Source: an uncultured Bacteroidales bacterium
GTDB lineage: Bacteria > Bacteroidota > Bacteroidia > Bacteroidales > Bacteroidaceae
Assembly (NCBI GenBank): GCA_902779875.1
Contig: CACZCX010000004.1
Coordinates: 23,984 to 87,983 of the forward strand
Reading direction: 5' to 3'
Length of the DNA: 64,000 bases
The translations under genes were made by a program, and so were the position numbers. Each line of letters begins with the position of its first letter. Within the stretch, counting starts at the first letter, position 1. The notes under the pieces are model-generated. The model ran no database searches. It was not told the DNA's origin and saw only the letters and a program-made list of their open reading frames with translations. Of this stretch, positions 1 to 64,000 are shown one piece after another.

Positions 1-2
1 TT

Positions 3-2693
3 CTGGGAATGGGACTGATACTGACCGATGTATCCCTGTTCCATCGTCTTGCCAACTCCCGTTACAGCCTGCTGCCCTGGCGTATTGCTGCAGCACTGCT
101 GCTCCTGGGCGGACTTTTTGCAGGTTACAGGCACGTTCATATGTATAAGGTCGATGAGGGATTCAGGGCCGATATGATAGAACTTGACAACCGATACGTG
201 CACATAGGAGGCGCCGTGGCTGACTCATGCCGTCTGGATGTCACCCAGAACGGTGACTCGCTCAGCGTAAAAGCCCATTTGACGGTAAGCCCCAAGGAGA
301 ACACCTCACAGCTGGTGTTCACCCTCAACCCCGGATTCGGTATCAGTAACGTGAGCGCTGCCGGACACAGCATGAGCTATGAGAGGCTCATGCACCTTAT
401 AGTACTGACATTCCCTGAGCCGCTGTCTGCCGGCGAGCCGGTGGAGCTCCTTATGGAGTACGGCGGTATGGCCGACGAGCGTATCTGTTATCTCGATATA
501 TCCGATGAGAAGATGGTTGAGAACAGCAAGGTTCTCTCCATGCTCAACGTAGGCAAGCGTTATCTTTTCCAGGACAGGGATTATACCATGCTCACTCCCG
601 AGAGTTACTGGTATCCGCGTCCCGGTGTGGCATACAGTAACGAGAGCCCCGAGTGGCAGTTGTCATATTTTACCGGATTCACTGTCAGCGTGACTCCCAA
701 TCCCGGACTCAGGCCTATCTCACAGGGCTCCTGCACAGCCAGTACCGACTCCACAATGTTCACATTCAGGCCGGAGTCACCGCTGCCGTCGGTATCGCTC
801 ATGATAGGAGACTACAGCCCCAAGTCAATCACCGTGGACTCCACTGAGTATACGGTATGGAAACTGGGGGAGTGGGACGACCAGTTCTCTGTGTTTGACT
901 CCATCAGTGACACCGTACCTTATATCATACGTGACACACGCCGTACCATGGAACTGAATGTTGACATGAAGTATCCGTTCAGCCGTTTCTCCATAATCGA
1001 GGTTCCGGCGCACTTCACATCATACAAGCGCGTGTTCACATCGGCCTACGAACAGCTTCAGCCTGAGATGGCCCTCGTACATGAGAGAGGTTATGACATG
1101 AGGATGTTCCAGTTCGAGAACATGAAACGTCAGTACTCCGGCGGAATGGGTCCCGGCCGTCGCCGTAACCAGAACATGTCGGATAAGGAGATACTGAACA
1201 ACATGCTGGTGAGCGCCGTATACTTCATGATGCAGTCCGGTGATTTCTCGGGTTCCAACCGTGGCGGACAGTTTACCATGACACAGGTTGACAATCCGTA
1301 CTATTTCCGTCCGTTGTTCTACAACTTCAGGTACAACATCTATTCATCGGACTGGCCTATGGCAAACCGAATGGTGGAGTCCGTCACCACCGCAGGTACA
1401 GACCAGGGATCGGCCTGGATAAGACGTATGAACGGACTCTCCGAGGATGAGAAAGCCCTCATCCTGATGGGCAAGTACGGATTCGACCGAATCATGTCGG
1501 ACCAGGAGTGGGAGGACCTGGCGGATAATGCGCTGGCTCTCAAGACTAAGGATTTCTTTGCTCCCATATCGGCCGTGATGGGTTATGAGGCTATGGTTGA
1601 TTCCATAACCGCATGGAGTAGGGAGAAGGAGTTCACCAACGTATCGTTTGACTGGATTCTGGACCGCATACAGAGTCATTCAGGCGTGAGTCTCAAGGAT
1701 AAGATCGAGGCATGGAATCAGCCTGCAAGGCTCTCCTGCTACAAGATAGGCACTCCCCAGCTTATAACCGTTACGACCGATACGGCCGATATCTACCAGG
1801 CGGAGGTAACGCTTGAGAACATATCGGACAACCCCGGTTACGTGAACCTGGAGTTTATGTTCTACGAGCTGGAGAACGCAGGTGACGAGGATAAACCCAC
1901 CAGCATGGTGGTAAGCGTGGGAGCGCACGAGACCCGCAGGATCGTGACCCACTGGTTCAACTCTCCCAGCGTGATAACCATAAACACCATGCTCTCATCG
2001 AACCTGCCGCATGACGTAAGCCTGAACAATGCCGACTGGAGCACCAACATAGCCCAGGAGCTTACTCCCGAGGGCGTCTATACCATACGCGGTGGCGTGG
2101 ACAACGCATCGGAGGGTGAGATCATCGTTGACAATGAGGATGCCAGCCTGTTCTCTCTGTCAAGACCGCTCAGGACCGGATACCTCTCCAAGTGGATAGA
2201 CAAGGCCAGGGAGAACAAAAACGAGTTCGTATACGAGGGATTCTCCGATTGGCGTACCTACAGCCAGTGGACCCTTGTTACCGACCAGAAACTCTATGGT
2301 GACTACATACGCTCGGCTTATATCATATCGCCGGGTGACGGTGCCCAGTACGCACGCTGGAGCGTCCCCGTGCCGGTTGCAGGCGTATATGACGTCTTTT
2401 TCCATGTGTCAAGCAGTCTCTACGAGAACAACCGTAACCGCCGTTGGAACAATAACTTCAACAACGGACGTAACAACAACGGCCGCCGTGTGACCAATGA
2501 CTACAACTTTGAGATAGAGCAGTTCAATATGCAGGACCGCGTATCGCTCAACATGTTCCGCGCCGAGGACGGCTGGAACCTGCTGGGAACGTTCCGGTTC
2601 GAGGCCGACACAGTGAATGTAACGCTTAACAACCGCTCCGGCGTAACCGTGATTGTGGCCGATGCCGTTAAGCTGGTTAAACGGGAAAGATAA
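3..2693 (+). CDS. ABC permease-associated M1-peptidase-like protein with C-terminal golvesin-type domain (5' partial)
   Basis: The reading frame is open to the window edge, so the N-terminus is missing; an ATG at 9 is internal or accidental. One membrane helix (about residues 24-41 counted from that ATG) is followed by a large extracytoplasmic region that resembles the M1-aminopeptidase-like half of Bacteroidota ABC-2 permease/peptidase proteins. I see no HExxH zinc motif, so it is probably not an active peptidase. The last 140 residues or so look like a golvesin/Xly-type beta-sandwich (GWNLLGTFRF followed by VADAVKL), with an Asn/Arg-rich insert inside. It lies 15 nt upstream of tolC in the same operon. 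Inference: the missing part is the ABC-2 membrane domain, and this protein partners the ATPase domain encoded at 8375-13075. Confidence 0.6.
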   Translation: MGMGLILTDVSLFHRLANSRYSLLPWRIAAALLLLGGLFAGYRHVHMYKVDEGFRADMIELDNRYVHIGGAVADSCRLDVTQNGDSLSVKAHLTVSPKENTSQLVFTLNPGFGISNVSAAGHSMSYERLMHLIVLTFPEPLSAGEPVELLMEYGGMADERICYLDISDEKMVENSKVLSMLNVGKRYLFQDRDYTMLTPESYWYPRPGVAYSNESPEWQLSYFTGFTVSVTPNPGLRPISQGSCTASTDSTMFTFRPESPLPSVSLMIGDYSPKSITVDSTEYTVWKLGEWDDQFSVFDSISDTVPYIIRDTRRTMELNVDMKYPFSRFSIIEVPAHFTSYKRVFTSAYEQLQPEMALVHERGYDMRMFQFENMKRQYSGGMGPGRRRNQNMSDKEILNNMLVSAVYFMMQSGDFSGSNRGGQFTMTQVDNPYYFRPLFYNFRYNIYSSDWPMANRMVESVTTAGTDQGSAWIRRMNGLSEDEKALILMGKYGFDRIMSDQEWEDLADNALALKTKDFFAPISAVMGYEAMVDSITAWSREKEFTNVSFDWILDRIQSHSGVSLKDKIEAWNQPARLSCYKIGTPQLITVTTDTADIYQAEVTLENISDNPGYVNLEFMFYELENAGDEDKPTSMVVSVGAHETRRIVTHWFNSPSVITINTMLSSNLPHDVSLNNADWSTNIAQELTPEGVYTIRGGVDNASEGEIIVDNEDASLFSLSRPLRTGYLSKWIDKARENKNEFVYEGFSDWRTYSQWTLVTDQKLYGDYIRSAYIISPGDGAQYARWSVPVPVAGVYDVFFHVSSSLYENNRNRRWNNNFNNGRNNNGRRVTNDYNFEIEQFNMQDRVSLNMFRAEDGWNLLGTFRFEADTVNVTLNNRSGVTVIVADAVKLVKRER

Positions 2694-2708
2694 AATACAA
2701 ACTTATAT

Positions 2709-4199
2709 ATGAAACGAAAATTACTATTGATGACGGCAGTCATGGCGCTCACGACAGCGTCAGTGCCGGGGACCGATGCCAGGGCGCAGATAGTCCTTAC
2801 TATGGAGGATGCGTTGGAGTACAGTTCACTTCACAACCCTGATCTGATCAACTCCCGTATGAGCATGGAACGTTACGAACAGAACCTGATTGCCCAGAAG
2901 GCGTCGCTCAAGTCGAGGTTCTCCCTTAACCTGCAGCCTATCACTTTCTCGCAGTCACGTCAGTTTGACAACCGTTTCTCCGACTGGTACACCAACCGCT
3001 CGCTGTCATCGTCGGGAACATTCAGCATCTCTCAGCCCATTATCTGGACCGATGCCACTCTGTCACTGAACAACAGCCTGTCATGGCAGAGAAACGAGTC
3101 CTCTATCAACGGAGGTACAAGCAACCAGGCATTCAGTAACAGTCTTTACCTTAGTCTGACACAGCCTATCTTCACCTACAACAGGACCAAGATGAACCTG
3201 CGCCAGATCGAGATGAACTACGAGAACGCACGCATAAGCTACGCTTTGCAGCTGCTTAACGTGGAGCGCAACATCACAAGCCAGTTCTACAGCCTGTTCA
3301 TGTCACAGCAGAACCTTGAGATCAGTGAGTCTGAGCTGGAGAATGCCGAGAAGAACTTCAATATCATCAAGGATAAGGTTGAGGCAGACCTGGTGACTAA
3401 GGATGAATACTACCAGGCAGAGCTTAACCTGGCCCAGTCCCGCTCAAGCCTTGAGAACCAGAGGGTAAGCCTGGAGAATGCCAAGGATAACTTCAAGCAG
3501 GCTCTCGGTATTCCTTTGGATGAGGATATAAGGGTGGTATGCGATGTTGAGGCTGAGCCGGTCCTGGTAAGCTTTGACAAGGCTCTTGAGAGTGCCACTA
3601 CCACCAGACTGGAACTCAGACAGCGCGAGATATCACGCGAACAGCAGGAGATGTCCATGATACAGGTCAAGGACAATGACAGCTTTAGCGGTAACATATC
3701 ACTTTCACTGGGTGTCATGGGTGACGATCCGGATTTCCCGCATATCTATGACAATCCCACGAACAACCCGCGCGTATCGGTCTCATTCAGCGTACCTATC
3801 TTTGACTGGGGCGCACGCAAGGCTCGCATCAAGGCCGCTGAGATAGAACGCAAGATGTTCGAACTGAGCGCTGAGGAGGAGCTTAAGAGCATTGAGATGA
3901 ACGTACGCAGCACCTGCCGCAGCCTTGACAACCTGCTCGGACAGATAGCGATCGCTGAGCAGAGTCAGAAAAACGCACAGCTTACCTATGACCTCAACGA
4001 GGAGCGTTACCGCAACGGCGAGCTCACAGGTATGCAGATGAACCAGTTCCAGACTCAGCTGTCCAACAGCAAGATGTCATACACACAGGCTATCATCAAC
4101 TATAAGGTCCAGCTTCTGAACATCAAGATCCTGACCCTCTATGATTTTGAGAAGGATGCCCCCGTGGTACCCATAACCTATGATCGGAATAATAAGTAA
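2709..4199 (+). CDS. TolC-family outer membrane efflux protein
   Basis: A 496-residue protein with a signal peptide (residues 1-27, ending near ARAQ) and two repeated TolC/OEP halves rich in Gln, Asn and Ser. Long alpha-helical heptad stretches lie around residues 190-270 and 380-470. Family role: the trimeric outer-membrane duct of a tripartite efflux or type I export complex. It starts 15 nt after the previous stop and ends 12 nt before the adaptor gene, so it is co-transcribed with its probable partners (adaptor 4212-5270, RND pumps at 5283 and 8375). Substrate cannot be inferred. Confidence 0.92.
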   Translation: MKRKLLLMTAVMALTTASVPGTDARAQIVLTMEDALEYSSLHNPDLINSRMSMERYEQNLIAQKASLKSRFSLNLQPITFSQSRQFDNRFSDWYTNRSLSSSGTFSISQPIIWTDATLSLNNSLSWQRNESSINGGTSNQAFSNSLYLSLTQPIFTYNRTKMNLRQIEMNYENARISYALQLLNVERNITSQFYSLFMSQQNLEISESELENAEKNFNIIKDKVEADLVTKDEYYQAELNLAQSRSSLENQRVSLENAKDNFKQALGIPLDEDIRVVCDVEAEPVLVSFDKALESATTTRLELRQREISREQQEMSMIQVKDNDSFSGNISLSLGVMGDDPDFPHIYDNPTNNPRVSVSFSVPIFDWGARKARIKAAEIERKMFELSAEEELKSIEMNVRSTCRSLDNLLGQIAIAEQSQKNAQLTYDLNEERYRNGELTGMQMNQFQTQLSNSKMSYTQAIINYKVQLLNIKILTLYDFEKDAPVVPITYDRNNK

Positions 4200-4211
4200 A
4201 AAGACAAGTAT

Positions 4212-5270
4212 ATGAAATCAGGAATCAGCGCAGTAACACTGACAGCGCTTGCACTCCTCACAGTAGGGTGCAGGCAGGAGAACACCATGAACCGTAATGA
4301 GATACCCACACCGGTATCAGTATCGGACATCACCTACGGTTCAATAAGCAGGATATTCACCACCAACAGCACGGCCGTATCGAATGCCGAGGCTGAGCTC
4401 ACTACCGAGATGGCCGGTAAGTACCACCTCCAGAAGAACCCCGCCACCGGCAAGCCCTACAAGCTGGGTGACAAGGTAAAGAAGGGTGCCCTCATAATAC
4501 GTATTGAGGACAAGTCATATGAGAACGGCATCTCTATAGAGACCAAGCGTCTCAACCTGGAGCTGGCAGAGCAGGAGCAGGTCAAGACCAAGTCACTCTA
4601 TGACAAGGGCGGTGCCACTCTTACCGAGGTCAAGAACTCCGATATCAAGATCATGAACTCGCGTCTGGATTATGAGAACGCCGAGATGAATCTTGAGAAG
4701 ATGAACATACGCGCTCCGTTTGACGGCGTCATAGTGAACCTGCCTCATTTCTCGAACGAGGCCAAGGTCAACAGCGGTACATCGGTCGTAACCATCATGG
4801 ACTACAGCTCCATGCTGCTTGAGATCAACCTGCCTGAGAGCGCCATCAGTGAGGTTAAGGTAGGCCAGAAGGCTAACATAACCCATTATACGCTCCCCGG
4901 TGACACCATCATAGGTGAGATCACCGAGCTCTCTCCGGCCATCAGCTCAGAGACACGTACCTTCAAGGGCAAACTCGTTATCGACAACAGGAACCTGCTC
5001 ATAAGACCGGGTATGTTCGTAAAGGCCGATATCGTAACCGAGAGCCACGAGTCGACAATCGTAATCCCCAAGAACATAGTACGCAACGAGCGTAACCGCC
5101 GCACCGTATTCGTAGTGGACCAGGGCATAGCAAGAGCCAAGCAGGTAAGACTGGGCCTGGAGGAGAAGAACCGCGTAGAGGTACTCGGCGGACTTGATAA
5201 GGACGACCAGCTGGTAATCCGTGGTTTTGAGACCCTGAGAGACGGTTCTAAGGTTAAGATTCAAAGATAA
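4212..5270 (+). CDS. RND efflux periplasmic adaptor (membrane fusion protein), lipoprotein
   Basis: A 352-residue HlyD/AcrA-type adaptor. The N-terminus is a lipoprotein signal peptide with lipobox LTVGC (Cys about residue 20), so the protein is probably lipid-anchored. The order is the usual one: a biotinyl-lipoyl-like half (about 70-100), a short helical hairpin (about 110-150), the second lipoyl half with APFDGVIVNLP (about 165-180), then beta-barrel and membrane-proximal domains (VIPKNIVRNERNRRTVFVVD near 275-295). It would connect the TolC channel (2709-4199) to the RND pumps downstream. Gaps to both neighbours are 12 nt. Confidence 0.92.
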   Translation: MKSGISAVTLTALALLTVGCRQENTMNRNEIPTPVSVSDITYGSISRIFTTNSTAVSNAEAELTTEMAGKYHLQKNPATGKPYKLGDKVKKGALIIRIEDKSYENGISIETKRLNLELAEQEQVKTKSLYDKGGATLTEVKNSDIKIMNSRLDYENAEMNLEKMNIRAPFDGVIVNLPHFSNEAKVNSGTSVVTIMDYSSMLLEINLPESAISEVKVGQKANITHYTLPGDTIIGEITELSPAISSETRTFKGKLVIDNRNLLIRPGMFVKADIVTESHESTIVIPKNIVRNERNRRTVFVVDQGIARAKQVRLGLEEKNRVEVLGGLDKDDQLVIRGFETLRDGSKVKIQR

Positions 5271-5282
5271 ACTTGAGGTAGG

Positions 5283-8200
5283 ATGAAAAAACTGGTAAGT
5301 TGGGCAGTCCGTAACCCGGTCACCGTCACCATGGCGGTACTGGCTATACTGCTGCTCGGAAAAATATCATATGACAGGCTGAGCGTGGAACTGCTCCCGA
5401 GCATGAACAGCCCGCGTCTGTTCGTTGAGATAGATGCAGGCGAGCGTCCGCCCGAAGAGATAGAGAAACAGTTCGTCCGCAGCATGGAATCCCAGATAGC
5501 GCGTCAGAGTGACGTGCGCTCGGTATCATCGGTCGTAAAGGTAGGTACTGCCCGTATAACCGTCGAGTACGCCTGGAGAAAGAACATGGACGAGGCGTTC
5601 CTGGATCTGGAGAAAGCCATGAGCAGTTTCTCGCAGGACAGCCGTGTCACGGACCTCAGGATATCGCAGAAGGATCCCACCACAGCTCCTATCATGATCA
5701 TCGGTTTCTCCAACCCGGATATAACCGATATGGCCGAGCTGCGCAAGGTGGCTGACTCATATGTATGCAACGAACTCATGAGAGTGGAGGGCGTGGCCGA
5801 TGTCTCACTGGCCGGTGACGAGTTCACCAACCTAATCATCGAGGCCGATCCCTACAAGCTCCAGGCTTTCGGCATAACCGTTGACAATATCTCGTCACGT
5901 ATCCAGGAGAACAACCAGAGGGTATCGGGCGGAAGGATATCGGAACAGGGTTTCCAGTATCTGGTGACCGGTTCCAACACCCTGACCGATGAGTTCGCGT
6001 TCGGCAATATCATTGTAGGTTACAAGAACACCGAGGCCGGACAGGGCCGTCAGATAGGTGAGTTCGAGTCGGCCAGCATGGCCCCCATCTACCTGCGTGA
6101 CGTAGCCGACATCCGCTTTGAGAACCGCGAGCCTGAGAATATAGTAAGGGTGAATGGCAACCGCAGCATAGGCATATCGGTATTCAAGGAGATGGACTAC
6201 AACACCGTCAAGGCTGTTGACGGAGTCAAGACAAGCCTTGCCAAGATACAGAAGTCTCTGCCCGGTTATGATTTCAGGATCATAAGCGACCAGGCGACCT
6301 TCATCAACAACTCCATAGGTGAGGTCAAGAACAGCGCCCTGCTGGGTATACTGCTGGCTGTAATCGTGCTGTTCGTGTTCCTGCGCAGGATAGGGACCAC
6401 CCTTATTGTGGCTGTGTCAATACCTGTATCCATCATCGCTACCTTCAACCTCATGTTCTTCAGCGGTCTGACCATAAACATACTGACCCTGGGAGGACTT
6501 GCGCTAGGTGCGGGTATGCTTGTGGATAACGCCATCGTGGTCATAGAGAGCATATTCCGTAACCAGGAACGTGGGCTCTCGGTCCGTGATGCTGCTGTGA
6601 CCGGAACATCCGAGGTTGCCGGTGCCGTATCGGCATCGACCCTTACCACCATCGTGGTGTTCCTGCCTATCGTATATCTGCACGGAGCCACAGGTGAGCT
6701 GTTCAAGGATGAGGCGTGGACGGTGACATTCTCACTGATATCGTCACTCTTTGTGGCCATCCTGGTCATTCCTACGCTTTATGAGCGCATATTCTCACGT
6801 AAGAAAAGACAGCCGGTCAAGAATTTCAGCTCAATCAACATCACGGGATACTCCCAGTTCCTCAAGAAACTGGTTGAGAAACGCTGGATGGTCATACTCT
6901 GCTCACTTATCCTGGTCGTAGGAACTGTGTTCCTGCTCCCGTTCGTGGGTACCGAGTTCATGCCTAAGACCGATGCGAACACCATCAACGTGAAGGTCCG
7001 TATGGCCGAGGGTACCAGTCTGGAGCGTACATCATCGACGCTTGAGAGCATTGAGAACCTGGTATACGACCTCTCACAGGATCCCGATTGCGTCATCTAC
7101 ACCCATGTGGGCCCCGGTGCGTCATCACAGAACCTGGATTTTGAGGGCGAGAATACAGCTACCCTCAAGATACAGCTCTCCAAGGCATCGGCCGTAACCC
7201 CCGATTATCTTACCGAGGTGCTCTCGTCATACATAGACGGAGTGGAGGGTATGGAACTCTCATTCACACAGGATGAAAACTCCCTGAACTCCATGATGGG
7301 AACCGAGGATGCTCCGCTCGTTGTGGAGATAAAGGGTGAGGACCTGGACCTTCTTGCAGCCCTGACTGCTCAGGTCAAGACCGCGGTTGACTCAATCGAC
7401 TGCCTCTATAACGTGGAGAGCTCGCTGGCAGGCGGTGCACCGGAGATCATCATCACCGTGGACCGTGCCCTGGCAGGTATGAACAATATCAACGTATCGA
7501 CCATAATCACCCAGATTCAGCAGCATCTCGCCGGTCGTGAAGCCGGTCAGATGGACTACAAGGGCGATATGAGGGATATCAGTATCAAGGTTCCCGGCGT
7601 GTCACTCTCTGACCTGAACAATATGGTCATTACATCGGGCCAGAAGGATTTCCGCCTTGTGGAGCTCGCTCAGATAAGCGAGAGCACCGCACCCAAGGAG
7701 ATATCACGACTCAACCAGAACCGTGTGACCCGCGTCACTGCCGATATAGACGAGTCCGTATCACTTGACAAGGCTGCACAGCGCACAAGGGAGGCCGTTC
7801 AGGGTATTGAACTGCCTCAGAACTACTCCATAACCGTGACAGGTGAGGAGGAGCGCAGAGCCGAATCCATGAACAGCCTGCTGTTGGCACTCGTACTGTC
7901 AATAGTACTGGTATACATGGTTATGGCATCGCAGTTCGAGTCACTGCTGCATCCGTTCACCATCCTGCTTACCATTCCTCTGGCATTGGTGGGAGCGGTG
8001 CTTATGTTCCTTGTGACAGGCATAACAGTGAATATAATGGGTATCATAGGTATGGTGATGCTTGCAGGTATCGCGGTTAACAACTCCATCATACTTGTAG
8101 ACCGTATAGGACAGCTCAAGGAGTCTGGACTGAGTCTTACCGATGCCATCGCCGAGGCAGGACAGCAGCGAATCCGTCCTATCCTCATGACCAGCCTTAC

Positions 8201-8378
8201 CACCATCCTGGCACTCGTGCCTATGGCACTTGGACTGGGCGACGGTGCATCACTGAGCTCACCTATGGCCATTGCCGTGATAGGCGGTCTGTTCACATCG
8301 ACTCTTCTGAGCCTTGTGGTGATACCTTGTGTTTATTACGTATTTGAGAGCGCCAAGATTAGAATAACCGGAAAATGA
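5283..8378 (+). CDS. RND-family efflux inner-membrane pump (AcrB/HAE1-like)
   Basis: A 1031-residue protein of normal RND length with 12 predicted helices and two large periplasmic loops. TM1 begins with VRNPVTVTMAVLAI; the TM4 proton-relay segment reads GAGMLVDNAIVVIESI, keeping one Asp where AcrB has two, and the TM10 segment reads MLAGIAVNNSIILVD. Single-Asp variants like this are, as far as I recall, common among Bacteroidota pumps. Role: proton-driven export through the adaptor and TolC encoded upstream. Its stop overlaps the start of the next pump gene by 4 nt (ATGA), which suggests translational coupling and possibly a two-pump heteromeric assembly. Substrate unknown. Confidence 0.93.
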   Translation: MKKLVSWAVRNPVTVTMAVLAILLLGKISYDRLSVELLPSMNSPRLFVEIDAGERPPEEIEKQFVRSMESQIARQSDVRSVSSVVKVGTARITVEYAWRKNMDEAFLDLEKAMSSFSQDSRVTDLRISQKDPTTAPIMIIGFSNPDITDMAELRKVADSYVCNELMRVEGVADVSLAGDEFTNLIIEADPYKLQAFGITVDNISSRIQENNQRVSGGRISEQGFQYLVTGSNTLTDEFAFGNIIVGYKNTEAGQGRQIGEFESASMAPIYLRDVADIRFENREPENIVRVNGNRSIGISVFKEMDYNTVKAVDGVKTSLAKIQKSLPGYDFRIISDQATFINNSIGEVKNSALLGILLAVIVLFVFLRRIGTTLIVAVSIPVSIIATFNLMFFSGLTINILTLGGLALGAGMLVDNAIVVIESIFRNQERGLSVRDAAVTGTSEVAGAVSASTLTTIVVFLPIVYLHGATGELFKDEAWTVTFSLISSLFVAILVIPTLYERIFSRKKRQPVKNFSSINITGYSQFLKKLVEKRWMVILCSLILVVGTVFLLPFVGTEFMPKTDANTINVKVRMAEGTSLERTSSTLESIENLVYDLSQDPDCVIYTHVGPGASSQNLDFEGENTATLKIQLSKASAVTPDYLTEVLSSYIDGVEGMELSFTQDENSLNSMMGTEDAPLVVEIKGEDLDLLAALTAQVKTAVDSIDCLYNVESSLAGGAPEIIITVDRALAGMNNINVSTIITQIQQHLAGREAGQMDYKGDMRDISIKVPGVSLSDLNNMVITSGQKDFRLVELAQISESTAPKEISRLNQNRVTRVTADIDESVSLDKAAQRTREAVQGIELPQNYSITVTGEEERRAESMNSLLLALVLSIVLVYMVMASQFESLLHPFTILLTIPLALVGAVLMFLVTGITVNIMGIIGMVMLAGIAVNNSIILVDRIGQLKESGLSLTDAIAEAGQQRIRPILMTSLTTILALVPMALGLGDGASLSSPMAIAVIGGLFTSTLLSLVVIPCVYYVFESAKIRITGK

Positions 8379-11300
8379 AGTTTAAGTCTTTCATTGACAG
8401 AAGAGTAACTATATGCATGCTTCTGGTGGCGCTCACGCTGCTGGGATACTTCTCGTACAAGCAGTTGCCGGTTGAGCTGCTGCCCAATACGGAACTGCCC
8501 CAGCTTTATGTGACGGCCTCGTCAAGAAGCGACCTCACTCCGGCTTACATGGAGCAGCAGGTGGTCATACCCCTTGAGGGAGCCATCAGCGCTGTAGGTG
8601 GTGTGGAGAACATGGAATCGACGGCATCGGGCCGACAGGGATCCATAAGGGTTGACTTCAAGCGTGGAACCAACCTCAAGATGACCACTGTCAAGCTACA
8701 GGAGAAAATCAGTTCCATACGTTCCGATTTTCCGTCCGATGTCACAGTCAATGTCCAACAGGCCAATGTAAACGGAATCAGCAACCAGTTCATGTCGCTT
8801 CAGGTGCGTGGATCGGGTGGTGTGGACCGTCTGAGAGCCATCGTGGACAAGGATGTGGTTCCCAGACTTGAGAGTATTGACGGCATTGCCGGAGTTACTG
8901 TGTATGGCGGTAGGGTCAAGTCCATTGAGATAAGGTCCAACCCTGAGGCCATGCAGGCTCTGCATATATCGAACTCACAGATAAGCCAGGCTCTGAGCCA
9001 GTACAACCAGGATCGTACGTTCCTGGGCTTTATCAGTGAGCCCGACAAGAAGTATTACGTGCAGCTTGACGCCAACTATGATGACGTCTCACAGGTAGAG
9101 AACCTGGTGGTGGCACAGGGCCCCGTCTATCTTAAGAACGTGGCCACGGTGTTCTTTGACTACAAGGAGGAGACTACCATAAGCCGTGTGAACGGAATGG
9201 ACGCCATCTCCGTGTCACTGGTGAACGGATCGGGTGAGAACCTTCTGGATCTCTCCAAGCGTACGCTTAAGCGCATAGAGGAGGTGAACCGCGAGGTTGC
9301 CGCCCAGGACCTTCAGCTGGTCATCCAGTCCAACTCGGCCGATCAGATAAGCAACAACATATCGCAGATCGTGAAACTGGCCCTGATAGGAGGTCTTCTG
9401 GCTATAGTGGTACTGTGGTTCTTCCTTCAGAACTTCAGCCTGGTGTTTTTCATCGCACTCTCCATCCCGGTTTCAATATTATCGGCATTCAACATATTCT
9501 ATGCGGCCGATGTCTCCATAAATACCCTTACCCTGATAGGTATGGCTCTGGCTATCGGTATGTTGCTGGATAGCAGTATAGTGGTGCTGGAGAACATATA
9601 CCGTCTGGCCTCTATGGGAATGCCGCCCAGACTGGCGGCCCTGCAGGGTGTCAAGGAGGTGCGTAAGGCCCTTATAGCCTCTACGCTAACCACCATTACG
9701 GTCTTCCTGCCGTTCGTATTCTCCGATGAGCCCATGATCAAGCTCCTTGGTAGGAACATAGGTATCTCCATCATATCCACGCTCATATTCTCGCTGTTCG
9801 TGGCTGTGACGTTCATACCTATGGCGACAGCAGCCATGATGGAACGCGGAGGCGGCGTGAGCGTGTTCTTCCGCAAGATGTCCATTCACGACCGTCCGCT
9901 GCAGATGTACTCCACACTGCTCAAGACCTGTCTGCGTGATCCCGGACCTACCATCGGAACGGCAGTAGCGGTGCTTGTGATAGCCTTCATATTCGCGCTT
10001 TCACGTAACACCGGTCAGAACCGTCAGATAGACAGTGATCGTATCAACGTGAACATAACCATGCCCAGCGGAAGCACCATTGAGGAGACCGATGCAGCCA
10101 CTGCCACACTTGAGGAGCGTTTGGACAGCCTTGTCTACAAGAAGGATGTCATAAGCCGCATCCAGGAGGACCAGGCCTCGATCACCGTGACGCTCAAGGA
10201 GGGTTACAACAAGAAGGGTGGTGTGACCATCAGCCAGCTTGTGGAGCAGCTCAGCGATGAGCTTGCCCTGGAGAATGAGATCGATGTACGTGTAACCCCG
10301 GGTTATGCCCGCGGCAACCAGAGCGCATCGGGACTCAGCTCCCTGACCCGTTTCATGAGCGTGCTCGGCGTGGGCGACAATACCGAGAGAATAGTTGTGA
10401 AGGGTTCCGATACCGAGACCATGCGTGTGGTATCCAACAACCTGCGATACTATCTGGAACAGTTGGATTTTGTACGTGACGTCAGGGTCGACAACCCGGG
10501 CGGACGCCGTGAGGTGCAGCTCACATTCGATCCCGTGACGCTGGCATCGTACAACATATCCAACCAGGCTATCACCACCGCGCTCGGTTCGTTGAACCGC
10601 TCCACCAGCACGGGAGCCAGCTTCAAGGTAGGTACTGATGAGTATGACATCGTCATCATGGAGGACCTTACCGAGGAAGAGGAGGAGATGGGACGTTGGG
10701 AGAAGACTCTCGATGACCTGCGTCGTGTGGTTGTGACCGATGCAAACGGCGGCACACACGAGCTCCAGCAGCTTGCCAATATCCGTCTGAGCCGCGGCCC
10801 GTCGGAGGTAAGGCGCGTGAACCGTGACCGCAGGGTCAACGTGACCTATTCCATATCACAGAGTGAGGACCTGCCCAAGGATGTGCTTGACGGCTATCAC
10901 GAGCAGATTGATGACCTGATCGCCAACTACAACCTGCCTTCGGGTCTGGCACTCGAGGCACAGCGCGGCGATGACTCCACCAGCGAGTTCAAGTTCCTGA
11001 TACTGGCATCGATCATACTCATATTCATGATATTGGCATCGGCCTTCGAGTCACTCACAACGCCTATTGTATTGCTGTTCTCCATACCTCTGGCCGCCAT
11101 CGGTTCGCTGCTCGCCCTGCTCCTGTCGGGTAACAGCCTGATGAACGCCAACACCCTGACCGGATTCCTTATCCTGCTGGGTATAGTGGTGAACAACGGT
11201 ATCATACTCATAGACTACTCGTCGACACTGCGCCGTCGTGGCTATGGCCGTATGAGAGCCATCATGACCAGCGGTTACTCGCGTCTGAGACCTATCTGTA

Positions 11301-13075
11301 TAACCACAATCACTACGATTGTCACGCTCATACCTATGGCTATGGGCGACAACGAGTATGCGGGTGCCATAGGTGCTCCGTTCGCCCTCACGGTTATAGG
11401 AGGTCTGACCTTCTCGGCCGTGCTTACGCTTCTGCTCATTCCTACGCTCTATATATCGTTCGAGAACATGAGGGCATGGTATAAGGGACTTGGCCGATAC
11501 ACCCATATCCTGCATGCCATAATCTACGGAGTGGGCCTCATCATGATATTTACCGGTGTGAGCGGAATATTCCGTATACTGCTCTACATCATAATCCTGA
11601 CGGTTGCCATACCCGGTGTTACCTACTTCGTGAAGAGCTCCGTAAGGATAGCGCGCAAGAACATAGTAAGCTCCGACGAGCCTATAGTCATTGAGGTACG
11701 CAACCTCGTAAAGGTCTATGACTGGTACAGCCTGTTCCTGCGTCAGTGGAGGAGCGGACTCAACATACGCCGCCGCCTGGGTCTTGCACGCACATACCAC
11801 CACGCAAAGGATTTCATCGGTCTTTTGTGGCAGGTAGTGGTGTTCGGATACACAGGCTATCTGGCAGGATGGTATTTTGAGAAACAGTTCTGGATACTGC
11901 TTATGACAATCATAACCCTGGCCGGCATTAACAACATCATCAAGGCCGTCCTGGAGTATGTGTCATACAAGTTCAAGCATGGAGGCGGCATAACCATAAA
12001 GATAAAGAAGATACTCTACTGGGTACTGCCCGCATGCGCCATGCTGTTCCTGAACACCCGCATTGAGAGCAAGGGAGTGATGGTATTCATTGCTATCGTA
12101 TGGATACTGGGACTCTGCATCCGCAAGACATCGGACTACCTCTATGTGAACAACATAAACGTGGAGCGTCTCAAGGGCGAGACTGCCGGAATAAGACGCG
12201 CATGGTTCCTGTTCGTAAAGAGCATTCCCATCATCGGCAAGCGCAAGAAACCGTTCAAGGCCCTGCGTGGTGTGTCGTTTGAGATACACAGCGGTATGTT
12301 CGGCCTGCTTGGCCCGAACGGAGCCGGTAAGTCCACGTTCATGCGTATCGTGACCGGTATCCTGCGTCAGAGCTACGGTACGGTATTCATTAACGGTATG
12401 GACACCCTCAAGTACAGGGAGGAGCTCCAGAGCCTTATAGGATTCCTGCCTCAGGAGTTCGGCATGTACGAGTCCATGAGCGCATGGGATTTCCTGGATT
12501 ACCAGGCCATACTCAAGGGTATTACCGATGAGACCGTCCGTAAGGAGAGACTGGAATACGTGCTCACAGCCGTACATATGTATGAGCAGAGGAACTCTGA
12601 GATAGGTTCGTTCTCAGGCGGTATGAAGCAGCGTATAGGTATTGCGCTCATACTGCTCAACCTGCCGCGCATACTTGTGGTCGATGAGCCTACAGCCGGT
12701 CTTGACCCCAGAGAGCGTATACGTTTCCGTAACCTGCTTGTAGAGCTGAGCCGTGACCGTATCGTCATATTCTCGACCCATATCATTGAGGATATCGCAA
12801 GCTCCTGTAACCAGGTGGTTGTCATTGAGAAGGGTACCCTCAAGTACTTTGGACTGCCCTCCGAGATGGTCAACCTGGCCAAGGATAAGGTCTGGCTGTT
12901 TGACATTGAGGCCTCGCGTCTGGGTGAACTTGACGAGAAGCTTATTGCCAACCACATCCAGGACGGTGACAAGATCAAGGTTCGTTACATATCGCCTGAG
13001 TGTCCCTTCCCGGGAGCTGAGAAGGCTGAACCCAACCTTGAGGATGCATACCTATGTCTATTAAAGAATCTTTAA
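8375..13075 (+). CDS. RND efflux pump fused to an ABC transporter ATPase domain
   Basis: A 1566-residue protein, about 500 longer than a normal RND pump. Residues 1-1035 or so form a complete RND unit (TM4 GMLLDSSIVVLENI, TM10 LGIVVNNGIILID). After further helices, an ABC nucleotide-binding domain opens with IEVRNLVKVY (about 1107). It is interrupted by roughly 180 residues carrying several hydrophobic segments, then resumes with FKALRGVSFEI (about 1293), Walker A LGPNGAGKST (about 1312), signature FSGGMKQR (about 1413), Walker B ILVVDEPTAGLDP (about 1432) and H-loop FSTH (about 1465). All ATPase motifs look intact. It overlaps the upstream pump by 4 nt and is followed after 13 nt by an ABC-2-like permease. 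Inference: the ATPase serves that permease and the permease half of the first gene, physically tied to the RND machine. Confidence 0.9.
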   Translation: MKFKSFIDRRVTICMLLVALTLLGYFSYKQLPVELLPNTELPQLYVTASSRSDLTPAYMEQQVVIPLEGAISAVGGVENMESTASGRQGSIRVDFKRGTNLKMTTVKLQEKISSIRSDFPSDVTVNVQQANVNGISNQFMSLQVRGSGGVDRLRAIVDKDVVPRLESIDGIAGVTVYGGRVKSIEIRSNPEAMQALHISNSQISQALSQYNQDRTFLGFISEPDKKYYVQLDANYDDVSQVENLVVAQGPVYLKNVATVFFDYKEETTISRVNGMDAISVSLVNGSGENLLDLSKRTLKRIEEVNREVAAQDLQLVIQSNSADQISNNISQIVKLALIGGLLAIVVLWFFLQNFSLVFFIALSIPVSILSAFNIFYAADVSINTLTLIGMALAIGMLLDSSIVVLENIYRLASMGMPPRLAALQGVKEVRKALIASTLTTITVFLPFVFSDEPMIKLLGRNIGISIISTLIFSLFVAVTFIPMATAAMMERGGGVSVFFRKMSIHDRPLQMYSTLLKTCLRDPGPTIGTAVAVLVIAFIFALSRNTGQNRQIDSDRINVNITMPSGSTIEETDAATATLEERLDSLVYKKDVISRIQEDQASITVTLKEGYNKKGGVTISQLVEQLSDELALENEIDVRVTPGYARGNQSASGLSSLTRFMSVLGVGDNTERIVVKGSDTETMRVVSNNLRYYLEQLDFVRDVRVDNPGGRREVQLTFDPVTLASYNISNQAITTALGSLNRSTSTGASFKVGTDEYDIVIMEDLTEEEEEMGRWEKTLDDLRRVVVTDANGGTHELQQLANIRLSRGPSEVRRVNRDRRVNVTYSISQSEDLPKDVLDGYHEQIDDLIANYNLPSGLALEAQRGDDSTSEFKFLILASIILIFMILASAFESLTTPIVLLFSIPLAAIGSLLALLLSGNSLMNANTLTGFLILLGIVVNNGIILIDYSSTLRRRGYGRMRAIMTSGYSRLRPICITTITTIVTLIPMAMGDNEYAGAIGAPFALTVIGGLTFSAVLTLLLIPTLYISFENMRAWYKGLGRYTHILHAIIYGVGLIMIFTGVSGIFRILLYIIILTVAIPGVTYFVKSSVRIARKNIVSSDEPIVIEVRNLVKVYDWYSLFLRQWRSGLNIRRRLGLARTYHHAKDFIGLLWQVVVFGYTGYLAGWYFEKQFWILLMTIITLAGINNIIKAVLEYVSYKFKHGGGITIKIKKILYWVLPACAMLFLNTRIESKGVMVFIAIVWILGLCIRKTSDYLYVNNINVERLKGETAGIRRAWFLFVKSIPIIGKRKKPFKALRGVSFEIHSGMFGLLGPNGAGKSTFMRIVTGILRQSYGTVFINGMDTLKYREELQSLIGFLPQEFGMYESMSAWDFLDYQAILKGITDETVRKERLEYVLTAVHMYEQRNSEIGSFSGGMKQRIGIALILLNLPRILVVDEPTAGLDPRERIRFRNLLVELSRDRIVIFSTHIIEDIASSCNQVVVIEKGTLKYFGLPSEMVNLAKDKVWLFDIEASRLGELDEKLIANHIQDGDKIKVRYISPECPFPGAEKAEPNLEDAYLCLLKNL

Positions 13076-13088
13076 AAGGAATTGACCG

Positions 13089-13802
13089 ATGTCAGTATTT
13101 AAGACAGTGAAATCTTTCGCCCGATTGAGCGCATACAATATGAGGATAATATTCTCAGGCAAGTTCATATGGTTCCTGCTTGTAGGACTTGCCCTGTTTT
13201 TCTTCCTCATGTTCACCGCCGCCTCAAGGGGCTCCACATTGAGTCATGGCATGGTATATAGCCAGCTTATAATACCCGGACTCCTGCTGGTGTTCTATCC
13301 GGCATGTTTCGGTATCCAGAATGACGCCGATCACCGCATACTGGAGCTTCTGTTCGGTATTCCCAACTACATGTATAAGGTATGGCTGTTCCGCCTGGTC
13401 ATGATCTACGTGGAGGTCTACCTTATCCTTGTGGCTTATGCCTTCCTGGCCAGGATCCTGCTATATCCTGTGCAGCCGTTCTCCATGGCGGCACAGCTTA
13501 TGATACCGGTTATGCTGTTCGGTAACCTGGCGTTTCTCTATTCTACGCTCATACGTAACGGAAACGCCGCTGCCGTGCTCTCCATACTCACGGTGATACT
13601 GGCGCTCATACTGGCCAGCCTGCCTCTTGTCAAGAACAAGGTGTGGGATGTTACGATAAATCCCTATGAGGAACCCGAGAATATAAATGCAGCCATTTGG
13701 AGCCTGATCCTTTTAAAGAACAGGCTCCTCATGGTGGTCTCGGGAATAGTATTCCTTATGTCGGGACTTCTGGGACTGCAGAACCGCGGAAAGTTCCTCT
13801 GA
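13089..13802 (+). CDS. ABC-2-type permease-like membrane protein
   Basis: A 237-residue protein with about six hydrophobic segments and the topology of ABC-2 permeases. The first helix follows a short basic N-terminus (IWFLLVGLALFFFLMF), and GMVYSQLIIPGLLLVFYPACFG, quoted here only by its start GMVYSQLIIPG, opens the second. It has no ATPase domain of its own; the nearest one is the C-terminus of the protein encoded 13 nt upstream. It ends the operon; the next gene converges from the other strand 28 nt downstream, with no obvious hairpin terminator between them. Confidence 0.75.
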   Translation: MSVFKTVKSFARLSAYNMRIIFSGKFIWFLLVGLALFFFLMFTAASRGSTLSHGMVYSQLIIPGLLLVFYPACFGIQNDADHRILELLFGIPNYMYKVWLFRLVMIYVEVYLILVAYAFLARILLYPVQPFSMAAQLMIPVMLFGNLAFLYSTLIRNGNAAAVLSILTVILALILASLPLVKNKVWDVTINPYEEPENINAAIWSLILLKNRLLMVVSGIVFLMSGLLGLQNRGKFL

Positions 13803-13830
13803 TCCCTTGAAAGAATGATTGCTTAGATGA

Positions 13831-14634
13831 TTACCATCTGATCGTTCCGCTTCCGGTCTTGCTCTTGGAGATATGCCTGAAACTAAGGTTTCCGGTAATA
13901 TCGCCGGAGCCGATGACCCGGGCGACAGCGTTACGTGTGGAACCGCTTATCCTTACGTCGCCTGAACCGGCAACCGATGCGGAGAGTTCGTTCTCTATAT
14001 CAACGTCGCTGATGCTTACGTCACCTGAACCGGCTACAGATACCTCCAGGTTCTCTGCAACTATGCGGCGTGCGGTCCAGTCACCTGATCCTGCCAGGCT
14101 GACCTTAGCCTGATTTGCTGCTATCGAACCGAGTTTGATATCGCCTGAACCGGCTACGCTTGATGTAAGGTCGGCGCACTCAATGTTACGGGCTGTGATA
14201 TCGCCGCTGCCGGTTACACGCAGTGTGAGGTCGTTGTCAGTCTCAATATCGCCGGAACAGATTATGCTGCCGCTTCCGGTCATGACAAGTTCCGATATAT
14301 CGGGAGAACCCACTCTTACGCGGAGTCTTACGTTGCGGTATCTCATAGGTTCAAGAGAGATGTCAAGCACACCGCGGTTCACGCGGGTATAGACGCGGCG
14401 CAGATACTCCTCATCACCCTCAACGGTAACATAGCAGGAACGTGACTGCTCGTAGATAACGTCAAAGGGGCACGAACAGGTGATGGCCTCGAAATCGCGA
14501 ACGTTACGGTCCTCCATCTCACAGTCCGAGAAGTCCATGTTCTTGTTGGAGAGCCATACAATCTGTGCATCAACCATATCACAGGAGTGAAAAACAGCGC
14601 AGAGCGCCAGGATAAGAAATGCTTTTACTTTCAT
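13831..14634 (-). CDS. GIN-domain (DUF2807) lipoprotein
   Basis: A 267-residue protein with a signal peptide ending in a lipobox-like FHSC (Cys about residue 18). The mature part holds the GIN/DUF2807 beta-solenoid: about six copies of a GSGDI or AGSGDV turn spaced roughly 20 residues apart, ending in KTGSGTIRW. The family is often called putative auto-transporter adhesin head, but no autotransporter domain is present; function is unknown. It is probably exposed at the cell envelope. An ECF-type promoter match lies 35 nt upstream of the ATG (14669-14696), and no housekeeping TAnnTTTG element is seen, which suggests stress- or signal-dependent expression. Confidence 0.85.
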   Translation of the reverse strand: MKVKAFLILALCAVFHSCDMVDAQIVWLSNKNMDFSDCEMEDRNVRDFEAITCSCPFDVIYEQSRSCYVTVEGDEEYLRRVYTRVNRGVLDISLEPMRYRNVRLRVRVGSPDISELVMTGSGSIICSGDIETDNDLTLRVTGSGDITARNIECADLTSSVAGSGDIKLGSIAANQAKVSLAGSGDWTARRIVAENLEVSVAGSGDVSISDVDIENELSASVAGSGDVRISGSTRNAVARVIGSGDITGNLSFRHISKSKTGSGTIRW

Positions 14635-14668
14635 ATGTCGTATTGTTTTAGTTATCGGGTTACGACTT

Positions 14669-14696
14669 AAAGACGCAGTGTCTGTAGTTTTGTTAA
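14669..14696 (-). promoter_or_regulatory. Putative ECF sigma promoter of the GIN lipoprotein gene
   Basis: On the minus strand TTAACAA (14696-14690), a 13-nt spacer, then GCGTCTTT (14676-14669). This is the general ECF pattern AAC-N16-CGTC. Two other genes in the window (starts at 38021 and 49617) carry ATAACAA-N13-ACGTCTAT with identical spacing. Confidence 0.5.
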
Positions 14697-14705
14697 TAGG
14701 TCACA

Positions 14706-14746
14706 ATAAAAAAATACACAGCCGGACCAACGTTCAGCTGTGTATT
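14706..14746 (-). terminator. Intrinsic terminator after metA
   Basis: Minus-strand hairpin with arms AATACACAGC and GCTGTGTATT (14737-14746 and 14713-14722) and a 14-nt loop, followed by a run of T. It sits 27 nt beyond the metA stop. Confidence 0.8.
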
Positions 14747-14772
14747 ACAGGTCTTTTTCCACACTTGGCGTG

Positions 14773-15690
14773 TTATTTTATCTCCTGCAGGTTATAAGGA
14801 GTCTCCTGATAGACGTAGTAGTTGAGCCAGTTGGAGTAGAGCAGGTTGGCATGTGCTCTCCAGCGGTCCAGCGGTCCCTTGTCAGGGTCGTCGTCACGGT
14901 AGTAGTGTCTGGGCTTGGCTATATCCAGTCCCTTGTCCAGGTCACGTCTGTACTCAGTATCGAGAGTATAGGGTGAGTATTCCGGATGACCGGTTATGAA
15001 TATCTCACGGCCGTGACGGGCTGAGACCAGGAACACTCCGGCCTCATCGGACTCAGATAGAAGCTCAAGCTCGGGAACGCGGAGTATATCCTCCCTGCGG
15101 ACCTCGGAATGACGGCTGTGAGGTGCGTAGAACTCGTCGTCGAATCCGCGGAACAGGGGTACGTACTCACGCAGAACGGTATGACGGAACACGCCGAAAC
15201 GTTTCTCGTCCAGTCCGTACTTGGGGATTCCGTAAAAGTGGTTAAGGGCCGCAAGTGCAGCCCAACAAATGTAGAGTGAGGATGTAACGTGGGTGCGAGC
15301 CCAATCCAAAATCTCTGTCAGTTCATCCCAGTATTCCACATCTGTAAATTCCATCTGTTCCAAAGGAGCGCCGGTTACTATGAAACCGTCGAATTTCTGG
15401 TCCTTAAGGCTCTCAAAAGTCTCGTAGAACACTTTCATGTGCTCTACGGGAGTGTTTTTCGAGGTATGTCCCTTTATCTTCATGAACTTGAGTTCAATCT
15501 GCAGGGGGGTGTTTGAGAGCAGCCGTATTAGGTCCGTCTCAGTCGTGAGCTTGACCGGCATGAGGTTGAGTACCACGATCCTGAGCGGACGGATATCCTG
15601 ATGCGAGGCCCTTTCAGTGTCCATTACAAAGATGTTCTCATTCTTGAGAATCTCAATGGCGGGTAGTTTATCAGGAAGTTTTAACGGCAT
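14773..15690 (-). CDS. metAA: Homoserine O-acetyltransferase (MetA family)
   Basis: A 305-residue MetA-family acyltransferase, normal length. Motifs: VLNLMPVK near residue 40, TGAPLEQMEF near 110, active-site Cys in LYICWAALAAL (about 142), His in ARHGREIF (about 235) and Glu in TGHPEY. E. coli MetA (succinyl type) has Gly in TGAPLG; the Glu here is the residue associated with acetyl-CoA use, and the neighbouring metY, which uses O-acetylhomoserine, agrees. One oddity: Leu follows CWAA where most homologues have Gln. It lies 26 nt downstream of metY in the same operon and ends at a good terminator. Confidence 0.93.
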   Translation of the reverse strand: MPLKLPDKLPAIEILKNENIFVMDTERASHQDIRPLRIVVLNLMPVKLTTETDLIRLLSNTPLQIELKFMKIKGHTSKNTPVEHMKVFYETFESLKDQKFDGFIVTGAPLEQMEFTDVEYWDELTEILDWARTHVTSSLYICWAALAALNHFYGIPKYGLDEKRFGVFRHTVLREYVPLFRGFDDEFYAPHSRHSEVRREDILRVPELELLSESDEAGVFLVSARHGREIFITGHPEYSPYTLDTEYRRDLDKGLDIAKPRHYYRDDDPDKGPLDRWRAHANLLYSNWLNYYVYQETPYNLQEIK

Positions 15691-15716
15691 AGTACAGATG
15701 TTTTTTAATTAATAAC

Positions 15717-17006
15717 TTAAATCTTGGCAAAAGCCTGGTCAAGGTCGGCTATGATGTCATCAATATGCTCCACACCTATTGACAGACGAACGGTGGTAGG
15801 AGTGATGTGCTGCTCGGCGAGCTCCTTTGAGGTCATCTGAGAGTGTGTGGTGGTGTAAGGATGTATTACAAGGCTCTTTACATCGGCCACGTTGGCAAGC
15901 AGTGAGAATATCTGCAGAGAGTCAATGAACTTCCATGTATCCTCCTGGGTGCCGTTGATCTCAAAGGTAAAGATTGAGCCGCCACCATTTGGGAAATACT
16001 TCTTGTAGAGCTCATGATCCGGATGATCCTGGAGTGAGGGGTGGTTTACCTTGGCAACCTTGGGGTTCTTGGCCAGGTAATCAACGACCTTGAGTGCGTT
16101 CTCAACATGACGCTCTATGCGCAGAGGCAGAGACTCTACACCCTGAAGCAGGATCCAAGCGTTGAAGGGGCTGATGGCAGCACCGGTGTCACGCAGGATG
16201 ACGGCACGGATACGGGTTACGAAAGCGGCTGCACCGGCTACATCGGCAAATACTGCGCCGTGGTATGAAGGATCGGGCTTGGCCAGAGTGGGGTACTTGT
16301 CGGGGTTGGCCTTCCAGTTGAATGTGCCGCCGTCAACGATTACGCCACCGAGTGATGAACCGTGACCACCGATGAACTTGGTTGCGGAGTGAACCACGAT
16401 ATCTGCTCCGTGCTCGAGCGGACGGATAAGGATAGGTGCGAAAGTGTTGTCCACGATAAATACTATTCCGTGCTTGTGGGCTACGGCGGCTACAGCCTCC
16501 AGATTTGTAACGTCACTGTTGGGGTTACCGAATGTCTCGGCATAGATTGCCTTGGTGTTGGGGCGGATGGCTGCCTCAAGAGCCTCCAGGTCATTCACCT
16601 TAACTATGGTGTTGCTTATGCCCTGTGTGGCAAGTGTGTGTGTTATCAGGTTGAATGAACCACCGTACAGGTTATCGGCTGCAACGATGTGGTCGCCGGC
16701 CTGTGCAATGTTCTGCAGGGCGTATGTTACTGCTGCTGCACCTGATGCAACTGCGAGTCCTGCAACACCACCCTCAAGGGCTGCGATGCGCTTTTCCAGT
16801 ACATCCTGGGTTGAGTTGGTCAGACGGCCGTAAATGTTGCCGGCATCGCGCAGGCCGAAACGGTCAGCTGCATGCTGTGAGTTACGGAACACATATGATG
16901 TGGTCTGATATATAGGTACTGCGCGTGCATCGGACGCGGGATCGGGCTGCTCCTGGCCTACATGAAGTGCCAGTGTCTCAAGATGGAGTTTGTTGTTGTT
17001 TGCCAT
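15717..17006 (-). CDS. metY: O-acetylhomoserine sulfhydrylase (MetY), PLP-dependent
   Basis: A 429-residue Cys/Met-metabolism PLP enzyme. It carries the family's N-terminal LHVGQEQPDPASDARAVPIY, the substrate/PLP loop NIYGRLTNSTQ, the PLP-stacking stretch ASGAAAVTYAL, and the PLP lysine in HSATKFIGGHGSSLGG (about residue 210). Reaction: O-acetylhomoserine plus sulfide gives homocysteine and acetate. With the acetyl-type MetA encoded directly downstream it forms a two-gene direct-sulfhydrylation route. The start ATG at 17006 is preceded by a strong promoter at 17056-17064. Confidence 0.95.
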   Translation of the reverse strand: MANNNKLHLETLALHVGQEQPDPASDARAVPIYQTTSYVFRNSQHAADRFGLRDAGNIYGRLTNSTQDVLEKRIAALEGGVAGLAVASGAAAVTYALQNIAQAGDHIVAADNLYGGSFNLITHTLATQGISNTIVKVNDLEALEAAIRPNTKAIYAETFGNPNSDVTNLEAVAAVAHKHGIVFIVDNTFAPILIRPLEHGADIVVHSATKFIGGHGSSLGGVIVDGGTFNWKANPDKYPTLAKPDPSYHGAVFADVAGAAAFVTRIRAVILRDTGAAISPFNAWILLQGVESLPLRIERHVENALKVVDYLAKNPKVAKVNHPSLQDHPDHELYKKYFPNGGGSIFTFEINGTQEDTWKFIDSLQIFSLLANVADVKSLVIHPYTTTHSQMTSKELAEQHITPTTVRLSIGVEHIDDIIADLDQAFAKI

Positions 17007-17055
17007 AGTCGTATTCTTTTTTTGTTGTTAATTCGTTTTTGTTTCTTTTGACGAT

Positions 17056-17090
17056 GCAAAGTTATGGCGAAAAGAAAATGTCACCAACAA
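17056..17090 (-). promoter_or_regulatory. Promoter of metY-metA
   Basis: Minus-strand -7 element TAACTTTGC (17064-17056), with a weak TTGTTG (17090-17085) about 20 nt upstream as -33. It gives a leader of roughly 45 nt. There is no room for a SAM riboswitch. Confidence 0.75.
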
Positions 17091-17093
17091 GAA

Positions 17094-17124
17094 TTGGAAT
17101 TCAAGAAAATATAACTACATTTGC
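17094..17124 (+). promoter_or_regulatory. Promoter of the lrp-type regulator gene
   Basis: TTGG (17094-17097), an 18-nt spacer, then TACATTTGC (17116-17124). The -33 regions of this promoter and of the divergent metY promoter are only a few bases apart, so a single bound regulator could affect both. Confidence 0.7.
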
Positions 17125-17166
17125 GCATAATTGTAGAAACAAAAACAATCAAATAGCCTTAACAAC

Positions 17167-17667
17167 ATGGAACAGCAGAAAATTTCAACACTTATTGAGC
17201 CCAAAGCCGGTGAACTTGACATGACAGACATCCAGATACTGACCTGTCTGCAGGATAATTCAAGGCTTACGACTAAGGAACTCGCTGCAAAGGTACATCT
17301 TTCTACGACACCTGTGTTCGAAAGACAGAAACGTTTGGAGCGTGAAGGTTATATACGTAAGTATATAGCAGTTCTGGACCCCGAGAAACTCAATCTGGGA
17401 TTCGTGGTGTTCTGCTGTGTAAAGCTGCGTATTATGACACGTGAGACCGCCCAGCACTTTGAGCAGGCCGTCCTTAATATGAGAGAGGTGGCGGAGTGCT
17501 ACAACATATCGGGTGAGTTCGACTATCTGCTCAAGGTCTACAGTCCCGATATGCGCAGTTACAAGGAGTTCATCATGAACGTGCTCGGTACCACCGATAC
17601 AGTGGGCTCCATCCAGTCCATGTTCGTAATGAACCCCATCAAGAAAACCTTCGGCCTCTCAATCTGA
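17167..17667 (+). CDS. Lrp/AsnC-family transcriptional regulator
   Basis: A 166-residue regulator with an N-terminal helix-turn-helix (residues 20-65: DIQILTCLQDNSRLTTKELA, then HLSTTPVFERQKRLE) and a C-terminal RAM ligand-binding/oligomerisation domain (about 75-155). It is divergent from metY-metA with back-to-back promoters, so it may sense an amino acid and control sulfur amino acid synthesis and itself; that link is inference. The annotated ATG has an A-rich leader typical of this phylum. Three nt after its stop a palindromic repeat begins. Confidence 0.9.
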   Translation: MEQQKISTLIEPKAGELDMTDIQILTCLQDNSRLTTKELAAKVHLSTTPVFERQKRLEREGYIRKYIAVLDPEKLNLGFVVFCCVKLRIMTRETAQHFEQAVLNMREVAECYNISGEFDYLLKVYSPDMRSYKEFIMNVLGTTDTVGSIQSMFVMNPIKKTFGLSI

Positions 17668-17670
17668 CGA

Positions 17671-17834
17671 GGGAGCCAAAGGGGGCCAAAGGGGACGGTT
17701 CTATTTGGTACCCTTTTTTCATAACAGAAGCAGCGACGGTATTTGATCCGTCGCTGCTATCTTTTTGGTTATCAGTATACTGACCCGAAAAGGGTACCAA
17801 ATAGAACCGTCCCCTTTGGCTCCCTTTGGCTCCC
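17671..17834. repeat. Dispersed palindromic element, locus A (long inverted repeat)
   Basis: Two 47-nt halves (17671-17717 and 17788-17834) are inverted copies of each other with 46 of 47 positions identical. Each contains GGGGACGGTTC and arms built from GGAGCCAAA and TTTGGTACC. The halves enclose an independent terminator hairpin. The element starts 3 nt after the lrp stop and ends 3 nt before the convergent purM stop, so it fills the intergenic space almost exactly. Confidence 0.95.
17729..17766. terminator. Terminator hairpin between lrp and purM
   Basis: Perfect 11-bp stem AGCAGCGACGG / CCGTCGCTGCT with an 8-nt loop, followed on the plus strand by ATCTTTTT. It serves lrp and may also act on purM from the other side. 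Confidence 0.8.
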
Positions 17835-17837
17835 GGA

Positions 17838-19001
17838 TCAATATTCGAATGTGCCGTACTCGCTGTTGATGGTCAGGTGGGTGTGGTCCGATGCCTCCAC
17901 GCGGCCAATGACCTGAGCGTCGATTCCGAATGACTTGCTGATTTCGATTACCTGCTGAGCGTATTCCTTGGGCAGATATACCTCAAAGCGGTGACCGCAG
18001 TTGAATACCTTGTACATCTCCTTCCATTCGGTCTTGCTCTGCTCCTGGATGGTGCGGAACAGGGGAGGAACGGGGAACAGGTTGTCCTTGATCACGTGTA
18101 CGCCGTCAACAAAGTGCAGTATCTTGGTCTGTGCACCGCCTGAGCAGTGAACCATACCGTGTATCTGGGGACGCAGCGCATCGAGCAGTTTCTTAACCAC
18201 CGGGGCATAGGTGCGGGTGGGTGAGAGAACCAGCTTGCCTGCATCGAGAGGTGAATCCTGTACCTTGTCGGTCAGGCTCAGGCCTCCTGAGTAAACCAGG
18301 TCCTCGGGTACTGCGTGGTCATATGTCTCGGGATATTTATTGGCAATCTCCTTATTGAATACGTCATGACGGGCGCTGGTAAGGCCGTTGCTGCCCATAC
18401 CGCCGTTGTACTCCTTCTCATAGGTGGCCTTGCCGAACGATGCCAGACCCACTATCACATCGCCGGGACGAATGTTGGCGTTGTCAATCACGTCGCTGCG
18501 TTTCATGCGGCAGGTAACGGTGCTGTCCACGATGATGGTACGTACCAGATCGCCTACATCGGCAGTCTCACCGCCAGTGGCGTATGCTCCCACGCCCATC
18601 TCGCGGAGCTCTGCAAGAAGTTCATCGGTACCGTTTATGATGGCACTGATTACGCTACCCGGTACCAGATTCTTGTTACGGCCGATGGTAGAGCTTACAA
18701 GGATGTTATCGACTGCACCTACGCAGAGCAGGTCATCGATATTCATTATAAGGGCATCCTGTGCAATGCCTTTCCATACTGACAGGTCACCGGTCTCCTT
18801 CCAGTAGGCGTAAGCCAGTGAAGACTTGGTGCCTGCACCGTCGGCGTGCATTATGTTGCAGTACTCGGGGTCACCTCCCAGAATGTCAGGGATGATCTTG
18901 CAGAAAGCCTTGGGATAAAGGCCCTTGTCAATGTTCTTGATGGCGTTGTGTACATCCTCCTTGGATGCCGATACGCCGCGAAGCATATATCTTTCGTTCA
19001 T
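17838..19001 (-). CDS. purM: Phosphoribosylformylglycinamidine cyclo-ligase (PurM/AIR synthase family)
   Basis: A 387-residue PurM-family ATP-dependent enzyme making aminoimidazole ribonucleotide in purine synthesis. Visible motifs are HADGAGTKSSLAY (about 55-67), MNIDDLLCVGA (about 88), GGETADVGD (about 143) and the C-terminal GHRFEVYLP. It is about 40 residues longer than E. coli PurM, as is usual for the Bacteroidota form. It is the last gene of a minus-strand group phoH-purC-aroE-purM, 15 nt after aroE. Its terminal codon is 3 nt from repeat locus A. Confidence 0.9.
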   Translation of the reverse strand: MNERYMLRGVSASKEDVHNAIKNIDKGLYPKAFCKIIPDILGGDPEYCNIMHADGAGTKSSLAYAYWKETGDLSVWKGIAQDALIMNIDDLLCVGAVDNILVSSTIGRNKNLVPGSVISAIINGTDELLAELREMGVGAYATGGETADVGDLVRTIIVDSTVTCRMKRSDVIDNANIRPGDVIVGLASFGKATYEKEYNGGMGSNGLTSARHDVFNKEIANKYPETYDHAVPEDLVYSGGLSLTDKVQDSPLDAGKLVLSPTRTYAPVVKKLLDALRPQIHGMVHCSGGAQTKILHFVDGVHVIKDNLFPVPPLFRTIQEQSKTEWKEMYKVFNCGHRFEVYLPKEYAQQVIEISKSFGIDAQVIGRVEASDHTHLTINSEYGTFEY

Positions 19002-19016
19002 AGTCAGAATTATACT

Positions 19017-20081
19017 TTACTCGTTCCAGATGTTCCAGGCAGCTACAGCCTGCTGTTCAAGCATATCCTTGCCACCCTTGGCCTGGGCTCCGTGCTCGCG
19101 TCCCTTCTTCATGAAGAGGGTCTCGTCGGGGTTGGCTATCACATCCAGCAGCAGATGCTTGTCAGTGACGAATCCGTAGGGGATATCGGGAGCCTGGTCC
19201 ACATTGGGCCACATACCCAGAGGAGTGCAGTTCACGATCACGTCATAATCATCCATCACTGACGGTGAGAGCTCATAGTAGCCCATGATATCAAATGTGG
19301 AGTTGCGTGATACGAACCTGGTCTCCAGTCCCAGCTGCTCCAAAGCGTACTTGACGGCCTGTGAGACGCCGCCCGTGCCCAGGATGAGAGCCTTTCTGTG
19401 ACCCTCAAGCAGTTCCTTGAAAGAGACTGTGAAACCAATCCAGTCGGTGTTGTAACCTACCAGTTCGGTCTTGCCGTCCACGTGCAGCACCTTAACCGTA
19501 TTTACGGCTCCGATGGCCTGGGCGGTCTCGTCAAGACGTGTCAGGTAGGGGATAATATCCTGTTTATAAGGTATTGTTACGTTGAATCCGCAAAGTTTGG
19601 GGTTTGAAGTGATACTGTCAAGCTGCTCTATGCTCTCAAGCTCATAGTTCTCATAGTAGGCACTCATGCCGTTCTCACTGAAGAACTTGTTGAATCGGGC
19701 CTTGGAGGCAGAATGTCCCAGAGGCTTTCCTATCAGACCGAACAGGCGGTCGTACTTGAGGTCATCGGCCGATACGGTATAGGTGCTTTTTGCGGGCTCC
19801 GGCTCTATGACAGTCTCGGGTTCCTCAGGTTCCGGCTCAAAGGTCTGTTCTGCCTCAACCGGCTCTTCAGCCTCCTGAGTCGGCTCAGACTGCCATGACC
19901 ACTGGGGCTTGGTAGGCTCAGACGGTTCAATGGGCGGAAAGCCGTCATCCTCTTTCTGCGTAGTACGGTCCGTGGTGCTGTCACCGAACGGACTGTCACC
20001 GGGGTTGTTCAGCTTCTTGTTTACAGCCTGAACAAGCAGGAAAAAGAAAACGCCTAAAAACAGGACAAAACCGAAACCCAT
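19017..20081 (-). CDS. aroE: Shikimate dehydrogenase with an N-terminal membrane anchor
   Basis: A 354-residue protein. Residues 108-354 are a complete AroE: YDRLFGLIGKPLGHS (shikimate-binding Ser), NVTIPYK with the catalytic Lys, GYNTDW with the catalytic Asp, and LGTGGVSQAVKYAL for NADPH. Residues 1-107 are foreign to normal AroE (about 245-290 aa): a hydrophobic helix at 2-19 (FGFVLFLGVFFFLLVQA) followed by about 88 residues of Pro/Glu/Thr-rich linker. No Met occurs between residue 1 and the catalytic domain, so a downstream ATG start cannot remove the anchor. Role: NADPH-dependent reduction of 3-dehydroshikimate, here probably at the cytoplasmic face of the inner membrane. It lies 6 nt after purC. 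Confidence 0.9.
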   Translation of the reverse strand: MGFGFVLFLGVFFFLLVQAVNKKLNNPGDSPFGDSTTDRTTQKEDDGFPPIEPSEPTKPQWSWQSEPTQEAEEPVEAEQTFEPEPEEPETVIEPEPAKSTYTVSADDLKYDRLFGLIGKPLGHSASKARFNKFFSENGMSAYYENYELESIEQLDSITSNPKLCGFNVTIPYKQDIIPYLTRLDETAQAIGAVNTVKVLHVDGKTELVGYNTDWIGFTVSFKELLEGHRKALILGTGGVSQAVKYALEQLGLETRFVSRNSTFDIMGYYELSPSVMDDYDVIVNCTPLGMWPNVDQAPDIPYGFVTDKHLLLDVIANPDETLFMKKGREHGAQAKGGKDMLEQQAVAAWNIWNE

Positions 20082-20087
20082 AACTCC

Positions 20088-21035
20088 TTACTTTTTAGCA
20101 AGCCACTCGGTAACGTTCTTCTCAATGCGGGCAGCCAGGTCGGTGCCGCTCTCCTTGACGAATTTCTCACCTACGATATGCTCGTAGAGTTCGATATAAC
20201 GCTCCGATACGCTTTCAGCGTACTCATCGGTAATCTCAGGCATAACCTGACCGGGCTGGTTCATGAAGTTATGCTCAATGAGCCACTGGCGAACGAACTC
20301 CTTGGAGAGCTGCTTCTGGGGCTCACCCTTCTCGAACTTCTCCTGATAGCCGTCGGCGTAGAAGTAACGTGAGCTGTCGGGGGTGTGGATCTCATCGATC
20401 AGGTAAACCTTGCCGTCACGCTTACCGAACTCGTACTTGGTATCAACCAGGATGAGTCCTTTCTGTGCGGCAATCTCGGTACCGCGCTTAAAGAGGGCGC
20501 GTGTGTACTGCTCCATAACCTCGTAATCCTCCTTGCTTACCAGGCCCTGCCTGATGATCTCCTCCTTGGAGATGTTCTCGTCATGACCCTCCTCAGCCTT
20601 GGTGGTGGGGGTGATGAGGGGCTCGGGGAACTTCTGGTTCTCCTTCATGCCCTCGGGCAGTATGTTGCCGCAAAGGTTACGGCATCCGTTCTTGTAGTCG
20701 CGCCAAGCAGAACCTGTCAGGTAACCGCGGATGATCATCTCCACGCGGAATCCCTCGCACTTGAGACCTACGGTAACCATAGGATCGGGAGTGGCGAGCT
20801 TCCAGTTGGGGCAGATGTCGGCGGTGGCATCCAGGAACTTGGCTGCTATCTGGTTGAGCACCTGACCCTTGAAGGGGATACCCTTGGGCAGGATAACGTC
20901 AAAGGCCGAAATACGGTCAGTGGCAACCATGACCATCAGGTCATCGTTAATGTTATACACATCACGGACCTTACCGTGATAAACACTCTTCTGTCCTTTG
21001 AACTCGAAATCAGTTCTTGTCAACGCTTTGCTCAT
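20088..21035 (-). CDS. purC: SAICAR synthetase (phosphoribosylaminoimidazole-succinocarboxamide synthase)
   Basis: The protein is 315 residues from ATG 21035 ([15 protein letters not shown]); the frame is open to 21098, but that extension lies inside phoH and does not resemble the family. Motifs: [12 protein letters not shown] (ATP loop), [32 protein letters not shown], and the acidic metal site in VDTKYEFG and [12 protein letters not shown]. It is the larger, eukaryote/yeast-like class of PurC. Reaction: CAIR plus aspartate plus ATP gives SAICAR. The first 26 nt overlap the end of phoH. Confidence 0.95.
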
Positions 21036-22008
21036 TGTTATCTTTTTTAAAAATTCTTTTCTCGTCTTTATGTGCCTGTTCGTATCGGTCGTACGCATCG
21101 ACCACGCGTGTAACCAGCTTGTGGCGCACTATATCCTTCTTGGTCATGCGTATGATGCTGAGCCCCTCAACGCCTTCAAGTATGTCAAGGGCCTGTACCA
21201 GACCCGATATCTGCGTAGGCGGCAGGTCTATCTGGGTGAGGTCACCGGTGACTATCATCTTGGTGTTCCAGCCCATACGTGTAAGGAACATCTTGATCTG
21301 CTGCGGGGTGGTGTTCTGAGCCTCGTCAAGAATCACAACCGCATCATTCAGGGTACGTCCGCGCATGAAAGCCAGAGGTGCAATCTGAATAATGTTCAGG
21401 TCCATGTACTCCTTGAGCTTGGCTGTGGGAATCATGTCCTGGAGGGCGTCGTAGAGAGGCTGGAGGAACGGGTCGATCTTTTCGCGCATATCGCCGGGCA
21501 GGAATCCCAGCTTCTCGCCGGCCTCGACAGCGGGACGGCACAGCACGATACGCTTGACCTCCTTGTTCTTGAGGGCGCGTACGGCAAGCGCGATTGCCGT
21601 GTAGGTCTTACCTGAACCGGCAGGGCCGATGGCAAACAGCATGTCGTGGTCAGTATAATCCGTGACCAGTTTTTTCTGATTTACGCTGCGGGGGAGTATG
21701 GGGCGGCCTGTTACACCGAACAGTATGACCTCGGAGTCTTTCTGGCCCGACGGGTCCTGGCCGTTCACAATGTCGACAATCACCTCTTCCTTGAGTGAGT
21801 TGTACTTGGCGCAGTATTCCTCAAGTCTGAGTACAGCCTGTTCCAGACGCGATATCTCCTCGTCATCACCCATGATACGGAGCACGTTGCCGCGACCTAC
21901 TATGCGAAGCTTGGGGAACAAAGCCTTGAGCAGTTGCATATTAGTGTTGTTGACTCCGTAGAACACCGCGGGGTCAGCGTCATTCAGGACAAGGTGCTTT
22001 TCTATCAT
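21010..22008 (-). CDS. phoH: PhoH-like ATPase
   Basis: A 332-residue cytoplasmic P-loop protein of the PhoH family. Walker [12 protein letters not shown] lies near residue 135, Walker [17 protein letters not shown] near 230, followed by [10 protein letters not shown]. An N-terminal KH-like region precedes it (residues 1-95). Family function: RNA-linked ATPase/helicase-like protein of uncertain role, often near ybeY. It heads the minus-strand group phoH-purC-aroE-purM and has its own promoter at 22027-22035. Confidence 0.92.
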
Positions 22009-22026
22009 AAAATCAGTTATCGTGCC

Positions 22027-22035
22027 GCAAAGTTA
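22027..22035 (-). promoter_or_regulatory. Promoter -7 element of phoH
   Basis: TAACTTTGC on the minus strand, 19 nt before the start codon. A TTTG lies about 23 nt further upstream, slightly outside the usual spacing. Confidence 0.65.
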
Positions 22036-22084
22036 CCCAATTATTGTGTAATAAACGGCAAAACTCAAGCCAAAAACAATGGCT

Positions 22085-22843
22085 TTACTGTTTTACGACA
22101 GGGCGGATGTTGAGACCCAGATATCTTTCCTGATAGATCTCTCTTTCAAGCACGTCTATCTTGGTAGTGTGGTTGAGTCTCATTACGTTTGCGTTGGTGG
22201 GTGAGGCGGTCTTGATGGTGTTCAGCCAGTAGAAACCCCACTTCTTGTTGTGAAGGTTTTTCTCGTAGTCCATGAGTCCGGCCAGGGGCATGAAAATGCT
22301 GTTGCCCTCGTGTTCCCTCATCTTGCTTGTGAGCAGGAAACCGGGCTTGCCTTTATACTTGCAGTATCTGACCGTACATTTCATGAGCTCCAGATACTGG
22401 TCCTCGGTGGGAGTCTTCCAGTTTCCGCCCATATAGTGTGCTACGGGGTCATCGGACTCCTGCATCTTGGAGAGGTTGTCGGGTTGTCTTGATACTGCCA
22501 TGCTCTCTACGGTGCAGTATTTTGATATTCTGTGTCCACGCTCGTCATACCAGGCGTAGTTGGTCTCCTTGTACTCATCCTTGATGACGGTGTCGGCCCA
22601 TGCCAGGTAGTAGCCGGTCTCTGAGGGGTTGTTGGCGCCCAGGTTGCACTTGGCCCAGAGTGTTCCGGAATAGAAACCCATGTCAACTGCCTCATACATA
22701 ACGCTGTCTGCGCCCATCACGAGCACAATACCCTTGTTGAGGTCGCTGTCAGAAATCTGTAATACCTCATCTTCCTTTTCGCAACCGGATAATACAGACA
22801 AGGAGGTGAGCAGAAGTGAGGTAGCAATCAAATACTTTTTCAT
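22085..22843 (-). CDS. FISUMP-type lipoprotein
   Basis: A 252-residue secreted lipoprotein (lipobox SVLSGC, Cys about 21). The body matches the FISUMP (Fibrobacter succinogenes major paralogous) domain: GTLWAKCNLGANNPSETGYY, YLAWAD and GGNWKTPTEDQYLELM. Related Bacteroidota surface proteins are common, with unknown biochemical role. It stands alone between phoH and menG, on the same strand. A TTCG variant of the -7 element (TAACTTCGC, 22899-22891) lies about 48 nt upstream. Confidence 0.75.
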   Translation of the reverse strand: MKKYLIATSLLLTSLSVLSGCEKEDEVLQISDSDLNKGIVLVMGADSVMYEAVDMGFYSGTLWAKCNLGANNPSETGYYLAWADTVIKDEYKETNYAWYDERGHRISKYCTVESMAVSRQPDNLSKMQESDDPVAHYMGGNWKTPTEDQYLELMKCTVRYCKYKGKPGFLLTSKMREHEGNSIFMPLAGLMDYEKNLHNKKWGFYWLNTIKTASPTNANVMRLNHTTKIDVLEREIYQERYLGLNIRPVVKQ

Positions 22844-22890
22844 TTGGAGTAGGTGTTTGTTTTGGTTAGTGTCTTTTTTAGGTTACGGCT

Positions 22891-22899
22891 GCGAAGTTA
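22891..22899 (-). promoter_or_regulatory. Putative promoter -7 element of the FISUMP lipoprotein gene
   Basis: TAACTTCGC on the minus strand; it differs from TAnnTTTG by one base. The same TTCG variant precedes engB, the DUF3127 gene and kdgK. Confidence 0.45.
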
Positions 22900-22934
22900 T
22901 TAAAAATCCGTTCAGATTGAACCTTGTGGCCTGA

Positions 22935-23624
22935 TTATCTGACGGCACAATACATACGGCACACGCCGAACATGAACTGACGGGCGCGAACGGTGCTGAA
23001 TCCTGCCTCACGCAGCATGGGTATGAATTTCTCCGGCAGGGGGAACTTGAGTATTGAGTCGGGCAGATATGTGAACGCTCCGGTGTTGCCAGTCATGCCT
23101 GCGCCGATCTTGGGCAGGACCTTGAGCGAGTAAAACTTGTAGAAGCTGAAAATAAGCCTGTTCTTGGGGTAGGAGAGTTCCAGTATGACCAGCTTTCCGC
23201 CGGGTTTGAGCACACGGCGCATCTCCCTGAGGCCCTGCATGAGATTCTCAAAGTTGCGCACACCGAACGCCACGCATACACGGTCAAAGGTCTCATCCTC
23301 AAAACGGAGGTTCTCCGCATCGCCCACCTCGAGTTCTATGGGCAGCCCCTGACATTTGGCGCGACCCACCTCAAGCATGCCCTCTGAGAGGTCGATGCCC
23401 GTGACCTGCGTACCTGCGGCGGCCTTACGTGTCACCGCAATGGCAAAGTCGGCTGTACCGGTGGCTACATCAAGCACGCGTATGGGCGTCTTGGTATCGG
23501 CTATCTCACGTACCGCCTTACGGCGCCATGAACGGTCGGCTCCGAATGATGATATGTGGTTGAATCGGTCGTACTTGACTGCGATGTCATCAAAAAGTTC
23601 GCGTATTCCTTCTTTCTTGGGCAT
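22935..23624 (-). CDS. menG: Demethylmenaquinone methyltransferase
   Basis: A 229-residue SAM-dependent methyltransferase of the UbiE/MenG family. SAM motif I is VLDVATGTADFAIAVTR (about 50-66); GIDLSEGMLEVGR and VAFGVRNFENL follow, as does the C-terminal FGVCRMYCAVR. It methylates demethylmenaquinone in the last step of menaquinone synthesis. It is 2 nt downstream of menA, so the last two steps of the pathway are encoded together. Confidence 0.95.
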   Translation of the reverse strand: MPKKEGIRELFDDIAVKYDRFNHISSFGADRSWRRKAVREIADTKTPIRVLDVATGTADFAIAVTRKAAAGTQVTGIDLSEGMLEVGRAKCQGLPIELEVGDAENLRFEDETFDRVCVAFGVRNFENLMQGLREMRRVLKPGGKLVILELSYPKNRLIFSFYKFYSLKVLPKIGAGMTGNTGAFTYLPDSILKFPLPEKFIPMLREAGFSTVRARQFMFGVCRMYCAVR

Positions 23625-23626
23625 AA

Positions 23627-24523
23627 TTACATGAGTATATATCCGGTGCCTGCGAGCAGGGCAAAAATGAAAGTCGATATCACCAGCATGGGCAGCATGG
23701 GGTCGAGTGCCTTGGAGTCAAGCCTCCATACTCCCGTGAGATGCTTTATGTAAAGAGGTGCGGTGAGCACGTAGAGGTAGGGCAGAAGGCCCCTGGTCCT
23801 CAGGATGGTGAACGTGAGCATGAGCAGCCATCCCGTTATAATAAGTATGGTGTGGTAGATTTTGGCGTTTTTCTTACCTATCCTTAAGGGAATCGTGGTG
23901 CGGTTGGCGGCATCGGACTCCATGTCACGGATGTTGTTCACGTTGAGCACTCCCACTGAGAACAGCCCGATGGCGGCTCCGGGCAGGAGAGTCCATAATC
24001 CGATATCGTGTGACGCCACGAAATAACCGCCGGTTACGGGAACAAGACCGAAGAATGTGAACACGAACAGGTCGCCCAGGCCACGGTAACCGTAGGGGTT
24101 CTTGCCCAAAGTGTAGTGCATGGCCGCCCAGATGGCAAGTCCGCCCAGGACTACCAGTGATTCCGATTCAATGCAGAATATGGTCTTGAATGAGGCTCTA
24201 ATCATACCCAGGCCGAGTATCATGCAGACCAGGACCGTGATCCTTATGCATGAACGCATCTCATCCTCTGTGAGTCCGCCCTCCTGCATGCTGTACTGCG
24301 GACCGTTACGGTCGTCGCTGTCCACTCCGCTGAGCCAGTCACCGAGCTCATTTGACAAATTTGAAAGTATTTGCAACGAAACCGTAGTCATTACAGTGAG
24401 CAGAATCACATACCAGGGCACGTCATGACCCTGGCAGGCCAGCATCAGACCCAGCGCTATCCCCGCCGTAGAGAGCGGCAGAGTCCTGAGCCTCATAGAT
24501 CGGATTACAGCTTTTGAATTCAT
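23627..24523 (-). CDS. menA: 1,4-dihydroxy-2-naphthoate polyprenyltransferase
   Basis: A 298-residue integral membrane prenyltransferase with eight or nine helices and the two Asp-rich motifs NELGDWLSGVDSDDR (about 72-86) and NNIRDMESDAANR (about 190). It attaches a polyprenyl chain to dihydroxynaphthoate. The promoter -7 element (24527-24535) is only 4 nt from the ATG at 24523, so transcription would begin at or inside that codon. Either the mRNA is leaderless or the true start is Met10 at 24496 (MRLRTLPLSTAG), which fits where most MenA proteins begin. Confidence 0.93.
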   Translation of the reverse strand: MNSKAVIRSMRLRTLPLSTAGIALGLMLACQGHDVPWYVILLTVMTTVSLQILSNLSNELGDWLSGVDSDDRNGPQYSMQEGGLTEDEMRSCIRITVLVCMILGLGMIRASFKTIFCIESESLVVLGGLAIWAAMHYTLGKNPYGYRGLGDLFVFTFFGLVPVTGGYFVASHDIGLWTLLPGAAIGLFSVGVLNVNNIRDMESDAANRTTIPLRIGKKNAKIYHTILIITGWLLMLTFTILRTRGLLPYLYVLTAPLYIKHLTGVWRLDSKALDPMLPMLVISTFIFALLAGTGYILM

Positions 24524-24526
24524 ACT

Positions 24527-24535
24527 GCAAAGTTA
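24527..24535 (-). promoter_or_regulatory. Promoter -7 element of menA-menG
   Basis: TAACTTTGC on the minus strand, 4 nt from the longest-ORF start codon. Confidence 0.65.
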
Positions 24536-24601
24536 AGAAATAAAAACGCACATTACGCAGGTTCAAACGTATTGGAGCGAGTGAGTATACGAACGAGACC
24601 G

Positions 24602-24644
24602 CGGTCCCGGAGGGCCACCTTTCGCGAAGCGAAATAAAAAAAGG
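24602..24644 (-). repeat. Repeat word shared by the 3' flanks of tRNA-Cys and tRNA-Asp
   Basis: On the minus strand, CCTTTTTTTATTTCGCT followed by TCGCGAAAG (24644-24619) matches 41708-41733 on the plus strand at 25 of 26 positions. GGCCCTCCGGG (24616-24606) recurs at 41757-41767. Both copies lie downstream of a tRNA terminator in the direction of tRNA transcription. Confidence 0.75.
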
Positions 24645-24651
24645 AGGAGCT

Positions 24652-24695
24652 GGAAAACCCTTGGGTTTTCCTCGAGTCCGTCCAGGTGCCTCCAA
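24652..24695. repeat. Inverted partial copy of the tRNA-Cys 3' end, plus a small palindrome
   Basis: Plus-strand 24671-24695 (CTCGAGTCCG, then TCCAGGTGCCTCCAA) matches the 3' end of the minus-strand tRNA-Cys, from the T loop through CCA (24754-24731), with one inserted base and two substitutions. The two copies face each other across the terminator. Next to it, 24652-24671 is a perfect palindrome, GGAAAACCC / GGGTTTTCC. No complete second tRNA can be folded from it. Confidence 0.75.
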
Positions 24696-24696
24696 A

Positions 24697-24725
24697 CAAA
24701 AAATCGGCCCGAAAAGGGTCGATTT
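24697..24725 (-). terminator. Terminator of tRNA-Cys
   Basis: On the minus strand AAATCGACCC, a short TTTTC loop, GGGCCGATTT, then a T run. It begins 6 nt after the encoded CCA. Confidence 0.75.
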
Positions 24726-24731
24726 CTTGCT

Positions 24732-24805
24732 TGGAGGTACCTGGCGGACTCGAACCGCCGTACTCGGTTTTGCAGACCGATACCTAGCCGCTCGGTCAAG
24801 GTACC
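24732..24805 (-). tRNA. tRNA-Cys (GCA)
   Basis: Acceptor arms GGTACCT / AGGTACC pair fully. The anticodon loop CTGCAAA gives anticodon GCA, the T arm is GGCGG-TTCGAGT-CCGCC, the discriminator is U, and CCA is encoded (24734-24732). It has its own promoter (24822-24830) and terminator. Confidence 0.95.
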
Positions 24806-24821
24806 ATTTGCGTTTGCGGTT

Positions 24822-24830
24822 GCAAAGGTA
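24822..24830 (-). promoter_or_regulatory. Promoter -7 element of tRNA-Cys
   Basis: TACCTTTGC on the minus strand, 16 nt before the mature tRNA 5' end; tRNA-Asp has the same element (41561-41568). Confidence 0.7.
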
Positions 24831-25011
24831 ATCAAAGTTTTGATATCCTCCCTAAGCTATACCAATTTTATTTTCAAAAAAGTTAACCCTCACTGCAAAT
24901 AGCTAAAACATAAAACGATTTGACGTTTTAGCTACAATGATGGAACATTGACGAATTATTTTGAAAAGTGATAATTGATTGTGAAATGAGTTAATATATA
25001 CTTTTGTTACC
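24831..25011. other. AT-rich intergenic stretch with nested inverted repeat and a plus-strand promoter-like site
   Basis: No gene is seen. 24901-24909 AGCTAAAAC pairs with 24925-24933 GTTTTAGCT, and inside it TAAAACG (24911-24917) pairs with CGTTTTA (24924-24930), so alternative hairpins are possible. A plus-strand TACTTTTG at 24999-25006 fits the -7 consensus and could start the small RNA proposed downstream. Confidence 0.45.
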
Positions 25012-25107
25012 GGATAAAACGCAAATACTTTATCAGATACCCTTTTCCAATAATTGAAAGAAACAACTCCCTTTTGAAGTCAAATTCAAAAGGGAGTGTT
25101 TTATTTT
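25012..25107 (+). ncRNA. Candidate small RNA between tRNA-Cys and clpB
   Basis: A TAnnTTTG element (24999-25006) is followed by about 95 nt without an ORF. That stretch contains a GATAAA/TTTATC hairpin and ends in a perfect 13-bp hairpin (25066-25097) with a T-rich tail. The unit looks like a promoter-to-terminator sRNA, but the hairpin may simply be the clpB terminator read backwards. Confidence 0.3.
25066..25107. terminator. Strong bidirectional hairpin downstream of clpB
   Basis: ACTCCCTTTTGAA (25066-25078) pairs perfectly with TTCAAAAGGGAGT (25085-25097) across a 6-nt loop. The plus-strand tail is GTTTTATTTT and the minus-strand tail is TGTTTCTTT. It ends clpB transcription and could end a plus-strand RNA. 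Confidence 0.8.
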
Positions 25108-27262
25108 AGCCGAATATCAGCTCTCCGTTACGTGCAGAAGCCGTTACAGGCTTGCTACGGTCAATCTCACCAGACAGGATCATTGTAGAGAGACGGTTGA
25201 GCAGCAGCGTCTGCATGGCACGTTTTACAGGACGTGCACCGAACTCCGGATCATATCCGGCCTTTGACATGAGGTCTATCGCGGAATCATCGACAGTAAG
25301 ATTGATTCCGTTTTCGGCAAGCATACGGCATACGCTCTGAGCCTGGAGTTTTACGATGTCATGAATCTCCGACTCGCGCAGCGGCATGAATACCACAGTC
25401 TCGTCAATACGGTTCAGGAACTCCGGACGTATGGTCTGCTTGAGCATGTCGAGCAGATGATGGCGTGTCTCGTCAAGCCACTCCTGGCGGCTGGCATCGG
25501 AGGCGCCTATCTGAGCCGAACGCTCACGTATGTAATCACTGCCCAGGTTGCTTGTCATTATTATAATGGTGTTCTTGAAGTTTACCGTACGGCCCTTGTT
25601 GTCGGTCAGACGGCCGTCATCAAGTACCTGAAGCAGTATGTTGAATACATCGGGGTGAGCCTTCTCAATCTCATCGAACAGTACGACGGAGTAGGGCTTG
25701 CGGCGTACGGCCTCGGTGAGCTGTCCGCCCTCGTCATAACCTACGTATCCGGGAGGTGCTCCAATGAGTCGGGTCACTGAGAATTTCTCCTGATATTCGC
25801 TCATATCTATCCTGGTCATGAGCTTCTCGTCATTGAACAGGTATTCGGCCAGAGCCTTGGCCAGCTCGGTCTTACCTACACCGGTGGTGCCCAGGAATAT
25901 GAAACTGCCTATGGGTCGTTTGGGGTCCTGCAGTCCGGCACGGCTACGGCGGACTGCGTTGGCAACGGCGCTTATGGCCTCCTCCTGACCGATGACACGC
26001 TTGTGCAGCTCATCTTCAAGGTGCAGAAGCTTTTCGCGCTCGCTCTCCAGCATACGGTTCACGGGTATTCCGGTCCAGCGCGATACGACCTCGGCTATAT
26101 CATCGGCGGTGACCTCCTCCTTGACCAGGGCGCTGTCTCCCTGCTTGCTGTGAAGTTCCTCCTGGATGCGGGCTATATCGGCCTCAAGTTCCTTGAGCTT
26201 GCCGTAACGGATCTCGGCCACACGGCCGTAGTTGCCGTCACGCTCGGCGTTATCGGCCTCTATCTTAAGCTGTTCTATGCTCTGCTTGTCCTGCTGTATC
26301 TTTGATACAAGGGCCTTCTCGGACTCCCACTTGCCGCGTATCTCCTTCTCCTGGCCCTGCAGCTGCTCAATCTCGGCGTTGAGCTGCTTGAGCTTGACTG
26401 TGTCGTTCTCGCGCTTGATGGCGGCACGCTCTATCTCGAGCTGCTTGAGTCGACGGGTAATCTCATCGAGCTCCTCAGGTACGGAGTTGCGCTCCATACG
26501 CAGTTTGGCGGCGGCCTCATCCATAAGGTCAATGGCCTTGTCGGGGAGGAATCGCTCGGTGATGTAACGGTTGGAGAGCTCTACGGCGGCTATCACGGCC
26601 TCATCCATGATACGGACCTTGTGATGGTTCTCGTAGCGCTCCTTGATTCCGCGCAGTATGGAGATTGAGCTCTGTACGTCGGGTTCATCGACCATGACGG
26701 TCTGGAATCGGCGCTCCAGGGCCTTGTCCTTTTCAAAGTACTTCTGATACTCGTTCAGGGTGGTGGCACCTATGGCGCGCAGATCACCGCGGGCCAGGGC
26801 AGGCTTGAGGATGTTGGCGGCATCCATGGCGCCCTCGCCGGCTCCGGCACCCACCAGAGTGTGTATCTCATCTATGAACAGGATGTAGTTTCCGTCGGAC
26901 TGGATGACCTCGTTGATTACGCCCTTGAGACGCTCCTCAAATTCACCTTTGTACTTGGCACCGGCCACGAGGGCACCCATGTCGAGCGAATATACTGTCT
27001 TTGACTTAAGGTTCTCGGGTACGTCACCGCGTACGATACGCTGGGCGAGACCCTCTATGATGGCGGTCTTACCTGTACCCGGTTCACCTATTAATATAGG
27101 ATTGTTCTTGGTTCGGCGGCTCAGAATCTGGAGAACACGCCTTATCTCCTCGTCACGGCCTATCACCGGATCGAGCTTACCCTTACGCGCACGCTCATTA
27201 AGGTTAATGGCGAACTGCTCCAGGTTCTGGGGTTTGTTCTGATTGTTCTGGTTGTATTCCAT
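25106..27262 (-). CDS. clpB: ClpB-type AAA+ disaggregase lacking the N-terminal Clp_N domain
   Basis: The start at 27262 ([18 protein letters not shown]) gives 718 residues; the frame extends to 27328 but that part is not family-like. NBD1 has Walker [10 protein letters not shown] (about 61) and [15 protein letters not shown] coiled-coil M domain spans about 265-385. NBD2 has Walker [10 protein letters not shown] (about 470), [17 protein letters not shown], and ends with the ClpB C-terminal domain. Usual ClpB is about 860 residues; the roughly 145-residue double Clp_N domain is absent, and only a short Asn/Gln-rich tail stands in its place. Role: unfolding and rescue of aggregated protein with DnaK. 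It is monocistronic; a 23-bp palindrome lies 56 nt upstream. Confidence 0.93.
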
Positions 27263-27317
27263 AGTCTTATAATTTTGATTTCTATGGAATGACACGCAAC
27301 AAACAAGCCACAATCCG

Positions 27318-27340
27318 TTCTGCGACAAAATGTCGTAGAA
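27318..27340 (-). promoter_or_regulatory. Palindromic operator candidate upstream of clpB
   Basis: Plus-strand TTCTGCGACA, AAA, TGTCGTAGAA: a dyad with nine matched pairs out of ten and a 3-nt centre. It is neither CIRCE-like nor HAIR-like. No TAnnTTTG element is evident in the 135-nt clpB upstream region, so heat-shock control by an unidentified regulator or sigma factor is possible. Confidence 0.45.
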
Positions 27341-27397
27341 TTTGGATGTACTGCTGACAGATTGACAATCAGCGCTTTAGCAAAAGTTTGGTAATGA

Positions 27398-28132
27398 TTA
27401 AGCCAGTCTTTGCTTAACTATCTCATACATAAGGACTCCGGCGGCGACGGAGACGTTCAGGGACTCTATCTTGCCCAGGATAGGTATGCGTGCCCATTCG
27501 TCACACAGGGCCAGATGCTCCTGCGGTATACCTTTGTCCTCGGCTCCCATGATGAGGCATACGGGACCGGTGTAATCACCTTTGGTGTAGTCCTTGTCGC
27601 CCTTCTCTGTTGCGCCTACAATGCGGATTCCGCTGTTCTTGAGGAACCTTATGGTCTGAGATATCTGGTTCTCACGGCACACTGGCAGGGTGTGGAGTGC
27701 ACCGGCCGATGTCTTGATGGCATCGGCATTCACGCTTACGCTGTTACGTGACGGGATTATTATGGCGTCCACGCCCGCGCACTCGGCGGTACGGGCAATG
27801 GCTCCGAAGTTACGTACGTCGGTCACGCCGTCCAGCAGTACAAAGAAGGGGTCCTTGCCCTCCTCAAAGAGCATGGGTACCAGATCCTCCACGTGCTGGT
27901 ATGTAATCTGGGTGGTGAATGCAATCACACCCTGGTGGTTCTTGCGTGTTATGCGGTTAAGTTTCTCTACGGGAACGCGCTGAACAGGTATGTCCAGTCC
28001 CTTGATTGCTGCGAACAGTTCACGTGAAAGCTCGCTCTGCATATCTTTTTTAACGAGCAGTCGGTCAATCTCCTTACCGGCCTCTACGGCCTCAATCACG
28101 GCACGTATGCCGAATATCATTTCATCTTCCAT
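27398..28132 (-). CDS. rlmB: 23S rRNA 2'-O-ribose methyltransferase (RlmB/TrmH family)
   Basis: A 244-residue SPOUT methyltransferase. An N-terminal substrate-binding domain (IFGIRAVIEAVEAGKEIDRL) is followed by the SpoU knot with DGVTDVRNFGAIARTAECAG (about 102-121), LIMGAEDKGIP (about 195) and IPILGKIESLNVSVAAGVLMYE at the C-terminus (here cited only by IPILGKIESLN). It likely methylates a guanosine in 23S rRNA; the exact site is by homology only. It overlaps recN by 11 nt and is the last gene of the dnaN-to-rlmB operon. Confidence 0.9.
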   Translation of the reverse strand: MEDEMIFGIRAVIEAVEAGKEIDRLLVKKDMQSELSRELFAAIKGLDIPVQRVPVEKLNRITRKNHQGVIAFTTQITYQHVEDLVPMLFEEGKDPFFVLLDGVTDVRNFGAIARTAECAGVDAIIIPSRNSVSVNADAIKTSAGALHTLPVCRENQISQTIRFLKNSGIRIVGATEKGDKDYTKGDYTGPVCLIMGAEDKGIPQEHLALCDEWARIPILGKIESLNVSVAAGVLMYEIVKQRLA

Positions 28133-29792
28133 TGTTGTCTATGAGTGCTTTGGCGTTGTCGAGAGCAGCCTGGGTGAGGGTGGATCCGCTCATCATGCAG
28201 GCTATCTCGCGTATGCGGTCGTCACCCTCCAGCACGGCCATGCGCGTGTGGGTGGCGTCGGATTCATCGGTCTTGAATACTTTGTAATGGCGTTGTCCCA
28301 GGGCTGCGATCTGAGGCAGGTGGGTTATGGCCAGCACCTGACGGCCCTCGCGTGCCATCTGTTTCATGAGCAGGGCCATCTTCTCGGCCACGGCGCCCGA
28401 TACTCCGGTATCGATCTCATCAAATATGATGGTGGGCATGGAGCGTACGCCGGCCACAAGTGACTTGATGCAGAGCATGACGCGTGCAATCTCACCGCCC
28501 GATGCCACGGCAGCCAGTTCCTGCATGGGAACGGCCTTGTTGGCCGAGAACATGAACCGTACGTCGTCATGTCCGGTGCGGTCATATCCTTGTGAGGGCT
28601 GCAGGTCCACATTGAACTGAACGTTGGGTATGCCCAGCGGCTGCAGCAGCTCCTTTATATCCTTTATAATTACGTCCGATGCCTTGCGGCGGGTGGCGGT
28701 CAGCTCCTGAGCCCGGGCCTCCATCTCCTTGCGGGCGGCATCGGTCTGGCGGGTGAGCTGTTCTATGTCAAACTCGTAGGACCCTGTGCGGTCCAGACGG
28801 GTGCGTATGCTCTCTGCAAGCTCCAGGAGCTGTGTTATATTCTCTTTCTTGTGCTTTTTGAGCAGCGAGTAGATAAGGTCCAGACGCTCGTTCACCTGTT
28901 CCAGTCGGGCAGGGTCAAAGCTAACGTCCTCCTCTAGGTCCTGTACGGTATCGGCAATATCCTTGAGCTCTATGATGCAGCTGTCCAGACGGTCGGCCAG
29001 CTCGGTACACTGACTGAAGTTCTTCTGGGCTGAGCGGAGTGACTGCAGTGCGGAGCGAAGGCGCTGAACCGACCCTTCCTCATCGGCGGTCATGATTTCC
29101 GATGCGCGGAACAGGTCCTGCTTAATCTCCTCGGCATGGTTCAGCATATCGGACTCCTGCTCAAGTTCCTCCTGCTCGCCCTCCTTGAGTCGTGCGCTGT
29201 CCAGACCCTCGAGCTGGAATTCCAGATACTCGCGGTCGGTGTTATCGGACTCGAACTCGGCCTTGAGGCTGGCCAGACGGTTCCTGAGTTCCGTCCACTT
29301 GTCAAAACTCTGTATGTAGAGTTCTTTGGCCTGGCTGTTGGAGGCTATGGTATCCACGACATCAAGCTGGAAGGACTGTGTGCCCAGTGCCAGGTTCTGA
29401 TGCTGTGAGTGTATGTCTATGAGGCGGCACCCAAGGTCGCGCAGCTGTGTCAGTGTCACGGGGGTGTCGTTTATGAAGGCGCGGCTCTTGCCCTGTGAGG
29501 AGAGCTCACGGCGCATTATGGTGTCATCGGGATCAAAATCCAGGTCGTTGTCCAGGAAGAACTGCTCAAGTCCGTATCCGTTTATGGAGAACCGTCCCTC
29601 GATGGTGCATTTGTCGGCACCCTGACTCAGGGTCTTGGAGTCGGCGCGGCCGCCGAGCAACAGGTTCATGGCGCCCAGTATGATGGACTTACCGGCACCG
29701 GTCTCACCGGTCATGACCGAGAAGCCGTCGGAAAAGTCAATATCCAGACGGTCTATCAGAACGTAGTTGCGTATGTGTACCTCCTTAAGCAT
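28122..29792 (-). CDS. recN: DNA repair protein RecN
   Basis: A 556-residue SMC-like ATPase. Walker A is GETGAGKSIILGAM (about 31-44). Long coiled coils span about 160-360 around a central hinge, and the C-terminal half has SGGEIARVMLCIK, IFDEIDTGVSGAVAEKM and ITHLPQIAALG. It organises DNA ends in double-strand break repair. Its start codon shares bases with the stop of the upstream coaBC-DUF4835 gene, so translation is probably coupled. Confidence 0.96.
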   Translation of the reverse strand: MLKEVHIRNYVLIDRLDIDFSDGFSVMTGETGAGKSIILGAMNLLLGGRADSKTLSQGADKCTIEGRFSINGYGLEQFFLDNDLDFDPDDTIMRRELSSQGKSRAFINDTPVTLTQLRDLGCRLIDIHSQHQNLALGTQSFQLDVVDTIASNSQAKELYIQSFDKWTELRNRLASLKAEFESDNTDREYLEFQLEGLDSARLKEGEQEELEQESDMLNHAEEIKQDLFRASEIMTADEEGSVQRLRSALQSLRSAQKNFSQCTELADRLDSCIIELKDIADTVQDLEEDVSFDPARLEQVNERLDLIYSLLKKHKKENITQLLELAESIRTRLDRTGSYEFDIEQLTRQTDAARKEMEARAQELTATRRKASDVIIKDIKELLQPLGIPNVQFNVDLQPSQGYDRTGHDDVRFMFSANKAVPMQELAAVASGGEIARVMLCIKSLVAGVRSMPTIIFDEIDTGVSGAVAEKMALLMKQMAREGRQVLAITHLPQIAALGQRHYKVFKTDESDATHTRMAVLEGDDRIREIACMMSGSTLTQAALDNAKALIDNNGR

Positions 29793-31873
29793 CAGTCTGA
29801 GGTCTTAATGTTGTTCCATTCGTTGGAGAGCGAGGGGTTCACCTGGCTCAGAAGTTCCTTGACCTTCTGGCGTTCCGATGCAATCCCGTAGCTGTATATG
29901 CTCAAGAGCTCGTTTTTCTTGATCTCGGTAAAGAGAGTGGGGAGCGACGATGTGCTCTTGGCGTTCTTGGTCTCGCTGAGCAGGGCCAGGCTCTCAGTTA
30001 TGGTGGCGCGTCCGCGGTCGGCGTTGGCGGTCATGTCATCCAGGCCCAGACGGTGGTAGGAGTACTGGAGCTGGCGGAATGAGGCCAGGTTGCCGTTCAT
30101 GTAGTCGTTGATGAGTGAGTAGCGGTTGGCTTTGGTGTCGAAAGAACGCCATCCGCTGCCCAGTGACTGGGCGCTGGCGGCTATGTTCTCCACCTGACGC
30201 AGTATGTCGGTGCCGCCGTTGAGTGACATGGTGTCAAAATCAAGGCCGATGATAAGCAGGCTGTAGTAGGCCAGTATGGCCGTGAGGTTGTTGTCAGGGG
30301 TGAGTCCCTGCGAATACTCTATGCGGTCCTGCTCCGTGTAGTTGAACTCCACCTCGGTGTCACGGAAGTTGAAAACGGTGGTGTTGTAGGTGGAATTGTA
30401 TACGGGACGGCTGCTCTGCACTGTCAGCTCACAACTCATCTTGCCGCTCTGCGGGTCGTATGAGTTTACTACTAGGTTGAAGTTGCACTGTATGCGCTCC
30501 TTGTCCGAGAAGTGATAGCCGGTCCAGACCTGAGTGGAGAGGAACTGCTTGATGGCGTTCTCCAGTGACTGGAACACATCCTTGTCGGTGCCCTGTATCT
30601 TGGAGGTGTTGACCGAGAGGGTGGGGCTGAGCTCCTGAGCCTGTGCCTTGAGGGGCATAAAGAGGAACAGAAGACAGAACAGCAGGCCTGCGAGCTTGCT
30701 TATGATGGCCTTGGCCACATCCTTCTTGGACTGCAGCGGCAGCTCCCGGCTCTCCTTGCGGTCTATGAGCGTAACCTTGTTGGTGTCATAACCGAATCCG
30801 GCGCCCTCGTCACGCAGCGAGTTGAGCACGATGAAATCCAGGTTCTTGCGCTCCAGCTTGTCCTGGGCGTTGCTGAACTCATGGTCGGTTTCAAGCGCGA
30901 ATCCCACCATCTTCTGGTCGGGTCGCTTAATGGCACCCAGCGATGCGGCTATATCGGGATTGGGCTTGAGCCTGAGGGTGATCTCACCTTTGCGCTTGAT
31001 CTTGGTGTCCGATGTCTCCACGGGCGTGAAGTCGGCAACTGCGGCGCACAGGATGGCGGCATCGGATGTGGGGAAATGCTTCATGGCCTCCTCATACATC
31101 TGCTGTGCCGACTGTATGTCTATCCTTTCTATGTTGGGATTTACGGTCTTGATATTTACGGGACCGGCTATGAGAGTGACCCGGGCACCGCGTGCTGCGC
31201 ACTCCTCGGCCAGCGCGAATCCCATCTTGCCGGTTGACCAGTTGCCTATGAACCTTACAGGGTCGATAGGCTCATACGTGGGTCCCGCTGTTATCAGGAT
31301 TTTTTTTTTTGAAAGCTCCGACTGACTCCGGAAATAGTCCTCGAGTGCCGATACGATGACATCGGGCTCCTGCATGCGGCCCTTGCCTGTGAGCTGGCTG
31401 GCAAGCTCACCCTCGGCAGGCTCAATGAATATGTTGCCTATGGACTGAAGGGTCTCGATGTTGCGCTGTGTAACGGGGTGGCGGTACATGTCCAGGTCCA
31501 TGGCGGGGGCTACGAATACCGGAGCCTTCATGGAGAAGTATGTGGTGGCCAGCATGTTGTCGGCCACTCCGCTTGCCATCTTACCCAGTGTGGCGGCGGT
31601 GCAGGGTGCTATGAGCATGGCATCGGCCCACTGACCAAGGTCCACATGGCTGTTCCATGAACCGTCCCTGCGGTCAAAGAACTCGCTTACCACCGGCTTG
31701 CGGGTGAGTGTGGAGAGGGTGAGGGGGGTGATGAACTCCTTGGCTGCAGGTGTCATTACCACCTGAACCTCGGCTCCCTTCTTTATGAGCAGACGTACCA
31801 GATAGGCGGCCTTGTAGGCTGCTATGCTTCCGGTCACGCCCAGAACTATATGTTTTCCGCTGAGTATATCCAT
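29792..31873 (-). CDS. coaBC: Fusion of CoaBC (pantothenate to 4'-phosphopantetheine) with a DUF4835 envelope protein
   Basis: A 693-residue single frame. Residues 1-390 are complete CoaBC: the flavoprotein decarboxylase half (GSIAAYKAAYLVRLL, NSHVDLGQWADAMLIAPCT, PAMDLDMYRHP) and the phosphopantothenoylcysteine synthetase half (ITAGPTYEPIDPVRFIGNWS, TGKMGFALAEECA). Directly after the CoaBC end (SKKDVAKAII) comes a signal-peptide-like helix (about 392-410, LAGLLFCLLFLFMPLKAQAQ) and then a DUF4835 domain (412-693). In related genomes these are, to my knowledge, two adjacent genes; here no stop separates them. A GTG at DVAK could allow internal initiation of the DUF4835 part. If the fusion is real, CoaBC is tethered inside the cell and DUF4835 lies in the periplasm. 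Confidence 0.88.
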   Translation of the reverse strand: MDILSGKHIVLGVTGSIAAYKAAYLVRLLIKKGAEVQVVMTPAAKEFITPLTLSTLTRKPVVSEFFDRRDGSWNSHVDLGQWADAMLIAPCTAATLGKMASGVADNMLATTYFSMKAPVFVAPAMDLDMYRHPVTQRNIETLQSIGNIFIEPAEGELASQLTGKGRMQEPDVIVSALEDYFRSQSELSKKKILITAGPTYEPIDPVRFIGNWSTGKMGFALAEECAARGARVTLIAGPVNIKTVNPNIERIDIQSAQQMYEEAMKHFPTSDAAILCAAVADFTPVETSDTKIKRKGEITLRLKPNPDIAASLGAIKRPDQKMVGFALETDHEFSNAQDKLERKNLDFIVLNSLRDEGAGFGYDTNKVTLIDRKESRELPLQSKKDVAKAIISKLAGLLFCLLFLFMPLKAQAQELSPTLSVNTSKIQGTDKDVFQSLENAIKQFLSTQVWTGYHFSDKERIQCNFNLVVNSYDPQSGKMSCELTVQSSRPVYNSTYNTTVFNFRDTEVEFNYTEQDRIEYSQGLTPDNNLTAILAYYSLLIIGLDFDTMSLNGGTDILRQVENIAASAQSLGSGWRSFDTKANRYSLINDYMNGNLASFRQLQYSYHRLGLDDMTANADRGRATITESLALLSETKNAKSTSSLPTLFTEIKKNELLSIYSYGIASERQKVKELLSQVNPSLSNEWNNIKTSD

Positions 31874-32637
31874 TATCTGGACTGCAGTTTGATTCTTGTA
31901 AGTACCTGCTTGGTGTTGAGGGCAAAGTCACCCTGGAGAATCCAAGAGTAGTATCCGGGGTCACGCTTGAATACCTCAACCACAGGTATGTCCTTGTATT
32001 TGCCAAAGTTGAAGACCTCCTGTCCCTTGTCATTCAGGACGATGCGGCCTGCAAAGTCCACGTTCTTGGTGAACGATGAGAACTCAGAGAGCCATCCCAT
32101 GTCATTCTTGAGGTCATCGGGATAGCGGTCCAACTGCGCCATGAGCACCTCATAGGTGGCACGGGTGTCGCCGTCGGCGCTGTGGGCATCGGTCAGTTCC
32201 TTTCCGCAATAGAACTTGTAGGCTGCGGAGAGGGTGCGCTGCTCCATCTTGTGGAATATGACCTGCACGTCAATGAAACGGTGACGGCTCAGGTCTATGT
32301 CTACGCCGGCGCGGAGGAACTCCTCGGCCAGCAGAGGCACGTCAAAACGGTTCGAATTGAATCCGGCTATATCACTGCCCTCAAAGTCGCGGGCTATCTC
32401 CTTGGCAATCTCCTTGAAGGTGGGGCAGTCCCTGACATCGTCATCGGTGATGCCGTGAACGGCTGTGGCACCCTCAGGTATATGCATCTCCGGGTTTACG
32501 CGGCGGGTGTGCATATCCTCGTTGCCGTTGGGTGAGACCTTGATATAAGAGATCTCTACTATGCGGTCCTGTACGGTGTTCGTGCCTGTGGTCTCCAGGT
32601 CAAAGAACACTATGGGTTTTTCTAAGTTCAGTTTCAT
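31873..32637 (-). CDS. DnaQ-like 3'-5' exonuclease
   Basis: A 254-residue DEDDh exonuclease. ExoI motif VFFDLETTGT (about 10-19), ExoII with AGFNSNRFDVPLLAEE (about 93-108) and ExoIII AHSADGDTRATYEVL (about 150-164) are all intact. A C-terminal 60-residue module (FNFGKYKDIPVVEVF, YYSWILQGDF) resembles the tail found in ExoX-like proteins. Probably a repair or proofreading nuclease. It shares one base with each neighbour (dnaN upstream, coaBC downstream), so it sits in a tightly packed operon. Confidence 0.9.
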   Translation of the reverse strand: MKLNLEKPIVFFDLETTGTNTVQDRIVEISYIKVSPNGNEDMHTRRVNPEMHIPEGATAVHGITDDDVRDCPTFKEIAKEIARDFEGSDIAGFNSNRFDVPLLAEEFLRAGVDIDLSRHRFIDVQVIFHKMEQRTLSAAYKFYCGKELTDAHSADGDTRATYEVLMAQLDRYPDDLKNDMGWLSEFSSFTKNVDFAGRIVLNDKGQEVFNFGKYKDIPVVEVFKRDPGYYSWILQGDFALNTKQVLTRIKLQSR

Positions 32638-33697
32638 CAGTCGTTAAGTACCATTGGCATAAGGAGCATGAGGAGGTTCTCGCCCTTGGCCTGCTCAGTA
32701 GGAACAATCACACCGGCGCGTGAGGGGTCAGCCAGCTGTATGGTGATCTCCTGTCCGGGAATGTTGTTGAGAATATCAATCAGGAAGGCTGCCTTGAATC
32801 CTATGCTCATGGCAACGCCCTCATACTGGCATGAGAGGCTCTCCTTGGCCGATGTAGAGAAATCTATGTCCTGAGCGGAGATATCGACCTTGTCCTTGTC
32901 TATGCGCAGCTTGATAAGACCGCTGCTCGGTGGGGGTTGTTCTGCGGAATCACCGATCCGTAGTTGGGGTAACGGCCGTCGATCAGGCGGCATACCATGC
33001 GGAACTCGGGAAGTGAGAACCTTGCAATGCGGCTGTCAAATTCGATGGTGATCTCATCGGCCTCCTTGCCTATAAGTGAACGGAAGAGTGATGCGGGCTT
33101 CTTGGGCAGTATGAATGATGACTTGCCGTCGGCCTTTACGTTGCTGTTGCGGCTGCATACCAGCTTGTGGCCATCCGATGCTACGAATGTGGCACCCTCC
33201 TCGTTTATGTCAAAGTAGATACCGTTCATGACGGGACGGAGCTCGTCATCGGCGGTTGCGAATATTGTCCTGGCCAGTCCGTCCGAAAGGATCTGGGCCG
33301 ATATGCTCAGTGATACGGCGCCCTCCTGCAGAACAGCGGGGGTGGGGTATTCATCGGCGTTCTGACCTACCATCTGATACTCACCGTTCTGGTACTTTAC
33401 GGTCACCTCATAGCTGCTCTCGTTGATGATGAACTTGAGCGGCTGCTCGGGGATCTCTTTGAGAGCGTCCAGCAGGGTCTTGGCGGGAAGTGCTATCTGG
33501 CCGTCCTTATCGGACTCGACAATGTCAACGACGGTCTCAAGGGTAGTGTCGTTGTCGGCGGCTGTAACGGTCAGCTTGCCTGCCTCGATGCGGAACAGGA
33601 AATCTTCAAGGATAGGATAGATGGCTTTAGGGTTAATAACGCGGCTGATAGCCTGCAAACGGCTTGATAATGCAGAACTTGAAACTGAGAAATTCAT
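32637..33697 (-). pseudogene. dnaN: DNA polymerase III beta clamp, disrupted by an internal deletion and frameshift
   Basis: The N-terminal part (33697-32900 frame; MNFSVSSSALSSRLQAIS to GRYPNYGSVIPQNNP, about 257 good residues) reads out of frame into HRAAVLSSCA and stops. The rest of the clamp continues in another frame from SSGLIKLRIDKDKVDIS to LLMLLMPMVLND (about 96 residues). Between NNP and SSGLIKL the family has about 20-25 more residues (the VTIDR..LLGALRRVSVF region of domain III), so DNA is missing and the gap is not a multiple of three; the junction lies near 32925-32935. dnaN is essential, so either this is an assembly or sequencing fault or another copy exists. Its promoter TATCTTTG is intact at 33761-33768. 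Confidence 0.85.
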
Positions 33698-33760
33698 ATA
33701 TTCGACTGTTTTGTTTTTTAGCGTTTGTCAGGTCCTCCGTAGGGGACTTGTAGGTTCTTA

Positions 33761-33768
33761 CAAAGATA
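33761..33768 (-). promoter_or_regulatory. Promoter -7 element of the dnaN operon
   Basis: TATCTTTG on the minus strand; it gives a leader of about 55 nt ahead of dnaN and drives dnaN-exonuclease-coaBC-recN-rlmB. Confidence 0.65.
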
Positions 33769-33833
33769 GGGAAAAGTAATGGTAAGTGGAAAAAATAGCC
33801 GTGAAAAATATAAAGCGGAATGAGGAAAAGGAT

Positions 33834-33842
33834 TAAATTCGC
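33834..33842 (+). promoter_or_regulatory. Putative promoter -7 element of the DUF3127 gene
   Basis: TAAATTCGC, the TTCG variant, 26 nt before the ATG at 33869; identical to the element before kdgK. Confidence 0.5.
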
Positions 33843-33868
33843 GCTAACAATCAAAAAACAAATACGAA

Positions 33869-34252
33869 ATGGATATTACAGGTAAAATTATCGCAGTTCT
33901 CGAGCCCCGTTCAGGCGTTGCCAAGGCATCGGGCAATCCGTGGAAAATACAGGAATACGTACTTGAGACAATTGGCGAGCAGTATCCCAAAAAGATGATG
34001 TTCAGCATCTTCGGTGAGGACAAGATCCAGCAGGCCGCCATCAACATAGGTGACGAGGTTGTAGTAAGTTTTGATGTCAACGCCCGCGAGTTCAACGGCC
34101 GCTGGTACAACGATATCCGTGCCTGGCGCGTAAGCCACGACGTAAACGGTGCCGCTCCCGCTCAGCAGCCCTACGCTCCCGCCGGTTCCGCTCCCGCAGC
34201 CGCACCCGATCCATTTGCACCATCAAATGAAAAGGATGACCTGCCATTCTGA
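33869..34252 (+). CDS. DUF3127 protein with an SSB-like C-terminal tip
   Basis: A 127-residue small protein. Residues 1-92 form an OB-fold-like DUF3127 domain (ITGKIIAVLEPRSG, WKIQEYVLET, FSIFGEDKI, VVVSFDVNAREFNGRWYND). An Ala/Pro-rich linker follows, ending in NEKDDLPF. That acidic tip ending in DLPF is the hallmark of bacterial single-stranded DNA-binding protein tails, which recruit repair partners. Inference: an auxiliary ssDNA-binding protein; the canonical ssb is not in the window. Divergent from dnaN and followed by a very strong terminator. Confidence 0.8.
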   Translation: MDITGKIIAVLEPRSGVAKASGNPWKIQEYVLETIGEQYPKKMMFSIFGEDKIQQAAINIGDEVVVSFDVNAREFNGRWYNDIRAWRVSHDVNGAAPAQQPYAPAGSAPAAAPDPFAPSNEKDDLPF

Positions 34253-34275
34253 TAAGGTTTCCATCTGCACCCAGT

Positions 34276-34318
34276 AAAACTAAACCCAGACAGCAAAGCG
34301 TTGTCTGGGTTTAGTTTT
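34276..34318 (+). terminator. Terminator of the DUF3127 gene
   Basis: A perfect 17-bp stem, AAAACTAAACCCAGACA / TGTCTGGGTTTAGTTTT, with a 9-nt loop. Confidence 0.9.
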
Positions 34319-34541
34319 ACCCGGCCTGGAAGGCCGGCAGAGTGGAGCGGTATGAAATGAAATGGAATACCGCGGAACGGGTTTGGGGCGCCGCCGCCCC
34401 AAACTAAAAAAATGTCGTGTACCTGATACGCAGATAGGATCCTGTCCCGGACTTTCAAGGCCGCAGGCCAAGAAAGTCAAAACACAACCGAGCCGCGAAG
34501 CGGCGAGCAACCCGCTGCAAAGCGGCGAGCAACCCGCTGCA
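34319..34541. other. Intergenic stretch of short hairpins and a 22-bp tandem repeat
   Basis: No gene is seen. GCGGTAT (34348-34354) and ATACCGC (34367-34373) enclose a GAAATGAAATGG loop; GGTTTGGGGC and GCCCCAAAC pair further on; GACTTTC / GAAAGTC flank a GGCC-rich core. A 22-nt unit starting GCGGCGAGCAACCCGC is repeated exactly twice in tandem (34500-34521 and 34522-34543). The GAAATGAAAT word also occurs, inverted, in the 3' flank of tRNA-Asp. Confidence 0.6.
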
Positions 34542-34664
34542 AAGGGCGCAAAAGGGACGGTTCTATCTGTGCCCTTATGACACGTCAAGAACCGTCCCTA
34601 ATTTATATGCTAAAAGCAGCTTAGCTCAAAAGGGCACAGATAGAACCGTCCCTTTTGTGCCCTT
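34542..34664. repeat. Dispersed palindromic element, locus B
   Basis: Two 35-nt inverted halves (34542-34576 and 34630-34664; 34 of 35 identical) have arms AAGGGCACA / TGTGCCCTT around GGGACGGTTC. A third core, AAGAACCGTCCC, lies between them at 34587-34598. The element begins 2 nt after the rho stop codon. There is no T-run, so it is not a classical terminator. Confidence 0.93.
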
Positions 34665-34666
34665 GG

Positions 34667-36658
34667 TTACGAATTCATGCTGGCCAGGAACTCGGCGTTG
34701 TCGCGAGTTGCTTCCAGACGTGACTTGACGAACTCCATAGCTTCGATGGGATTCATGTCGCTAAGGTACTTGCGCAGTATCCACATGCGGTCCAGAGTGG
34801 TCTGGTCAAGCAGCAGGTCGTCGCGACGGGTGCTTGATGCCACGATGTTCACGGCCGGGAAGATACGCTTGTTGCTCAGGTTGCGGTCAAGCTGGAGCTC
34901 CATGTTACCTGTACCCTTGAACTCCTCAAAGATGACCTCATCCATCTTGGAACCGGTATCGATGAGGGCGGTGGCTATGATAGTGAGCGATCCGCCGTTC
35001 TCGATGTTACGTGCGGCACCGAAGAAACGTTTGGGCTTATGCAGCGCGTTGGCATCGACACCACCTGAAAGCACCTTGCCCGATGCAGGAGCAACGGTGT
35101 TGTAGGCGCGGGCCAGACGTGTGATGGAGTCAAGGAATATGACAACATCGTGTCCGCACTCAACCATGCGCTTGGCCTTCTCGATAACGATGCTGGCAAT
35201 CTTTACATGGTGCTCGGCGGGCTCGTCAAAGGTCGATGCAATAACCTCGGCCTTTACGCTGCGGGCCATATCGGTAACCTCCTCAGGGCGCTCGTCGATG
35301 AGCAGCATTATCATGTAAGCCTCAGGATGGTTGGCGGCTATAGAGTTTGCTATATCCTTGAGCAGTATGGTCTTACCGGTCTTAGGCTGAGCCACGATCA
35401 GGGCACGCTGTCCCTTGCCGATAGGAGCGAACATGTCAACCACGCGGGCGGAGAGATTGTCATTCTTGCCGTTGCACAGGGTGAACTTCTCATCCGGGAA
35501 CAACGGAGTCAGGTGCTCGAACGGAACACGGTCACGTGCAACTGAGGGCTCCAGGCCGTTTATGCGGAACACCTTAACCAGCGGGAAGTATTTCTCACCC
35601 TCACGCGGCGGACGGATTACACCTTCTACGACATCACCGGTCTTAAGACCGAAGAGCTTGATCTGTGACTGTGATACGTATATGTCATCGGGCGATGCCA
35701 GATAGTTGTAGTCCGATGAACGCAGGAATCCGTAGTTATCGGGCATGATCTCAAGTACGCCCTCACCGCGGAGTACGTCACCGAAGTCATACATGCGCTC
35801 CTCCTGACGGCGACCGTTCTGCTGGAAGTTCTGGCGTCCGTTCTGCTGGCCGTTCTGGTTTTGCTGGAAGTTCTGACGTCCGTTCTGCTGGAACTGAGGC
35901 TCGTCGCGGAACTGCTCCTGACGCTGCTGTGCCGGGGCTTCCTGGATATCGGACTCTACGGGCTCGGCGGGCTGGATGGCAGGTTCTGCAACCTGTCTCA
36001 TGGGCTCATCGTCCTGCTCGTAAGCGTCATTTACGGCCATAGTCACATTCTCGTCATCGATCTCGGGCAGGGGAACCTCAACCTGCTGCTTGCGGGGACG
36101 ACCGCGGCGCTGCTGCTTGGAATCCTCCTGACGGGGCTCCTGAGGCATGGCTGCGGGCTCGTTCTGAACCGGCTCTGCTACGGGCTGCTCCACTGCTGCG
36201 GGCTGTTCCTGTGACTTGGATTTGTTGTTACGTGAACGGCTGCGTTTCTTTCCGTCCTGTGCCTCATTCTGCTGAGGCTTCTCCTCTACGGGAGCGGGTG
36301 AGGGGGCAGGTGCGGCGGCAGGTGCAGGTGCGGGTGCCTGAGCCTGAGGCTCCTTGGCCTCCTTTGTCTCTTTCTTGTCGGGCTTGGGAGCGTTCTGCTT
36401 CTTGTCGTTTGACTTGGCTTTACCCTTCTCGCCGTTGGCGGTGTAGACCTTCTCGGGCTCGTTCTTGCGGGTAACCTTGTTGCGGACCTTGGCAGTCTTC
36501 TCGGAATTGTTCTTGGATGCGTGGATGGCCTGCTCGTCAAGAATATCGTACACGAGTGCGTTCTTGTCAGTTGATTTTGCGGATTTCAGACCCATCTCAG
36601 ATGCAAGCGACTGGAGTTCCTCCAAGCTCTTACTCTTTAATTGAAGTATATCGTACAT
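34667..36658 (-). CDS. rho: Transcription termination factor Rho with a long disordered insert
   Basis: A 663-residue protein, versus about 420 in E. coli. Residues 1-40 are the Rho-N helical domain ([19 protein letters not shown]). About 40-290 is low complexity: Lys/Asn-rich, then a PAPAPA stretch, then Gln/Asn-rich ([14 protein letters not shown]). The RNA-binding cold-shock domain ([15 protein letters not shown]) and the RecA-like motor follow, with Walker A AQPKTGKT, the Q-loop and [14 protein letters not shown]. Such inserts are known in Bacteroidota Rho; in B. thetaiotaomicron the disordered region has been linked to condensate formation. It is monocistronic, with a leader of about 125 nt from the promoter at 36794-36802; long rho leaders are often autoregulated. 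Confidence 0.96.
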
Positions 36659-36793
36659 TGTTGTTATAAGCCTTCGGGGCGTATGGAGCGCACGCAGTGC
36701 ATGCCCACATGACCTGAAGTTTGTTAGATGAAAAATCGGATTGAGTGCCGCGGCCGATGGTCCTAAAGGCGGACTGAATTGCGGCTTACGGTT

Positions 36794-36802
36794 GCAAATG
36801 TA
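36794..36802 (-). promoter_or_regulatory. Promoter -7 element of rho
   Basis: TACATTTGC on the minus strand; transcript leader of about 125 nt before the rho ATG at 36658, with no ORF in it. Confidence 0.6.
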
Positions 36803-36842
36803 CTATAAAAATCTGATATGATGTGCCCGATGACTGTTTTTT

Positions 36843-38021
36843 TTACTTTTCAAGCTTTCCCGCAAGCTCCCTTATATCGGCCATATAGAACTGTTCGTCA
36901 TAGTCGGTGGCAATCAGCATGCCGGTCTTGTCATCGATATGGAAACTCCATATGCGGGCATCGGGTACGAGCTCGGCTATGAACTGTCCGTTCCAGTCGA
37001 ATACGCGTATGGTGACATTAAGAGGTTTCTCCTCCTCCTCTTCCTCGTAGACGGTATTATGGTTGTACAGCACATATATCTTATCAGAGTAGAGCACCAT
37101 CTGGTAGACGCCCTCAACTGTCATAGACATCAGGTCTTCACGTTCGGAATACTTGCCATAATCCACAAAATCGGGGCATCTCACACCGAATATATCGCCC
37201 GATACAAGGTCGATGTACGTCATGCGGTCCTGATAGGCATCGGCTATGACCACCTTGTTGCCGTCATCTGACATCCTTACTGTGGAATTATAGAGGATTT
37301 CCGCGTAATGATCCTCCTTGAAATTGGGGAAAACGGGATATATGTCATATTTTACGGTGTCGCCGTCCGGTTTTACAAGAGCGTACAACGGAGGGTAGAA
37401 TTTGATTTCAGGTAACTGGAAGCCGTCTTTTATTCTGGCAGAGCCGTCGGGGTTCATCTCAATCGCCTCATAAGGGATTAAGATTTCATTATAGGTCACA
37501 CCCGAATAGAGAAAGTGTGAGCCGTCGCCCCGGAACAGGGCGCTGAATCCGTTGGCTCTCTTTTCATACGGAGGCAGATCGAGAAGTCTTTCCGGTTTAA
37601 GGTTGGCCCCGTTGCGGATCGAGCCGGTCAGGTTGTATCGGTATATATGGTCCTCATCCTTCAATATGAGATGGCGATCACCGTCAATTACGCTGTTCTG
37701 GTCACAGTATGAGACCGTGAGGAATTCGTTGCCGGCACGTCCGCTGGGCGAGAGCCTGGCGATCACGTTGCCTGAATAGTCAAACACCTTGATCAGTGAC
37801 TGTTTGTCGCTGGTTATGGCCACTATCATGGAGTCCACGGCTATTACGTCACGTACCCCGAAGCACTCCAGCTCCACAGGCTGCAGATGCAGGTCGTAAC
37901 GGGGCGCATCGGTCGCACATGTTATCTCACGCGGGGTATAGTAAACGGTTTTATTGTTATTGCACGATGCAAACAGTACGCCTGCCATGACGTAGGCGGC
38001 AACAAGGACGGACTTTTTCAT
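36843..38021 (-). CDS. Six-bladed beta-propeller lipoprotein
   Basis: A 392-residue secreted lipoprotein (LFASC lipobox, Cys about 20). The mature protein is made of repeated blades such as LIKVFDYSGNVIARLSPSGRAGNEF and ITIRVFDWNGQFIAELV-like strands, as in Bacteroidota 6-bladed propellers of the TolB/NHL-like class often annotated BF3885/BF4221 family. Function unknown; binding of a ligand or protein at the envelope is likely. It resembles the lipoprotein at 41833-43008. An ECF-type promoter (38043-38070) lies immediately upstream, touching the engB stop codon. Confidence 0.8.
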   Translation of the reverse strand: MKKSVLVAAYVMAGVLFASCNNNKTVYYTPREITCATDAPRYDLHLQPVELECFGVRDVIAVDSMIVAITSDKQSLIKVFDYSGNVIARLSPSGRAGNEFLTVSYCDQNSVIDGDRHLILKDEDHIYRYNLTGSIRNGANLKPERLLDLPPYEKRANGFSALFRGDGSHFLYSGVTYNEILIPYEAIEMNPDGSARIKDGFQLPEIKFYPPLYALVKPDGDTVKYDIYPVFPNFKEDHYAEILYNSTVRMSDDGNKVVIADAYQDRMTYIDLVSGDIFGVRCPDFVDYGKYSEREDLMSMTVEGVYQMVLYSDKIYVLYNHNTVYEEEEEEKPLNVTIRVFDWNGQFIAELVPDARIWSFHIDDKTGMLIATDYDEQFYMADIRELAGKLEK

Positions 38022-38042
38022 AGAGATAATTCGGTTTTTTAG

Positions 38043-38070
38043 ATAGACGTAGGCGCAACCTGTTTGTTAT
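38043..38070 (-). promoter_or_regulatory. Putative ECF sigma promoter of the propeller lipoprotein gene
   Basis: On the minus strand ATAACAA (38070-38064), 13 nt, ACGTCTAT (38050-38043), ending 21 nt before the ATG. It is identical in both boxes and in spacing to 49668-49641. The first A is also the last base of the engB TGA. Confidence 0.6.
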
Positions 38071-38666
38071 CAACTTTTGTTTATGCTGCTAATGTAGTCT
38101 AGCACATCGTCGCGGCCGGTCTTGTCGAGTGAGGAGGTGATGAAATGGGGCGGGAGCTCCTCCCACTGCTCCTCGAGGGTGGTGAGGAACTGCTTTACGT
38201 TATCGGAGAGCTTGCCTCGGCCCAGCTTATCGGCCTTGGTGAATATTATGCCGAACGGGACGGAGTTCTCGCCGAGCCACTCTATGAACTCCAGGTCTAT
38301 CTTCTGGGGCTCGTGTCGGCTGTCTATCAGTACGAACAGTGAGGTGAGCTGGGGGCGCTCCAGTATGTAGTCGTTGATTATTTTGGTGAGCTGGTCCTGC
38401 TGGCTCTTGCCGCGCTTGGCGTATCCGTAGCCGGGAAGGTCAACCAGATACCACTCCTTGTTTATGAGGAAATGGTTAATGAGCAGCGTCTTACCGGGTG
38501 TGGCCGATGTCATGGCCAGTCCCTTGCGTCCTGTAAGCATGTTGATGAGACTGGATTTGCCCACGTTGGAACGGCCTATGAAAGCATATTCAGGCAGGTT
38601 ATGGGCGGGGCATTTGTTTACGTCTGTGTTGCTTATTACGAATTCGGCGCTTTTTATCTCCATCAT
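38070..38666 (-). CDS. engB: Ribosome-biogenesis GTPase EngB (YsxC/YihA)
   Basis: A 198-residue GTPase with G1 [10 protein letters not shown]2 in ATPGKT, G3 DLPGYG and G4 FTKADK all present. It supports 50S subunit assembly. There are two possible ATGs in a row (38666 and 38663). It is divergent from recR, with the two promoters about 25 nt apart. Confidence 0.95.
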
Positions 38667-38681
38667 GTACAGGTTTTATAC

Positions 38682-38690
38682 TGCGAATAT
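38682..38690 (-). promoter_or_regulatory. Putative promoter -7 element of engB
   Basis: TATATTCGC on the minus strand, the TTCG variant, about 16 nt before the start codon. Confidence 0.45.
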
Positions 38691-38714
38691 AACTGTTTTT
38701 GGCCGAAAAAAAAG

Positions 38715-38723
38715 TAAATTTGC
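38715..38723 (+). promoter_or_regulatory. Promoter -7 element of recR
   Basis: TAAATTTGC, 19 nt before the recR ATG at 38743. No well-spaced -33 box is seen. Confidence 0.6.
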
Positions 38724-38742
38724 AACACAACTGACATTAGGA

Positions 38743-39351
38743 ATGAATAGAGAATATCCGTCTGCGGCGCTCGAGAGGGCGGTGGGAGAGTTTTCCAAAC
38801 TCCCCGGCATAGGCCGTAAGACCGCACTCAGACTGGTACTGCACCTGCTCTCCAAGTCCGATGAGGAGGTGGGCGCGTTCGGCCGTGTGTTCTCCACTCT
38901 CAAGCAGGATATCCATTACTGCAAGGTGTGTCATAACATATCGGACTCCGATGTGTGCGAGATATGCGCCAACCCTAAGCGTGACAGCTCGACCATTTGC
39001 GTGGTTGAGAACGTGCAGGACGTGCTGGCCATTGAGAGCACCATGCAGTTCAACGGGCTCTACCATGTGTTGGGCGGCGTGATATCACCCATGGACGGCG
39101 TGGGGCCCCAGGACCTTCAGATTGCCAGCCTTGTGGAGAGAGTCCAGGAGGGTGGAGTCAGGGAGGTCATCCTGGCTCTGAGTCCTACCATGGAGGGCGA
39201 TACCACCAACTTCTTCATATCGCGTAAGCTGCAGCCGCTCGGCGTCAAACTGAGCGTGATAGCCCGTGGCGTGGCTGTGGGCAATAATCTGGAGTATGCC
39301 GATGAGGTGTCGCTGGGCCGTTCCATAGTGGACCGCATCCCGTTTGTCTGA
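38743..39351 (+). CDS. recR: Recombination mediator RecR
   Basis: The start at 38743 ([17 protein letters not shown]) gives 202 residues, the normal length; the frame extends upstream through engB antisense but the promoter at 38715 excludes that. Helix-hairpin-helix [13 protein letters not shown], zinc finger [16 protein letters not shown] and Toprim domain [12 protein letters not shown] are intact. It loads RecA at gaps together with RecO. Confidence 0.95.
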
Positions 39352-39386
39352 CCTATTTGCTTTGTCTAGAAGACACATTATTATAT

Positions 39387-39824
39387 ATGAACACCAAGAA
39401 AATGTCCTTAAAGCTGCTCGTAGGATGGATCTCCATCTATGTGATCGCAGCTGTCACCTCTTTCCTGTTTGAACGCGGAATCCTGGAGCGCGGAGTCATA
39501 ACCGAGGCCAGGACCATCTACATCATGCTCACCGTAGGCGTGCTCGTGACACTTGCCATCATACCGCTGTCACTGCGCGGATTCAAGCGTATGGTTGACC
39601 GCCTGGACGAGAAGGAATACCCCGAGTCAAAGATTCAGAAGATATACATGACATGCTCATGGCTCCGCATAGCCGCTTTCTTTGCTGTAGTGGAGTTCGG
39701 CGTGCTGTACTACTATCTCATAGATGATTCGATAGGAATCGACCTTGCCGCTATCGGCGCCATCTGCTCCCTTTTTGCATTCCCCACCAAGAACGGTGTG
39801 GAGCATGAAACCGGTTTCTATTGA
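39387..39824 (+). CDS. Four-helix membrane protein of unknown function
   Basis: A 145-residue protein from ATG 39387 with four hydrophobic segments (about 9-27, 43-65, 88-108 and 112-132) and a basic loop FKRMVDRLDEKEYPESKI between helices 2 and 3. I do not recognise the family. It lies 35 nt after recR and 4 nt before a glycosyltransferase gene, so it is probably co-transcribed with both. Confidence 0.75.
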   Translation: MNTKKMSLKLLVGWISIYVIAAVTSFLFERGILERGVITEARTIYIMLTVGVLVTLAIIPLSLRGFKRMVDRLDEKEYPESKIQKIYMTCSWLRIAAFFAVVEFGVLYYYLIDDSIGIDLAAIGAICSLFAFPTKNGVEHETGFY

Positions 39825-39828
39825 TTCT

Positions 39829-40992
39829 ATGCCATCGGTCAGTGTCATAATTGTCAGCTATAAGGTGCGCTACTACATAGAGCAGTGCCTTGAGTCGGTG
39901 CTGCGCTCGGTTCCCGATGCGCAGGTACTGGTGGTTGACAACAAGTCCGATGACGGATCGGTGGAGTATCTCCGTGAACGTTTTCCTCAGATAGAGGTCA
40001 TAGCCAATGACTTCAACGCAGGTTTCGGAAAGGCCAACAATATGGCTCTGGCTAAGGCTGTGGGCCGATATGTACTGTTCCTCAATCCCGATACCGTAGT
40101 GGCTGAGCGTACCATACCCGGCTGCATAAGATATATGGATGAGCACCCTGAGACAGGTGCTGTGGGCGTACATATGCAGTACGGCAACGGCCGGTTCGCC
40201 CTGGAGTCACGCCGCTCGGTGCCTACGCCATCGGTCTCATTCTGGCATATGACAGGACTGAGCCGCCTTTTCCCGCGCTCACGCAGGTTCGCCCGTTATC
40301 ATCTCACTTACATGGATGCGGCCCGCGAGTGTCCCATCGAGGTTGTATCGGGCGCATATATGTTCGTGCGCAGGGAGGCACTTGACAGGACCGGCGGATT
40401 TGACGAGACCTTCTTTATGTACGGTGAGGATATCGACCTCTCATACCGTATTCTGCAGGCCGGTTACAGCAACCGTTACCTGCCGCTTCCCATCGTCCAT
40501 TACAAAGGCGAGAGCACCATCAAGACCTCATATCGCTACGCCAAGGTGTTCTATGACGCCATGCTCATATTCTACGACAAACATTTTGACCGGTACAGCC
40601 GGCTGTTTGCCTTGTTGGTGCGTATGGTCGTGGAAACCAGGAAAGTGTTTACCTTTATAGGCGAGAACCTGAGGGCGCGCCGCCGCCGGCATGCCGATTT
40701 CTCCGAGAACTGCCTCTATATAGGTCGCGAAGAGACCTTTGCCGGTGTCCTCAAGCTCATATCGGCGAGCTCCATACTCAAGAACCCGCAGTTCGTGGAG
40801 GGCGAGGGGCGTATCGGTCTTGACGTGAAAGGTCTGGACGGCATAGACGCCATACTTTTTGACACTACGGCCTTCACTTTCGATGAAATCCTGGACTGGA
40901 TGTCAGAGAGGGCAGGCGAGGGCAGACGATATACTATGGGCCTGTACAGCGAGAAGACAGGCAAACTGATTACTGAAGACGAAACGCTATGA
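39829..40992 (+). CDS. Family 2 glycosyltransferase
   Basis: A 387-residue protein from ATG 39829 (MPSVSVIIVSYKVRYYIEQC), the first family-like residue; an in-frame ATG at 39805 overlaps the previous gene. GT-A fold: VVDNKSDDGSVEYL, NAGFGKANNMAL, FLNPDTVV (the DXD region) and the acceptor-side GGFDETFFMYGEDIDLSYR. It is closest to the WcaA/rhamnosyltransferase-like group, acting on a cell-surface glycan; sugar and acceptor are unknown. It overlaps the next gene by 4 nt (ATGA). Confidence 0.9.
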   Translation: MPSVSVIIVSYKVRYYIEQCLESVLRSVPDAQVLVVDNKSDDGSVEYLRERFPQIEVIANDFNAGFGKANNMALAKAVGRYVLFLNPDTVVAERTIPGCIRYMDEHPETGAVGVHMQYGNGRFALESRRSVPTPSVSFWHMTGLSRLFPRSRRFARYHLTYMDAARECPIEVVSGAYMFVRREALDRTGGFDETFFMYGEDIDLSYRILQAGYSNRYLPLPIVHYKGESTIKTSYRYAKVFYDAMLIFYDKHFDRYSRLFALLVRMVVETRKVFTFIGENLRARRRRHADFSENCLYIGREETFAGVLKLISASSILKNPQFVEGEGRIGLDVKGLDGIDAILFDTTAFTFDEILDWMSERAGEGRRYTMGLYSEKTGKLITEDETL

Positions 40993-41519
40993 GAGAGACC
41001 GAAATGTTGAGCGACAGCAACTACCAGCTCAGGGCTCCCGAGCCTGAGGACCTGGACGTGCTGTTCAATATGGAGAACGACACCAAGCTCTGGATGGTGT
41101 CGGGTAATGCCGTGCCTTATTCCCGATATCAGATCAAGAAATATATCCAGCAGTCGCAGCATGACTTCTACACCGACCGCCAGGTCCGTTTCATGATAAC
41201 CCGCAAGTCCGATAAGGCCGTGCTGGGAACAATTGACCTTACCGACATAGACCCCTACAACGGTCGCGGCGAGATAGGTATCGCGCTGCTCTCCGAGTAC
41301 CGCGGACAGGGTGTTGCATCGGCTTCACTCAAGATTGTGTCGGAGTACGCAAAAAAAATGCTCAGACTGCGCCAGCTATTCTGTCTGGTGCCCGCCGACA
41401 ACGATTTAAGCATTAAATTATTTGCCAGCAATGGTTTCAGTGAAAGCGGAAGACTCAAAGACTGGCTCGTACATGGCAAAACATACAGTGACGTTCTGGT
41501 ATTGCAGAAATTTTTTTGA
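40989..41519 (+). CDS. GNAT-family N-acetyltransferase (RimJ/RimL-like)
   Basis: A 176-residue acetyltransferase. The N-terminal strand YQLRAPEPEDLDVLFNMEND is typical of the RimJ/RimL/SpeG group; the acetyl-CoA loop is LLSEYRGQGVASASL (about 100-114), followed by NDLSIKLFASNGFSESGRLKDW. Substrate unknown: a ribosomal protein or a polyamine is possible. Translationally coupled to the glycosyltransferase upstream. Confidence 0.88.
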   Translation: MRETEMLSDSNYQLRAPEPEDLDVLFNMENDTKLWMVSGNAVPYSRYQIKKYIQQSQHDFYTDRQVRFMITRKSDKAVLGTIDLTDIDPYNGRGEIGIALLSEYRGQGVASASLKIVSEYAKKMLRLRQLFCLVPADNDLSIKLFASNGFSESGRLKDWLVHGKTYSDVLVLQKFF

Positions 41520-41538
41520 AAAAAACTTGCTCAGACGC

Positions 41539-41568
41539 TTGTAGGATTAAAAAATGTGCGTACCTTTG
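41539..41568 (+). promoter_or_regulatory. Promoter of tRNA-Asp
   Basis: TTG at 41539-41541, a 19-nt spacer, then TACCTTTG at 41561-41568; the tRNA begins 18 nt later. Confidence 0.75.
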
Positions 41569-41585
41569 CCATCGCAAAACAGCGA

Positions 41586-41659
41586 GGTGCGTTAGTTCAG
41601 CTGGTTAGAATGCCGCCCTGTCACGGCGGAGGTCATGGGTTCGAGTCCCATACGCACCG
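41586..41659 (+). tRNA. tRNA-Asp (GTC)
   Basis: 74 nt without encoded CCA. Acceptor arms GGTGCGT / ACGCACC, D arm AGTTCAGCTGGTTAGA, anticodon loop CTGTCAC giving GTC, T arm ATGGG-TTCGAGT-CCCAT, discriminator G. Confidence 0.96.
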
Positions 41660-41660
41660 C

Positions 41661-41694
41661 AAAAAAGAGAGTCGCAAACGCGGCTCTCTTTTTT
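41661..41694 (+). terminator. Terminator of tRNA-Asp
   Basis: AAAAAAGAGAG(T)CGC pairs with GCG(G)CTCTCTTTTTT; 14 of 15 pairs, 4-nt loop. Confidence 0.85.
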
Positions 41695-41696
41695 GT

Positions 41697-41767
41697 GGTG
41701 CGTAGCACCTTTTTTTATTTCGCTACGCGAAAGCGCTTCATTTCATTTCGCTTGGCGGCCCTCCGGG
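41697..41767 (+). repeat. tRNA-Asp 3'-flank repeat (second copy of the tRNA-flank word)
   Basis: GGTGCGTA (41697-41704) is complementary to the last 8 nt of the tRNA-Asp acceptor (41651-41658) and forms a small hairpin with the following GCACC and a T7 run. 41708-41733 and 41757-41767 match the flank of tRNA-Cys (24602-24644). A palindrome-like GAAAGCG...CGCTT lies between them. Confidence 0.7.
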
Positions 41768-41804
41768 TCCGCTCTCACCCTCCGGGTTCGCCCCGTTACG
41801 ATTG

Positions 41805-41835
41805 TGACGGAAAGGGGTCAGACCCCAATCCGTCA
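41805..41835. repeat. Dispersed palindromic element, locus C1 (GGGGTCAGACCCC type)
   Basis: A 31-nt palindrome, TGACGGA-A-AGGGGTCAGACCCC-A-A-TCCGTCA. Its TGA (minus strand, 41835-41833) is the stop codon of the propeller lipoprotein gene. Confidence 0.93.
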
Positions 41836-43008
41836 CTCCAGGTCTTTGAAGCGGAACTGAAGGAGGATGGGGTTGTCGTCGTTCTGGGCTTGGACGGCAT
41901 CCAGGATCTGCTGACCGAGTTCGGACAACGGGACGGAACTGTCTTTCTCAACACTCTGGAGTTGATAGACATAGGATGTTCCGTTTATTCCAGCCAGGGT
42001 GGTGGTGTATTTCAGTCCGGGAATCGTAAGCTTTGAATAGTTGGCGCTTTTGCGTCCGTTTGTCAGATAATAGTGCGTGTAACTCTTGGCGTAATCGTCA
42101 TGATGGCGTTCGTAACAGAAACTTAACAGGTCGCCGTTCTTGACGGGAACGCCGTAAGTGATGGCTAATCCTTCTTTCATGTATTGTTCCCATTCTTCGT
42201 CTAAAATCAAAATGGAATATGGCCCCCGATTTGTATAGGACCTGGGAAATCCCTTGTCTCCGAATGTGAAACTGAATTCCAGTTTCAGGCTGTCTTCATC
42301 GGTCAGGCTGTATATATTGTTTTCATAACCGAACGTAGCCACGAGAGGGTTCTGCGGATTCGTGAACTGGTTGGTGAAAGTCGGCCCAATCCGGTTTCCT
42401 CCCATATTCTCATATTTTTTTATAATTATGGCAGTGTCCGGCAGTATGCTGACGAGCTGAAGGTCCGTTCCGTATTTCCAGTCTGCATTCAGACATCGGC
42501 CGTCACCCAGTTGAACCAGATTGCGTATGCTCGCCATGAACCAGTTATGGCCTGTGCCAAGTAATTCCAGTCCGGGTAGCTGAAAGGTAAATATCTGGAA
42601 ATCCTGGTAATATTTCTCGGGGTCCCGGCTGTAAAGAAGGAGTTGTTTCCTGTCCGGCTGGTATAAGAAATTGAGCAGTGAAATATACTCGTTATGACCA
42701 CGGCCGTATCGGTCTATAGTGCCCAAAAGATTGCCGTCGTTATCAAATACGCTTATGTCCTTGAAAGCATAATCAATGTCCGGGGCGATTGAAAAGAAAT
42801 AATCGTCATAGAAGTAGAATAATATGGCATTGGGTATCGGCTTGTCCGACTTCAGGGGGATGATCCTGATATCGCAGGCAACGTCTTCCAATACGGCCTC
42901 CACGGCGTCATCGGGGTCGATGAGGACGACTTCGTTGTTGCTCCGGTTGCATGACGTGGCTGCCAGCAGCACCGCCATTGAGCAGAAAAGATAATTCAAG
43001 CGTTTCAT
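41833..43008 (-). CDS. Six-bladed beta-propeller lipoprotein
   Basis: A 391-residue protein from ATG 43008 (MKRLNYLFCSMAVLLAATSC, lipobox Cys 20); the longer frame to 43044 starts inside a repeat and lacks a signal peptide. The mature part shows propeller blades (DISVFDNDGNLLGTIDRYGRGHNEY, quoted by its core VFDNDGNLLGTI) and resembles the lipoprotein at 36843-38021. Function unknown. It lies downstream of the ECF sigma factor and its membrane partner, and is flanked exactly by two GGGGTCnGACCCC palindromes; its stop codon is part of one. Confidence 0.8.
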   Translation of the reverse strand: MKRLNYLFCSMAVLLAATSCNRSNNEVVLIDPDDAVEAVLEDVACDIRIIPLKSDKPIPNAILFYFYDDYFFSIAPDIDYAFKDISVFDNDGNLLGTIDRYGRGHNEYISLLNFLYQPDRKQLLLYSRDPEKYYQDFQIFTFQLPGLELLGTGHNWFMASIRNLVQLGDGRCLNADWKYGTDLQLVSILPDTAIIIKKYENMGGNRIGPTFTNQFTNPQNPLVATFGYENNIYSLTDEDSLKLEFSFTFGDKGFPRSYTNRGPYSILILDEEWEQYMKEGLAITYGVPVKNGDLLSFCYERHHDDYAKSYTHYYLTNGRKSANYSKLTIPGLKYTTTLAGINGTSYVYQLQSVEKDSSVPLSELGQQILDAVQAQNDDNPILLQFRFKDLE

Positions 43009-43020
43009 ATTTTTTTTAAA

Positions 43021-43051
43021 CGACGGAAAGGGGTCTGACCCCAATCCGTCA
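43021..43051. repeat. Dispersed palindromic element, locus C2
   Basis: Same 31-nt palindrome as 41805-41835 with two base changes (GGGGTCTGACCCC centre; CGACGG end). Its TGA (43051-43049) is the stop codon of the membrane protein gene upstream. Confidence 0.93.
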
Positions 43052-44005
43052 CTCTTTCTTTTTCAGGAAGTTTGTAAGGAGCATTATCGGTACAATTATT
43101 ATGAACAGACCGCTCTTGTCAAAGACGCCGGTCCTGATATAATCAATGACGAACGTTGCAAGGTACAGGATTATACTTACTGAGAACAGTACAATCGTAA
43201 AGGTGCTTGGTCTGTTTCCCTTGTTCTTTCCGGTGGTTTCAAATAACATGGTTATCAGGGAGACTGTAAATCCTAATACGATGGGAGCGTACAGGTAGTT
43301 TACCCATGCATAGTCCTTGAAACCAATCTCCTGATATGTCTTGAAGAATGCGATGATGTAGAGCACTGAAAAGGCTACCATTGCCAGTATCATGATGCCC
43401 AGTACTGTAAATCCAATAATCTTTCCTATGCGGCCCAACAGTGAGGGCTGTTCCTCAATCCTTCCCTGAAGTCCATCCTTGTAGGCTTTGATAAAGCTGT
43501 GGTAGTATCGGGGGATAGTCATGAGCACAAGGATTACCATCAGGATGATGCCGAATGAGGTGGTCATGAACAGGAACGCAAATGCAATCCAGAACACCTC
43601 CGTTAAAGCCAGCATTATGAGGAAAGCCTTCCTGTACCTCTTTTCTCTGGCTATAAGCGTGTTCAGGTCCAGTGCCACCAGGTCCTTGCGTCTTACCCTG
43701 CGCAGTATGAATGCGCTTATCCCTGCGTTCACCAGGCAGTATGTGCCGGATATTATCAATGCGGTTGTTGAGAGTCCGAATGTGAAATAGAACAGCAGGA
43801 TCAGAAGCGGGAAGGATATTATGTAGCCCCAAATGAAGATTGTCTTGAGCTCCGTCTCGAGATATTCCACTTTCTGCTCGGTTGCGGCACGGATCTGATC
43901 GGGAGTGATTATCTCCTGACTCTCCAGCTTCTCGTTCATTATCTGATAGCTCTCCTTGAGTTCCTCAAGTTCGCTCAGGTTTATCATTTCTTCTTTCATA
44001 GTCAT
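43049..44005 (-). CDS. Membrane protein encoded next to an ECF sigma factor
   Basis: A 318-residue protein. Residues 1-60 are cytoplasmic and helical (LSELEELKESYQIMNEKLES), and the rest contains about eight hydrophobic helices in pairs (near 63-100, 128-165, 190-220, 232-255, 268-310). Met1 or Met3 (43999) could start it. I do not recognise the family; it begins 6 nt after the ECF sigma stop codon, so it may be a membrane-bound partner or anti-sigma factor. No zinc anti-sigma motif (HxxxCxxC) is seen. Confidence 0.75.
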   Translation of the reverse strand: MTMKEEMINLSELEELKESYQIMNEKLESQEIITPDQIRAATEQKVEYLETELKTIFIWGYIISFPLLILLFYFTFGLSTTALIISGTYCLVNAGISAFILRRVRRKDLVALDLNTLIAREKRYRKAFLIMLALTEVFWIAFAFLFMTTSFGIILMVILVLMTIPRYYHSFIKAYKDGLQGRIEEQPSLLGRIGKIIGFTVLGIMILAMVAFSVLYIIAFFKTYQEIGFKDYAWVNYLYAPIVLGFTVSLITMLFETTGKNKGNRPSTFTIVLFSVSIILYLATFVIDYIRTGVFDKSGLFIIIVPIMLLTNFLKKKE

Positions 44006-44011
44006 AATGTT

Positions 44012-44521
44012 TTAGTTGTTGGACATTGATTTGAGCTGCTCCTTGATACGGAACAGTCTGCTTGTTACGGCCGATGTGGATATGCCCACAATGGCCCCAA
44101 TCTCATCATAACTCATGCTTTCCAGCCACAGAAGAATGATTGCGCGGTCAAACACCTCCAGCTTGTTGATCCTGTCATACAGCATCTTGACCTGGCGGCC
44201 TGCCTGCTCGGATTCACTGAACAGATCCTTGTCGATAAGCAGCGGGACGGTTGGTACATTCCGTCTTTCCCTTTTCTGGATGGAGCAGCAGGTGTTCAGG
44301 CTGATACGCCATATCCACGTCTTTAAGCTGCTTTCGTTCCGGAAATCGGGAAATCCTTTCCATAGATTAACCAACACCTCTTGGAAAAGGTCATCGACTT
44401 GGGTCGGATTGTCAGAGAAGAAATAGCATACCGAGTATATGGTACTGCGGTGCTCTCTGACCATTTTTGTGAATTCTAATTCTAAATCTTTCATCTGTTC
44501 GGAAATCAATCGTTTGTACAT
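44012..44521 (-). CDS. ECF-type RNA polymerase sigma factor
   Basis: A 169-residue sigma-70 family protein. Region 2 holds STIYSVCYFFSDNPTQVDDLFQEVLVNLW and NESSLKTWIWRISLNTC (each given in part), and region 4 holds LEVFDRAIILLWLESMSYDEIG followed by GISTSAVTSRLFRIKEQLK. Met10 (44494, MKDLELEFTKMV) is an equally good start. Heads an operon with the membrane protein at 43049-44005 and perhaps the propeller lipoprotein. It is a candidate for reading the ECF promoters at 14669, 38043 and 49641, but nothing in the sequence proves that. Confidence 0.93.
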   Translation of the reverse strand: MYKRLISEQMKDLELEFTKMVREHRSTIYSVCYFFSDNPTQVDDLFQEVLVNLWKGFPDFRNESSLKTWIWRISLNTCCSIQKRERRNVPTVPLLIDKDLFSESEQAGRQVKMLYDRINKLEVFDRAIILLWLESMSYDEIGAIVGISTSAVTSRLFRIKEQLKSMSNN

Positions 44522-44572
44522 TTAGACTACGATTTTCCTGATTCCTTTCAAAAAAAACGAATTATTTTCAAA

Positions 44573-44659
44573 AAAACTGCAACATTAGGGACGGTTCCTA
44601 ATGTTGCAGTTTTCCCGGAAAACTAACACATTAGGAACCGTCCCTAATGTGTTAGTTTT
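44573..44659. repeat. Dispersed palindromic element, locus D (complete two-hairpin form)
   Basis: Hairpin 1: AAAACTGCAACATTAG, loop GGACGGTTC, CTAATGTTGCAGTTTT (44573-44613). Spacer CCCGG. Hairpin 2: AAAACTAACACATTAG, loop GAACCGTCC, CTAATGTGTTAGTTTT (44619-44659). Both stems are perfect at 16 bp, and the loops are reverse complements of each other. The lipocalin-like gene's TAA (44654-44652) lies in the last arm. T-tails in both directions could end transcription. Confidence 0.97.
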
Positions 44660-45554
44660 TTACGCGCTTCATGCTGAATGATGCGGTGTACTGCTTGGGA
44701 ATGATCAATGTGCTGATTCCTGTACCCATTGAGGTGTATTCCAGACGCTTGGCGGTCCAGCTCATGGAGTCGGCATCGATAGACTCAATCTCCCACCATT
44801 CGCGGTTCTCAATCTCGTTCTCACCCACATTCTTCCAACGGGTGCATAGAAGGTTGCCGTCTACGAAATACATGTTGAACACATCCTCAACCTCGTACCA
44901 GTTGCTGTCGTTGTCAAGACTGTAGTATTTGGCAGTGCCGTCGGCCAGATATTCCCAACGGTGGGGCTCGCCGTCATCGAATTTGGATTCCTCGCTGGTC
45001 ACGCGACCCTCCCACAAGCCTACAATATCTTTTGAATAGTCTACGTCAATCTTGGCCCAGACCTCGGAATGCTCCATGGCTCCGTCCATTATCTCATAAC
45101 CTCTTACTGTCATTTTGGCCGATGCATACAGCTTCATGGTCGAGCCTTTGCTCTCAAGAATGTAGTATTGTGATATCAGGTTTATGCTGTCGTTTACGGC
45201 TCTTGTGACCAGGATCTTACCGTCCTCGATGGTTACATCGGCCTCCTGACGGTTCTTCCATTCATCGGGCTTGGCTTGTGTATTGGACTGGTCGGTGCCG
45301 GGCATGGCGGGTATTGTGAATGTCGATACGCTCGTGTATGCTTTTATGCCCGATGCTGTTTTCTCAAAGGTGGTAACGGTTTTCTGGTCAGTGTACACCT
45401 CAACGCCACTGTTCTGGATGGGGATCCATTTACCCAGGATTTTTTGTGTCAGCTGTTCATCGGGAGTAAGTTCCTTTTCGTCATTACATGCGTTAAATAC
45501 AAAGGCACTGCAAATAAGGGCTACAGCAAAAACCCACTTGAAGTTTCTGTTCAT
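44652..45554 (-). CDS. Lipocalin-like lipoprotein
   Basis: A 300-residue secreted lipoprotein (VFNAC lipobox, Cys 23). Two beta-rich halves each begin with a Trp-containing strand (LGKWIPIQNSGVEVYTDQ near 41 and IVGLWEGRVTSEE near 177), as in Bacteroidota lipocalin-like domains. Function unknown. It has its own housekeeping promoter (45603-45611). Its final codons KN and the TAA come from the repeat arm, so insertion of the element may have set the C-terminus. Confidence 0.75.
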   Translation of the reverse strand: MNRNFKWVFAVALICSAFVFNACNDEKELTPDEQLTQKILGKWIPIQNSGVEVYTDQKTVTTFEKTASGIKAYTSVSTFTIPAMPGTDQSNTQAKPDEWKNRQEADVTIEDGKILVTRAVNDSINLISQYYILESKGSTMKLYASAKMTVRGYEIMDGAMEHSEVWAKIDVDYSKDIVGLWEGRVTSEESKFDDGEPHRWEYLADGTAKYYSLDNDSNWYEVEDVFNMYFVDGNLLCTRWKNVGENEIENREWWEIESIDADSMSWTAKRLEYTSMGTGISTLIIPKQYTASFSMKRVKN

Positions 45555-45602
45555 AAATAGGAATATTGAAAATTGGTTTTATGTCCTTAAGTTAAGGAGT
45601 GT

Positions 45603-45611
45603 GCAAAGATA
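45603..45611 (-). promoter_or_regulatory. Promoter -7 element of the lipocalin-like gene
   Basis: TATCTTTGC on the minus strand. Repeat locus E begins 3 nt upstream of it, so the -33 region lies inside the repeat. Confidence 0.65.
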
Positions 45612-45614
45612 CTA

Positions 45615-45692
45615 AAAACTGCAACATTAGGGACGGTTCCTAATGTTGCAGTTTTGCGGGAAAACTAACACATTAGGAACCGTCCCTAATGT
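45615..45692. repeat. Dispersed palindromic element, locus E (second hairpin truncated)
   Basis: Hairpin 1 (45615-45655) is identical to that of locus D. Spacer GCGGG. Hairpin 2 has AAAACTAACACATTAG and loop GAACCGTCC, but its right arm ends after CTAATGT (45686-45692), exactly at the stop codon (45695-45693) of the macroglobulin-like gene. Confidence 0.95.
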
Positions 45693-48368
45693 TTAAAAAT
45701 TGGAGTCGAGGGAGTAGGGAGTGCCGCTGGCGGTAATACCGGCACCGCTGATGTTGAGATGGCGGCTGTAGGAGTTGTTGTAGAACTCTATCTCGGCATG
45801 ACCGTTTTCATCGGTTATGAGGTTGGGGTTCCAGTAGAGAGTGCGTCGGTAGTCTACATCACCTGCTACGGGGCCGTCGGGGTATTGGGGATGGTAGAAC
45901 TGGACTGTCTGTATGGTAAATCCGTCAAGTACTCCGACTCTCTGCCCGAGATTGCGCTTGGTTTTGTCGCTCAGGATATCTTTCTCATTCTTGACATGGA
46001 TGTCAACCAGCCTGTAGCGAACAGGCCTACCTGTGGATGCCATTCTCATGGCCGTCTGAGAATCTGTGTCATTATGGGAGTTTATATATTTAATGTACAA
46101 GGGCACGCTTTGGCTGATTTCTGTGAGTTCAGCCGGGGAATCAAACACCAGCATTCCTTCAAGGTCACGGGTATCGAGCGTCCAGGGTTCTTCAAAAACG
46201 CCCTGGTATAGACATTTGTCATCATCGTGAACGTACCAGAACACTGGCATCCCGTCTACAAAGAAATCACCTTTAAATGCCGGGTTTGTCTGGGCCGATG
46301 ACTGATCAGGATTGAGGTAACATGAGTAGCCTTTATCAAGTAAATAACCCAGTACGTCACTGGGATATTCGCCCATATCAAGTTCCAGCTCCACATCTTT
46401 CTTGATATCGTATGCATGGAACGTGAAGTAATCTATGTATCGACGTTTCTCTTTGATGGTGACCTCGGGGAGTATGATGCCGTCCTGCGGGATGAGTTGT
46501 GAACTGCTTTCGGGGTCCAACTGAACCATGTTTATGTGGTTTGCAAGGCTAGGACCGGAAATCCGTTTCTCCACATCGGCGATATATCGGGGAGTAGGGG
46601 TCAGGGCACGTTCCAGCTTGATACGGGCTTTCCGGTCGGCTTCAAAGATGCCAGGCTCCATCTGGTGCTGGACCATCATAAGCAGGTCGGCCTGCCCGTA
46701 ATAATCTTTAGTGTCAAAACCAAAATAACCGATATCCGCGGTAGTGTATCGGGCCCATTCCACCTGTTGGCTTCCTGACGGTTGCACGGTCACGAACACA
46801 TTGACGCCCTCAAGAAGAGAGTCACGTCTGCGCCTCTTGTTTGACAGGATCCATCCGTTGATGCTCAGACTGTCCTCCAAACGCCTTTTTTCCTCATAGA
46901 TCTCGTTGCCCGACATGACAGACCAGTCGTATCGGCTGTAACTGCTCCAGCCCTGAACCATCATAAGGAGGTCCAGCGCGCGCCTGTGTTCGTCATCATC
47001 GGACTCAAAGTAATACTCGGGTCTTTCTATACATCCCTTAAGGTCCGATGTAAGCAGCAGGTTAGTCAGGATATTGCCGCTGAATGATGTCCCGTAGTCC
47101 GATGCATCCCTGACCGATACGCAGAAACGGTCCTTGAAGGGGGCTCCGGTGCGGCTGTCCACGAGATCGAATGAGAGTCTTATCTTGCTAAACGGATATA
47201 ATGAACTACCCGCCGATGACACCTTGATTTGAGGTGCCTGGAACTCCGGAACGTTGTGGAAGAGGGCTCGTGTGGCCAGGATCTCACCTTGTGGAGAGTA
47301 TAATGTGAGGTTGCAGACTCCCAGCGGCCAGTTTTTCATGCTCATGTCAATTGATATTTCCTGCCAGTGGTTGAAATGTACGCTCTCGTAGGCGTAGACC
47401 TCACCGCGGACGGTCACCGTAAGTCCCAATAGTGGGGCGTGGGCCTCCGGTCCCCTTGAAATGACGACCTTGAGGCTGTCACCATGACGTATGGTCTTGA
47501 GAGTATAGGCATCCTGACGGGCCTTGGGGAGTGTGAGACGCTCTGATTCCTGGTCGATTATGAATTGAGGACTGCCTTTGACTTGGTTCGGGATAAACGT
47601 GATGCAACCCATACCGTCATGCTCGGTCCTAGCCTCGATGACGCCTCGCGTAGTGCTCAACTGCAGGACTCCGTCAAGATTCCGGCCATCCTTGCCTATA
47701 GCTTTGAAGGCCATTCGGCATTCGGCGCTGCTCACAAGCTGACCGCCCTCCGGGTAGAATGTGACATTGATATCCTTGAGTTTGGAACCTTCGGGGCGTT
47801 TCTCCTCAGTCCAGGAACCCTGAGTGAGGATACAATGCTCGTAGTCGCCGTCCTTATCGGGCTTGGCATAGACGGGAAACACCCTTGAGAATATGGCATC
47901 TTGGCTGAAGTTCATCATGAACTGGGTATAAGCCCTGACTTCATAGTATCCGCTTGGGTAGGGCAGGATGCCGCGTAATGAGCGTGCCTGCTCAGTAGAT
48001 TGGTCTGTCAGCACTATGCACCCATCGGCCTGTCCGCCCTTTATCTTGAGTTTTTGTTGCTGCAGAACCACGCCGCTGGGAGAAAGCAGGTCAACATAAA
48101 GGACCGTACTCTCTGCGCGTTGCAGGTTCGATGCCTTTACTACGAACGCCTTGAACCAGATTGTCTCGCCCGCAAAGTATGCCGTGTTGTCGAACTGAAG
48201 GTAGACTTTCTCCTGTGGGAAAATGGTGTTGAACTGGTGTATGTTGCCGGCATATTTCCGCAGCTGCTCCAACGGGTCGGACTGCTGGGCAAAAATGTTG
48301 CATGCCAACAGCAGGGTGGCTATCGTGGTGAACAACCTTGGCTTATGGGTGTTGGATGCGGCAGACAT
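45693..48368 (-). CDS. Large secreted macroglobulin-like (MG2-type) surface protein
   Basis: An 891-residue protein with a signal peptide (cleavage near FAQQ, about 28). The first third holds an MG-type domain: FPQEKVYLQFDNTAYFAGETIWFKAFVV (core QFDNTAYFAGETIWFKAF) is the classic MG2/alpha-2-macroglobulin N-terminal signature in Bacteroidota. A carboxypeptidase-regulatory-like domain lies near 360-440 and a TonB-plug-like part near 650-760. It ends with RRTLYWNPNLITDENGHAEIEF. No thioester or TonB-barrel is seen. Probably in the outer membrane or periplasm; role unknown. No clear promoter element was found upstream. Confidence 0.7.
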   Translation of the reverse strand: MSAASNTHKPRLFTTIATLLLACNIFAQQSDPLEQLRKYAGNIHQFNTIFPQEKVYLQFDNTAYFAGETIWFKAFVVKASNLQRAESTVLYVDLLSPSGVVLQQQKLKIKGGQADGCIVLTDQSTEQARSLRGILPYPSGYYEVRAYTQFMMNFSQDAIFSRVFPVYAKPDKDGDYEHCILTQGSWTEEKRPEGSKLKDINVTFYPEGGQLVSSAECRMAFKAIGKDGRNLDGVLQLSTTRGVIEARTEHDGMGCITFIPNQVKGSPQFIIDQESERLTLPKARQDAYTLKTIRHGDSLKVVISRGPEAHAPLLGLTVTVRGEVYAYESVHFNHWQEISIDMSMKNWPLGVCNLTLYSPQGEILATRALFHNVPEFQAPQIKVSSAGSSLYPFSKIRLSFDLVDSRTGAPFKDRFCVSVRDASDYGTSFSGNILTNLLLTSDLKGCIERPEYYFESDDDEHRRALDLLMMVQGWSSYSRYDWSVMSGNEIYEEKRRLEDSLSINGWILSNKRRRRDSLLEGVNVFVTVQPSGSQQVEWARYTTADIGYFGFDTKDYYGQADLLMMVQHQMEPGIFEADRKARIKLERALTPTPRYIADVEKRISGPSLANHINMVQLDPESSSQLIPQDGIILPEVTIKEKRRYIDYFTFHAYDIKKDVELELDMGEYPSDVLGYLLDKGYSCYLNPDQSSAQTNPAFKGDFFVDGMPVFWYVHDDDKCLYQGVFEEPWTLDTRDLEGMLVFDSPAELTEISQSVPLYIKYINSHNDTDSQTAMRMASTGRPVRYRLVDIHVKNEKDILSDKTKRNLGQRVGVLDGFTIQTVQFYHPQYPDGPVAGDVDYRRTLYWNPNLITDENGHAEIEFYNNSYSRHLNISGAGITASGTPYSLDSNF

Positions 48369-48416
48369 ATTTGTCGTTATTCAATTTTTTCCAATAGAGT
48401 ATTGCGGACTTGAATC

Positions 48417-48843
48417 TTAATCATTCTTATTCCTGGTTTTCTGATAATCAGTTAATGGAGCTTTATATTTCTGTGGATCATAATTGATTGGCAGGAATCT
48501 TTGATATAGGTATTTACGTCCAGTATTTTCGTTTGTAGTGACAATTGGTTCTAACAAGATTACTCCATTAAACCGATAGAGGACAGCTTTCTCACGTATC
48601 TTCTCTTCATTTTTTTTCTTTTGCCCAGTTATATCCGTTATCCATCTCTGTTGTAGTTTCCATATAAGAGTATGAGTATGGATTTGCATCTGTATATTCG
48701 TCTGGCTTGTTGTCCTCTGTAAAGAAGGCAATCTCATCAAAATCAACCTTGTAATTAGGTCTTGGAACCTTGAACAGCGTACAACTGCCAACAAGGACTG
48801 TAAAACATAGTACCCATATCAACGAACTATTCAGTTTTTTCAT
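48417..48843 (-). pseudogene. Small lipoprotein gene split by a frameshift at an A8 run
   Basis: Frame 1 from ATG 48843 encodes MKKLNSSLIWVLCFTVLVGSC (lipobox) and continues to NWAKEKK, then stops. A second frame continues as NEEKIREKAVLYRFNGVILLE to QKTRNKND and stops at 48417. The switch point is an A8 homopolymer on the minus strand (T8 at 48610-48617); with seven A's the reading would be unbroken (KEKNEEKIRE), giving a protein of about 141 residues. The locus is visibly more AT-rich than its neighbours. Causes could be sequencing error, phase variation or transcriptional slippage. Family not recognised. Confidence 0.65.
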
Positions 48844-48943
48844 CTTATAAATATGTAAATCAATAACAAACAAGTATTTGTAGTTGGAAACTAATTTCTA
48901 CAAATGTATTGATTGTTTTGGAATGTTTGATACTGATGACAAA

Positions 48944-49030
48944 AAAACTGCAACATTAGGAACCGTCCCCAATGTTGCAGTTTTGCGGGAAAACTAACAC
49001 ATTAGGAACCGTCCCTAATGTTGCAGTTAG
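48944..49030. repeat. Dispersed palindromic element, locus F (chimeric second hairpin)
   Basis: Hairpin 1: AAAACTGCAACATTAG, GAACCGTCC, CCAATGTTGCAGTTTT (one mismatch). Spacer GCGGG. Unit 2 has left arm AAAACTAACACATTAG but right arm CTAATGTTGCAGTTAG, i.e. arms of two different subfamilies. The stop codon TAA of the 49027-49617 gene is 49029-49027, inside the last arm. Confidence 0.95.
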
Positions 49031-49617
49031 AACCGGATGTCAGTCTTGCGGGTAATGAGGGTGACGTCAAAGGGCTCACCGTCGGCTTTGTCGTAGAGTA
49101 TTACGGATACCGGACTGTAATCGGCCTTGCGGACGGTCAGATTTACGCGTTGCTCGGCGTTCAGGTATCGGGTAATCAGCTTTTTCTTGCCGTCTATTAC
49201 CCATGTGCTGTCGGTCTCGGCGGTTATCTTATATCGGTAGGCTGGCTTGATGTGGCTAATACCGTTCAGGTATTTCTCCGGATAGTATCTGACCTCTGTC
49301 AATCCGGCTTCTTGGGGAGACTCAATAAGCACCTTTCCATCCCGTACGAATACCTTGGTGCTCTGGAAATCGGCCTCCTTTTCATCGACCGTGACGTTGT
49401 GATCGGAACTTATTATTACGCCGTTCTTCTTCTCCTGGAAGTAGCTCTCGGAGTATCGGTCCACGTATGACATTGCATCGGTCAGGGTGAATGAAAGGCC
49501 TTGCTCCATGTGGGCGTTCACGTACTCCATCTGACGTGAGACAATCTCCTTGGCTGACTGTGAGAACAGGGCCGATGCCCATACGAACGATAATGCAAAA
49601 CAGGCTAACTTTTTCAT
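49027..49617 (-). CDS. Secreted LolA-like protein
   Basis: A 196-residue protein with signal peptide MKKLACFALSFVWASALFSQ and a beta-rich body (VFVRDGKVLIESPQ, YRYKITAETDSTWVIDGKKK, YSPVSVILYDKADGEPFDVT; each a separate strand group). It loosely resembles the LolA/outer-membrane lipoprotein carrier fold, but no diagnostic motif is certain. Probably periplasmic. It has the second copy of the ECF-type promoter (49641-49668), linking it to the propeller lipoprotein at 36843. Confidence 0.6.
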   Translation of the reverse strand: MKKLACFALSFVWASALFSQSAKEIVSRQMEYVNAHMEQGLSFTLTDAMSYVDRYSESYFQEKKNGVIISSDHNVTVDEKEADFQSTKVFVRDGKVLIESPQEAGLTEVRYYPEKYLNGISHIKPAYRYKITAETDSTWVIDGKKKLITRYLNAEQRVNLTVRKADYSPVSVILYDKADGEPFDVTLITRKTDIRF

Positions 49618-49640
49618 AAGCTGTAATTATTGGTCACAAA

Positions 49641-49668
49641 ATAGACGTGCGGACCGATGGCTTGTTAT
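49641..49668 (-). promoter_or_regulatory. Putative ECF sigma promoter of the LolA-like gene
   Basis: ATAACAA (49668-49662), 13 nt, ACGTCTAT (49648-49641) on the minus strand; 23 nt before the ATG. Boxes and spacing are identical to 38070-38043. Confidence 0.6.
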
Positions 49669-49714
49669 TCAGACTACTCCAATCATTGGAGCAAATATAG
49701 ATGAAATAATCGCT

Positions 49715-50443
49715 TTATCGGAGGGTGACAAGGATTATTATTCCGCTTATACCGATGTATGAGTAGACTATGTACCTGAATATCTTGGCTGGAATCCTGT
49801 TGAACACTTTTGTCCCGATCCATGTACCAATGAACACACCAATGATTCCGGCCAGATAAGCGCGGCTAACTGTGGCGGTAAAGAATCCGTTAGTTGCCCT
49901 ATATACAGTCATAGCAAGGTTACCAAGACAGAAATAGGCCGATATGACCGCCATATAGCGGTCTTTGTCTTTCTCTGAAGATATAAAGTAAAGAACGGCC
50001 GGCGGCCCCTGCATGCCAAAGAATCCGCCCATAAGACCGCTTAGTGTACCTGTTATAATCTGGTTCTTGACTGTGGGCTTGATGCGGATCCTGCCGCCCA
50101 AGCAGAGGAAATAGATGCTTATAAGTATAAGGACTATGCCGAGCAACTTGGTCAAAGAGCGGATTTCCATCCTTGAGAGCAGGAATACGGGTCCTGCTGA
50201 TACTATAATGAAGGTAATGAGTATGGGCCATAGATGTTTCCATGTTATGACTTTCCACATCCTTACGCAGATAATGAGCGTGGTGGTGAGCGCCAGTAGG
50301 CCGGACAGGGTGGTAGCCTCGCCGTAGGATGGCATAAGGAACGGAAGCATGGTCATGATGAATATACCGAATCCGAATCCTGTGGTCCGTTCTACGAAAC
50401 TGGCTCCAATGGCTAGCAATACTATCTGCAGATACTCGTTCAT
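49715..50443 (-). CDS. TSUP-family (TauE/SafE) membrane transporter
   Basis: A 242-residue membrane protein with about seven or eight helices. The two repeated TauE/SafE halves show FVERTTGFGFGIFIMTMLPF near residue 16 and GTLSGLMGGFFGMQGPPAVL near 130. Family role: export of sulfite, sulfoacetate or related organic acids; substrate unknown here. It has its own promoter and stands alone. Confidence 0.88.
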   Translation of the reverse strand: MNEYLQIVLLAIGASFVERTTGFGFGIFIMTMLPFLMPSYGEATTLSGLLALTTTLIICVRMWKVITWKHLWPILITFIIVSAGPVFLLSRMEIRSLTKLLGIVLILISIYFLCLGGRIRIKPTVKNQIITGTLSGLMGGFFGMQGPPAVLYFISSEKDKDRYMAVISAYFCLGNLAMTVYRATNGFFTATVSRAYLAGIIGVFIGTWIGTKVFNRIPAKIFRYIVYSYIGISGIIILVTLR

Positions 50444-50452
50444 ACGAATGCT

Positions 50453-50461
50453 GCAAAATTA
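50453..50461 (-). promoter_or_regulatory. Promoter -7 element of the TSUP gene
   Basis: TAATTTTGC on the minus strand, 9 nt before the start codon. Confidence 0.55.
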
Positions 50462-50623
50462 ACAAAAAAGACGATAATTGATTAAGGATGCTTATGAGGA
50501 TGGTATGTCGTATAGCTTCGGCAAGAGCCTGTTTTATGATGTAATCTACCCATGAGCAGGCTTTTGTTTCAGTGTATGACCTATACTCACTTCTAATTGA
50601 ATCATGTTGTTCGCGGAATTGCA

Positions 50624-50705
50624 TGCAACATTAGGAACCGTCCCCAATGTTGCAGTTTTCCCGGAAAACTAACACATTAGGAACCGTCCCTGATGTGTTA
50701 GTTTT
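50624..50705. repeat. Dispersed palindromic element, locus G
   Basis: Unit 1 is truncated at its left end (TGCAACATTAG, GAACCGTCC, CCAATGTTGCAGTTTT). Spacer CCCGG. Unit 2 is AAAACTAACACATTAG, GAACCGTCC, CTGATGTGTTAGTTTT. The TAA stop of the EamA-family transporter gene is 50700-50698, inside the right arm, exactly as in locus D. Confidence 0.95.
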
Positions 50706-51612
50706 TGAAGTTTACTAGGGCGACTCCTCCAAATACGAACAGAGAGGCGATTAGTTTCAGGGGGGTAAGATGATCGATTTGCATGAGGAGAGCTATGACC
50801 ATGGCAATGACGGGCTGGACGTAGGTGTACATGCAGACGATCACCGGCTTGAGGCGCTTCTGGCCTATGGGAATCAGAAAATAGGCCACGAATGTGGCGG
50901 CAACCACCACGTAAACCGTCTGCCACATTACGTCGGCGGGAACGGCGGCCAGGTTTGAATCACCGAATGCGCTGAAACAGAAGGGCAGGGCCATGACTGA
51001 GGAGAACAGGAACATCCACTTCATGAAGGTCACCACCGAATACTTTTGAATGACCGGCTTGAAAATACCCACGTACGATGCAAAGCACACCGTATTTATA
51101 ATCATGCCCAGTATACCCCAGACCGATGTGGAATCGGCCCCCGAGCGAATGGACACGCAGTTGAAAATCAGGATGAACACTCCCACCAGGCTGAGCGCTA
51201 TGCCTGCAATGCCGCCCCAGGTAATCCTCTCCTTTATAACTATGGCCGATATGACCAGCGTCATGATGGGGCTCAGTGTGCTCATTATGGAGGCATCGAT
51301 CGCGGTGGTCTGGGTTATGGCAAAGAGGAACGAGAGCTGGGTGATGAACAGTCCCAGGAATGATGCCAGGACGATTTTCCAGACATCGGCCCTGTCAATC
51401 TTCTCATGCGGGGCGGAGAACAAGGACCAGATCCAGAAGAGCAGCATGGCTCCGAACGACCTCAGGCAGAACAGTGCCATGGGGGTGATGTTGCCGTCAA
51501 GCGCGATGTTCTTGCAGCATATGATATTGAACCCGAAAATGGCGTATGCTCCAAAGCATGCCAGGTTGCCGATAATGGTATTTTTACTCTCGTTCATCAG
51601 GGTTTGATTCAT
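50698..51612 (-). CDS. DMT-superfamily (EamA) transporter
   Basis: A 304-residue protein with ten hydrophobic helices in two EamA halves; PIMTLVISAIVIKERITWGGIAG (core VISAIVIKERITWGG) near 120-140 and the matching KPVIVCMYTYVQPVIAMVIAL (core VCMYTYVQPVIAMV) near 255 are typical. It likely exports a metabolite or amino acid; substrate unknown. The gene's last two sense codons before TAA match the repeat arm (AAAAAC), as in the lipocalin-like gene. Confidence 0.9.
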   Translation of the reverse strand: MNQTLMNESKNTIIGNLACFGAYAIFGFNIICCKNIALDGNITPMALFCLRSFGAMLLFWIWSLFSAPHEKIDRADVWKIVLASFLGLFITQLSFLFAITQTTAIDASIMSTLSPIMTLVISAIVIKERITWGGIAGIALSLVGVFILIFNCVSIRSGADSTSVWGILGMIINTVCFASYVGIFKPVIQKYSVVTFMKWMFLFSSVMALPFCFSAFGDSNLAAVPADVMWQTVYVVVAATFVAYFLIPIGQKRLKPVIVCMYTYVQPVIAMVIALLMQIDHLTPLKLIASLFVFGGVALVNFKN

Positions 51613-51619
51613 TCGGGCG

Positions 51620-51628
51620 GCAAGTTTA
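51620..51628 (-). promoter_or_regulatory. Putative promoter -7 element of the EamA gene
   Basis: TAAACTTGC on the minus strand, one mismatch to TAnnTTTG, 7 nt before the longest start; Met6 is an alternative start. Confidence 0.4.
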
Positions 51629-51727
51629 GTAAAAATTAATTTCTCGGCAAAATAGTAGGCTACAACTATTCCATGGTAGGTTGTGCAAAAATTTTTAACT
51701 ATTATTGATTGTTTTACCGTTTTTGTT

Positions 51728-51735
51728 TATCTTTG
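51728..51735 (+). promoter_or_regulatory. Promoter -7 element of the small membrane protein gene
   Basis: TATCTTTG, with TTG at 51705-51707 20 nt upstream; the ATG follows at 51775. Confidence 0.65.
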
Positions 51736-51774
51736 CTAGAAAGGTTTGCGTTAATCCCGTTTCAGGAGTGTGCT

Positions 51775-52068
51775 ATGAAACGTAAAGTATTAAGGACACT
51801 GAAGGATAGACCCATCCTGAGCATTATAATCTGTGTGGCTCTATCTGAAGTAATACAGCTAGTTATCACGCTGGTTTCCGATAAGCCGCCGGCATTTCAC
51901 TATGGTATAGCTGTAATGGCTCTCCTTGCATTGTTCGTTACACCGGTCATACTTCAGGTCCAGGATAACAGAAGTCGCAAAAACAAGAATGAAGAGCCTG
52001 ATAATGAGCCGGATGACTCAAATAATTCAGACAAACCGGATCAGGATATCAAGGTTAATGAATCTTAA
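51775..52068 (+). CDS. Small two-helix membrane protein with an acidic tail
   Basis: A 97-residue protein from ATG 51775, chosen because AGGAG lies 7 nt upstream and the promoter is at 51728. Two helices (about 15-33 and 42-62) are followed by a highly charged Asp/Glu/Asn/Lys-rich tail. No family recognised. Monocistronic, with its own promoter and terminator. Confidence 0.75.
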   Translation: MKRKVLRTLKDRPILSIIICVALSEVIQLVITLVSDKPPAFHYGIAVMALLALFVTPVILQVQDNRSRKNKNEEPDNEPDDSNNSDKPDQDIKVNES

Positions 52069-52097
52069 ACGGAGCTTCGAAAAGAGGCTCCGTTTTT
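52068..52097 (+). terminator. Terminator of the small membrane protein gene
   Basis: AACGGAGC / GCTCCGTT stem (52068-52075 and 52087-52094) followed by TTT. Confidence 0.85.
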
Positions 52098-52145
52098 GTC
52101 TCAATAATTCACCATTTTTAATACATAACGTATATTTATTCTTCG

Positions 52146-52153
52146 TAGCTTTG
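52146..52153 (+). promoter_or_regulatory. Promoter -7 element of the riboswitch-transporter transcript
   Basis: TAGCTTTG; transcription would begin just before the cobalamin aptamer. Confidence 0.65.
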
Positions 52154-52162
52154 TCCCCAGAA

Positions 52163-52348
52163 TCAAGGTATCTGTTAGCTCAGATTTAAAAGGGAACACG
52201 GGTGTGATTCCCGGACAGTCCCGCTGCTGTATTTCTCAGCGTATGATTCCGGATGAGCAGGCAATCCCATGCTCTGCAACACAAGCCACTGGTTCTGCAG
52301 GACCGGGAAGGTTTCGGGATATGAGATGAGTCAGAAGACCTGCCTTGA
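52163..52348 (+). promoter_or_regulatory. Cobalamin (B12) riboswitch
   Basis: P1 forms from TCAAGG (52163-52168) and CCTTGA (52343-52348). Inside are the conserved cobalamin-aptamer words in order: AAAAGGGAACACGGGTG (52188-52204), ATTCCCGGACAGTCCCGCTG (52207-52226), GCCACTGG (52285-52292), CCGGGAAGG (52303-52311) and the B12 box GATGAGTCAGAAGACCTGCC (52326-52345). It is on the same strand as, and immediately upstream of, the DASS transporter gene. Confidence 0.93.
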
Positions 52349-52538
52349 ATTCATGGTAGTATCCGAACCCCGTGGATAGGGTAGGTAGTACAAATTGTCA
52401 ACTACATTGTAAGAAGACAGTTCCGGACCAAGTGGGGTGCAGCTCCCTTGGGGAACCGTATGCAGGTTACTGTGTGCGGATTGTACGTTGCGTCCCTAAC
52501 CACGCAAAAACATTAACAAGCAAAACAGATAATAAACC
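52349..52538 (+). promoter_or_regulatory. Long leader between the riboswitch and the transporter ORF
   Basis: 190 nt without an ORF. GTTCC (52420-52424) pairs with GGAAC (52452-52456) around a CCAAGTGGG / CTCCCTTGG stem. Closer to the gene, TTGCGT (52488-52493) pairs with ACGCAA (52502-52507). No T-run follows either hairpin, so control of translation or Rho access is more likely than intrinsic termination. Confidence 0.5.
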
Positions 52539-54050
52539 ATGTTCAATTCATTTTTAGGCTTTGATCTAGTACAGTCTAAAGACCAAAGGAAAAAACAGAA
52601 GAAAGAAGACAGCCCGTTTGCATGGCGTACCTTCAAGGTTCTTCTCGGTGTAATCGTGGGCCTTGTGGTATGGCTCCTGCCGTCGACAGCATTCGGCATT
52701 GAGAATCTGACGGTAGTGGAGCAGAGAGTCATAGCGCTGTTCTGTTTTGCCACAATCATGTGGATAACCGAGGGCATTCCCTCATGGGCTACATCGGTCG
52801 CAATCATAGTCATACTGCTGTTCGTGGCAAGTGACAACTGTCTGAGTTTCTTTAATGGCAAGGATAACCCCCAGTTCGGCACGCTGATTTCATATAAGAA
52901 AATCATGGCCTGCTTTGCCGATCCCATCATAATGCTGTTCATAGGCGGATTCATTTTGGCTATGGCCGCCACCAAGTCAGGTCTGGACCTCAAACTGGCC
53001 AAGGCGCTGCTCAAGCCTTTCGGAACCAAGTCAGAGATGGTGCTGCTGGGTTTCATCATAGTAACGGGACTGTTCTCCATGTTCCTCTCCAACACCGCTA
53101 CGGCGGCTATGATGCTTACATTCCTCACTCCTGTGCTCCGCTCGCTGCCCACCAACGGCAAGGGCCGCATGGCTCTGGCCATGGCAATCCCTGTAGGAGC
53201 CAACCTGGGCGGTATCGCCACACCTATCGGCACACCTCCTAACGCCATCGCGCTCAAGTTCCTCAATGACAGCATGGGCATGAACATAGGATTCGGTGAC
53301 TGGATGCTTCTGATGCTCCCGTTCACCCTGGTACTCCTCTTTATAGCATGGGTCATAATCAAGACCTTCTTCCCCTTTACACAGAAAACCATTGAACTTA
53401 AGATCGATGCCAACCACGAGCAGAAACTCAAGAGCTGGCAGGAGATCACGGTATATGTGACATTCGCCCTCACCGTCCTCTTATGGATGACCGATAAGTG
53501 GTCGGGCGTGAACTCAAATGTAGTGGCTATGCTGCCGGTAGGCGTGTTCTGCGCGACCGGAATCATAAACAAATATGACCTGTCTGAGATCAACTGGTCG
53601 GTGCTCTGGATGGTAGCCGGCGGTTTTGCCCTGGGCGTGGCACTGCAGGATACCGGTCTGGCCGGTCATCTGGTTGATTCAATTCCTTTCAACGAGTGGT
53701 CTCCCGTGCTCATGATCATCGGCTCAGGCCTTATATGCTATCTGCTCGCCAACTTCATCTCACATACCGCAACCGCCAACCTTCTGGTTCCTATCCTTGG
53801 AGCCGCCGGTATGGCTGCGGCACAGAACCTGGAGTCTCTTGGCGGTGTTCCCACACTGCTTATCGGCGTAGCTCTCGGATCATCGCTGGCTATGATACTG
53901 CCTATATCGACTCCTCCCAATGCCCTGGCTCACTCTACAGGTTTCATCGAGCAGAAGGATATGGCCCGTATAGGTATCATAATGGGCGTCATAGGTCTGG
54001 CACTCGGTTACACCCTGCTGGTGTTTGCAGGCAAATGGAATATGTTTTGA
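52539..54050 (+). CDS. DASS/SLC13-family sodium:dicarboxylate transporter
   Basis: A 503-residue membrane protein with about eleven helices and the two signature Ser-Asn/His-Thr loops of the family: FLSNTATAAMMLTFLTPV (about 185-202) and ISHTATANLLVPI (about 405-417). GTPPNAIAL and STPPNALAHSTGF are the paired hairpin motifs. Family role: sodium-coupled uptake of succinate, fumarate or malate. The mRNA carries a cobalamin riboswitch. Inference: B12 status controls dicarboxylate uptake because B12-dependent methylmalonyl-CoA mutase converts succinate towards propionate in Bacteroidales. It ends at a terminator at 54136. Confidence 0.92.
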   Translation: MFNSFLGFDLVQSKDQRKKQKKEDSPFAWRTFKVLLGVIVGLVVWLLPSTAFGIENLTVVEQRVIALFCFATIMWITEGIPSWATSVAIIVILLFVASDNCLSFFNGKDNPQFGTLISYKKIMACFADPIIMLFIGGFILAMAATKSGLDLKLAKALLKPFGTKSEMVLLGFIIVTGLFSMFLSNTATAAMMLTFLTPVLRSLPTNGKGRMALAMAIPVGANLGGIATPIGTPPNAIALKFLNDSMGMNIGFGDWMLLMLPFTLVLLFIAWVIIKTFFPFTQKTIELKIDANHEQKLKSWQEITVYVTFALTVLLWMTDKWSGVNSNVVAMLPVGVFCATGIINKYDLSEINWSVLWMVAGGFALGVALQDTGLAGHLVDSIPFNEWSPVLMIIGSGLICYLLANFISHTATANLLVPILGAAGMAAAQNLESLGGVPTLLIGVALGSSLAMILPISTPPNALAHSTGFIEQKDMARIGIIMGVIGLALGYTLLVFAGKWNMF

Positions 54051-54135
54051 TTAATTAAAATAATTACTTGTTTGATGTCAGCTCCTGCAAGAGCTGAAGG
54101 GCGGCGGATTCCTGTGATGGGGAAATCCGCAAAGG

Positions 54136-54173
54136 GGATGGGAGACCGGGAGGCTTCCCATCCTTCTTTTTTT
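54136..54173 (+). terminator. Terminator of the DASS transporter gene
   Basis: GGATGGGA / TCCCATCC stem (54136-54143 and 54156-54163) followed by TTCTTTTTTT. A weaker GCGGATT / AATCCGC hairpin lies just before it. Confidence 0.85.
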
Positions 54174-54248
54174 GCCGTGTCCCGGAAAAATTCAGCTTCA
54201 GTATTTGGATTTGTTCAAAGTAAGTACTTTATTTGTAGTCAGATATTT

Positions 54249-55148
54249 ATGAAAGGCGCTATGAGAATTCCAGTATTTGCCGCAAAATATTTGTTCATGC
54301 CCATTCTCGTTGGGGGCTTTATGGTCGCCTGTGACAACGACGGGGAGACCGAGCCGGATGACCTCCTGATACAGGGGGACTGGTTCGTCAGCGTGGATAC
54401 CGTGATTGAAGGAACTCTTGAGACCAACTTCCTGCTCATGTCGTTCAACGCCGATGGCGTAATGACCCGTACCACTTATACAATCCCCGGCAACCAGCCT
54501 GCCGGCCAGGGCGAGCGTTCACGGAAATTCTTCTTCTACAGGCTTGACACGAACAAGAAACTGTTTTATCACACCAACGGAGACCATGACTATTTCCATC
54601 CCTACCGGTTAAGGAGGGACGAGCTTGTGTTCTACGATGTGGAGCCGTGGGGCGGAAGCACGGTCGTCACCCTGAGACGCCCCGGTGCCGAAATGCTCTC
54701 GTTTTTCAGTACTCTTGACAGCACCATCCCCTCCGATGACTATATGGGCCGATGGTATCGTGCCTACGAGAGCCCGGATTCATCGAACTACCTCTTTATG
54801 AATATCGAGAGTTATGGTGATGTCCTGGTCTATCAGTATGTGATCAAGCCCGATACCTGCACGTTCCTGAGGTGTCTTTCTGTCTTTGAGGAGTATGATA
54901 CCCCTGAGATAAGGAATGATGGGAATCAGGAGAATGACCATGTGCTCAATATGCTTGAACCGTTCCTTGACAGGGTCAAGTCCATGTATTGGTGGCATTA
55001 TCAAGACCGTAAGCTGTACATGTGCGTTTACAGGCCCGAGTATGAGACTGTGGCTCAGTATATGGCTGACCCGAGATTATTGATATTCAACGTGCTCACA
55101 CCAAAAGACGAAGCTCGCATGCACGAATTGAGTCGATTACTGCCATGA
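54249..55148 (+). CDS. Lipoprotein of unknown function
   Basis: A 299-residue protein from ATG 54249 (MKGAMRIPVFAAKYLFMPIL); the frame is open upstream to 54072, but that part is the transporter's terminator. MRIPV at 54261 is an alternative start. The lipobox is FMVAC (Cys about 28), followed by an acidic stretch and a beta-rich body (LIQGDWFVSVDTV, DYMGRWYRAYE). It may be a lipocalin-like fold, but I do not recognise the family. Followed by a strong terminator. Confidence 0.7.
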   Translation: MKGAMRIPVFAAKYLFMPILVGGFMVACDNDGETEPDDLLIQGDWFVSVDTVIEGTLETNFLLMSFNADGVMTRTTYTIPGNQPAGQGERSRKFFFYRLDTNKKLFYHTNGDHDYFHPYRLRRDELVFYDVEPWGGSTVVTLRRPGAEMLSFFSTLDSTIPSDDYMGRWYRAYESPDSSNYLFMNIESYGDVLVYQYVIKPDTCTFLRCLSVFEEYDTPEIRNDGNQENDHVLNMLEPFLDRVKSMYWWHYQDRKLYMCVYRPEYETVAQYMADPRLLIFNVLTPKDEARMHELSRLLP

Positions 55149-55189
55149 AGGCTCCGAATAGAACCTTGACCTGGTGGTTTGAACACGTC

Positions 55190-55220
55190 AGACGGCCGCA
55201 CATTGGTTGCGGCCGTCTTT
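55190..55220 (+). terminator. Terminator upstream of kdgK
   Basis: AGACGGCCGCA / TGCGGCCGTCT, 11 bp with a 7-nt loop and a T-rich tail. Its tail supplies the TTTG -33 box of the kdgK promoter. Confidence 0.85.
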
Positions 55221-55250
55221 GTTTGGTTTCAGCTTTTTGTGTAAATTCGC
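55218..55250 (+). promoter_or_regulatory. Promoter of kdgK-eda
   Basis: TTTG (55218-55221), a 20-nt spacer, then TAAATTCGC (55242-55250), the TTCG variant. It overlaps the preceding terminator. Confidence 0.6.
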
Positions 55251-55274
55251 GGTCTGAAAACTTATTGTTTCAAA

Positions 55275-56306
55275 ATGAATAAGACAGTTACTTTCGGCGA
55301 GGTGATGCTTCGTCTTGCAACCCCGGGCTACGAGAGATTTGGCCAGGGAAATATGTTGAGTGCCACTTATGGTGGAGGTGAGGCCAACGTGGCCGTATCT
55401 CTTGCCAATTACGGACTCCCCGTGTCATTCGTGACCAGAGTCCCCGATAATGATATAGCAGCAGCGTGCCTGCGCGAGCTTCGCGGATTCGGTGTCGATG
55501 TAAGCGATGTCATCCTGGGCGGTGACCGTCTGGGTATCTACTTCCTGGAGACCGGCGCCGTAAGCCGTGGCAGCAAGGTCATATACGACCGTGCAGGTTC
55601 ATCGATCGCAAAGATAGAGCCCGGCATGATTGACTGGGACAAGGTGCTCGAGGGCGCCGGCTGGTTCCATTGGACCGGCATCACACCCGCCATCTCGGAG
55701 GGTGCCGCCAAGGTATGCCTTGAGGCAGTCAAGAAGTGCAATGAGAAGGGCATAACCGTATCATGTGACCTCAACTACCGCAAGAACCTCTGGAAGTGGG
55801 GCAAGAAGGCCAGCGAGGTTATGCCTGACCTGGTAGCCTGCACTGATATCGTACTCGGCAACGAGGAGGATGCACAGATGGCTCTGGGCATCAAGCCCGA
55901 GGGCGTTGACGTATCCAAAGGTGAGGTAAGTGCCGATGCCTACCTGTCCGTATCACAGCAGATCATGGCCAGATTCCCGCGCTGCAAGAAGGTGATAACC
56001 ACACTGCGTACATCAATCAACGCCAACCATAACAAGTGGGCCGGCGTTCTGTATGACGGCAAGACACTGTTCAAGTCAAGGCAGTATGACATAACACACA
56101 TAGTTGACCGTGTGGGTGGCGGTGACTCATTCATGGGCGGTCTCATCTACGGACTGCGTGTTTATGAGGATGACCAGAAGGCGCTCGACTTTGCTGTGGC
56201 TGCCTCATGCCTCAAGCACACCATCTACGGTGACTATAACCGCGTGAGTGTATCGGAAGTAGAGAAACTTATGGGTGGCGACGCATCAGGTCGCGTAGCC
56301 CGCTAA
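55275..56306 (+). CDS. kdgK: 2-keto-3-deoxygluconate kinase (PfkB family)
   Basis: A 343-residue PfkB/ribokinase-fold sugar kinase. The N-terminal GEVMLRLATPGYERFGQ and GGGEANVAVSLANYG bind substrate, CDLNYRKNLWKWG is typical of KDG kinases, and the ATP/catalytic motif is DRVGGGDSFMGGLIYGL with the catalytic Asp (about 278). Reaction: KDG plus ATP gives KDPG. It is followed after 11 nt by the KDPG aldolase gene, which completes the lower hexuronate path. Confidence 0.93.
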   Translation: MNKTVTFGEVMLRLATPGYERFGQGNMLSATYGGGEANVAVSLANYGLPVSFVTRVPDNDIAAACLRELRGFGVDVSDVILGGDRLGIYFLETGAVSRGSKVIYDRAGSSIAKIEPGMIDWDKVLEGAGWFHWTGITPAISEGAAKVCLEAVKKCNEKGITVSCDLNYRKNLWKWGKKASEVMPDLVACTDIVLGNEEDAQMALGIKPEGVDVSKGEVSADAYLSVSQQIMARFPRCKKVITTLRTSINANHNKWAGVLYDGKTLFKSRQYDITHIVDRVGGGDSFMGGLIYGLRVYEDDQKALDFAVAASCLKHTIYGDYNRVSVSEVEKLMGGDASGRVAR

Positions 56307-56317
56307 ATATTTAAGCT

Positions 56318-56989
56318 ATGAGCAGATTCAAGAGATTGCAGGTGCTCAACACCTTTGTAGGTACCGGTATAGTTCCGCTGTTCTACAACAAGGACGCAGA
56401 GCTTGTCAAGAATGTGGTTAAGGCCTGCTATAACGGCGGTGCCCGTGTATTTGAGTTCACCAACCGCGGTGATTACGCCCATGAGGTGTTCGCCGAGGTC
56501 AACAAATGGTGCGCTAAGGAGTGCCCTGACATGATTATGGGTGTGGGCTCCGTTTCAGATCCCGCTACTGCAGCCCTCTATATACAGCTGGGTGCAGGCT
56601 TTATAGTATCACCCAGTCTCAATCCCGATATGGCCAAGACCTGCAACCGCCGCAAGATAGCGTGGATTCCCGGCTGCGGCACACTCTCTGAGATTAACCT
56701 GGCCGAGGAGCTTGGCTGCGAGATTGTCAAGATATTCCCGGGAACTGAGGTGGGCGGTCCTTCATTCGTGAAGGCTATCAAGGGTCCGTGCCCCTGGACT
56801 GAGATCATGCCCTCAGGTGGCGTGTCGCCCGATCCTGCAAGCCTGGAGGCCTGGTTCAAGGCCGGCGTAGCTTGCGTTGGTCTGGGCTCACAGCTCACTC
56901 CCAAGGACGTGATTGCTAACGGTGACTTTGGATTTATTGAGCAGAAGGTCAGGGAGTGCATTCAGTTTGTTGCAAATTTTAAAAGTTGA
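56318..56989 (+). CDS. eda: KDPG aldolase (2-keto-3-deoxy-6-phosphogluconate aldolase)
   Basis: A 223-residue class I aldolase of the KDPG/KHG family. The catalytic Glu lies in GGARVFEFTNRG (about 46), the Schiff-base Lys in EIVKIFPGTEVGGPSFVKAIK (core VKIFPG, about 141), and the phosphate site in MPSGGVSPDPASLEAWF. It splits KDPG to pyruvate and glyceraldehyde 3-phosphate. With kdgK it forms a two-gene operon for hexuronate (pectin, glucuronate) catabolism. Confidence 0.94.
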   Translation: MSRFKRLQVLNTFVGTGIVPLFYNKDAELVKNVVKACYNGGARVFEFTNRGDYAHEVFAEVNKWCAKECPDMIMGVGSVSDPATAALYIQLGAGFIVSPSLNPDMAKTCNRRKIAWIPGCGTLSEINLAEELGCEIVKIFPGTEVGGPSFVKAIKGPCPWTEIMPSGGVSPDPASLEAWFKAGVACVGLGSQLTPKDVIANGDFGFIEQKVRECIQFVANFKS

Positions 56990-57011
56990 GCTGCTGTCGG
57001 ACTTACACACA

Positions 57012-57122
57012 GGGGACGGTTCCTAATGTTATAGTTTTGCAGAAAAATCAAAAAAGCAGGCCGAATTTTCGGCCTGCTTTTATGTTAATGCAGTAAAAAC
57101 TATAACATTAGGAACCGTCCCC
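57012..57122. repeat. Dispersed palindromic element, locus H
   Basis: Two 27-nt inverted halves are identical: GGGGACGGTTCC followed by TAATGTTATAGTTTT at 57012-57038, and the complement at 57096-57122. The arm word is TATAAC instead of TGCAAC. As in locus A, the halves enclose an independent terminator. Confidence 0.95.
57052..57081. terminator. Terminator between eda and dnaX
   Basis: AAAAGCAGGCCGAA / TTCGGCCTGCTTTT, a perfect 14-bp stem with a 2-nt loop and T-tails on both strands; it serves the convergent genes. Confidence 0.9.
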
Positions 57123-57170
57123 GATGTAAAAAAGGAAACTGAGTGCGTATCAAAATCGAAATTTGTACTG

Positions 57171-58955
57171 TTAGTAGCGGAGTTCCAGTCCGAACACCTT
57201 CTCCAACTCCTGCAGGGCGGGGTTGCCGGCTTTCATCTGCTTGTACTGCTCCTCGCGGGTGAGTATGTGATCCACGTTACGTGACAGGTCCACCTCAATC
57301 TCCATCTGTATGGCGGGGTTGTTGAAGTGCTGCTGGATGTAGCGGACTATACGGTCCTGTGCATCCTTGAGCTCTTCGGCCATCATGGGGTTACCGGCCA
57401 GGACGGTAAACGAGGTGTCGCTCTTGATTGCGGGATGGCAGTTTATCATACGGTTCTTGAGCGGCGTATCCTGACGGGGCAGGGTAGCGGCAAAATCATT
57501 CCAGCAGTTCTGCAGCTGGTCTGCAGTAAGTGGCTTGGCCGGATGCTCCTCAGTATCGATGACCTGTACGGTCTGACGTCCGTGAGGCTGCTCAGGACGT
57601 CCTGCAGGCTTGTTCCCGTATATTGAAGTGAATATATTACCGCCCTTGATGGTGGGTATGACGTTCTTGCGGGCCGGTTTGGCAGGCTCCTGCTGGGCTG
57701 CGGTCTGAGCCGTAGCGGCAGGCTGCATGACGGGCTGCGCTGTGACCGACTTGACGGTGGCCTTGGGCTCTGCCGCTGCCGGAGCTGCCTGAGTGTTGGC
57801 AGCTGTCTTTTTGAAAATGGGTTTCAGTCTCTTGGGCTTACGCCCACTACTGTCGTCGTCTTCATCGGCCTGAGCCGCCTGTATGAGCGTGAGCTCCACG
57901 AGCAGACGCTTGTTCTTGCTTATGCGGTAGTTCAGGTCGCAGTCGTTACAGATCTTGAGCGCGCGGTACAGGAACTTCTGAGAGCACTTGGCTGCCTGTG
58001 CCTTGTAACGCTCACGCATCTCATCGCTCACCTCGAGCAGCGGGACGGTGACTGCGTCACGGCTCACCAGCAGGTTACGCAGGTGAAGCATAAGTCCGCT
58101 TATGAGGTGACTGCCGTCAAACCCCTTGGCCAGAATGTCGTTGAGCAGGACCATGGAGTCGGGGATGCGTTTTTCCAGGAACATGTCAGTGAGCTTGAAG
58201 TAGTACTCGTAGTCAATGACATTCAGGTTCTCGATGGTCTTCTGGTAGGTCACCTGACCGCCGGTAAAGCTTACCACCTGGTCAAATATGGAGAGGGCGT
58301 CACGCATGCCGCCGTCTGACTTCTCGGCTATGATGGCAAGAGCCTCTTTCTCAGCCTTGACACCCTCTTTCTTGGCCACAGACTCCAGATGCCCTATGAT
58401 ATCCTTGTTGCTTATACGGCTGAAATCGTATATCTGGCAACGTGACAGGATGGTGGGAATGATCTTATGCTTCTCTGTGGTGGCCAGTATGAATATGGCA
58501 TACTTGGGCGGCTCCTCCAGAGTCTTGAGGAAGGCGTTGAAGGCCTGGGTCGAGAGCATGTGAACCTCATCGATTATATAAACCTTGTACTTGCCGTTCA
58601 TGGGCGGTATGCGCACCTGCTCGGTCAGGTTACGTATGTCATCGACCGAGTTGTTGCTGGCGGCATCGAGCTCGAATACGTTATAAGAGCGCAGCTCCTC
58701 GCTGAAACTCTTGCATGACTCGCACTCGCCGCAGGCCTCACCGTCAGCACCGCGGTTGGTGCAGTTTATGGTCTTGGCGAATATCCTGGCGCAGGTGGTC
58801 TTGCCTACGCCGCGGGGTCCGCAGAACAGGTAGGTGTTGGCCAGCTTGCCTGAGCTGATGGCGTTCTTGAGGGTGGTGGTCAGCGCATTCTGTCCTACCA
58901 CGCTGTCAAACGTCACGGGCCGATACTTACGGGCTGAAACTATGTAGTCTTCCAT
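57171..58955 (-). CDS. dnaX: DNA polymerase III subunit gamma/tau
   Basis: A 594-residue clamp-loader ATPase. Walker A is GPRGVGKTTCARIFA (about 44-58), the zinc module is CTNRGADGEACGECESC (about 64-80), Walker B is IIDEVHMLS and the SRC motif is LSRCQIYDF. A Pro/Ala-rich linker (about 380-470) precedes the tau-type C-terminal domain. Role: loading the beta clamp and holding the replisome together. It is monocistronic with promoter TATCTTTG at 59032-59039. I looked for an internal slippage A-run, as in E. coli dnaX, and did not see a convincing one. Confidence 0.95.
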   Translation of the reverse strand: MEDYIVSARKYRPVTFDSVVGQNALTTTLKNAISSGKLANTYLFCGPRGVGKTTCARIFAKTINCTNRGADGEACGECESCKSFSEELRSYNVFELDAASNNSVDDIRNLTEQVRIPPMNGKYKVYIIDEVHMLSTQAFNAFLKTLEEPPKYAIFILATTEKHKIIPTILSRCQIYDFSRISNKDIIGHLESVAKKEGVKAEKEALAIIAEKSDGGMRDALSIFDQVVSFTGGQVTYQKTIENLNVIDYEYYFKLTDMFLEKRIPDSMVLLNDILAKGFDGSHLISGLMLHLRNLLVSRDAVTVPLLEVSDEMRERYKAQAAKCSQKFLYRALKICNDCDLNYRISKNKRLLVELTLIQAAQADEDDDSSGRKPKRLKPIFKKTAANTQAAPAAAEPKATVKSVTAQPVMQPAATAQTAAQQEPAKPARKNVIPTIKGGNIFTSIYGNKPAGRPEQPHGRQTVQVIDTEEHPAKPLTADQLQNCWNDFAATLPRQDTPLKNRMINCHPAIKSDTSFTVLAGNPMMAEELKDAQDRIVRYIQQHFNNPAIQMEIEVDLSRNVDHILTREEQYKQMKAGNPALQELEKVFGLELRY

Positions 58956-59031
58956 AATGAGTTAATATTCCCTGAGATAGGACGGGCCGATGCTCCCGCG
59001 CGGGGCCTTTCGGAGCCGTACATATCATATA

Positions 59032-59039
59032 CAAAGATA
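59032..59039 (-). promoter_or_regulatory. Promoter -7 element of dnaX
   Basis: TATCTTTG on the minus strand, leader of about 70 nt. Confidence 0.65.
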
Positions 59040-59085
59040 TTGATTTTTTCGGCTGCCAACCCCAGTCCCACTCAGAAAAATAAGT

Positions 59086-59093
59086 TATTTTTG
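59086..59093 (+). promoter_or_regulatory. Promoter -7 element of the ftsB-like gene
   Basis: TATTTTTG ends 1 nt before the ATG at 59095, so that ATG would precede or coincide with the transcription start and the next ATG (59113) is the likely start codon. Confidence 0.6.
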
Positions 59094-59112
59094 CATGTCG
59101 CTACGAGAGCTT

Positions 59113-59415
59113 ATGGACAACGGATTCCTTATACAACTCAAATCATTTCTGGCCAGGTACAAATATCTTATTGTAGTCGGCCTGTTCCTTGTCGTCATAC
59201 TCGTGGCAAGTGACAACAGCATGGTCAAGCGTATGGTGCTCAAACGCCAGATACGCGACCTGCAGGAACAGCTGCGCGAGAGCTCCGAGCTCAAGCAGCG
59301 CAACGAGCTCCTGCTCAATGACCTGAACAACGACACCACGGTCACCGAGAGGATAGCACGTGAGCGTTATAACATGCACCGTGCCGATGAGGACCTGTTC
59401 ATAGAGCAAGACTGA
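59113..59415 (+). CDS. FtsB/DivIC-type septum formation protein
   Basis: A 100-residue protein from ATG 59113 (MDNGFLIQLKSFLARY), preferred over ATG 59095 because of the promoter position. A short cytoplasmic N-terminus, one transmembrane helix (YLIVVGLFLVVILVAS), then a periplasmic coiled coil (LKRQIRDLQEQLRESSELKQ) and an ARERYNMHRADEDLF C-terminus match the DivIC/FtsB family of divisome subunits, which bind FtsL and FtsQ. The next gene starts 3 nt after its stop. Confidence 0.88.
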   Translation: MDNGFLIQLKSFLARYKYLIVVGLFLVVILVASDNSMVKRMVLKRQIRDLQEQLRESSELKQRNELLLNDLNNDTTVTERIARERYNMHRADEDLFIEQD

Positions 59416-59418
59416 GAG

Positions 59419-59844
59419 ATGGATAAGAAAGACAATCGCCTTATTGAAGCGTTCATAACCGTAGGCGGAGTGCTGCTCCTTCTGGGCGCCGCCGTGTTCA
59501 TAACCGGCTGGAGCTATGCGCCTTACTTCTACATGGTCGGCTCACTCATGTTCGCTGTCGGCCAGTTTGCGGACCGATACACGGGCCGCAACCTGATAAT
59601 CAAGCGCCTGCGTTCGCAGCAGATCCTGGGAGCCTGCTTCCTTCTCCTTACGGCAGTCCTCATGCACGCCGAGCCCATACACTCATACCTGCTCATGAAT
59701 CCCGGAAAGGGCGGCAGCCTGAACTCCTTCCTTCTGGAACTCACCCGCAGGAACAACTGGATTGTCACCCTCTGCATCGGCGCAATATTCGAACTTTACT
59801 CCTCATTCCGGATGGAGCGCGAGTCCTCAAAATCAGAGGAATAA
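59419..59844 (+). CDS. Four-helix membrane protein of unknown function
   Basis: A 141-residue protein with hydrophobic segments near 13-30, 35-48, 70-82 and 110-125 and charged termini. It follows the ftsB-like gene at 3 nt, so the two are co-transcribed. This pairing may point to a cell-envelope role, but the family is not one I recognise with a named function. Confidence 0.75.
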   Translation: MDKKDNRLIEAFITVGGVLLLLGAAVFITGWSYAPYFYMVGSLMFAVGQFADRYTGRNLIIKRLRSQQILGACFLLLTAVLMHAEPIHSYLLMNPGKGGSLNSFLLELTRRNNWIVTLCIGAIFELYSSFRMERESSKSEE

Positions 59845-59961
59845 CCCATTCTGCAACATCGGATTTTAAAAAGAATCTAAAGGTTTTAACAACTTTTAGC
59901 GGCTGTACGCGTGCTTTGCATTAAAGAATAATAAAACAGCATCTCGTTTTATGATGTGTTG

Positions 59962-59969
59962 TAATTTTG
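59962..59969 (+). promoter_or_regulatory. Promoter -7 element of the DUF4369 gene
   Basis: TAATTTTG, 26 nt before the ATG at 59996. Confidence 0.6.
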
Positions 59970-59995
59970 CACATCAATAAATTAGTATAAAGGAC

Positions 59996-60688
59996 ATGTT
60001 AAGACAATACGTTAAATCAATTCTTGTAACGGCAAGCGTTCTGCTTGCAATATCGTCATGCTCAGGCCATTACAGGATTGACGGTATTGTCGAGACCATC
60101 GGCTATGAAGGCCGTCAGCTTTATCTCACTGAACTTCTTCCCTGGAAGACCACCAGGTTAGACTCCTGCAAGGTCGAGAACGGACGATTCCGCATGAAGG
60201 GATGCGTTGACTCCATCAAGCTCGTGTTCCTCTGCAAGGATGAGTACCCCATCGTTCCGGTCTACATGGAGAGGGGACACGCCACCATCCGTCTTACACC
60301 TACCGGCAATACGGTTTCGGGTACACGTCAGAACGATTTGTTCTTTAGCTTCCTCAGGGACAAGACCGCATGTGACAACCGCTATGAGGAGGTGTCACAG
60401 AAACGTTTTTCACGTGAAATCCAGTCCGATGCAGTATCGCTGCAGATGATACAGGATTCACTCCTGAGCATTGTGGGTGACTGTGAAGAGATGATCTGCA
60501 AGTTCATGTCCAGGAACTATGACGAGCCGGCTGCAGTAGGCGTGTTCATGATGCTGAGCGTAGCACCTACCACAGAGATACCCTCGCTCCTTAAGAGGAT
60601 TCTCGATGCAGCTCCCCAGGAATTCCTGGCCAACTCCTACGTAAAGGGATATACCGAGCGTATGAATTACGCCCGTAAGGATCAGTAA
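59996..60688 (+). CDS. DUF4369-domain lipoprotein
   Basis: A 230-residue lipoprotein (AISSC lipobox, Cys 22). The N-terminal half is a beta-sandwich of the DUF4369 type (YRIDGIVETIGYEGRQLYL, DSCKVENGRFRMKGCVDS), usually found in front of thioredoxin-like domains in Bacteroidota. Here the C-terminal half is helical and has no CxxC, so the thioredoxin part is absent. Monocistronic; it overlaps the convergent plsC gene by 7 nt at the stop codons. Confidence 0.8.
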   Translation: MLRQYVKSILVTASVLLAISSCSGHYRIDGIVETIGYEGRQLYLTELLPWKTTRLDSCKVENGRFRMKGCVDSIKLVFLCKDEYPIVPVYMERGHATIRLTPTGNTVSGTRQNDLFFSFLRDKTACDNRYEEVSQKRFSREIQSDAVSLQMIQDSLLSIVGDCEEMICKFMSRNYDEPAAVGVFMMLSVAPTTEIPSLLKRILDAAPQEFLANSYVKGYTERMNYARKDQ

Positions 60689-61428
60689 CCCTTGTCCAGG
60701 GTCCCCTGAATTATTTCACTTACTTTCTGTGCAGTGTCATTCATGACAGCTGTCTGCTCCTGTTCCGTCAGTCCGGTATTGGGCTGTGCAGGTATGGGTG
60801 CATGTATGGTCATGTGTACCGGATGCCAGGTCACATGCCATGCATGGCGTGACATGACATCATAGTTGCCGTCAATTGTCACAGGCAGGATAGGGAGCCC
60901 CAGCTCCTGTGATATGAGGAAAGCGCCGCGCTTGAACCGGCCCATCTTGCCGTCAGGTGTACGCGTGCCCTCTGGGAATATCACCACTGACATGCCGTTC
61001 TTGAGTTTGGACTCCGCCTTACGTATGCTCTCCATGGACTTGACCCTGGAGCTGCGTTCTATCAGGATATGACCTGCCATATAGCATGCCCAGCCTACGA
61101 AAGGTATCTTGCCCAGCTCCTTTTTCATGACCCACTTGAACGGTATGCCCACAAAGCCGTACATGAGGAATGCGTCCCAGTAGCTCTGGTGGTTGGCGGC
61201 TATCACGTATGACTGGCCTTTCACGATATTCTCACGTCCGTCAATACGGATAGGTATGAGGAATATGGCGTAAAAGAGACGGCCCCAAATCATGCCGGGC
61301 CAGTAACCCCAGAAACGGTCGTTGAAAACGGAACCTATCATGGTGGTCAGCGCCACCAGGATGGTCACTGCAATCATTACAGGCAGTGCAAAACAGATCT
61401 GATATATTAGGTAGAGTATCTTAATCAT
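60682..61428 (-). CDS. plsC: 1-acyl-sn-glycerol-3-phosphate acyltransferase
   Basis: A 248-residue membrane acyltransferase. N-terminal helices (about 5-30 and 45-58), the HX4D catalytic motif NHQSYWDA (about 80), FPEGTRTPDGKMGRFKRGAF for glycerol phosphate binding (about 150), and the ILPVTIDG block. It makes phosphatidic acid. Its start overlaps pyrC by 4 nt (ATGA), so it is translationally coupled. Confidence 0.93.
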   Translation of the reverse strand: MIKILYLIYQICFALPVMIAVTILVALTTMIGSVFNDRFWGYWPGMIWGRLFYAIFLIPIRIDGRENIVKGQSYVIAANHQSYWDAFLMYGFVGIPFKWVMKKELGKIPFVGWACYMAGHILIERSSRVKSMESIRKAESKLKNGMSVVIFPEGTRTPDGKMGRFKRGAFLISQELGLPILPVTIDGNYDVMSRHAWHVTWHPVHMTIHAPIPAQPNTGLTEQEQTAVMNDTAQKVSEIIQGTLDKGY

Positions 61429-62759
61429 CTTTCAAAAGCAATTTTCTGTCCTTTAATCTCCGTGTCAAAATGGCCCTCGTCATAAACCATGTGGCCGTTC
61501 ACCCAGGTCTTGCGTACTTTCCAGCGGAACTGCTCACCCTCGAACGGGCTCCAGCGTGCCTTGGTGTGGTTGTTCTCGGCATCGGCAGTCCAACCCTCGT
61601 CGGAACGTGACACCAGCGTGAGGTCAGCCTTGTAACCGGTACGTATGAATCCGCGCTCCTTAACCTTAAAGAGCAGGGCGGGGTTATGGCACATGAGACG
61701 TACCACATCGGTAATCTTAAGGATACCCTGCTCGGTCAGTTCAAGCATGACAGGCAGGGAGTAGGGCAGTACGGGCATACCCGATGCAGCCGTGCGGCAA
61801 CCTCCCTGTTTTTCAAGGAACAGGTGCGGGGCATGATCGGTGCCGACCACGTCTATGCGTCCGCCTGTGAGTTCACGGCGCAGGGCGTCGCGGTCAGCCT
61901 GTGTCTTGACGGCGGGGTTGCATTTTATGAGCGTACCTTTGGTGCGGTAATCCTGGTCGGTGAACCACAGATGTGCGGGGCAGGCCTCGGCGGTGAACTG
62001 CTTGCCCTCAACCGGACCGGCCTTGAACAGCTCCAGCTCACGGGCTGTGGTGAGATGCAGAACATGCAGATGCACGTTTGTGCCGGCAGCCACGTCAAGA
62101 GCCTTGGAGGTCGATGCGTAACAGGCCTCCTCGCTGCGTATGAGCGGATGATACTCCACAGGGGGCTCACAGCCGCACTCGGCGGTGTAACGCTCCATGT
62201 TGGCGTTTATGATTGAACTCTCCTCACAGTGCGCCGCAACGGGTACGGGACTGGACTTGAACAGAGCCTTGAGCGAGTCGCGGTCATCGAGCAGCATGCC
62301 GCCCGTGCTTGAGCCCATGAAAAGCTTCACGCCGCACACATGACCGGGGTCCAGATTCTCAATCACATCCAGGTTGTCACGTGTGGCGCCCAGGTAGAAG
62401 GAGTGGTTCACCAGGCAGCACTCCGCAGCGCGGAAGAATTTCTCATCGAGAGCCTGCATGGTCACGGTCTGCGGTATGCAGTTGGGCATATCGAACACCG
62501 ATGTCACACCGCCTGCTGCGGCTGCACGGCTCTCTGATCCCATATCGGCCTTATGTGTAAGACCGGGATCGCGGAAATGGACGTGGTCGTCAATGGCGCC
62601 CGGAAGCAGCCACATGCCACGTGCGTCAATCTCAGTATCGGCTTGCGGACACTCTCCGGTGTAAATACCTTCTATGATATCATTAGCAATAAGGACCGAT
62701 GCCTGCTGCGTCTGTCCTTCATTGACCACCATGGCGTCCTTTATGAGAATCTTGCTCAT
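61425..62759 (-). CDS. pyrC: Dihydroorotase
   Basis: A 444-residue class I dihydroorotase/amidohydrolase. Metal site DDHVHFRDPG (about 56-65), GVKLFMGSSTGG (about 142-153) holding the bridging Lys, HCEES, HVLHLTTARE, and the C-terminal GTDHAPH (about 308). It closes the dihydroorotate ring in pyrimidine synthesis. Middle gene of the operon glycosyltransferase-pyrC-plsC. Confidence 0.93.
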   Translation of the reverse strand: MSKILIKDAMVVNEGQTQQASVLIANDIIEGIYTGECPQADTEIDARGMWLLPGAIDDHVHFRDPGLTHKADMGSESRAAAAGGVTSVFDMPNCIPQTVTMQALDEKFFRAAECCLVNHSFYLGATRDNLDVIENLDPGHVCGVKLFMGSSTGGMLLDDRDSLKALFKSSPVPVAAHCEESSIINANMERYTAECGCEPPVEYHPLIRSEEACYASTSKALDVAAGTNVHLHVLHLTTARELELFKAGPVEGKQFTAEACPAHLWFTDQDYRTKGTLIKCNPAVKTQADRDALRRELTGGRIDVVGTDHAPHLFLEKQGGCRTAASGMPVLPYSLPVMLELTEQGILKITDVVRLMCHNPALLFKVKERGFIRTGYKADLTLVSRSDEGWTADAENNHTKARWSPFEGEQFRWKVRKTWVNGHMVYDEGHFDTEIKGQKIAFER

Positions 62760-62764
62760 AGTGC

Positions 62765-63514
62765 TCAGGATTGTTTCTGTGGATATTTCCTGAACCAGCT
62801 TGAGACTTTGAGGCGGATCACTCCGAAGAATGCCTCACTGAATATGCCGCCGCTCATCTTTGATGTTCCAAGCTCGCGGTTCACGAATATTACGGGCACC
62901 TCCTTGATCTTGAACCCGCACTTGTAGGCGGTGAACTTCATCTCAATCTGGAAGGCGTATCCCTTAAAGTGTATCTTGTCAAGTTCAATGGTCTCAAGCA
63001 CTTCGCGGCGGTAGCACTTGAATCCGGCTGTGGTGTCATGAATGGGCAGGCCGGTCACAAAATGTACGTAACGTGATGCGAAATAAGACATGAGCACGCG
63101 TCCCATGGGCCAGTTGACCACATTCACGCCGCTCACGTAACGTGAGCCTATGGCTACGTCATAACCGTCATTGCGGCAGGCGTTGAGCAGGCGGGGCAGG
63201 TCAGCGGGAGCGTGTGAGAAATCGGCATCCATCTCGAATATGTAGTCATATCCGCGCTCTATGCACCATTTGAAACCAGTGATGTAAGCGGTTCCCAGAC
63301 CGAGCTTGCCGGAACGCTCCACAATGAACAGGCGGTCCTTGAACTCACTCTCAATCAGTCCCTTCACGATGGCTGCGGTGCCGTCGGGAGAGCCGTCATC
63401 AATAATAAGTATGTTAAAATTATCCTCCAGCGCCATGACTGCGCGGATGATATTCTCTATGTTTTCCTTCTCGTTATAGGTGGGGATAATTACTATGCTC
63501 TGGTTAGTTTTCAT
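62765..63514 (-). CDS. Polyprenol-phosphate mannosyltransferase-like GT2 enzyme
   Basis: A 249-residue protein from ATG 63514 (MKTNQSIVIIPTYNEKENIE); the frame extends to 63700 but that part runs through repeat I. GT-A motifs: IIDDGSPDGTAAIV, ERSGKLGLGTAYITGFKW, EMDADFSHAPADLP and the acceptor motif RYVSGVNVVNWP with HDTTAGFKCYRREVLE. No C-terminal membrane domain, as in soluble DPM1-type enzymes. It likely charges a polyprenyl phosphate with mannose or another hexose for periplasmic glycosylation. It lies 5 nt upstream of pyrC. Confidence 0.92.
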   Translation of the reverse strand: MKTNQSIVIIPTYNEKENIENIIRAVMALEDNFNILIIDDGSPDGTAAIVKGLIESEFKDRLFIVERSGKLGLGTAYITGFKWCIERGYDYIFEMDADFSHAPADLPRLLNACRNDGYDVAIGSRYVSGVNVVNWPMGRVLMSYFASRYVHFVTGLPIHDTTAGFKCYRREVLETIELDKIHFKGYAFQIEMKFTAYKCGFKIKEVPVIFVNRELGTSKMSGGIFSEAFFGVIRLKVSSWFRKYPQKQS

Positions 63515-63535
63515 AGTTTGTTCTAATATAACGCA

Positions 63536-63543
63536 CAAATATA
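63536..63543 (-). promoter_or_regulatory. Promoter -7 element of the glycosyltransferase-pyrC-plsC operon
   Basis: TATATTTG on the minus strand, 21 nt before the ATG. Repeat I begins 15 nt upstream, where the -33 box would lie. Confidence 0.65.
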
Positions 63544-63558
63544 ATAAAAAGGAGCCAA

Positions 63559-63636
63559 AAGGAGCCAAAGGGGACGGTTCTATTTGGCACCCTTTTTGAA
63601 AAAGGTGCCAAATAGAACCGTCCCCTTTGGCTCCTT
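63559..63636. repeat. Dispersed palindromic element, locus I (long snap-back hairpin)
   Basis: Two inverted halves, 63559-63596 and 63599-63636, are nearly adjacent and would fold into a stem of about 37 bp with one extra C. Arms GGAGCCAAA / TTTGGCACC surround GGGGACGGTTC. A second GGAGCCAAA precedes the left half, as in locus A. It is the only locus that sits between two divergent promoters and not after a stop codon. Confidence 0.95.
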
Positions 63637-63701
63637 GAAGATAGGCTGCGCCTCGGGATAAAAAATGAGTAAACTCCTTTTTTCTCCTCTCGGCTTGCAC
63701 T

Positions 63702-63709
63702 ATCTTTGC
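63702..63709 (+). promoter_or_regulatory. Promoter -7 element of mfd
   Basis: TATCTTTG, 8 nt before the ATG at 63718. Confidence 0.6.
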
Positions 63710-63717
63710 AGGTGCTA

Positions 63718-64000
63718 TGACATTGGCGGATCTTAGTGGCCTTTACGGCGGGTTGGCGCAGACCAAGGCGCTGCTTAAGGAACTTGCGGGAAAACGCACC
63801 GGAAACGTTTTTCTGCAGGGGCTCCGTGCGTCATCGGCTCCGCTTTTGTTCTGTGGAGTGGCTCAGAACGGGGGTAAGCCTTGCATCCTTATAATACTTA
63901 ATGATCAGGAGGAGGCTGCATATTTCTATCACGATATGGTGCAGACCATGGGTGATGAGAACGTGCTCTATTTCCCGTCGGCATTCCGCCGCGCCGCCAA
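63718..64000 (+). CDS. mfd: Transcription-repair coupling factor Mfd (N-terminal 94 residues; 3' partial)
   Basis: The frame runs off the window end. The visible residues (MTLADLSGLYGGLAQTKALL, then GLRASSAPLLFCG and ILNDQEEAAYFYHDMV, then VLYFPSAFRRAA) match the start of Bacteroidota Mfd, i.e. the UvrB-like domain 1a before the UvrA-binding region. Mfd removes stalled RNA polymerase and recruits UvrA. The motor domains lie beyond the window, so the identification rests on the N-terminus only. Confidence 0.85.

Follow-up and report, generated by a model that had tools for sequence, protein, structure and literature searches.

Between the genes of an uncultured Bacteroidales bacterium, a 64,000-nt stretch of DNA (called the window) carries short palindromes that keep one core while their arms differ. 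What are these repeats, and what brought them to so many gene ends?

Palindromic units in the window and in the genome

The core GGACGGTTC was matched 19 times on the two strands of the window (0.39 expected), a count of at least 19 being reached in 0 of 100 shuffles. A preliminary description had placed the core at eight intergenic loci, and these indeed contain 17 of the matches; the remaining two (29589 and 31659) lie within ORFs 28122-29792 and 29792-31873 and are armless by eye. Each of the eight loci holds two units, except locus 34542 with three (Table 1), a layout also observed in L236 and L253. The two further loci described as having a different centre were recovered as GGGGTC[A/T]GACCCC palindromes, and the exact pattern of this family occurs among 37 genomes in this one only. 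The doublet 44573..44655 folds as two hairpins (z = -12.7) and the doublet 63549..63636 as a single long hairpin (-44.8 kcal/mol, z = -14.5), whereas lone P1 and P2 units fold weakly (z -2.3 and -2.5). Inner sequence related to the hairpin enclosed by the first P1 doublet was seen by eye in L233 and L262.

Table 1. Palindromic elements and enclosed hairpins in the window.
Feature	Position	Strand	Remarks
P1 doublet, arms GGAGCCAAA / TTTGGTACC	17671..17834	.	units face each other; between two converging genes, adjoining the stop codons of both
Intrinsic-terminator-like hairpin enclosed by P1 doublet	17729..17758	.	from sequence
P2 locus, arms GGGCACA / TGTGCCC	34542..34665	.	third core-bearing unit at 34589
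Palindrome GACGGAAA-GGGGTCAGACCCC-AATCCGTC	41804..41836	.	
Palindrome GACGGAAA-GGGGTCTGACCCC-AATCCGTC	43021..43052	.	
P3 doublet, TGCAAC unit + AACACA unit	44573..44655	.	46-bp core spacing
P3 doublet	45615..45690	.	terminator-like
P3 doublet, cores in direct orientation	48944..49022	.	terminator-like
P3 doublet	50624..50702	.	at stop codon of gene 50698-51612
P3 doublet, TATAAC arms	57006..57128	.	encloses terminator-like hairpin 57052-57081; between two converging genes
P1 doublet, left arm tandemly repeated	63549..63636	.	

A genome-wide scan with the longer pattern GGGACGGTTCN{0,1}TA found 173 sites (89+84), whereas the reversed control gave 2, so that the repeats are not confined to a few copies but occupy well over a hundred sites. 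Arms do differ between P1, P2 and P3, but TGCAAC, AACACA and TATAAC, which had been listed as separate subfamilies, are arm variants of the single family P3. Variants are also mixed inside single P3 units (n=46; a/a 14, a/b 6, b/a 2, b/b 3), 21 of which carry other or degenerate arms. Within the families of this genome, arm complementarity showed no gain over shuffled partners (P1, P = 0.13; P3, P = 0.12), a test that says nothing on P2, the compared arms of which are invariant. The outer units of every listed P1 and P2 pair are oriented +/-, P3 pairs occur as ++, --, +- and -+, and the inverted REPIN-type doublet is thus found in two of the three families. Tandem duplication of the left arm was considered as an insertion footprint and discarded, being present in just 5 of 22 P1 units, 0 of 21 P2 and 0 of 39 P3. 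The ~290-nt cargo in L230 gave only a chance-level match in Rfam (E 0.47). Among the literature matches listed for GGACGGTTC, no title concerned bacterial repeats, and longer core words returned no relevant title.

RAYT genes, their borders and the arms

The preliminary description had noted the absence of a RAYT transposase, which is correct for the window but not for the genome: two Y1_Tnp (Y1/HUH RAYT) genes (PF01797, E 6.5e-11 and 9.8e-11, both above cut-off) are located on other contigs. One is bordered and overlapped by TGCAAC palindromes, the very arrangement that had been suggested as worth looking for, and the other is bordered by GACGCAAA palindromes. For P1, P2 and the GACGGAAA family no cognate RAYT was found in this genome (86.5% complete MAG). 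The HUH motifs NHVHLL and YIHQNP are present in the RAYT alignment, and the predicted fold of a relative (L072, pLDDT 92.7) is closest in the PDB to 4er8 (E 1.6e-8), the structure of a RAYT in complex with a REP hairpin. The L070 protein matched HTH_23 at E 7.6e-5, below that profile's cut-off, and the own-genome protein L071 had no HTH match in Pfam. Across 22 genomes of the genus we counted 39 RAYT genes, between one and three in each, those of the same genome being at most 63% identical; the count leaves out one PF01797 match in G017 and two that did not match the RAYT query.

Palindromes at the borders proved to be common. We compared the two flanks of 103 unique RAYT loci having 150 bp or more on each side (this genus, other Bacteroidota, Bacillota and a few others) for common words of 13 nt or longer, with no motif assumed and with inverted and direct copies pooled. 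Such a word was present at 76 loci, and in 66 of those it contained GGG[A/T]C on one strand; 27 loci had no common flank word. Among 243 control windows the numbers were 11 and 8, respectively. A palindrome scan (GGG[A/T]C plus 6 of 8 pairs) of 113 RAYT loci was positive on both flanks in 56, on one in 36 and on none in 21, compared with 2, 22 and 124 of 148 controls.

In 55 distinct arms, 5.36 of 8 positions were complementary versus 2.64 after shuffling (maximum of 5000 shuffles 3.35), and the GGGG[A/T]C[G/A]G core persists while the two arm sides covary. The earlier proposal that complementary arms are swapped around a kept core is therefore accurate between RAYT lineages, where both sides change jointly, but not inside the families of this genome, where complementarity is about that of shuffled partners. 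The diversity of the arms, judged unusual at the time, is accounted for in large part by arms that differ from one RAYT lineage to another. In Mantel tests on 73 RAYTs (from 92 with a palindrome, after dropping near-duplicates), the arms correlated weakly, and to the same degree, with the HUH and the C-terminal part (0.24 each, permutation P 0.0005; partial 0.12 each) and the core hardly at all (0.07 and -0.01; HUH partial 0.10, P 0.016), values that do not separate the HUH from the C-terminal part as reader of arms or core.

Copy number tends to go with the presence of the cognate RAYT. The TGCAAC-type RAYT was found in this genome alone among the 37, which has 44 TGCAAC-type matches against 2 in G015 and 0 in the other 35. 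For the GGCACAAA type, 99, 92 and 28 copies were counted where the cognate RAYT is present (three genomes), between 33 and 1 in a further nine genomes and none in the remaining 25 (P = 0.0005; for the GACGCAAA type, P = 0.002). There are contrary cases: G008, in which no cognate RAYT was found, has 33 GGCACAAA copies, more than the 28 of the cognate genome G005, and 17 of the 21 genomes having GACGCAAA copies lack a matching RAYT, among them G026 with 61 copies.

Orthologous sites and gene ends

Both neighbour genes of locus 57012, a stop-to-stop junction, are kept in 19 genomes: nine carry nine different arm/core combinations, six are empty and four have other inserts. By eye, the arms match RAYT-side arms of the same genome in five of the nine (G000, G011, G012, G013, G020), and in the other four no same-genome RAYT with those arms was seen. 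At the gene end at 17838 a palindrome is present in 7 of 29 genomes, each belonging to one of five classes, and G011 has other arms at the site equivalent to the adjoining P1 doublet. The orthologous gap at locus 50624 measures 20 bp in G008 and G022; relative to this empty allele ~150 bp beyond the doublet differ too, and in 9 of the 11 stretches compared only one of the two genes was present. Presence and family identity thus vary at orthologous places, and the same sequence is not found at the same places in all relatives. Near 17671 the gene order itself varies between genomes, and homology stops at the element edges. The comparisons yielded no clean target-site junction.

Both this variable order with its sharp edges and the mixed arms inside P3 units would be expected from homologous recombination or gene conversion among the repeats, the RAYT border being a by-product. 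However, conversion alone does not add copies where relatives have an empty site, nor does it link copy number to a cognate RAYT, and we consider such an origin improbable.

The elements are closely tied to gene ends: of the 43 edges measured that face the 3' end of a gene, 34 are no more than 15 nt away from its stop codon (median 3), and 32 of 47 elements are terminator-like on both strands, versus 6 of 93 background segments. Judged by sequence, they resemble bidirectional terminators and may act as such. At gene end 17838, many genomes without a palindrome have a plain terminator-like hairpin instead (by eye). These observations would suit ordinary intrinsic terminators that arose where they stand and became alike by convergence on a hairpin with a T-tract. 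Yet termination does not depend on a fixed GGGG[A/T]C[G/A]G core and needs neither dozens of copies with common arms nor matching palindromes at RAYT genes, and family-specific bursts speak against it as well, which leaves in-place evolution with an even smaller chance than recombination.

Probable mobile hairpins and their closest known relatives

The repeats are very probably small mobile DNA hairpins spread by RAYT-type transposases of the kind encoded in the same genome. With considerable confidence we regard them as REP-like non-autonomous mobile palindromes owned by long HTH-tailed RAYTs, with lineage-specific arms, a common core and terminator-like properties at stop codons; this reading builds on the covarying arms, the RAYT borders, the copy-number link, the orthologous presence/absence, the placement, the terminator-like sequence and the predicted HUH fold. 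MITEs of a DDE transposase would likewise be short, have inverted repeats and reach many copies, but the shared flank repeats sit at Y1 transposase genes, which makes MITEs very unlikely. Least probable of all are CGTC-tagged REPs, brought to mind by the opposite-strand core (GAACCGTCC includes CGTC) and by CGTC repeats reported in Bacteroidetes (PMC3733652): here CGTC lies inside the core instead of forming an unpaired tag at the end, and transposase genes have the palindromes at their borders, an association reportedly missing from the published CGTC repeats.

The closest known systems are TIRtrons/TIRYTs and RAYT group 1. In the parts of Di Nocera et al. 2013 (PMC3733652) considered here, TIRs are repeats of the long HTH-tailed RAYT type with the motif GGGGWSAS, a RAYT-like Y1 gene is enclosed by inverted repeats that carry a motif of the GGGG[A/T] type, and some repeats are self-complementary and form genomic dimers or clusters; a Y1/HUH gene with a C-terminal extension and repeats shared across its flanks are both found here. 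Compared with GGGGWSAS, the cores between the 55 distinct arms have G 37 times and A 17 times at position 7 and G 54 times at position 8, positions 2-6 being fixed by the scan. Covarying arms, the RAYT copy-number link and family turnover at orthologous gene ends were not found in those parts. RAYT group 1 (TnpAREP subclass 2.1) shares the HUH domain with a C-terminal HTH-like extension, the low copy number and the wide distribution, according to a 2018 survey (PMC6006769), which leaves the role of the HTH tail open and reports no REP-like sequences beside group 1 genes, whereas palindromes border most genes examined here. From its length, its HTH-like tail and these descriptions, the enzyme can provisionally be assigned to TIRYT / RAYT group 1 / TnpAREP subclass 2.1.

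GTAG REPs, BIMEs and REPINs of RAYT groups 2 and 3, as described in PMC8266576 and PMC3733652, are similar in their inverted doublets, many copies, position just behind stop codons, element ends that supply stop codons and mostly single-copy RAYT. Here, in contrast, identity appears to sit in the arms, with a common 13-nt core, and no unpaired GTAG was seen by eye at the hairpin foot in listed units (typical feet AAGGAGCC, AGGGGCAC or AAAACTGC). The preliminary comparison with REP/BIME elements was right in kind, given the bordered RAYT genes, but the lack of a visible GTAG foot and the long RAYT with its HTH-like tail set these repeats apart from classical REPs. IS200/IS605 elements have the same Y1/HUH fold (PDB matches including 2a6o and 2xm3) but differ in that their transposase gene itself is multiplied into near-identical copies within a genome, whereas same-genome RAYTs are here at most 63% identical and the multi-copy elements are gene-less palindromes.

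The binding, cleavage, transposition and termination that we infer would proceed as follows. Each unit consists of an arm, the 13-nt core (GGGG[A/T]C[G/A]G...) and the complementary arm, mostly in doublets, with arms differing among RAYT lineages, the core common across phyla and one RAYT gene per type and genome. On single-stranded DNA the paired arms would form a hairpin presenting the core, the RAYT would bind the core and its own arms, and its tyrosine would cut near the hairpin foot. The doublet would then be moved to a new site, in some cases together with a terminator or other cargo that lies between its units. Insertions are located mainly just after stop codons, where the A-tract/hairpin/T-tract layout could give bidirectional termination, and the family that sits at a given gene end differs between lineages.

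More tentatively, and at somewhat less than even chances, we propose a cross-phylum lock-and-key in which the core marks the substrate of HTH-tailed RAYTs, the rapidly changing, covarying arms name the owner, and orthogonal pairs compete for the same gene ends and hold them one after another. The dozens of natural RAYT/arm pairs on one core would make such a recognition code directly testable, and the presence of different mobile families at one and the same gene end would connect the evolution of terminators with a selfish element. If the lock-and-key is true, a lineage's transcription terminators would be supplied and replaced by mobile DNA.

Palindrome families in the window and its genome

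A constant core, GGACGGTTC, had been proposed at eight loci of the window, and this was borne out: 19 matches were found against 0.39 expected, 17 of them inside those loci, the other two (29589 and 31659) lying within ORFs and appearing armless by eye. In the whole genome, which includes the window (2.14 Mb in 74 contigs, 86.5% complete), the longer motif GGGACGGTTCN{0,1}TA occurs at 173 sites and its reversed control at 2. We inspected 48 loci, i.e. 8 in the window and 40 fetched from among the matches listed for the longer motif, and three families (P1, P2 and P3) cover most of them. Each unit consists of an arm, a 13-nt core (GGGG[A/T]C[G/A]G...) and a complementary arm; two units form a doublet. 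The arms differ between the three families, as had been stated in the preliminary description, but the supposed subfamilies TGCAAC, AACACA and TATAAC all belong to P3, whose units combine different arm types. Palindromes with a different centre, described at the same time, are present at 41804 and 43021 and constitute a further family, GGGGTC[A/T]GACCCC, the exact pattern of which was found in this genome alone among the 37 compared (10 matches, some being both strands of one palindrome).

Palindrome families of the genome and Rfam features of the window
Feature	Position in window	Arms	Core spacing	Arrangement
P1		GGAGCCAAA		outer units of a pair face each other
P2		GGGCACA		outer units of a pair face each other
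P3		TGCAAC, AACACA or TATAAC	mostly 46 bp	cores in any orientation
Cobalamin riboswitch	52149-52362			
tRNA gene	41586-41659			
tRNA gene	24735-24805			

Of the 22 P1 units, 5 (window 17671, 17804 and 63559; fetched loci L247 and L251) carry a head-to-tail duplicate of the left arm, and a similar arm duplicate adjoins the transposase gene of locus L117. Two P2 units enclose a cargo of about 290 nt at locus L230 of this genome (contig C4, 3800-4750), which gave no credible match in Rfam; its relatives recognized by eye (L198, L208, L213 and L212) follow a P2-like unit in genomes G021 and G022 and stand without units in G007 and G033.

RAYT genes and the palindromes at their borders

The absence of a RAYT (Y1/HUH transposase) gene holds for the window but not for the genome, in which a PF01797 profile search identified two genes on other contigs. 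As had been envisaged, one of them (L071, contig C19) is bordered by palindromes of the same kind, of the TGCAAC type, one of which encodes the final residues of the enzyme; the other (L070) lies on contig C11 and has GACGCAAA-GGGGTCG palindromes at its borders. C-terminal residues supplied by a bordering palindrome were observed for some RAYTs (L071:3578-4438, L053:2700-3554). Both genes of the genome matched the NCBIfam model REP_Tyr_transpos below its cut-off (53 vs 80 bits). The C-terminal part of L070 is HTH_23-like (E 7.6e-5, under the cut-off), and the same search of L071 returned no HTH_23-type match. The predicted structure of a relative, L072 (pLDDT 92.7, pTM 0.73), matched best to the complex of a RAYT with a REP hairpin (4er8), followed by the IS608 and ISDra2 transposases.

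The RAYT sample comprised 39 genes in 40 regions of the genus together with the 80 top-ranking loci among 562 confirmed candidates in a single scan of a species-genome collection (rumen and gut Bacteroidales and Prevotella, many Bacillota, one Atribacteria and one Coriobacteriaceae), giving 119 loci, of which 109 were unique and 103 had at least 150 bp on each side. The two flanks had a word of 13 nt or longer in common in 76 of these 103 loci and in 11 of 243 control windows; GGG[A/T]C lay within 66 of the 76 words and in 8 controls. When GGG[A/T]C was required in a palindrome scan of 113 RAYT loci, 56 had palindromes on both flanks, 36 on one and 21 on none, the corresponding numbers for 148 controls being 2, 22 and 124. 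RAYT and palindrome belong together as an associated pair.

For the arm test, loci were selected irrespective of complementarity by requiring a similar left arm and core on both flanks, and 76 of the 119 loci (duplicates included) qualified, yielding 55 different arms. The left arm and its partner on the right were complementary at 5.36 of 8 positions versus 2.64 after shuffling (shuffle maximum 3.35, n=5000), and the arm pair adjoining the core paired at the chance level (0.38 vs 0.38, 55 arms). In the core, where positions 2-6 were fixed by the scan itself, position 1 was G in 46 of 55, position 8 was G in 54 of 55 and position 7 was G in 37 and A in 17. Within families of the genome, arm complementarity was no better than with shuffled partners. 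Covariation between lineages together with the lack of an excess within families therefore indicates that arms change from one element lineage to another rather than freely, as matched pairs, from copy to copy.

Copy number and orthologous sites

Copy number tends to follow the cognate RAYT, i.e. one bordered by palindromes with the same arms. The TGCAAC type had 44 matches in the genome containing the window, 2 in G015 and 0 in 35 others. The GGCACAAA type reached 99, 92 and 28 copies in the three genomes with a cognate RAYT (G021, G013 and G005), 33 to 1 in nine of the remaining genomes of the 37 and 0 in 25 (Mann-Whitney P = 0.0005, cognate vs other genomes). The GACGCAAA type, present in 21 of 37 genomes, had 12, 57, 31 and 64 copies in the four with a cognate RAYT (G000, G012, G017 and G002) and up to 61 (G026) in the 17 in which none was found (P = 0.002, copies vs cognate RAYT). 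The GAGCCAAA-like type numbered 60 in the genome containing the window, where no cognate RAYT was found, 49 in G008, where one is present (L033), 18 to 1 in seven others and 0 in 28. Copies without a RAYT may reflect elements that outlive the enzyme, or an enzyme encoded in the missing part of incomplete genomes.

Comparison of orthologous regions, suggested earlier as a sign of movement, revealed empty and filled alleles at the 57012 junction and palindrome classes that differ among relatives. Among 30 loci, one per genome, 11 contained only one of the two neighbour genes and 19 had both adjacent. Six junctions measured 12-29 nt between aligned gene ends (G002, G010, G036, G009, G029, G026), nine carried a GGG[A/T]C palindrome (G000, G025, G011, G006, G017, G020, G013, G012, G008) and four held other inserts (G005, G019, G021, G007). 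The nine palindromes represent nine arm/core combinations, with arms common to two; by eye, five of them (G000, G011, G012, G013, G020) have the arms of palindromes next to a RAYT in their own genome, and four have no such match. In G005, G019 and G021 (L272, L275, L276) the insert is an inverted one of another kind, in which AATTGAGAATT-type repeats flank a terminator-like hairpin and the GGG[A/T]C core is missing.

At gene end 17838, 7 of 29 genomes had a palindrome, drawn from five classes; of the remaining 22, at least 12 showed a plain terminator-like hairpin (by eye). In G011, the gene pair of locus 17671 encloses a doublet that differs in both its arms and its inner hairpin. At 50624, a gap of 20 bp separates the orthologues in G008 and G022; in the window the gap is 254 bp, and the gene's stop falls within the tail of the element. 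Of the 11 stretches fetched for this comparison, 9 contained only one of the two genes. At window 17671-17834, the flanking genes are non-adjacent or otherwise oriented in most relatives, and homology stops at the element edges, as if these were breakpoints of rearrangements.

Placement, putative mechanism and relation to known systems

Distances to the stop codon were measured for 43 element edges that face the 3' end of a gene; 34 of them were no greater than 15 nt (median 3), with heuristic edges, uncurated ORFs and 12 further sides excluded because the frame ran on. Neighbour genes at the 48 loci were tandem in 26, convergent in 12, divergent in 5 and unresolved in 5. Passages of Di Nocera et al. 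(2013; PMC3733652) describe a like placement of known REPs, including stop codons supplied by the element, and in E. coli a part of PMC12306157 links translation control to REPs no more than 15 nt from the stop; by analogy, translation control is a possible further effect of stop-adjacent elements. By a simple hairpin-plus-T rule, for which palindromes provide the hairpin by construction but not the T-tracts, a terminator-like signal was scored on both strands in 32 of 47 elements, on a single strand in 14 and on neither in 1, compared with 6, 45 and 42 of 93 background segments. Several doublets (17671, 57012, L233, L238, L249, L262) were seen by eye to enclose an extra terminator-like hairpin.

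In the RAYT model as outlined in part of PMC8266576, the HUH tyrosine cleaves single-stranded REP hairpins, contacting unpaired or loop bases. By analogy, the arms would fold the hairpin and confer element identity, the core would be the shared contact, and doublets would be mobilized as units.

The elements fit the kind described as TIRtrons, RAYT-like genes between GGGGWSAS inverted repeats (passages of Di Nocera et al., 2013; PMC3733652), which a 2018 survey (PMC6006769) equated, in the sections considered, with subclass 2.1 (RAYT group 1); those sections point out an HTH tail, leave its role open and describe the genes as having no REP-like sequences beside them. Compared with these descriptions, as far as the passages extend, the present elements add a broader consensus for the core, arms that covary, a copy number linked to the cognate RAYT, and families that replace one another at the same gene ends.
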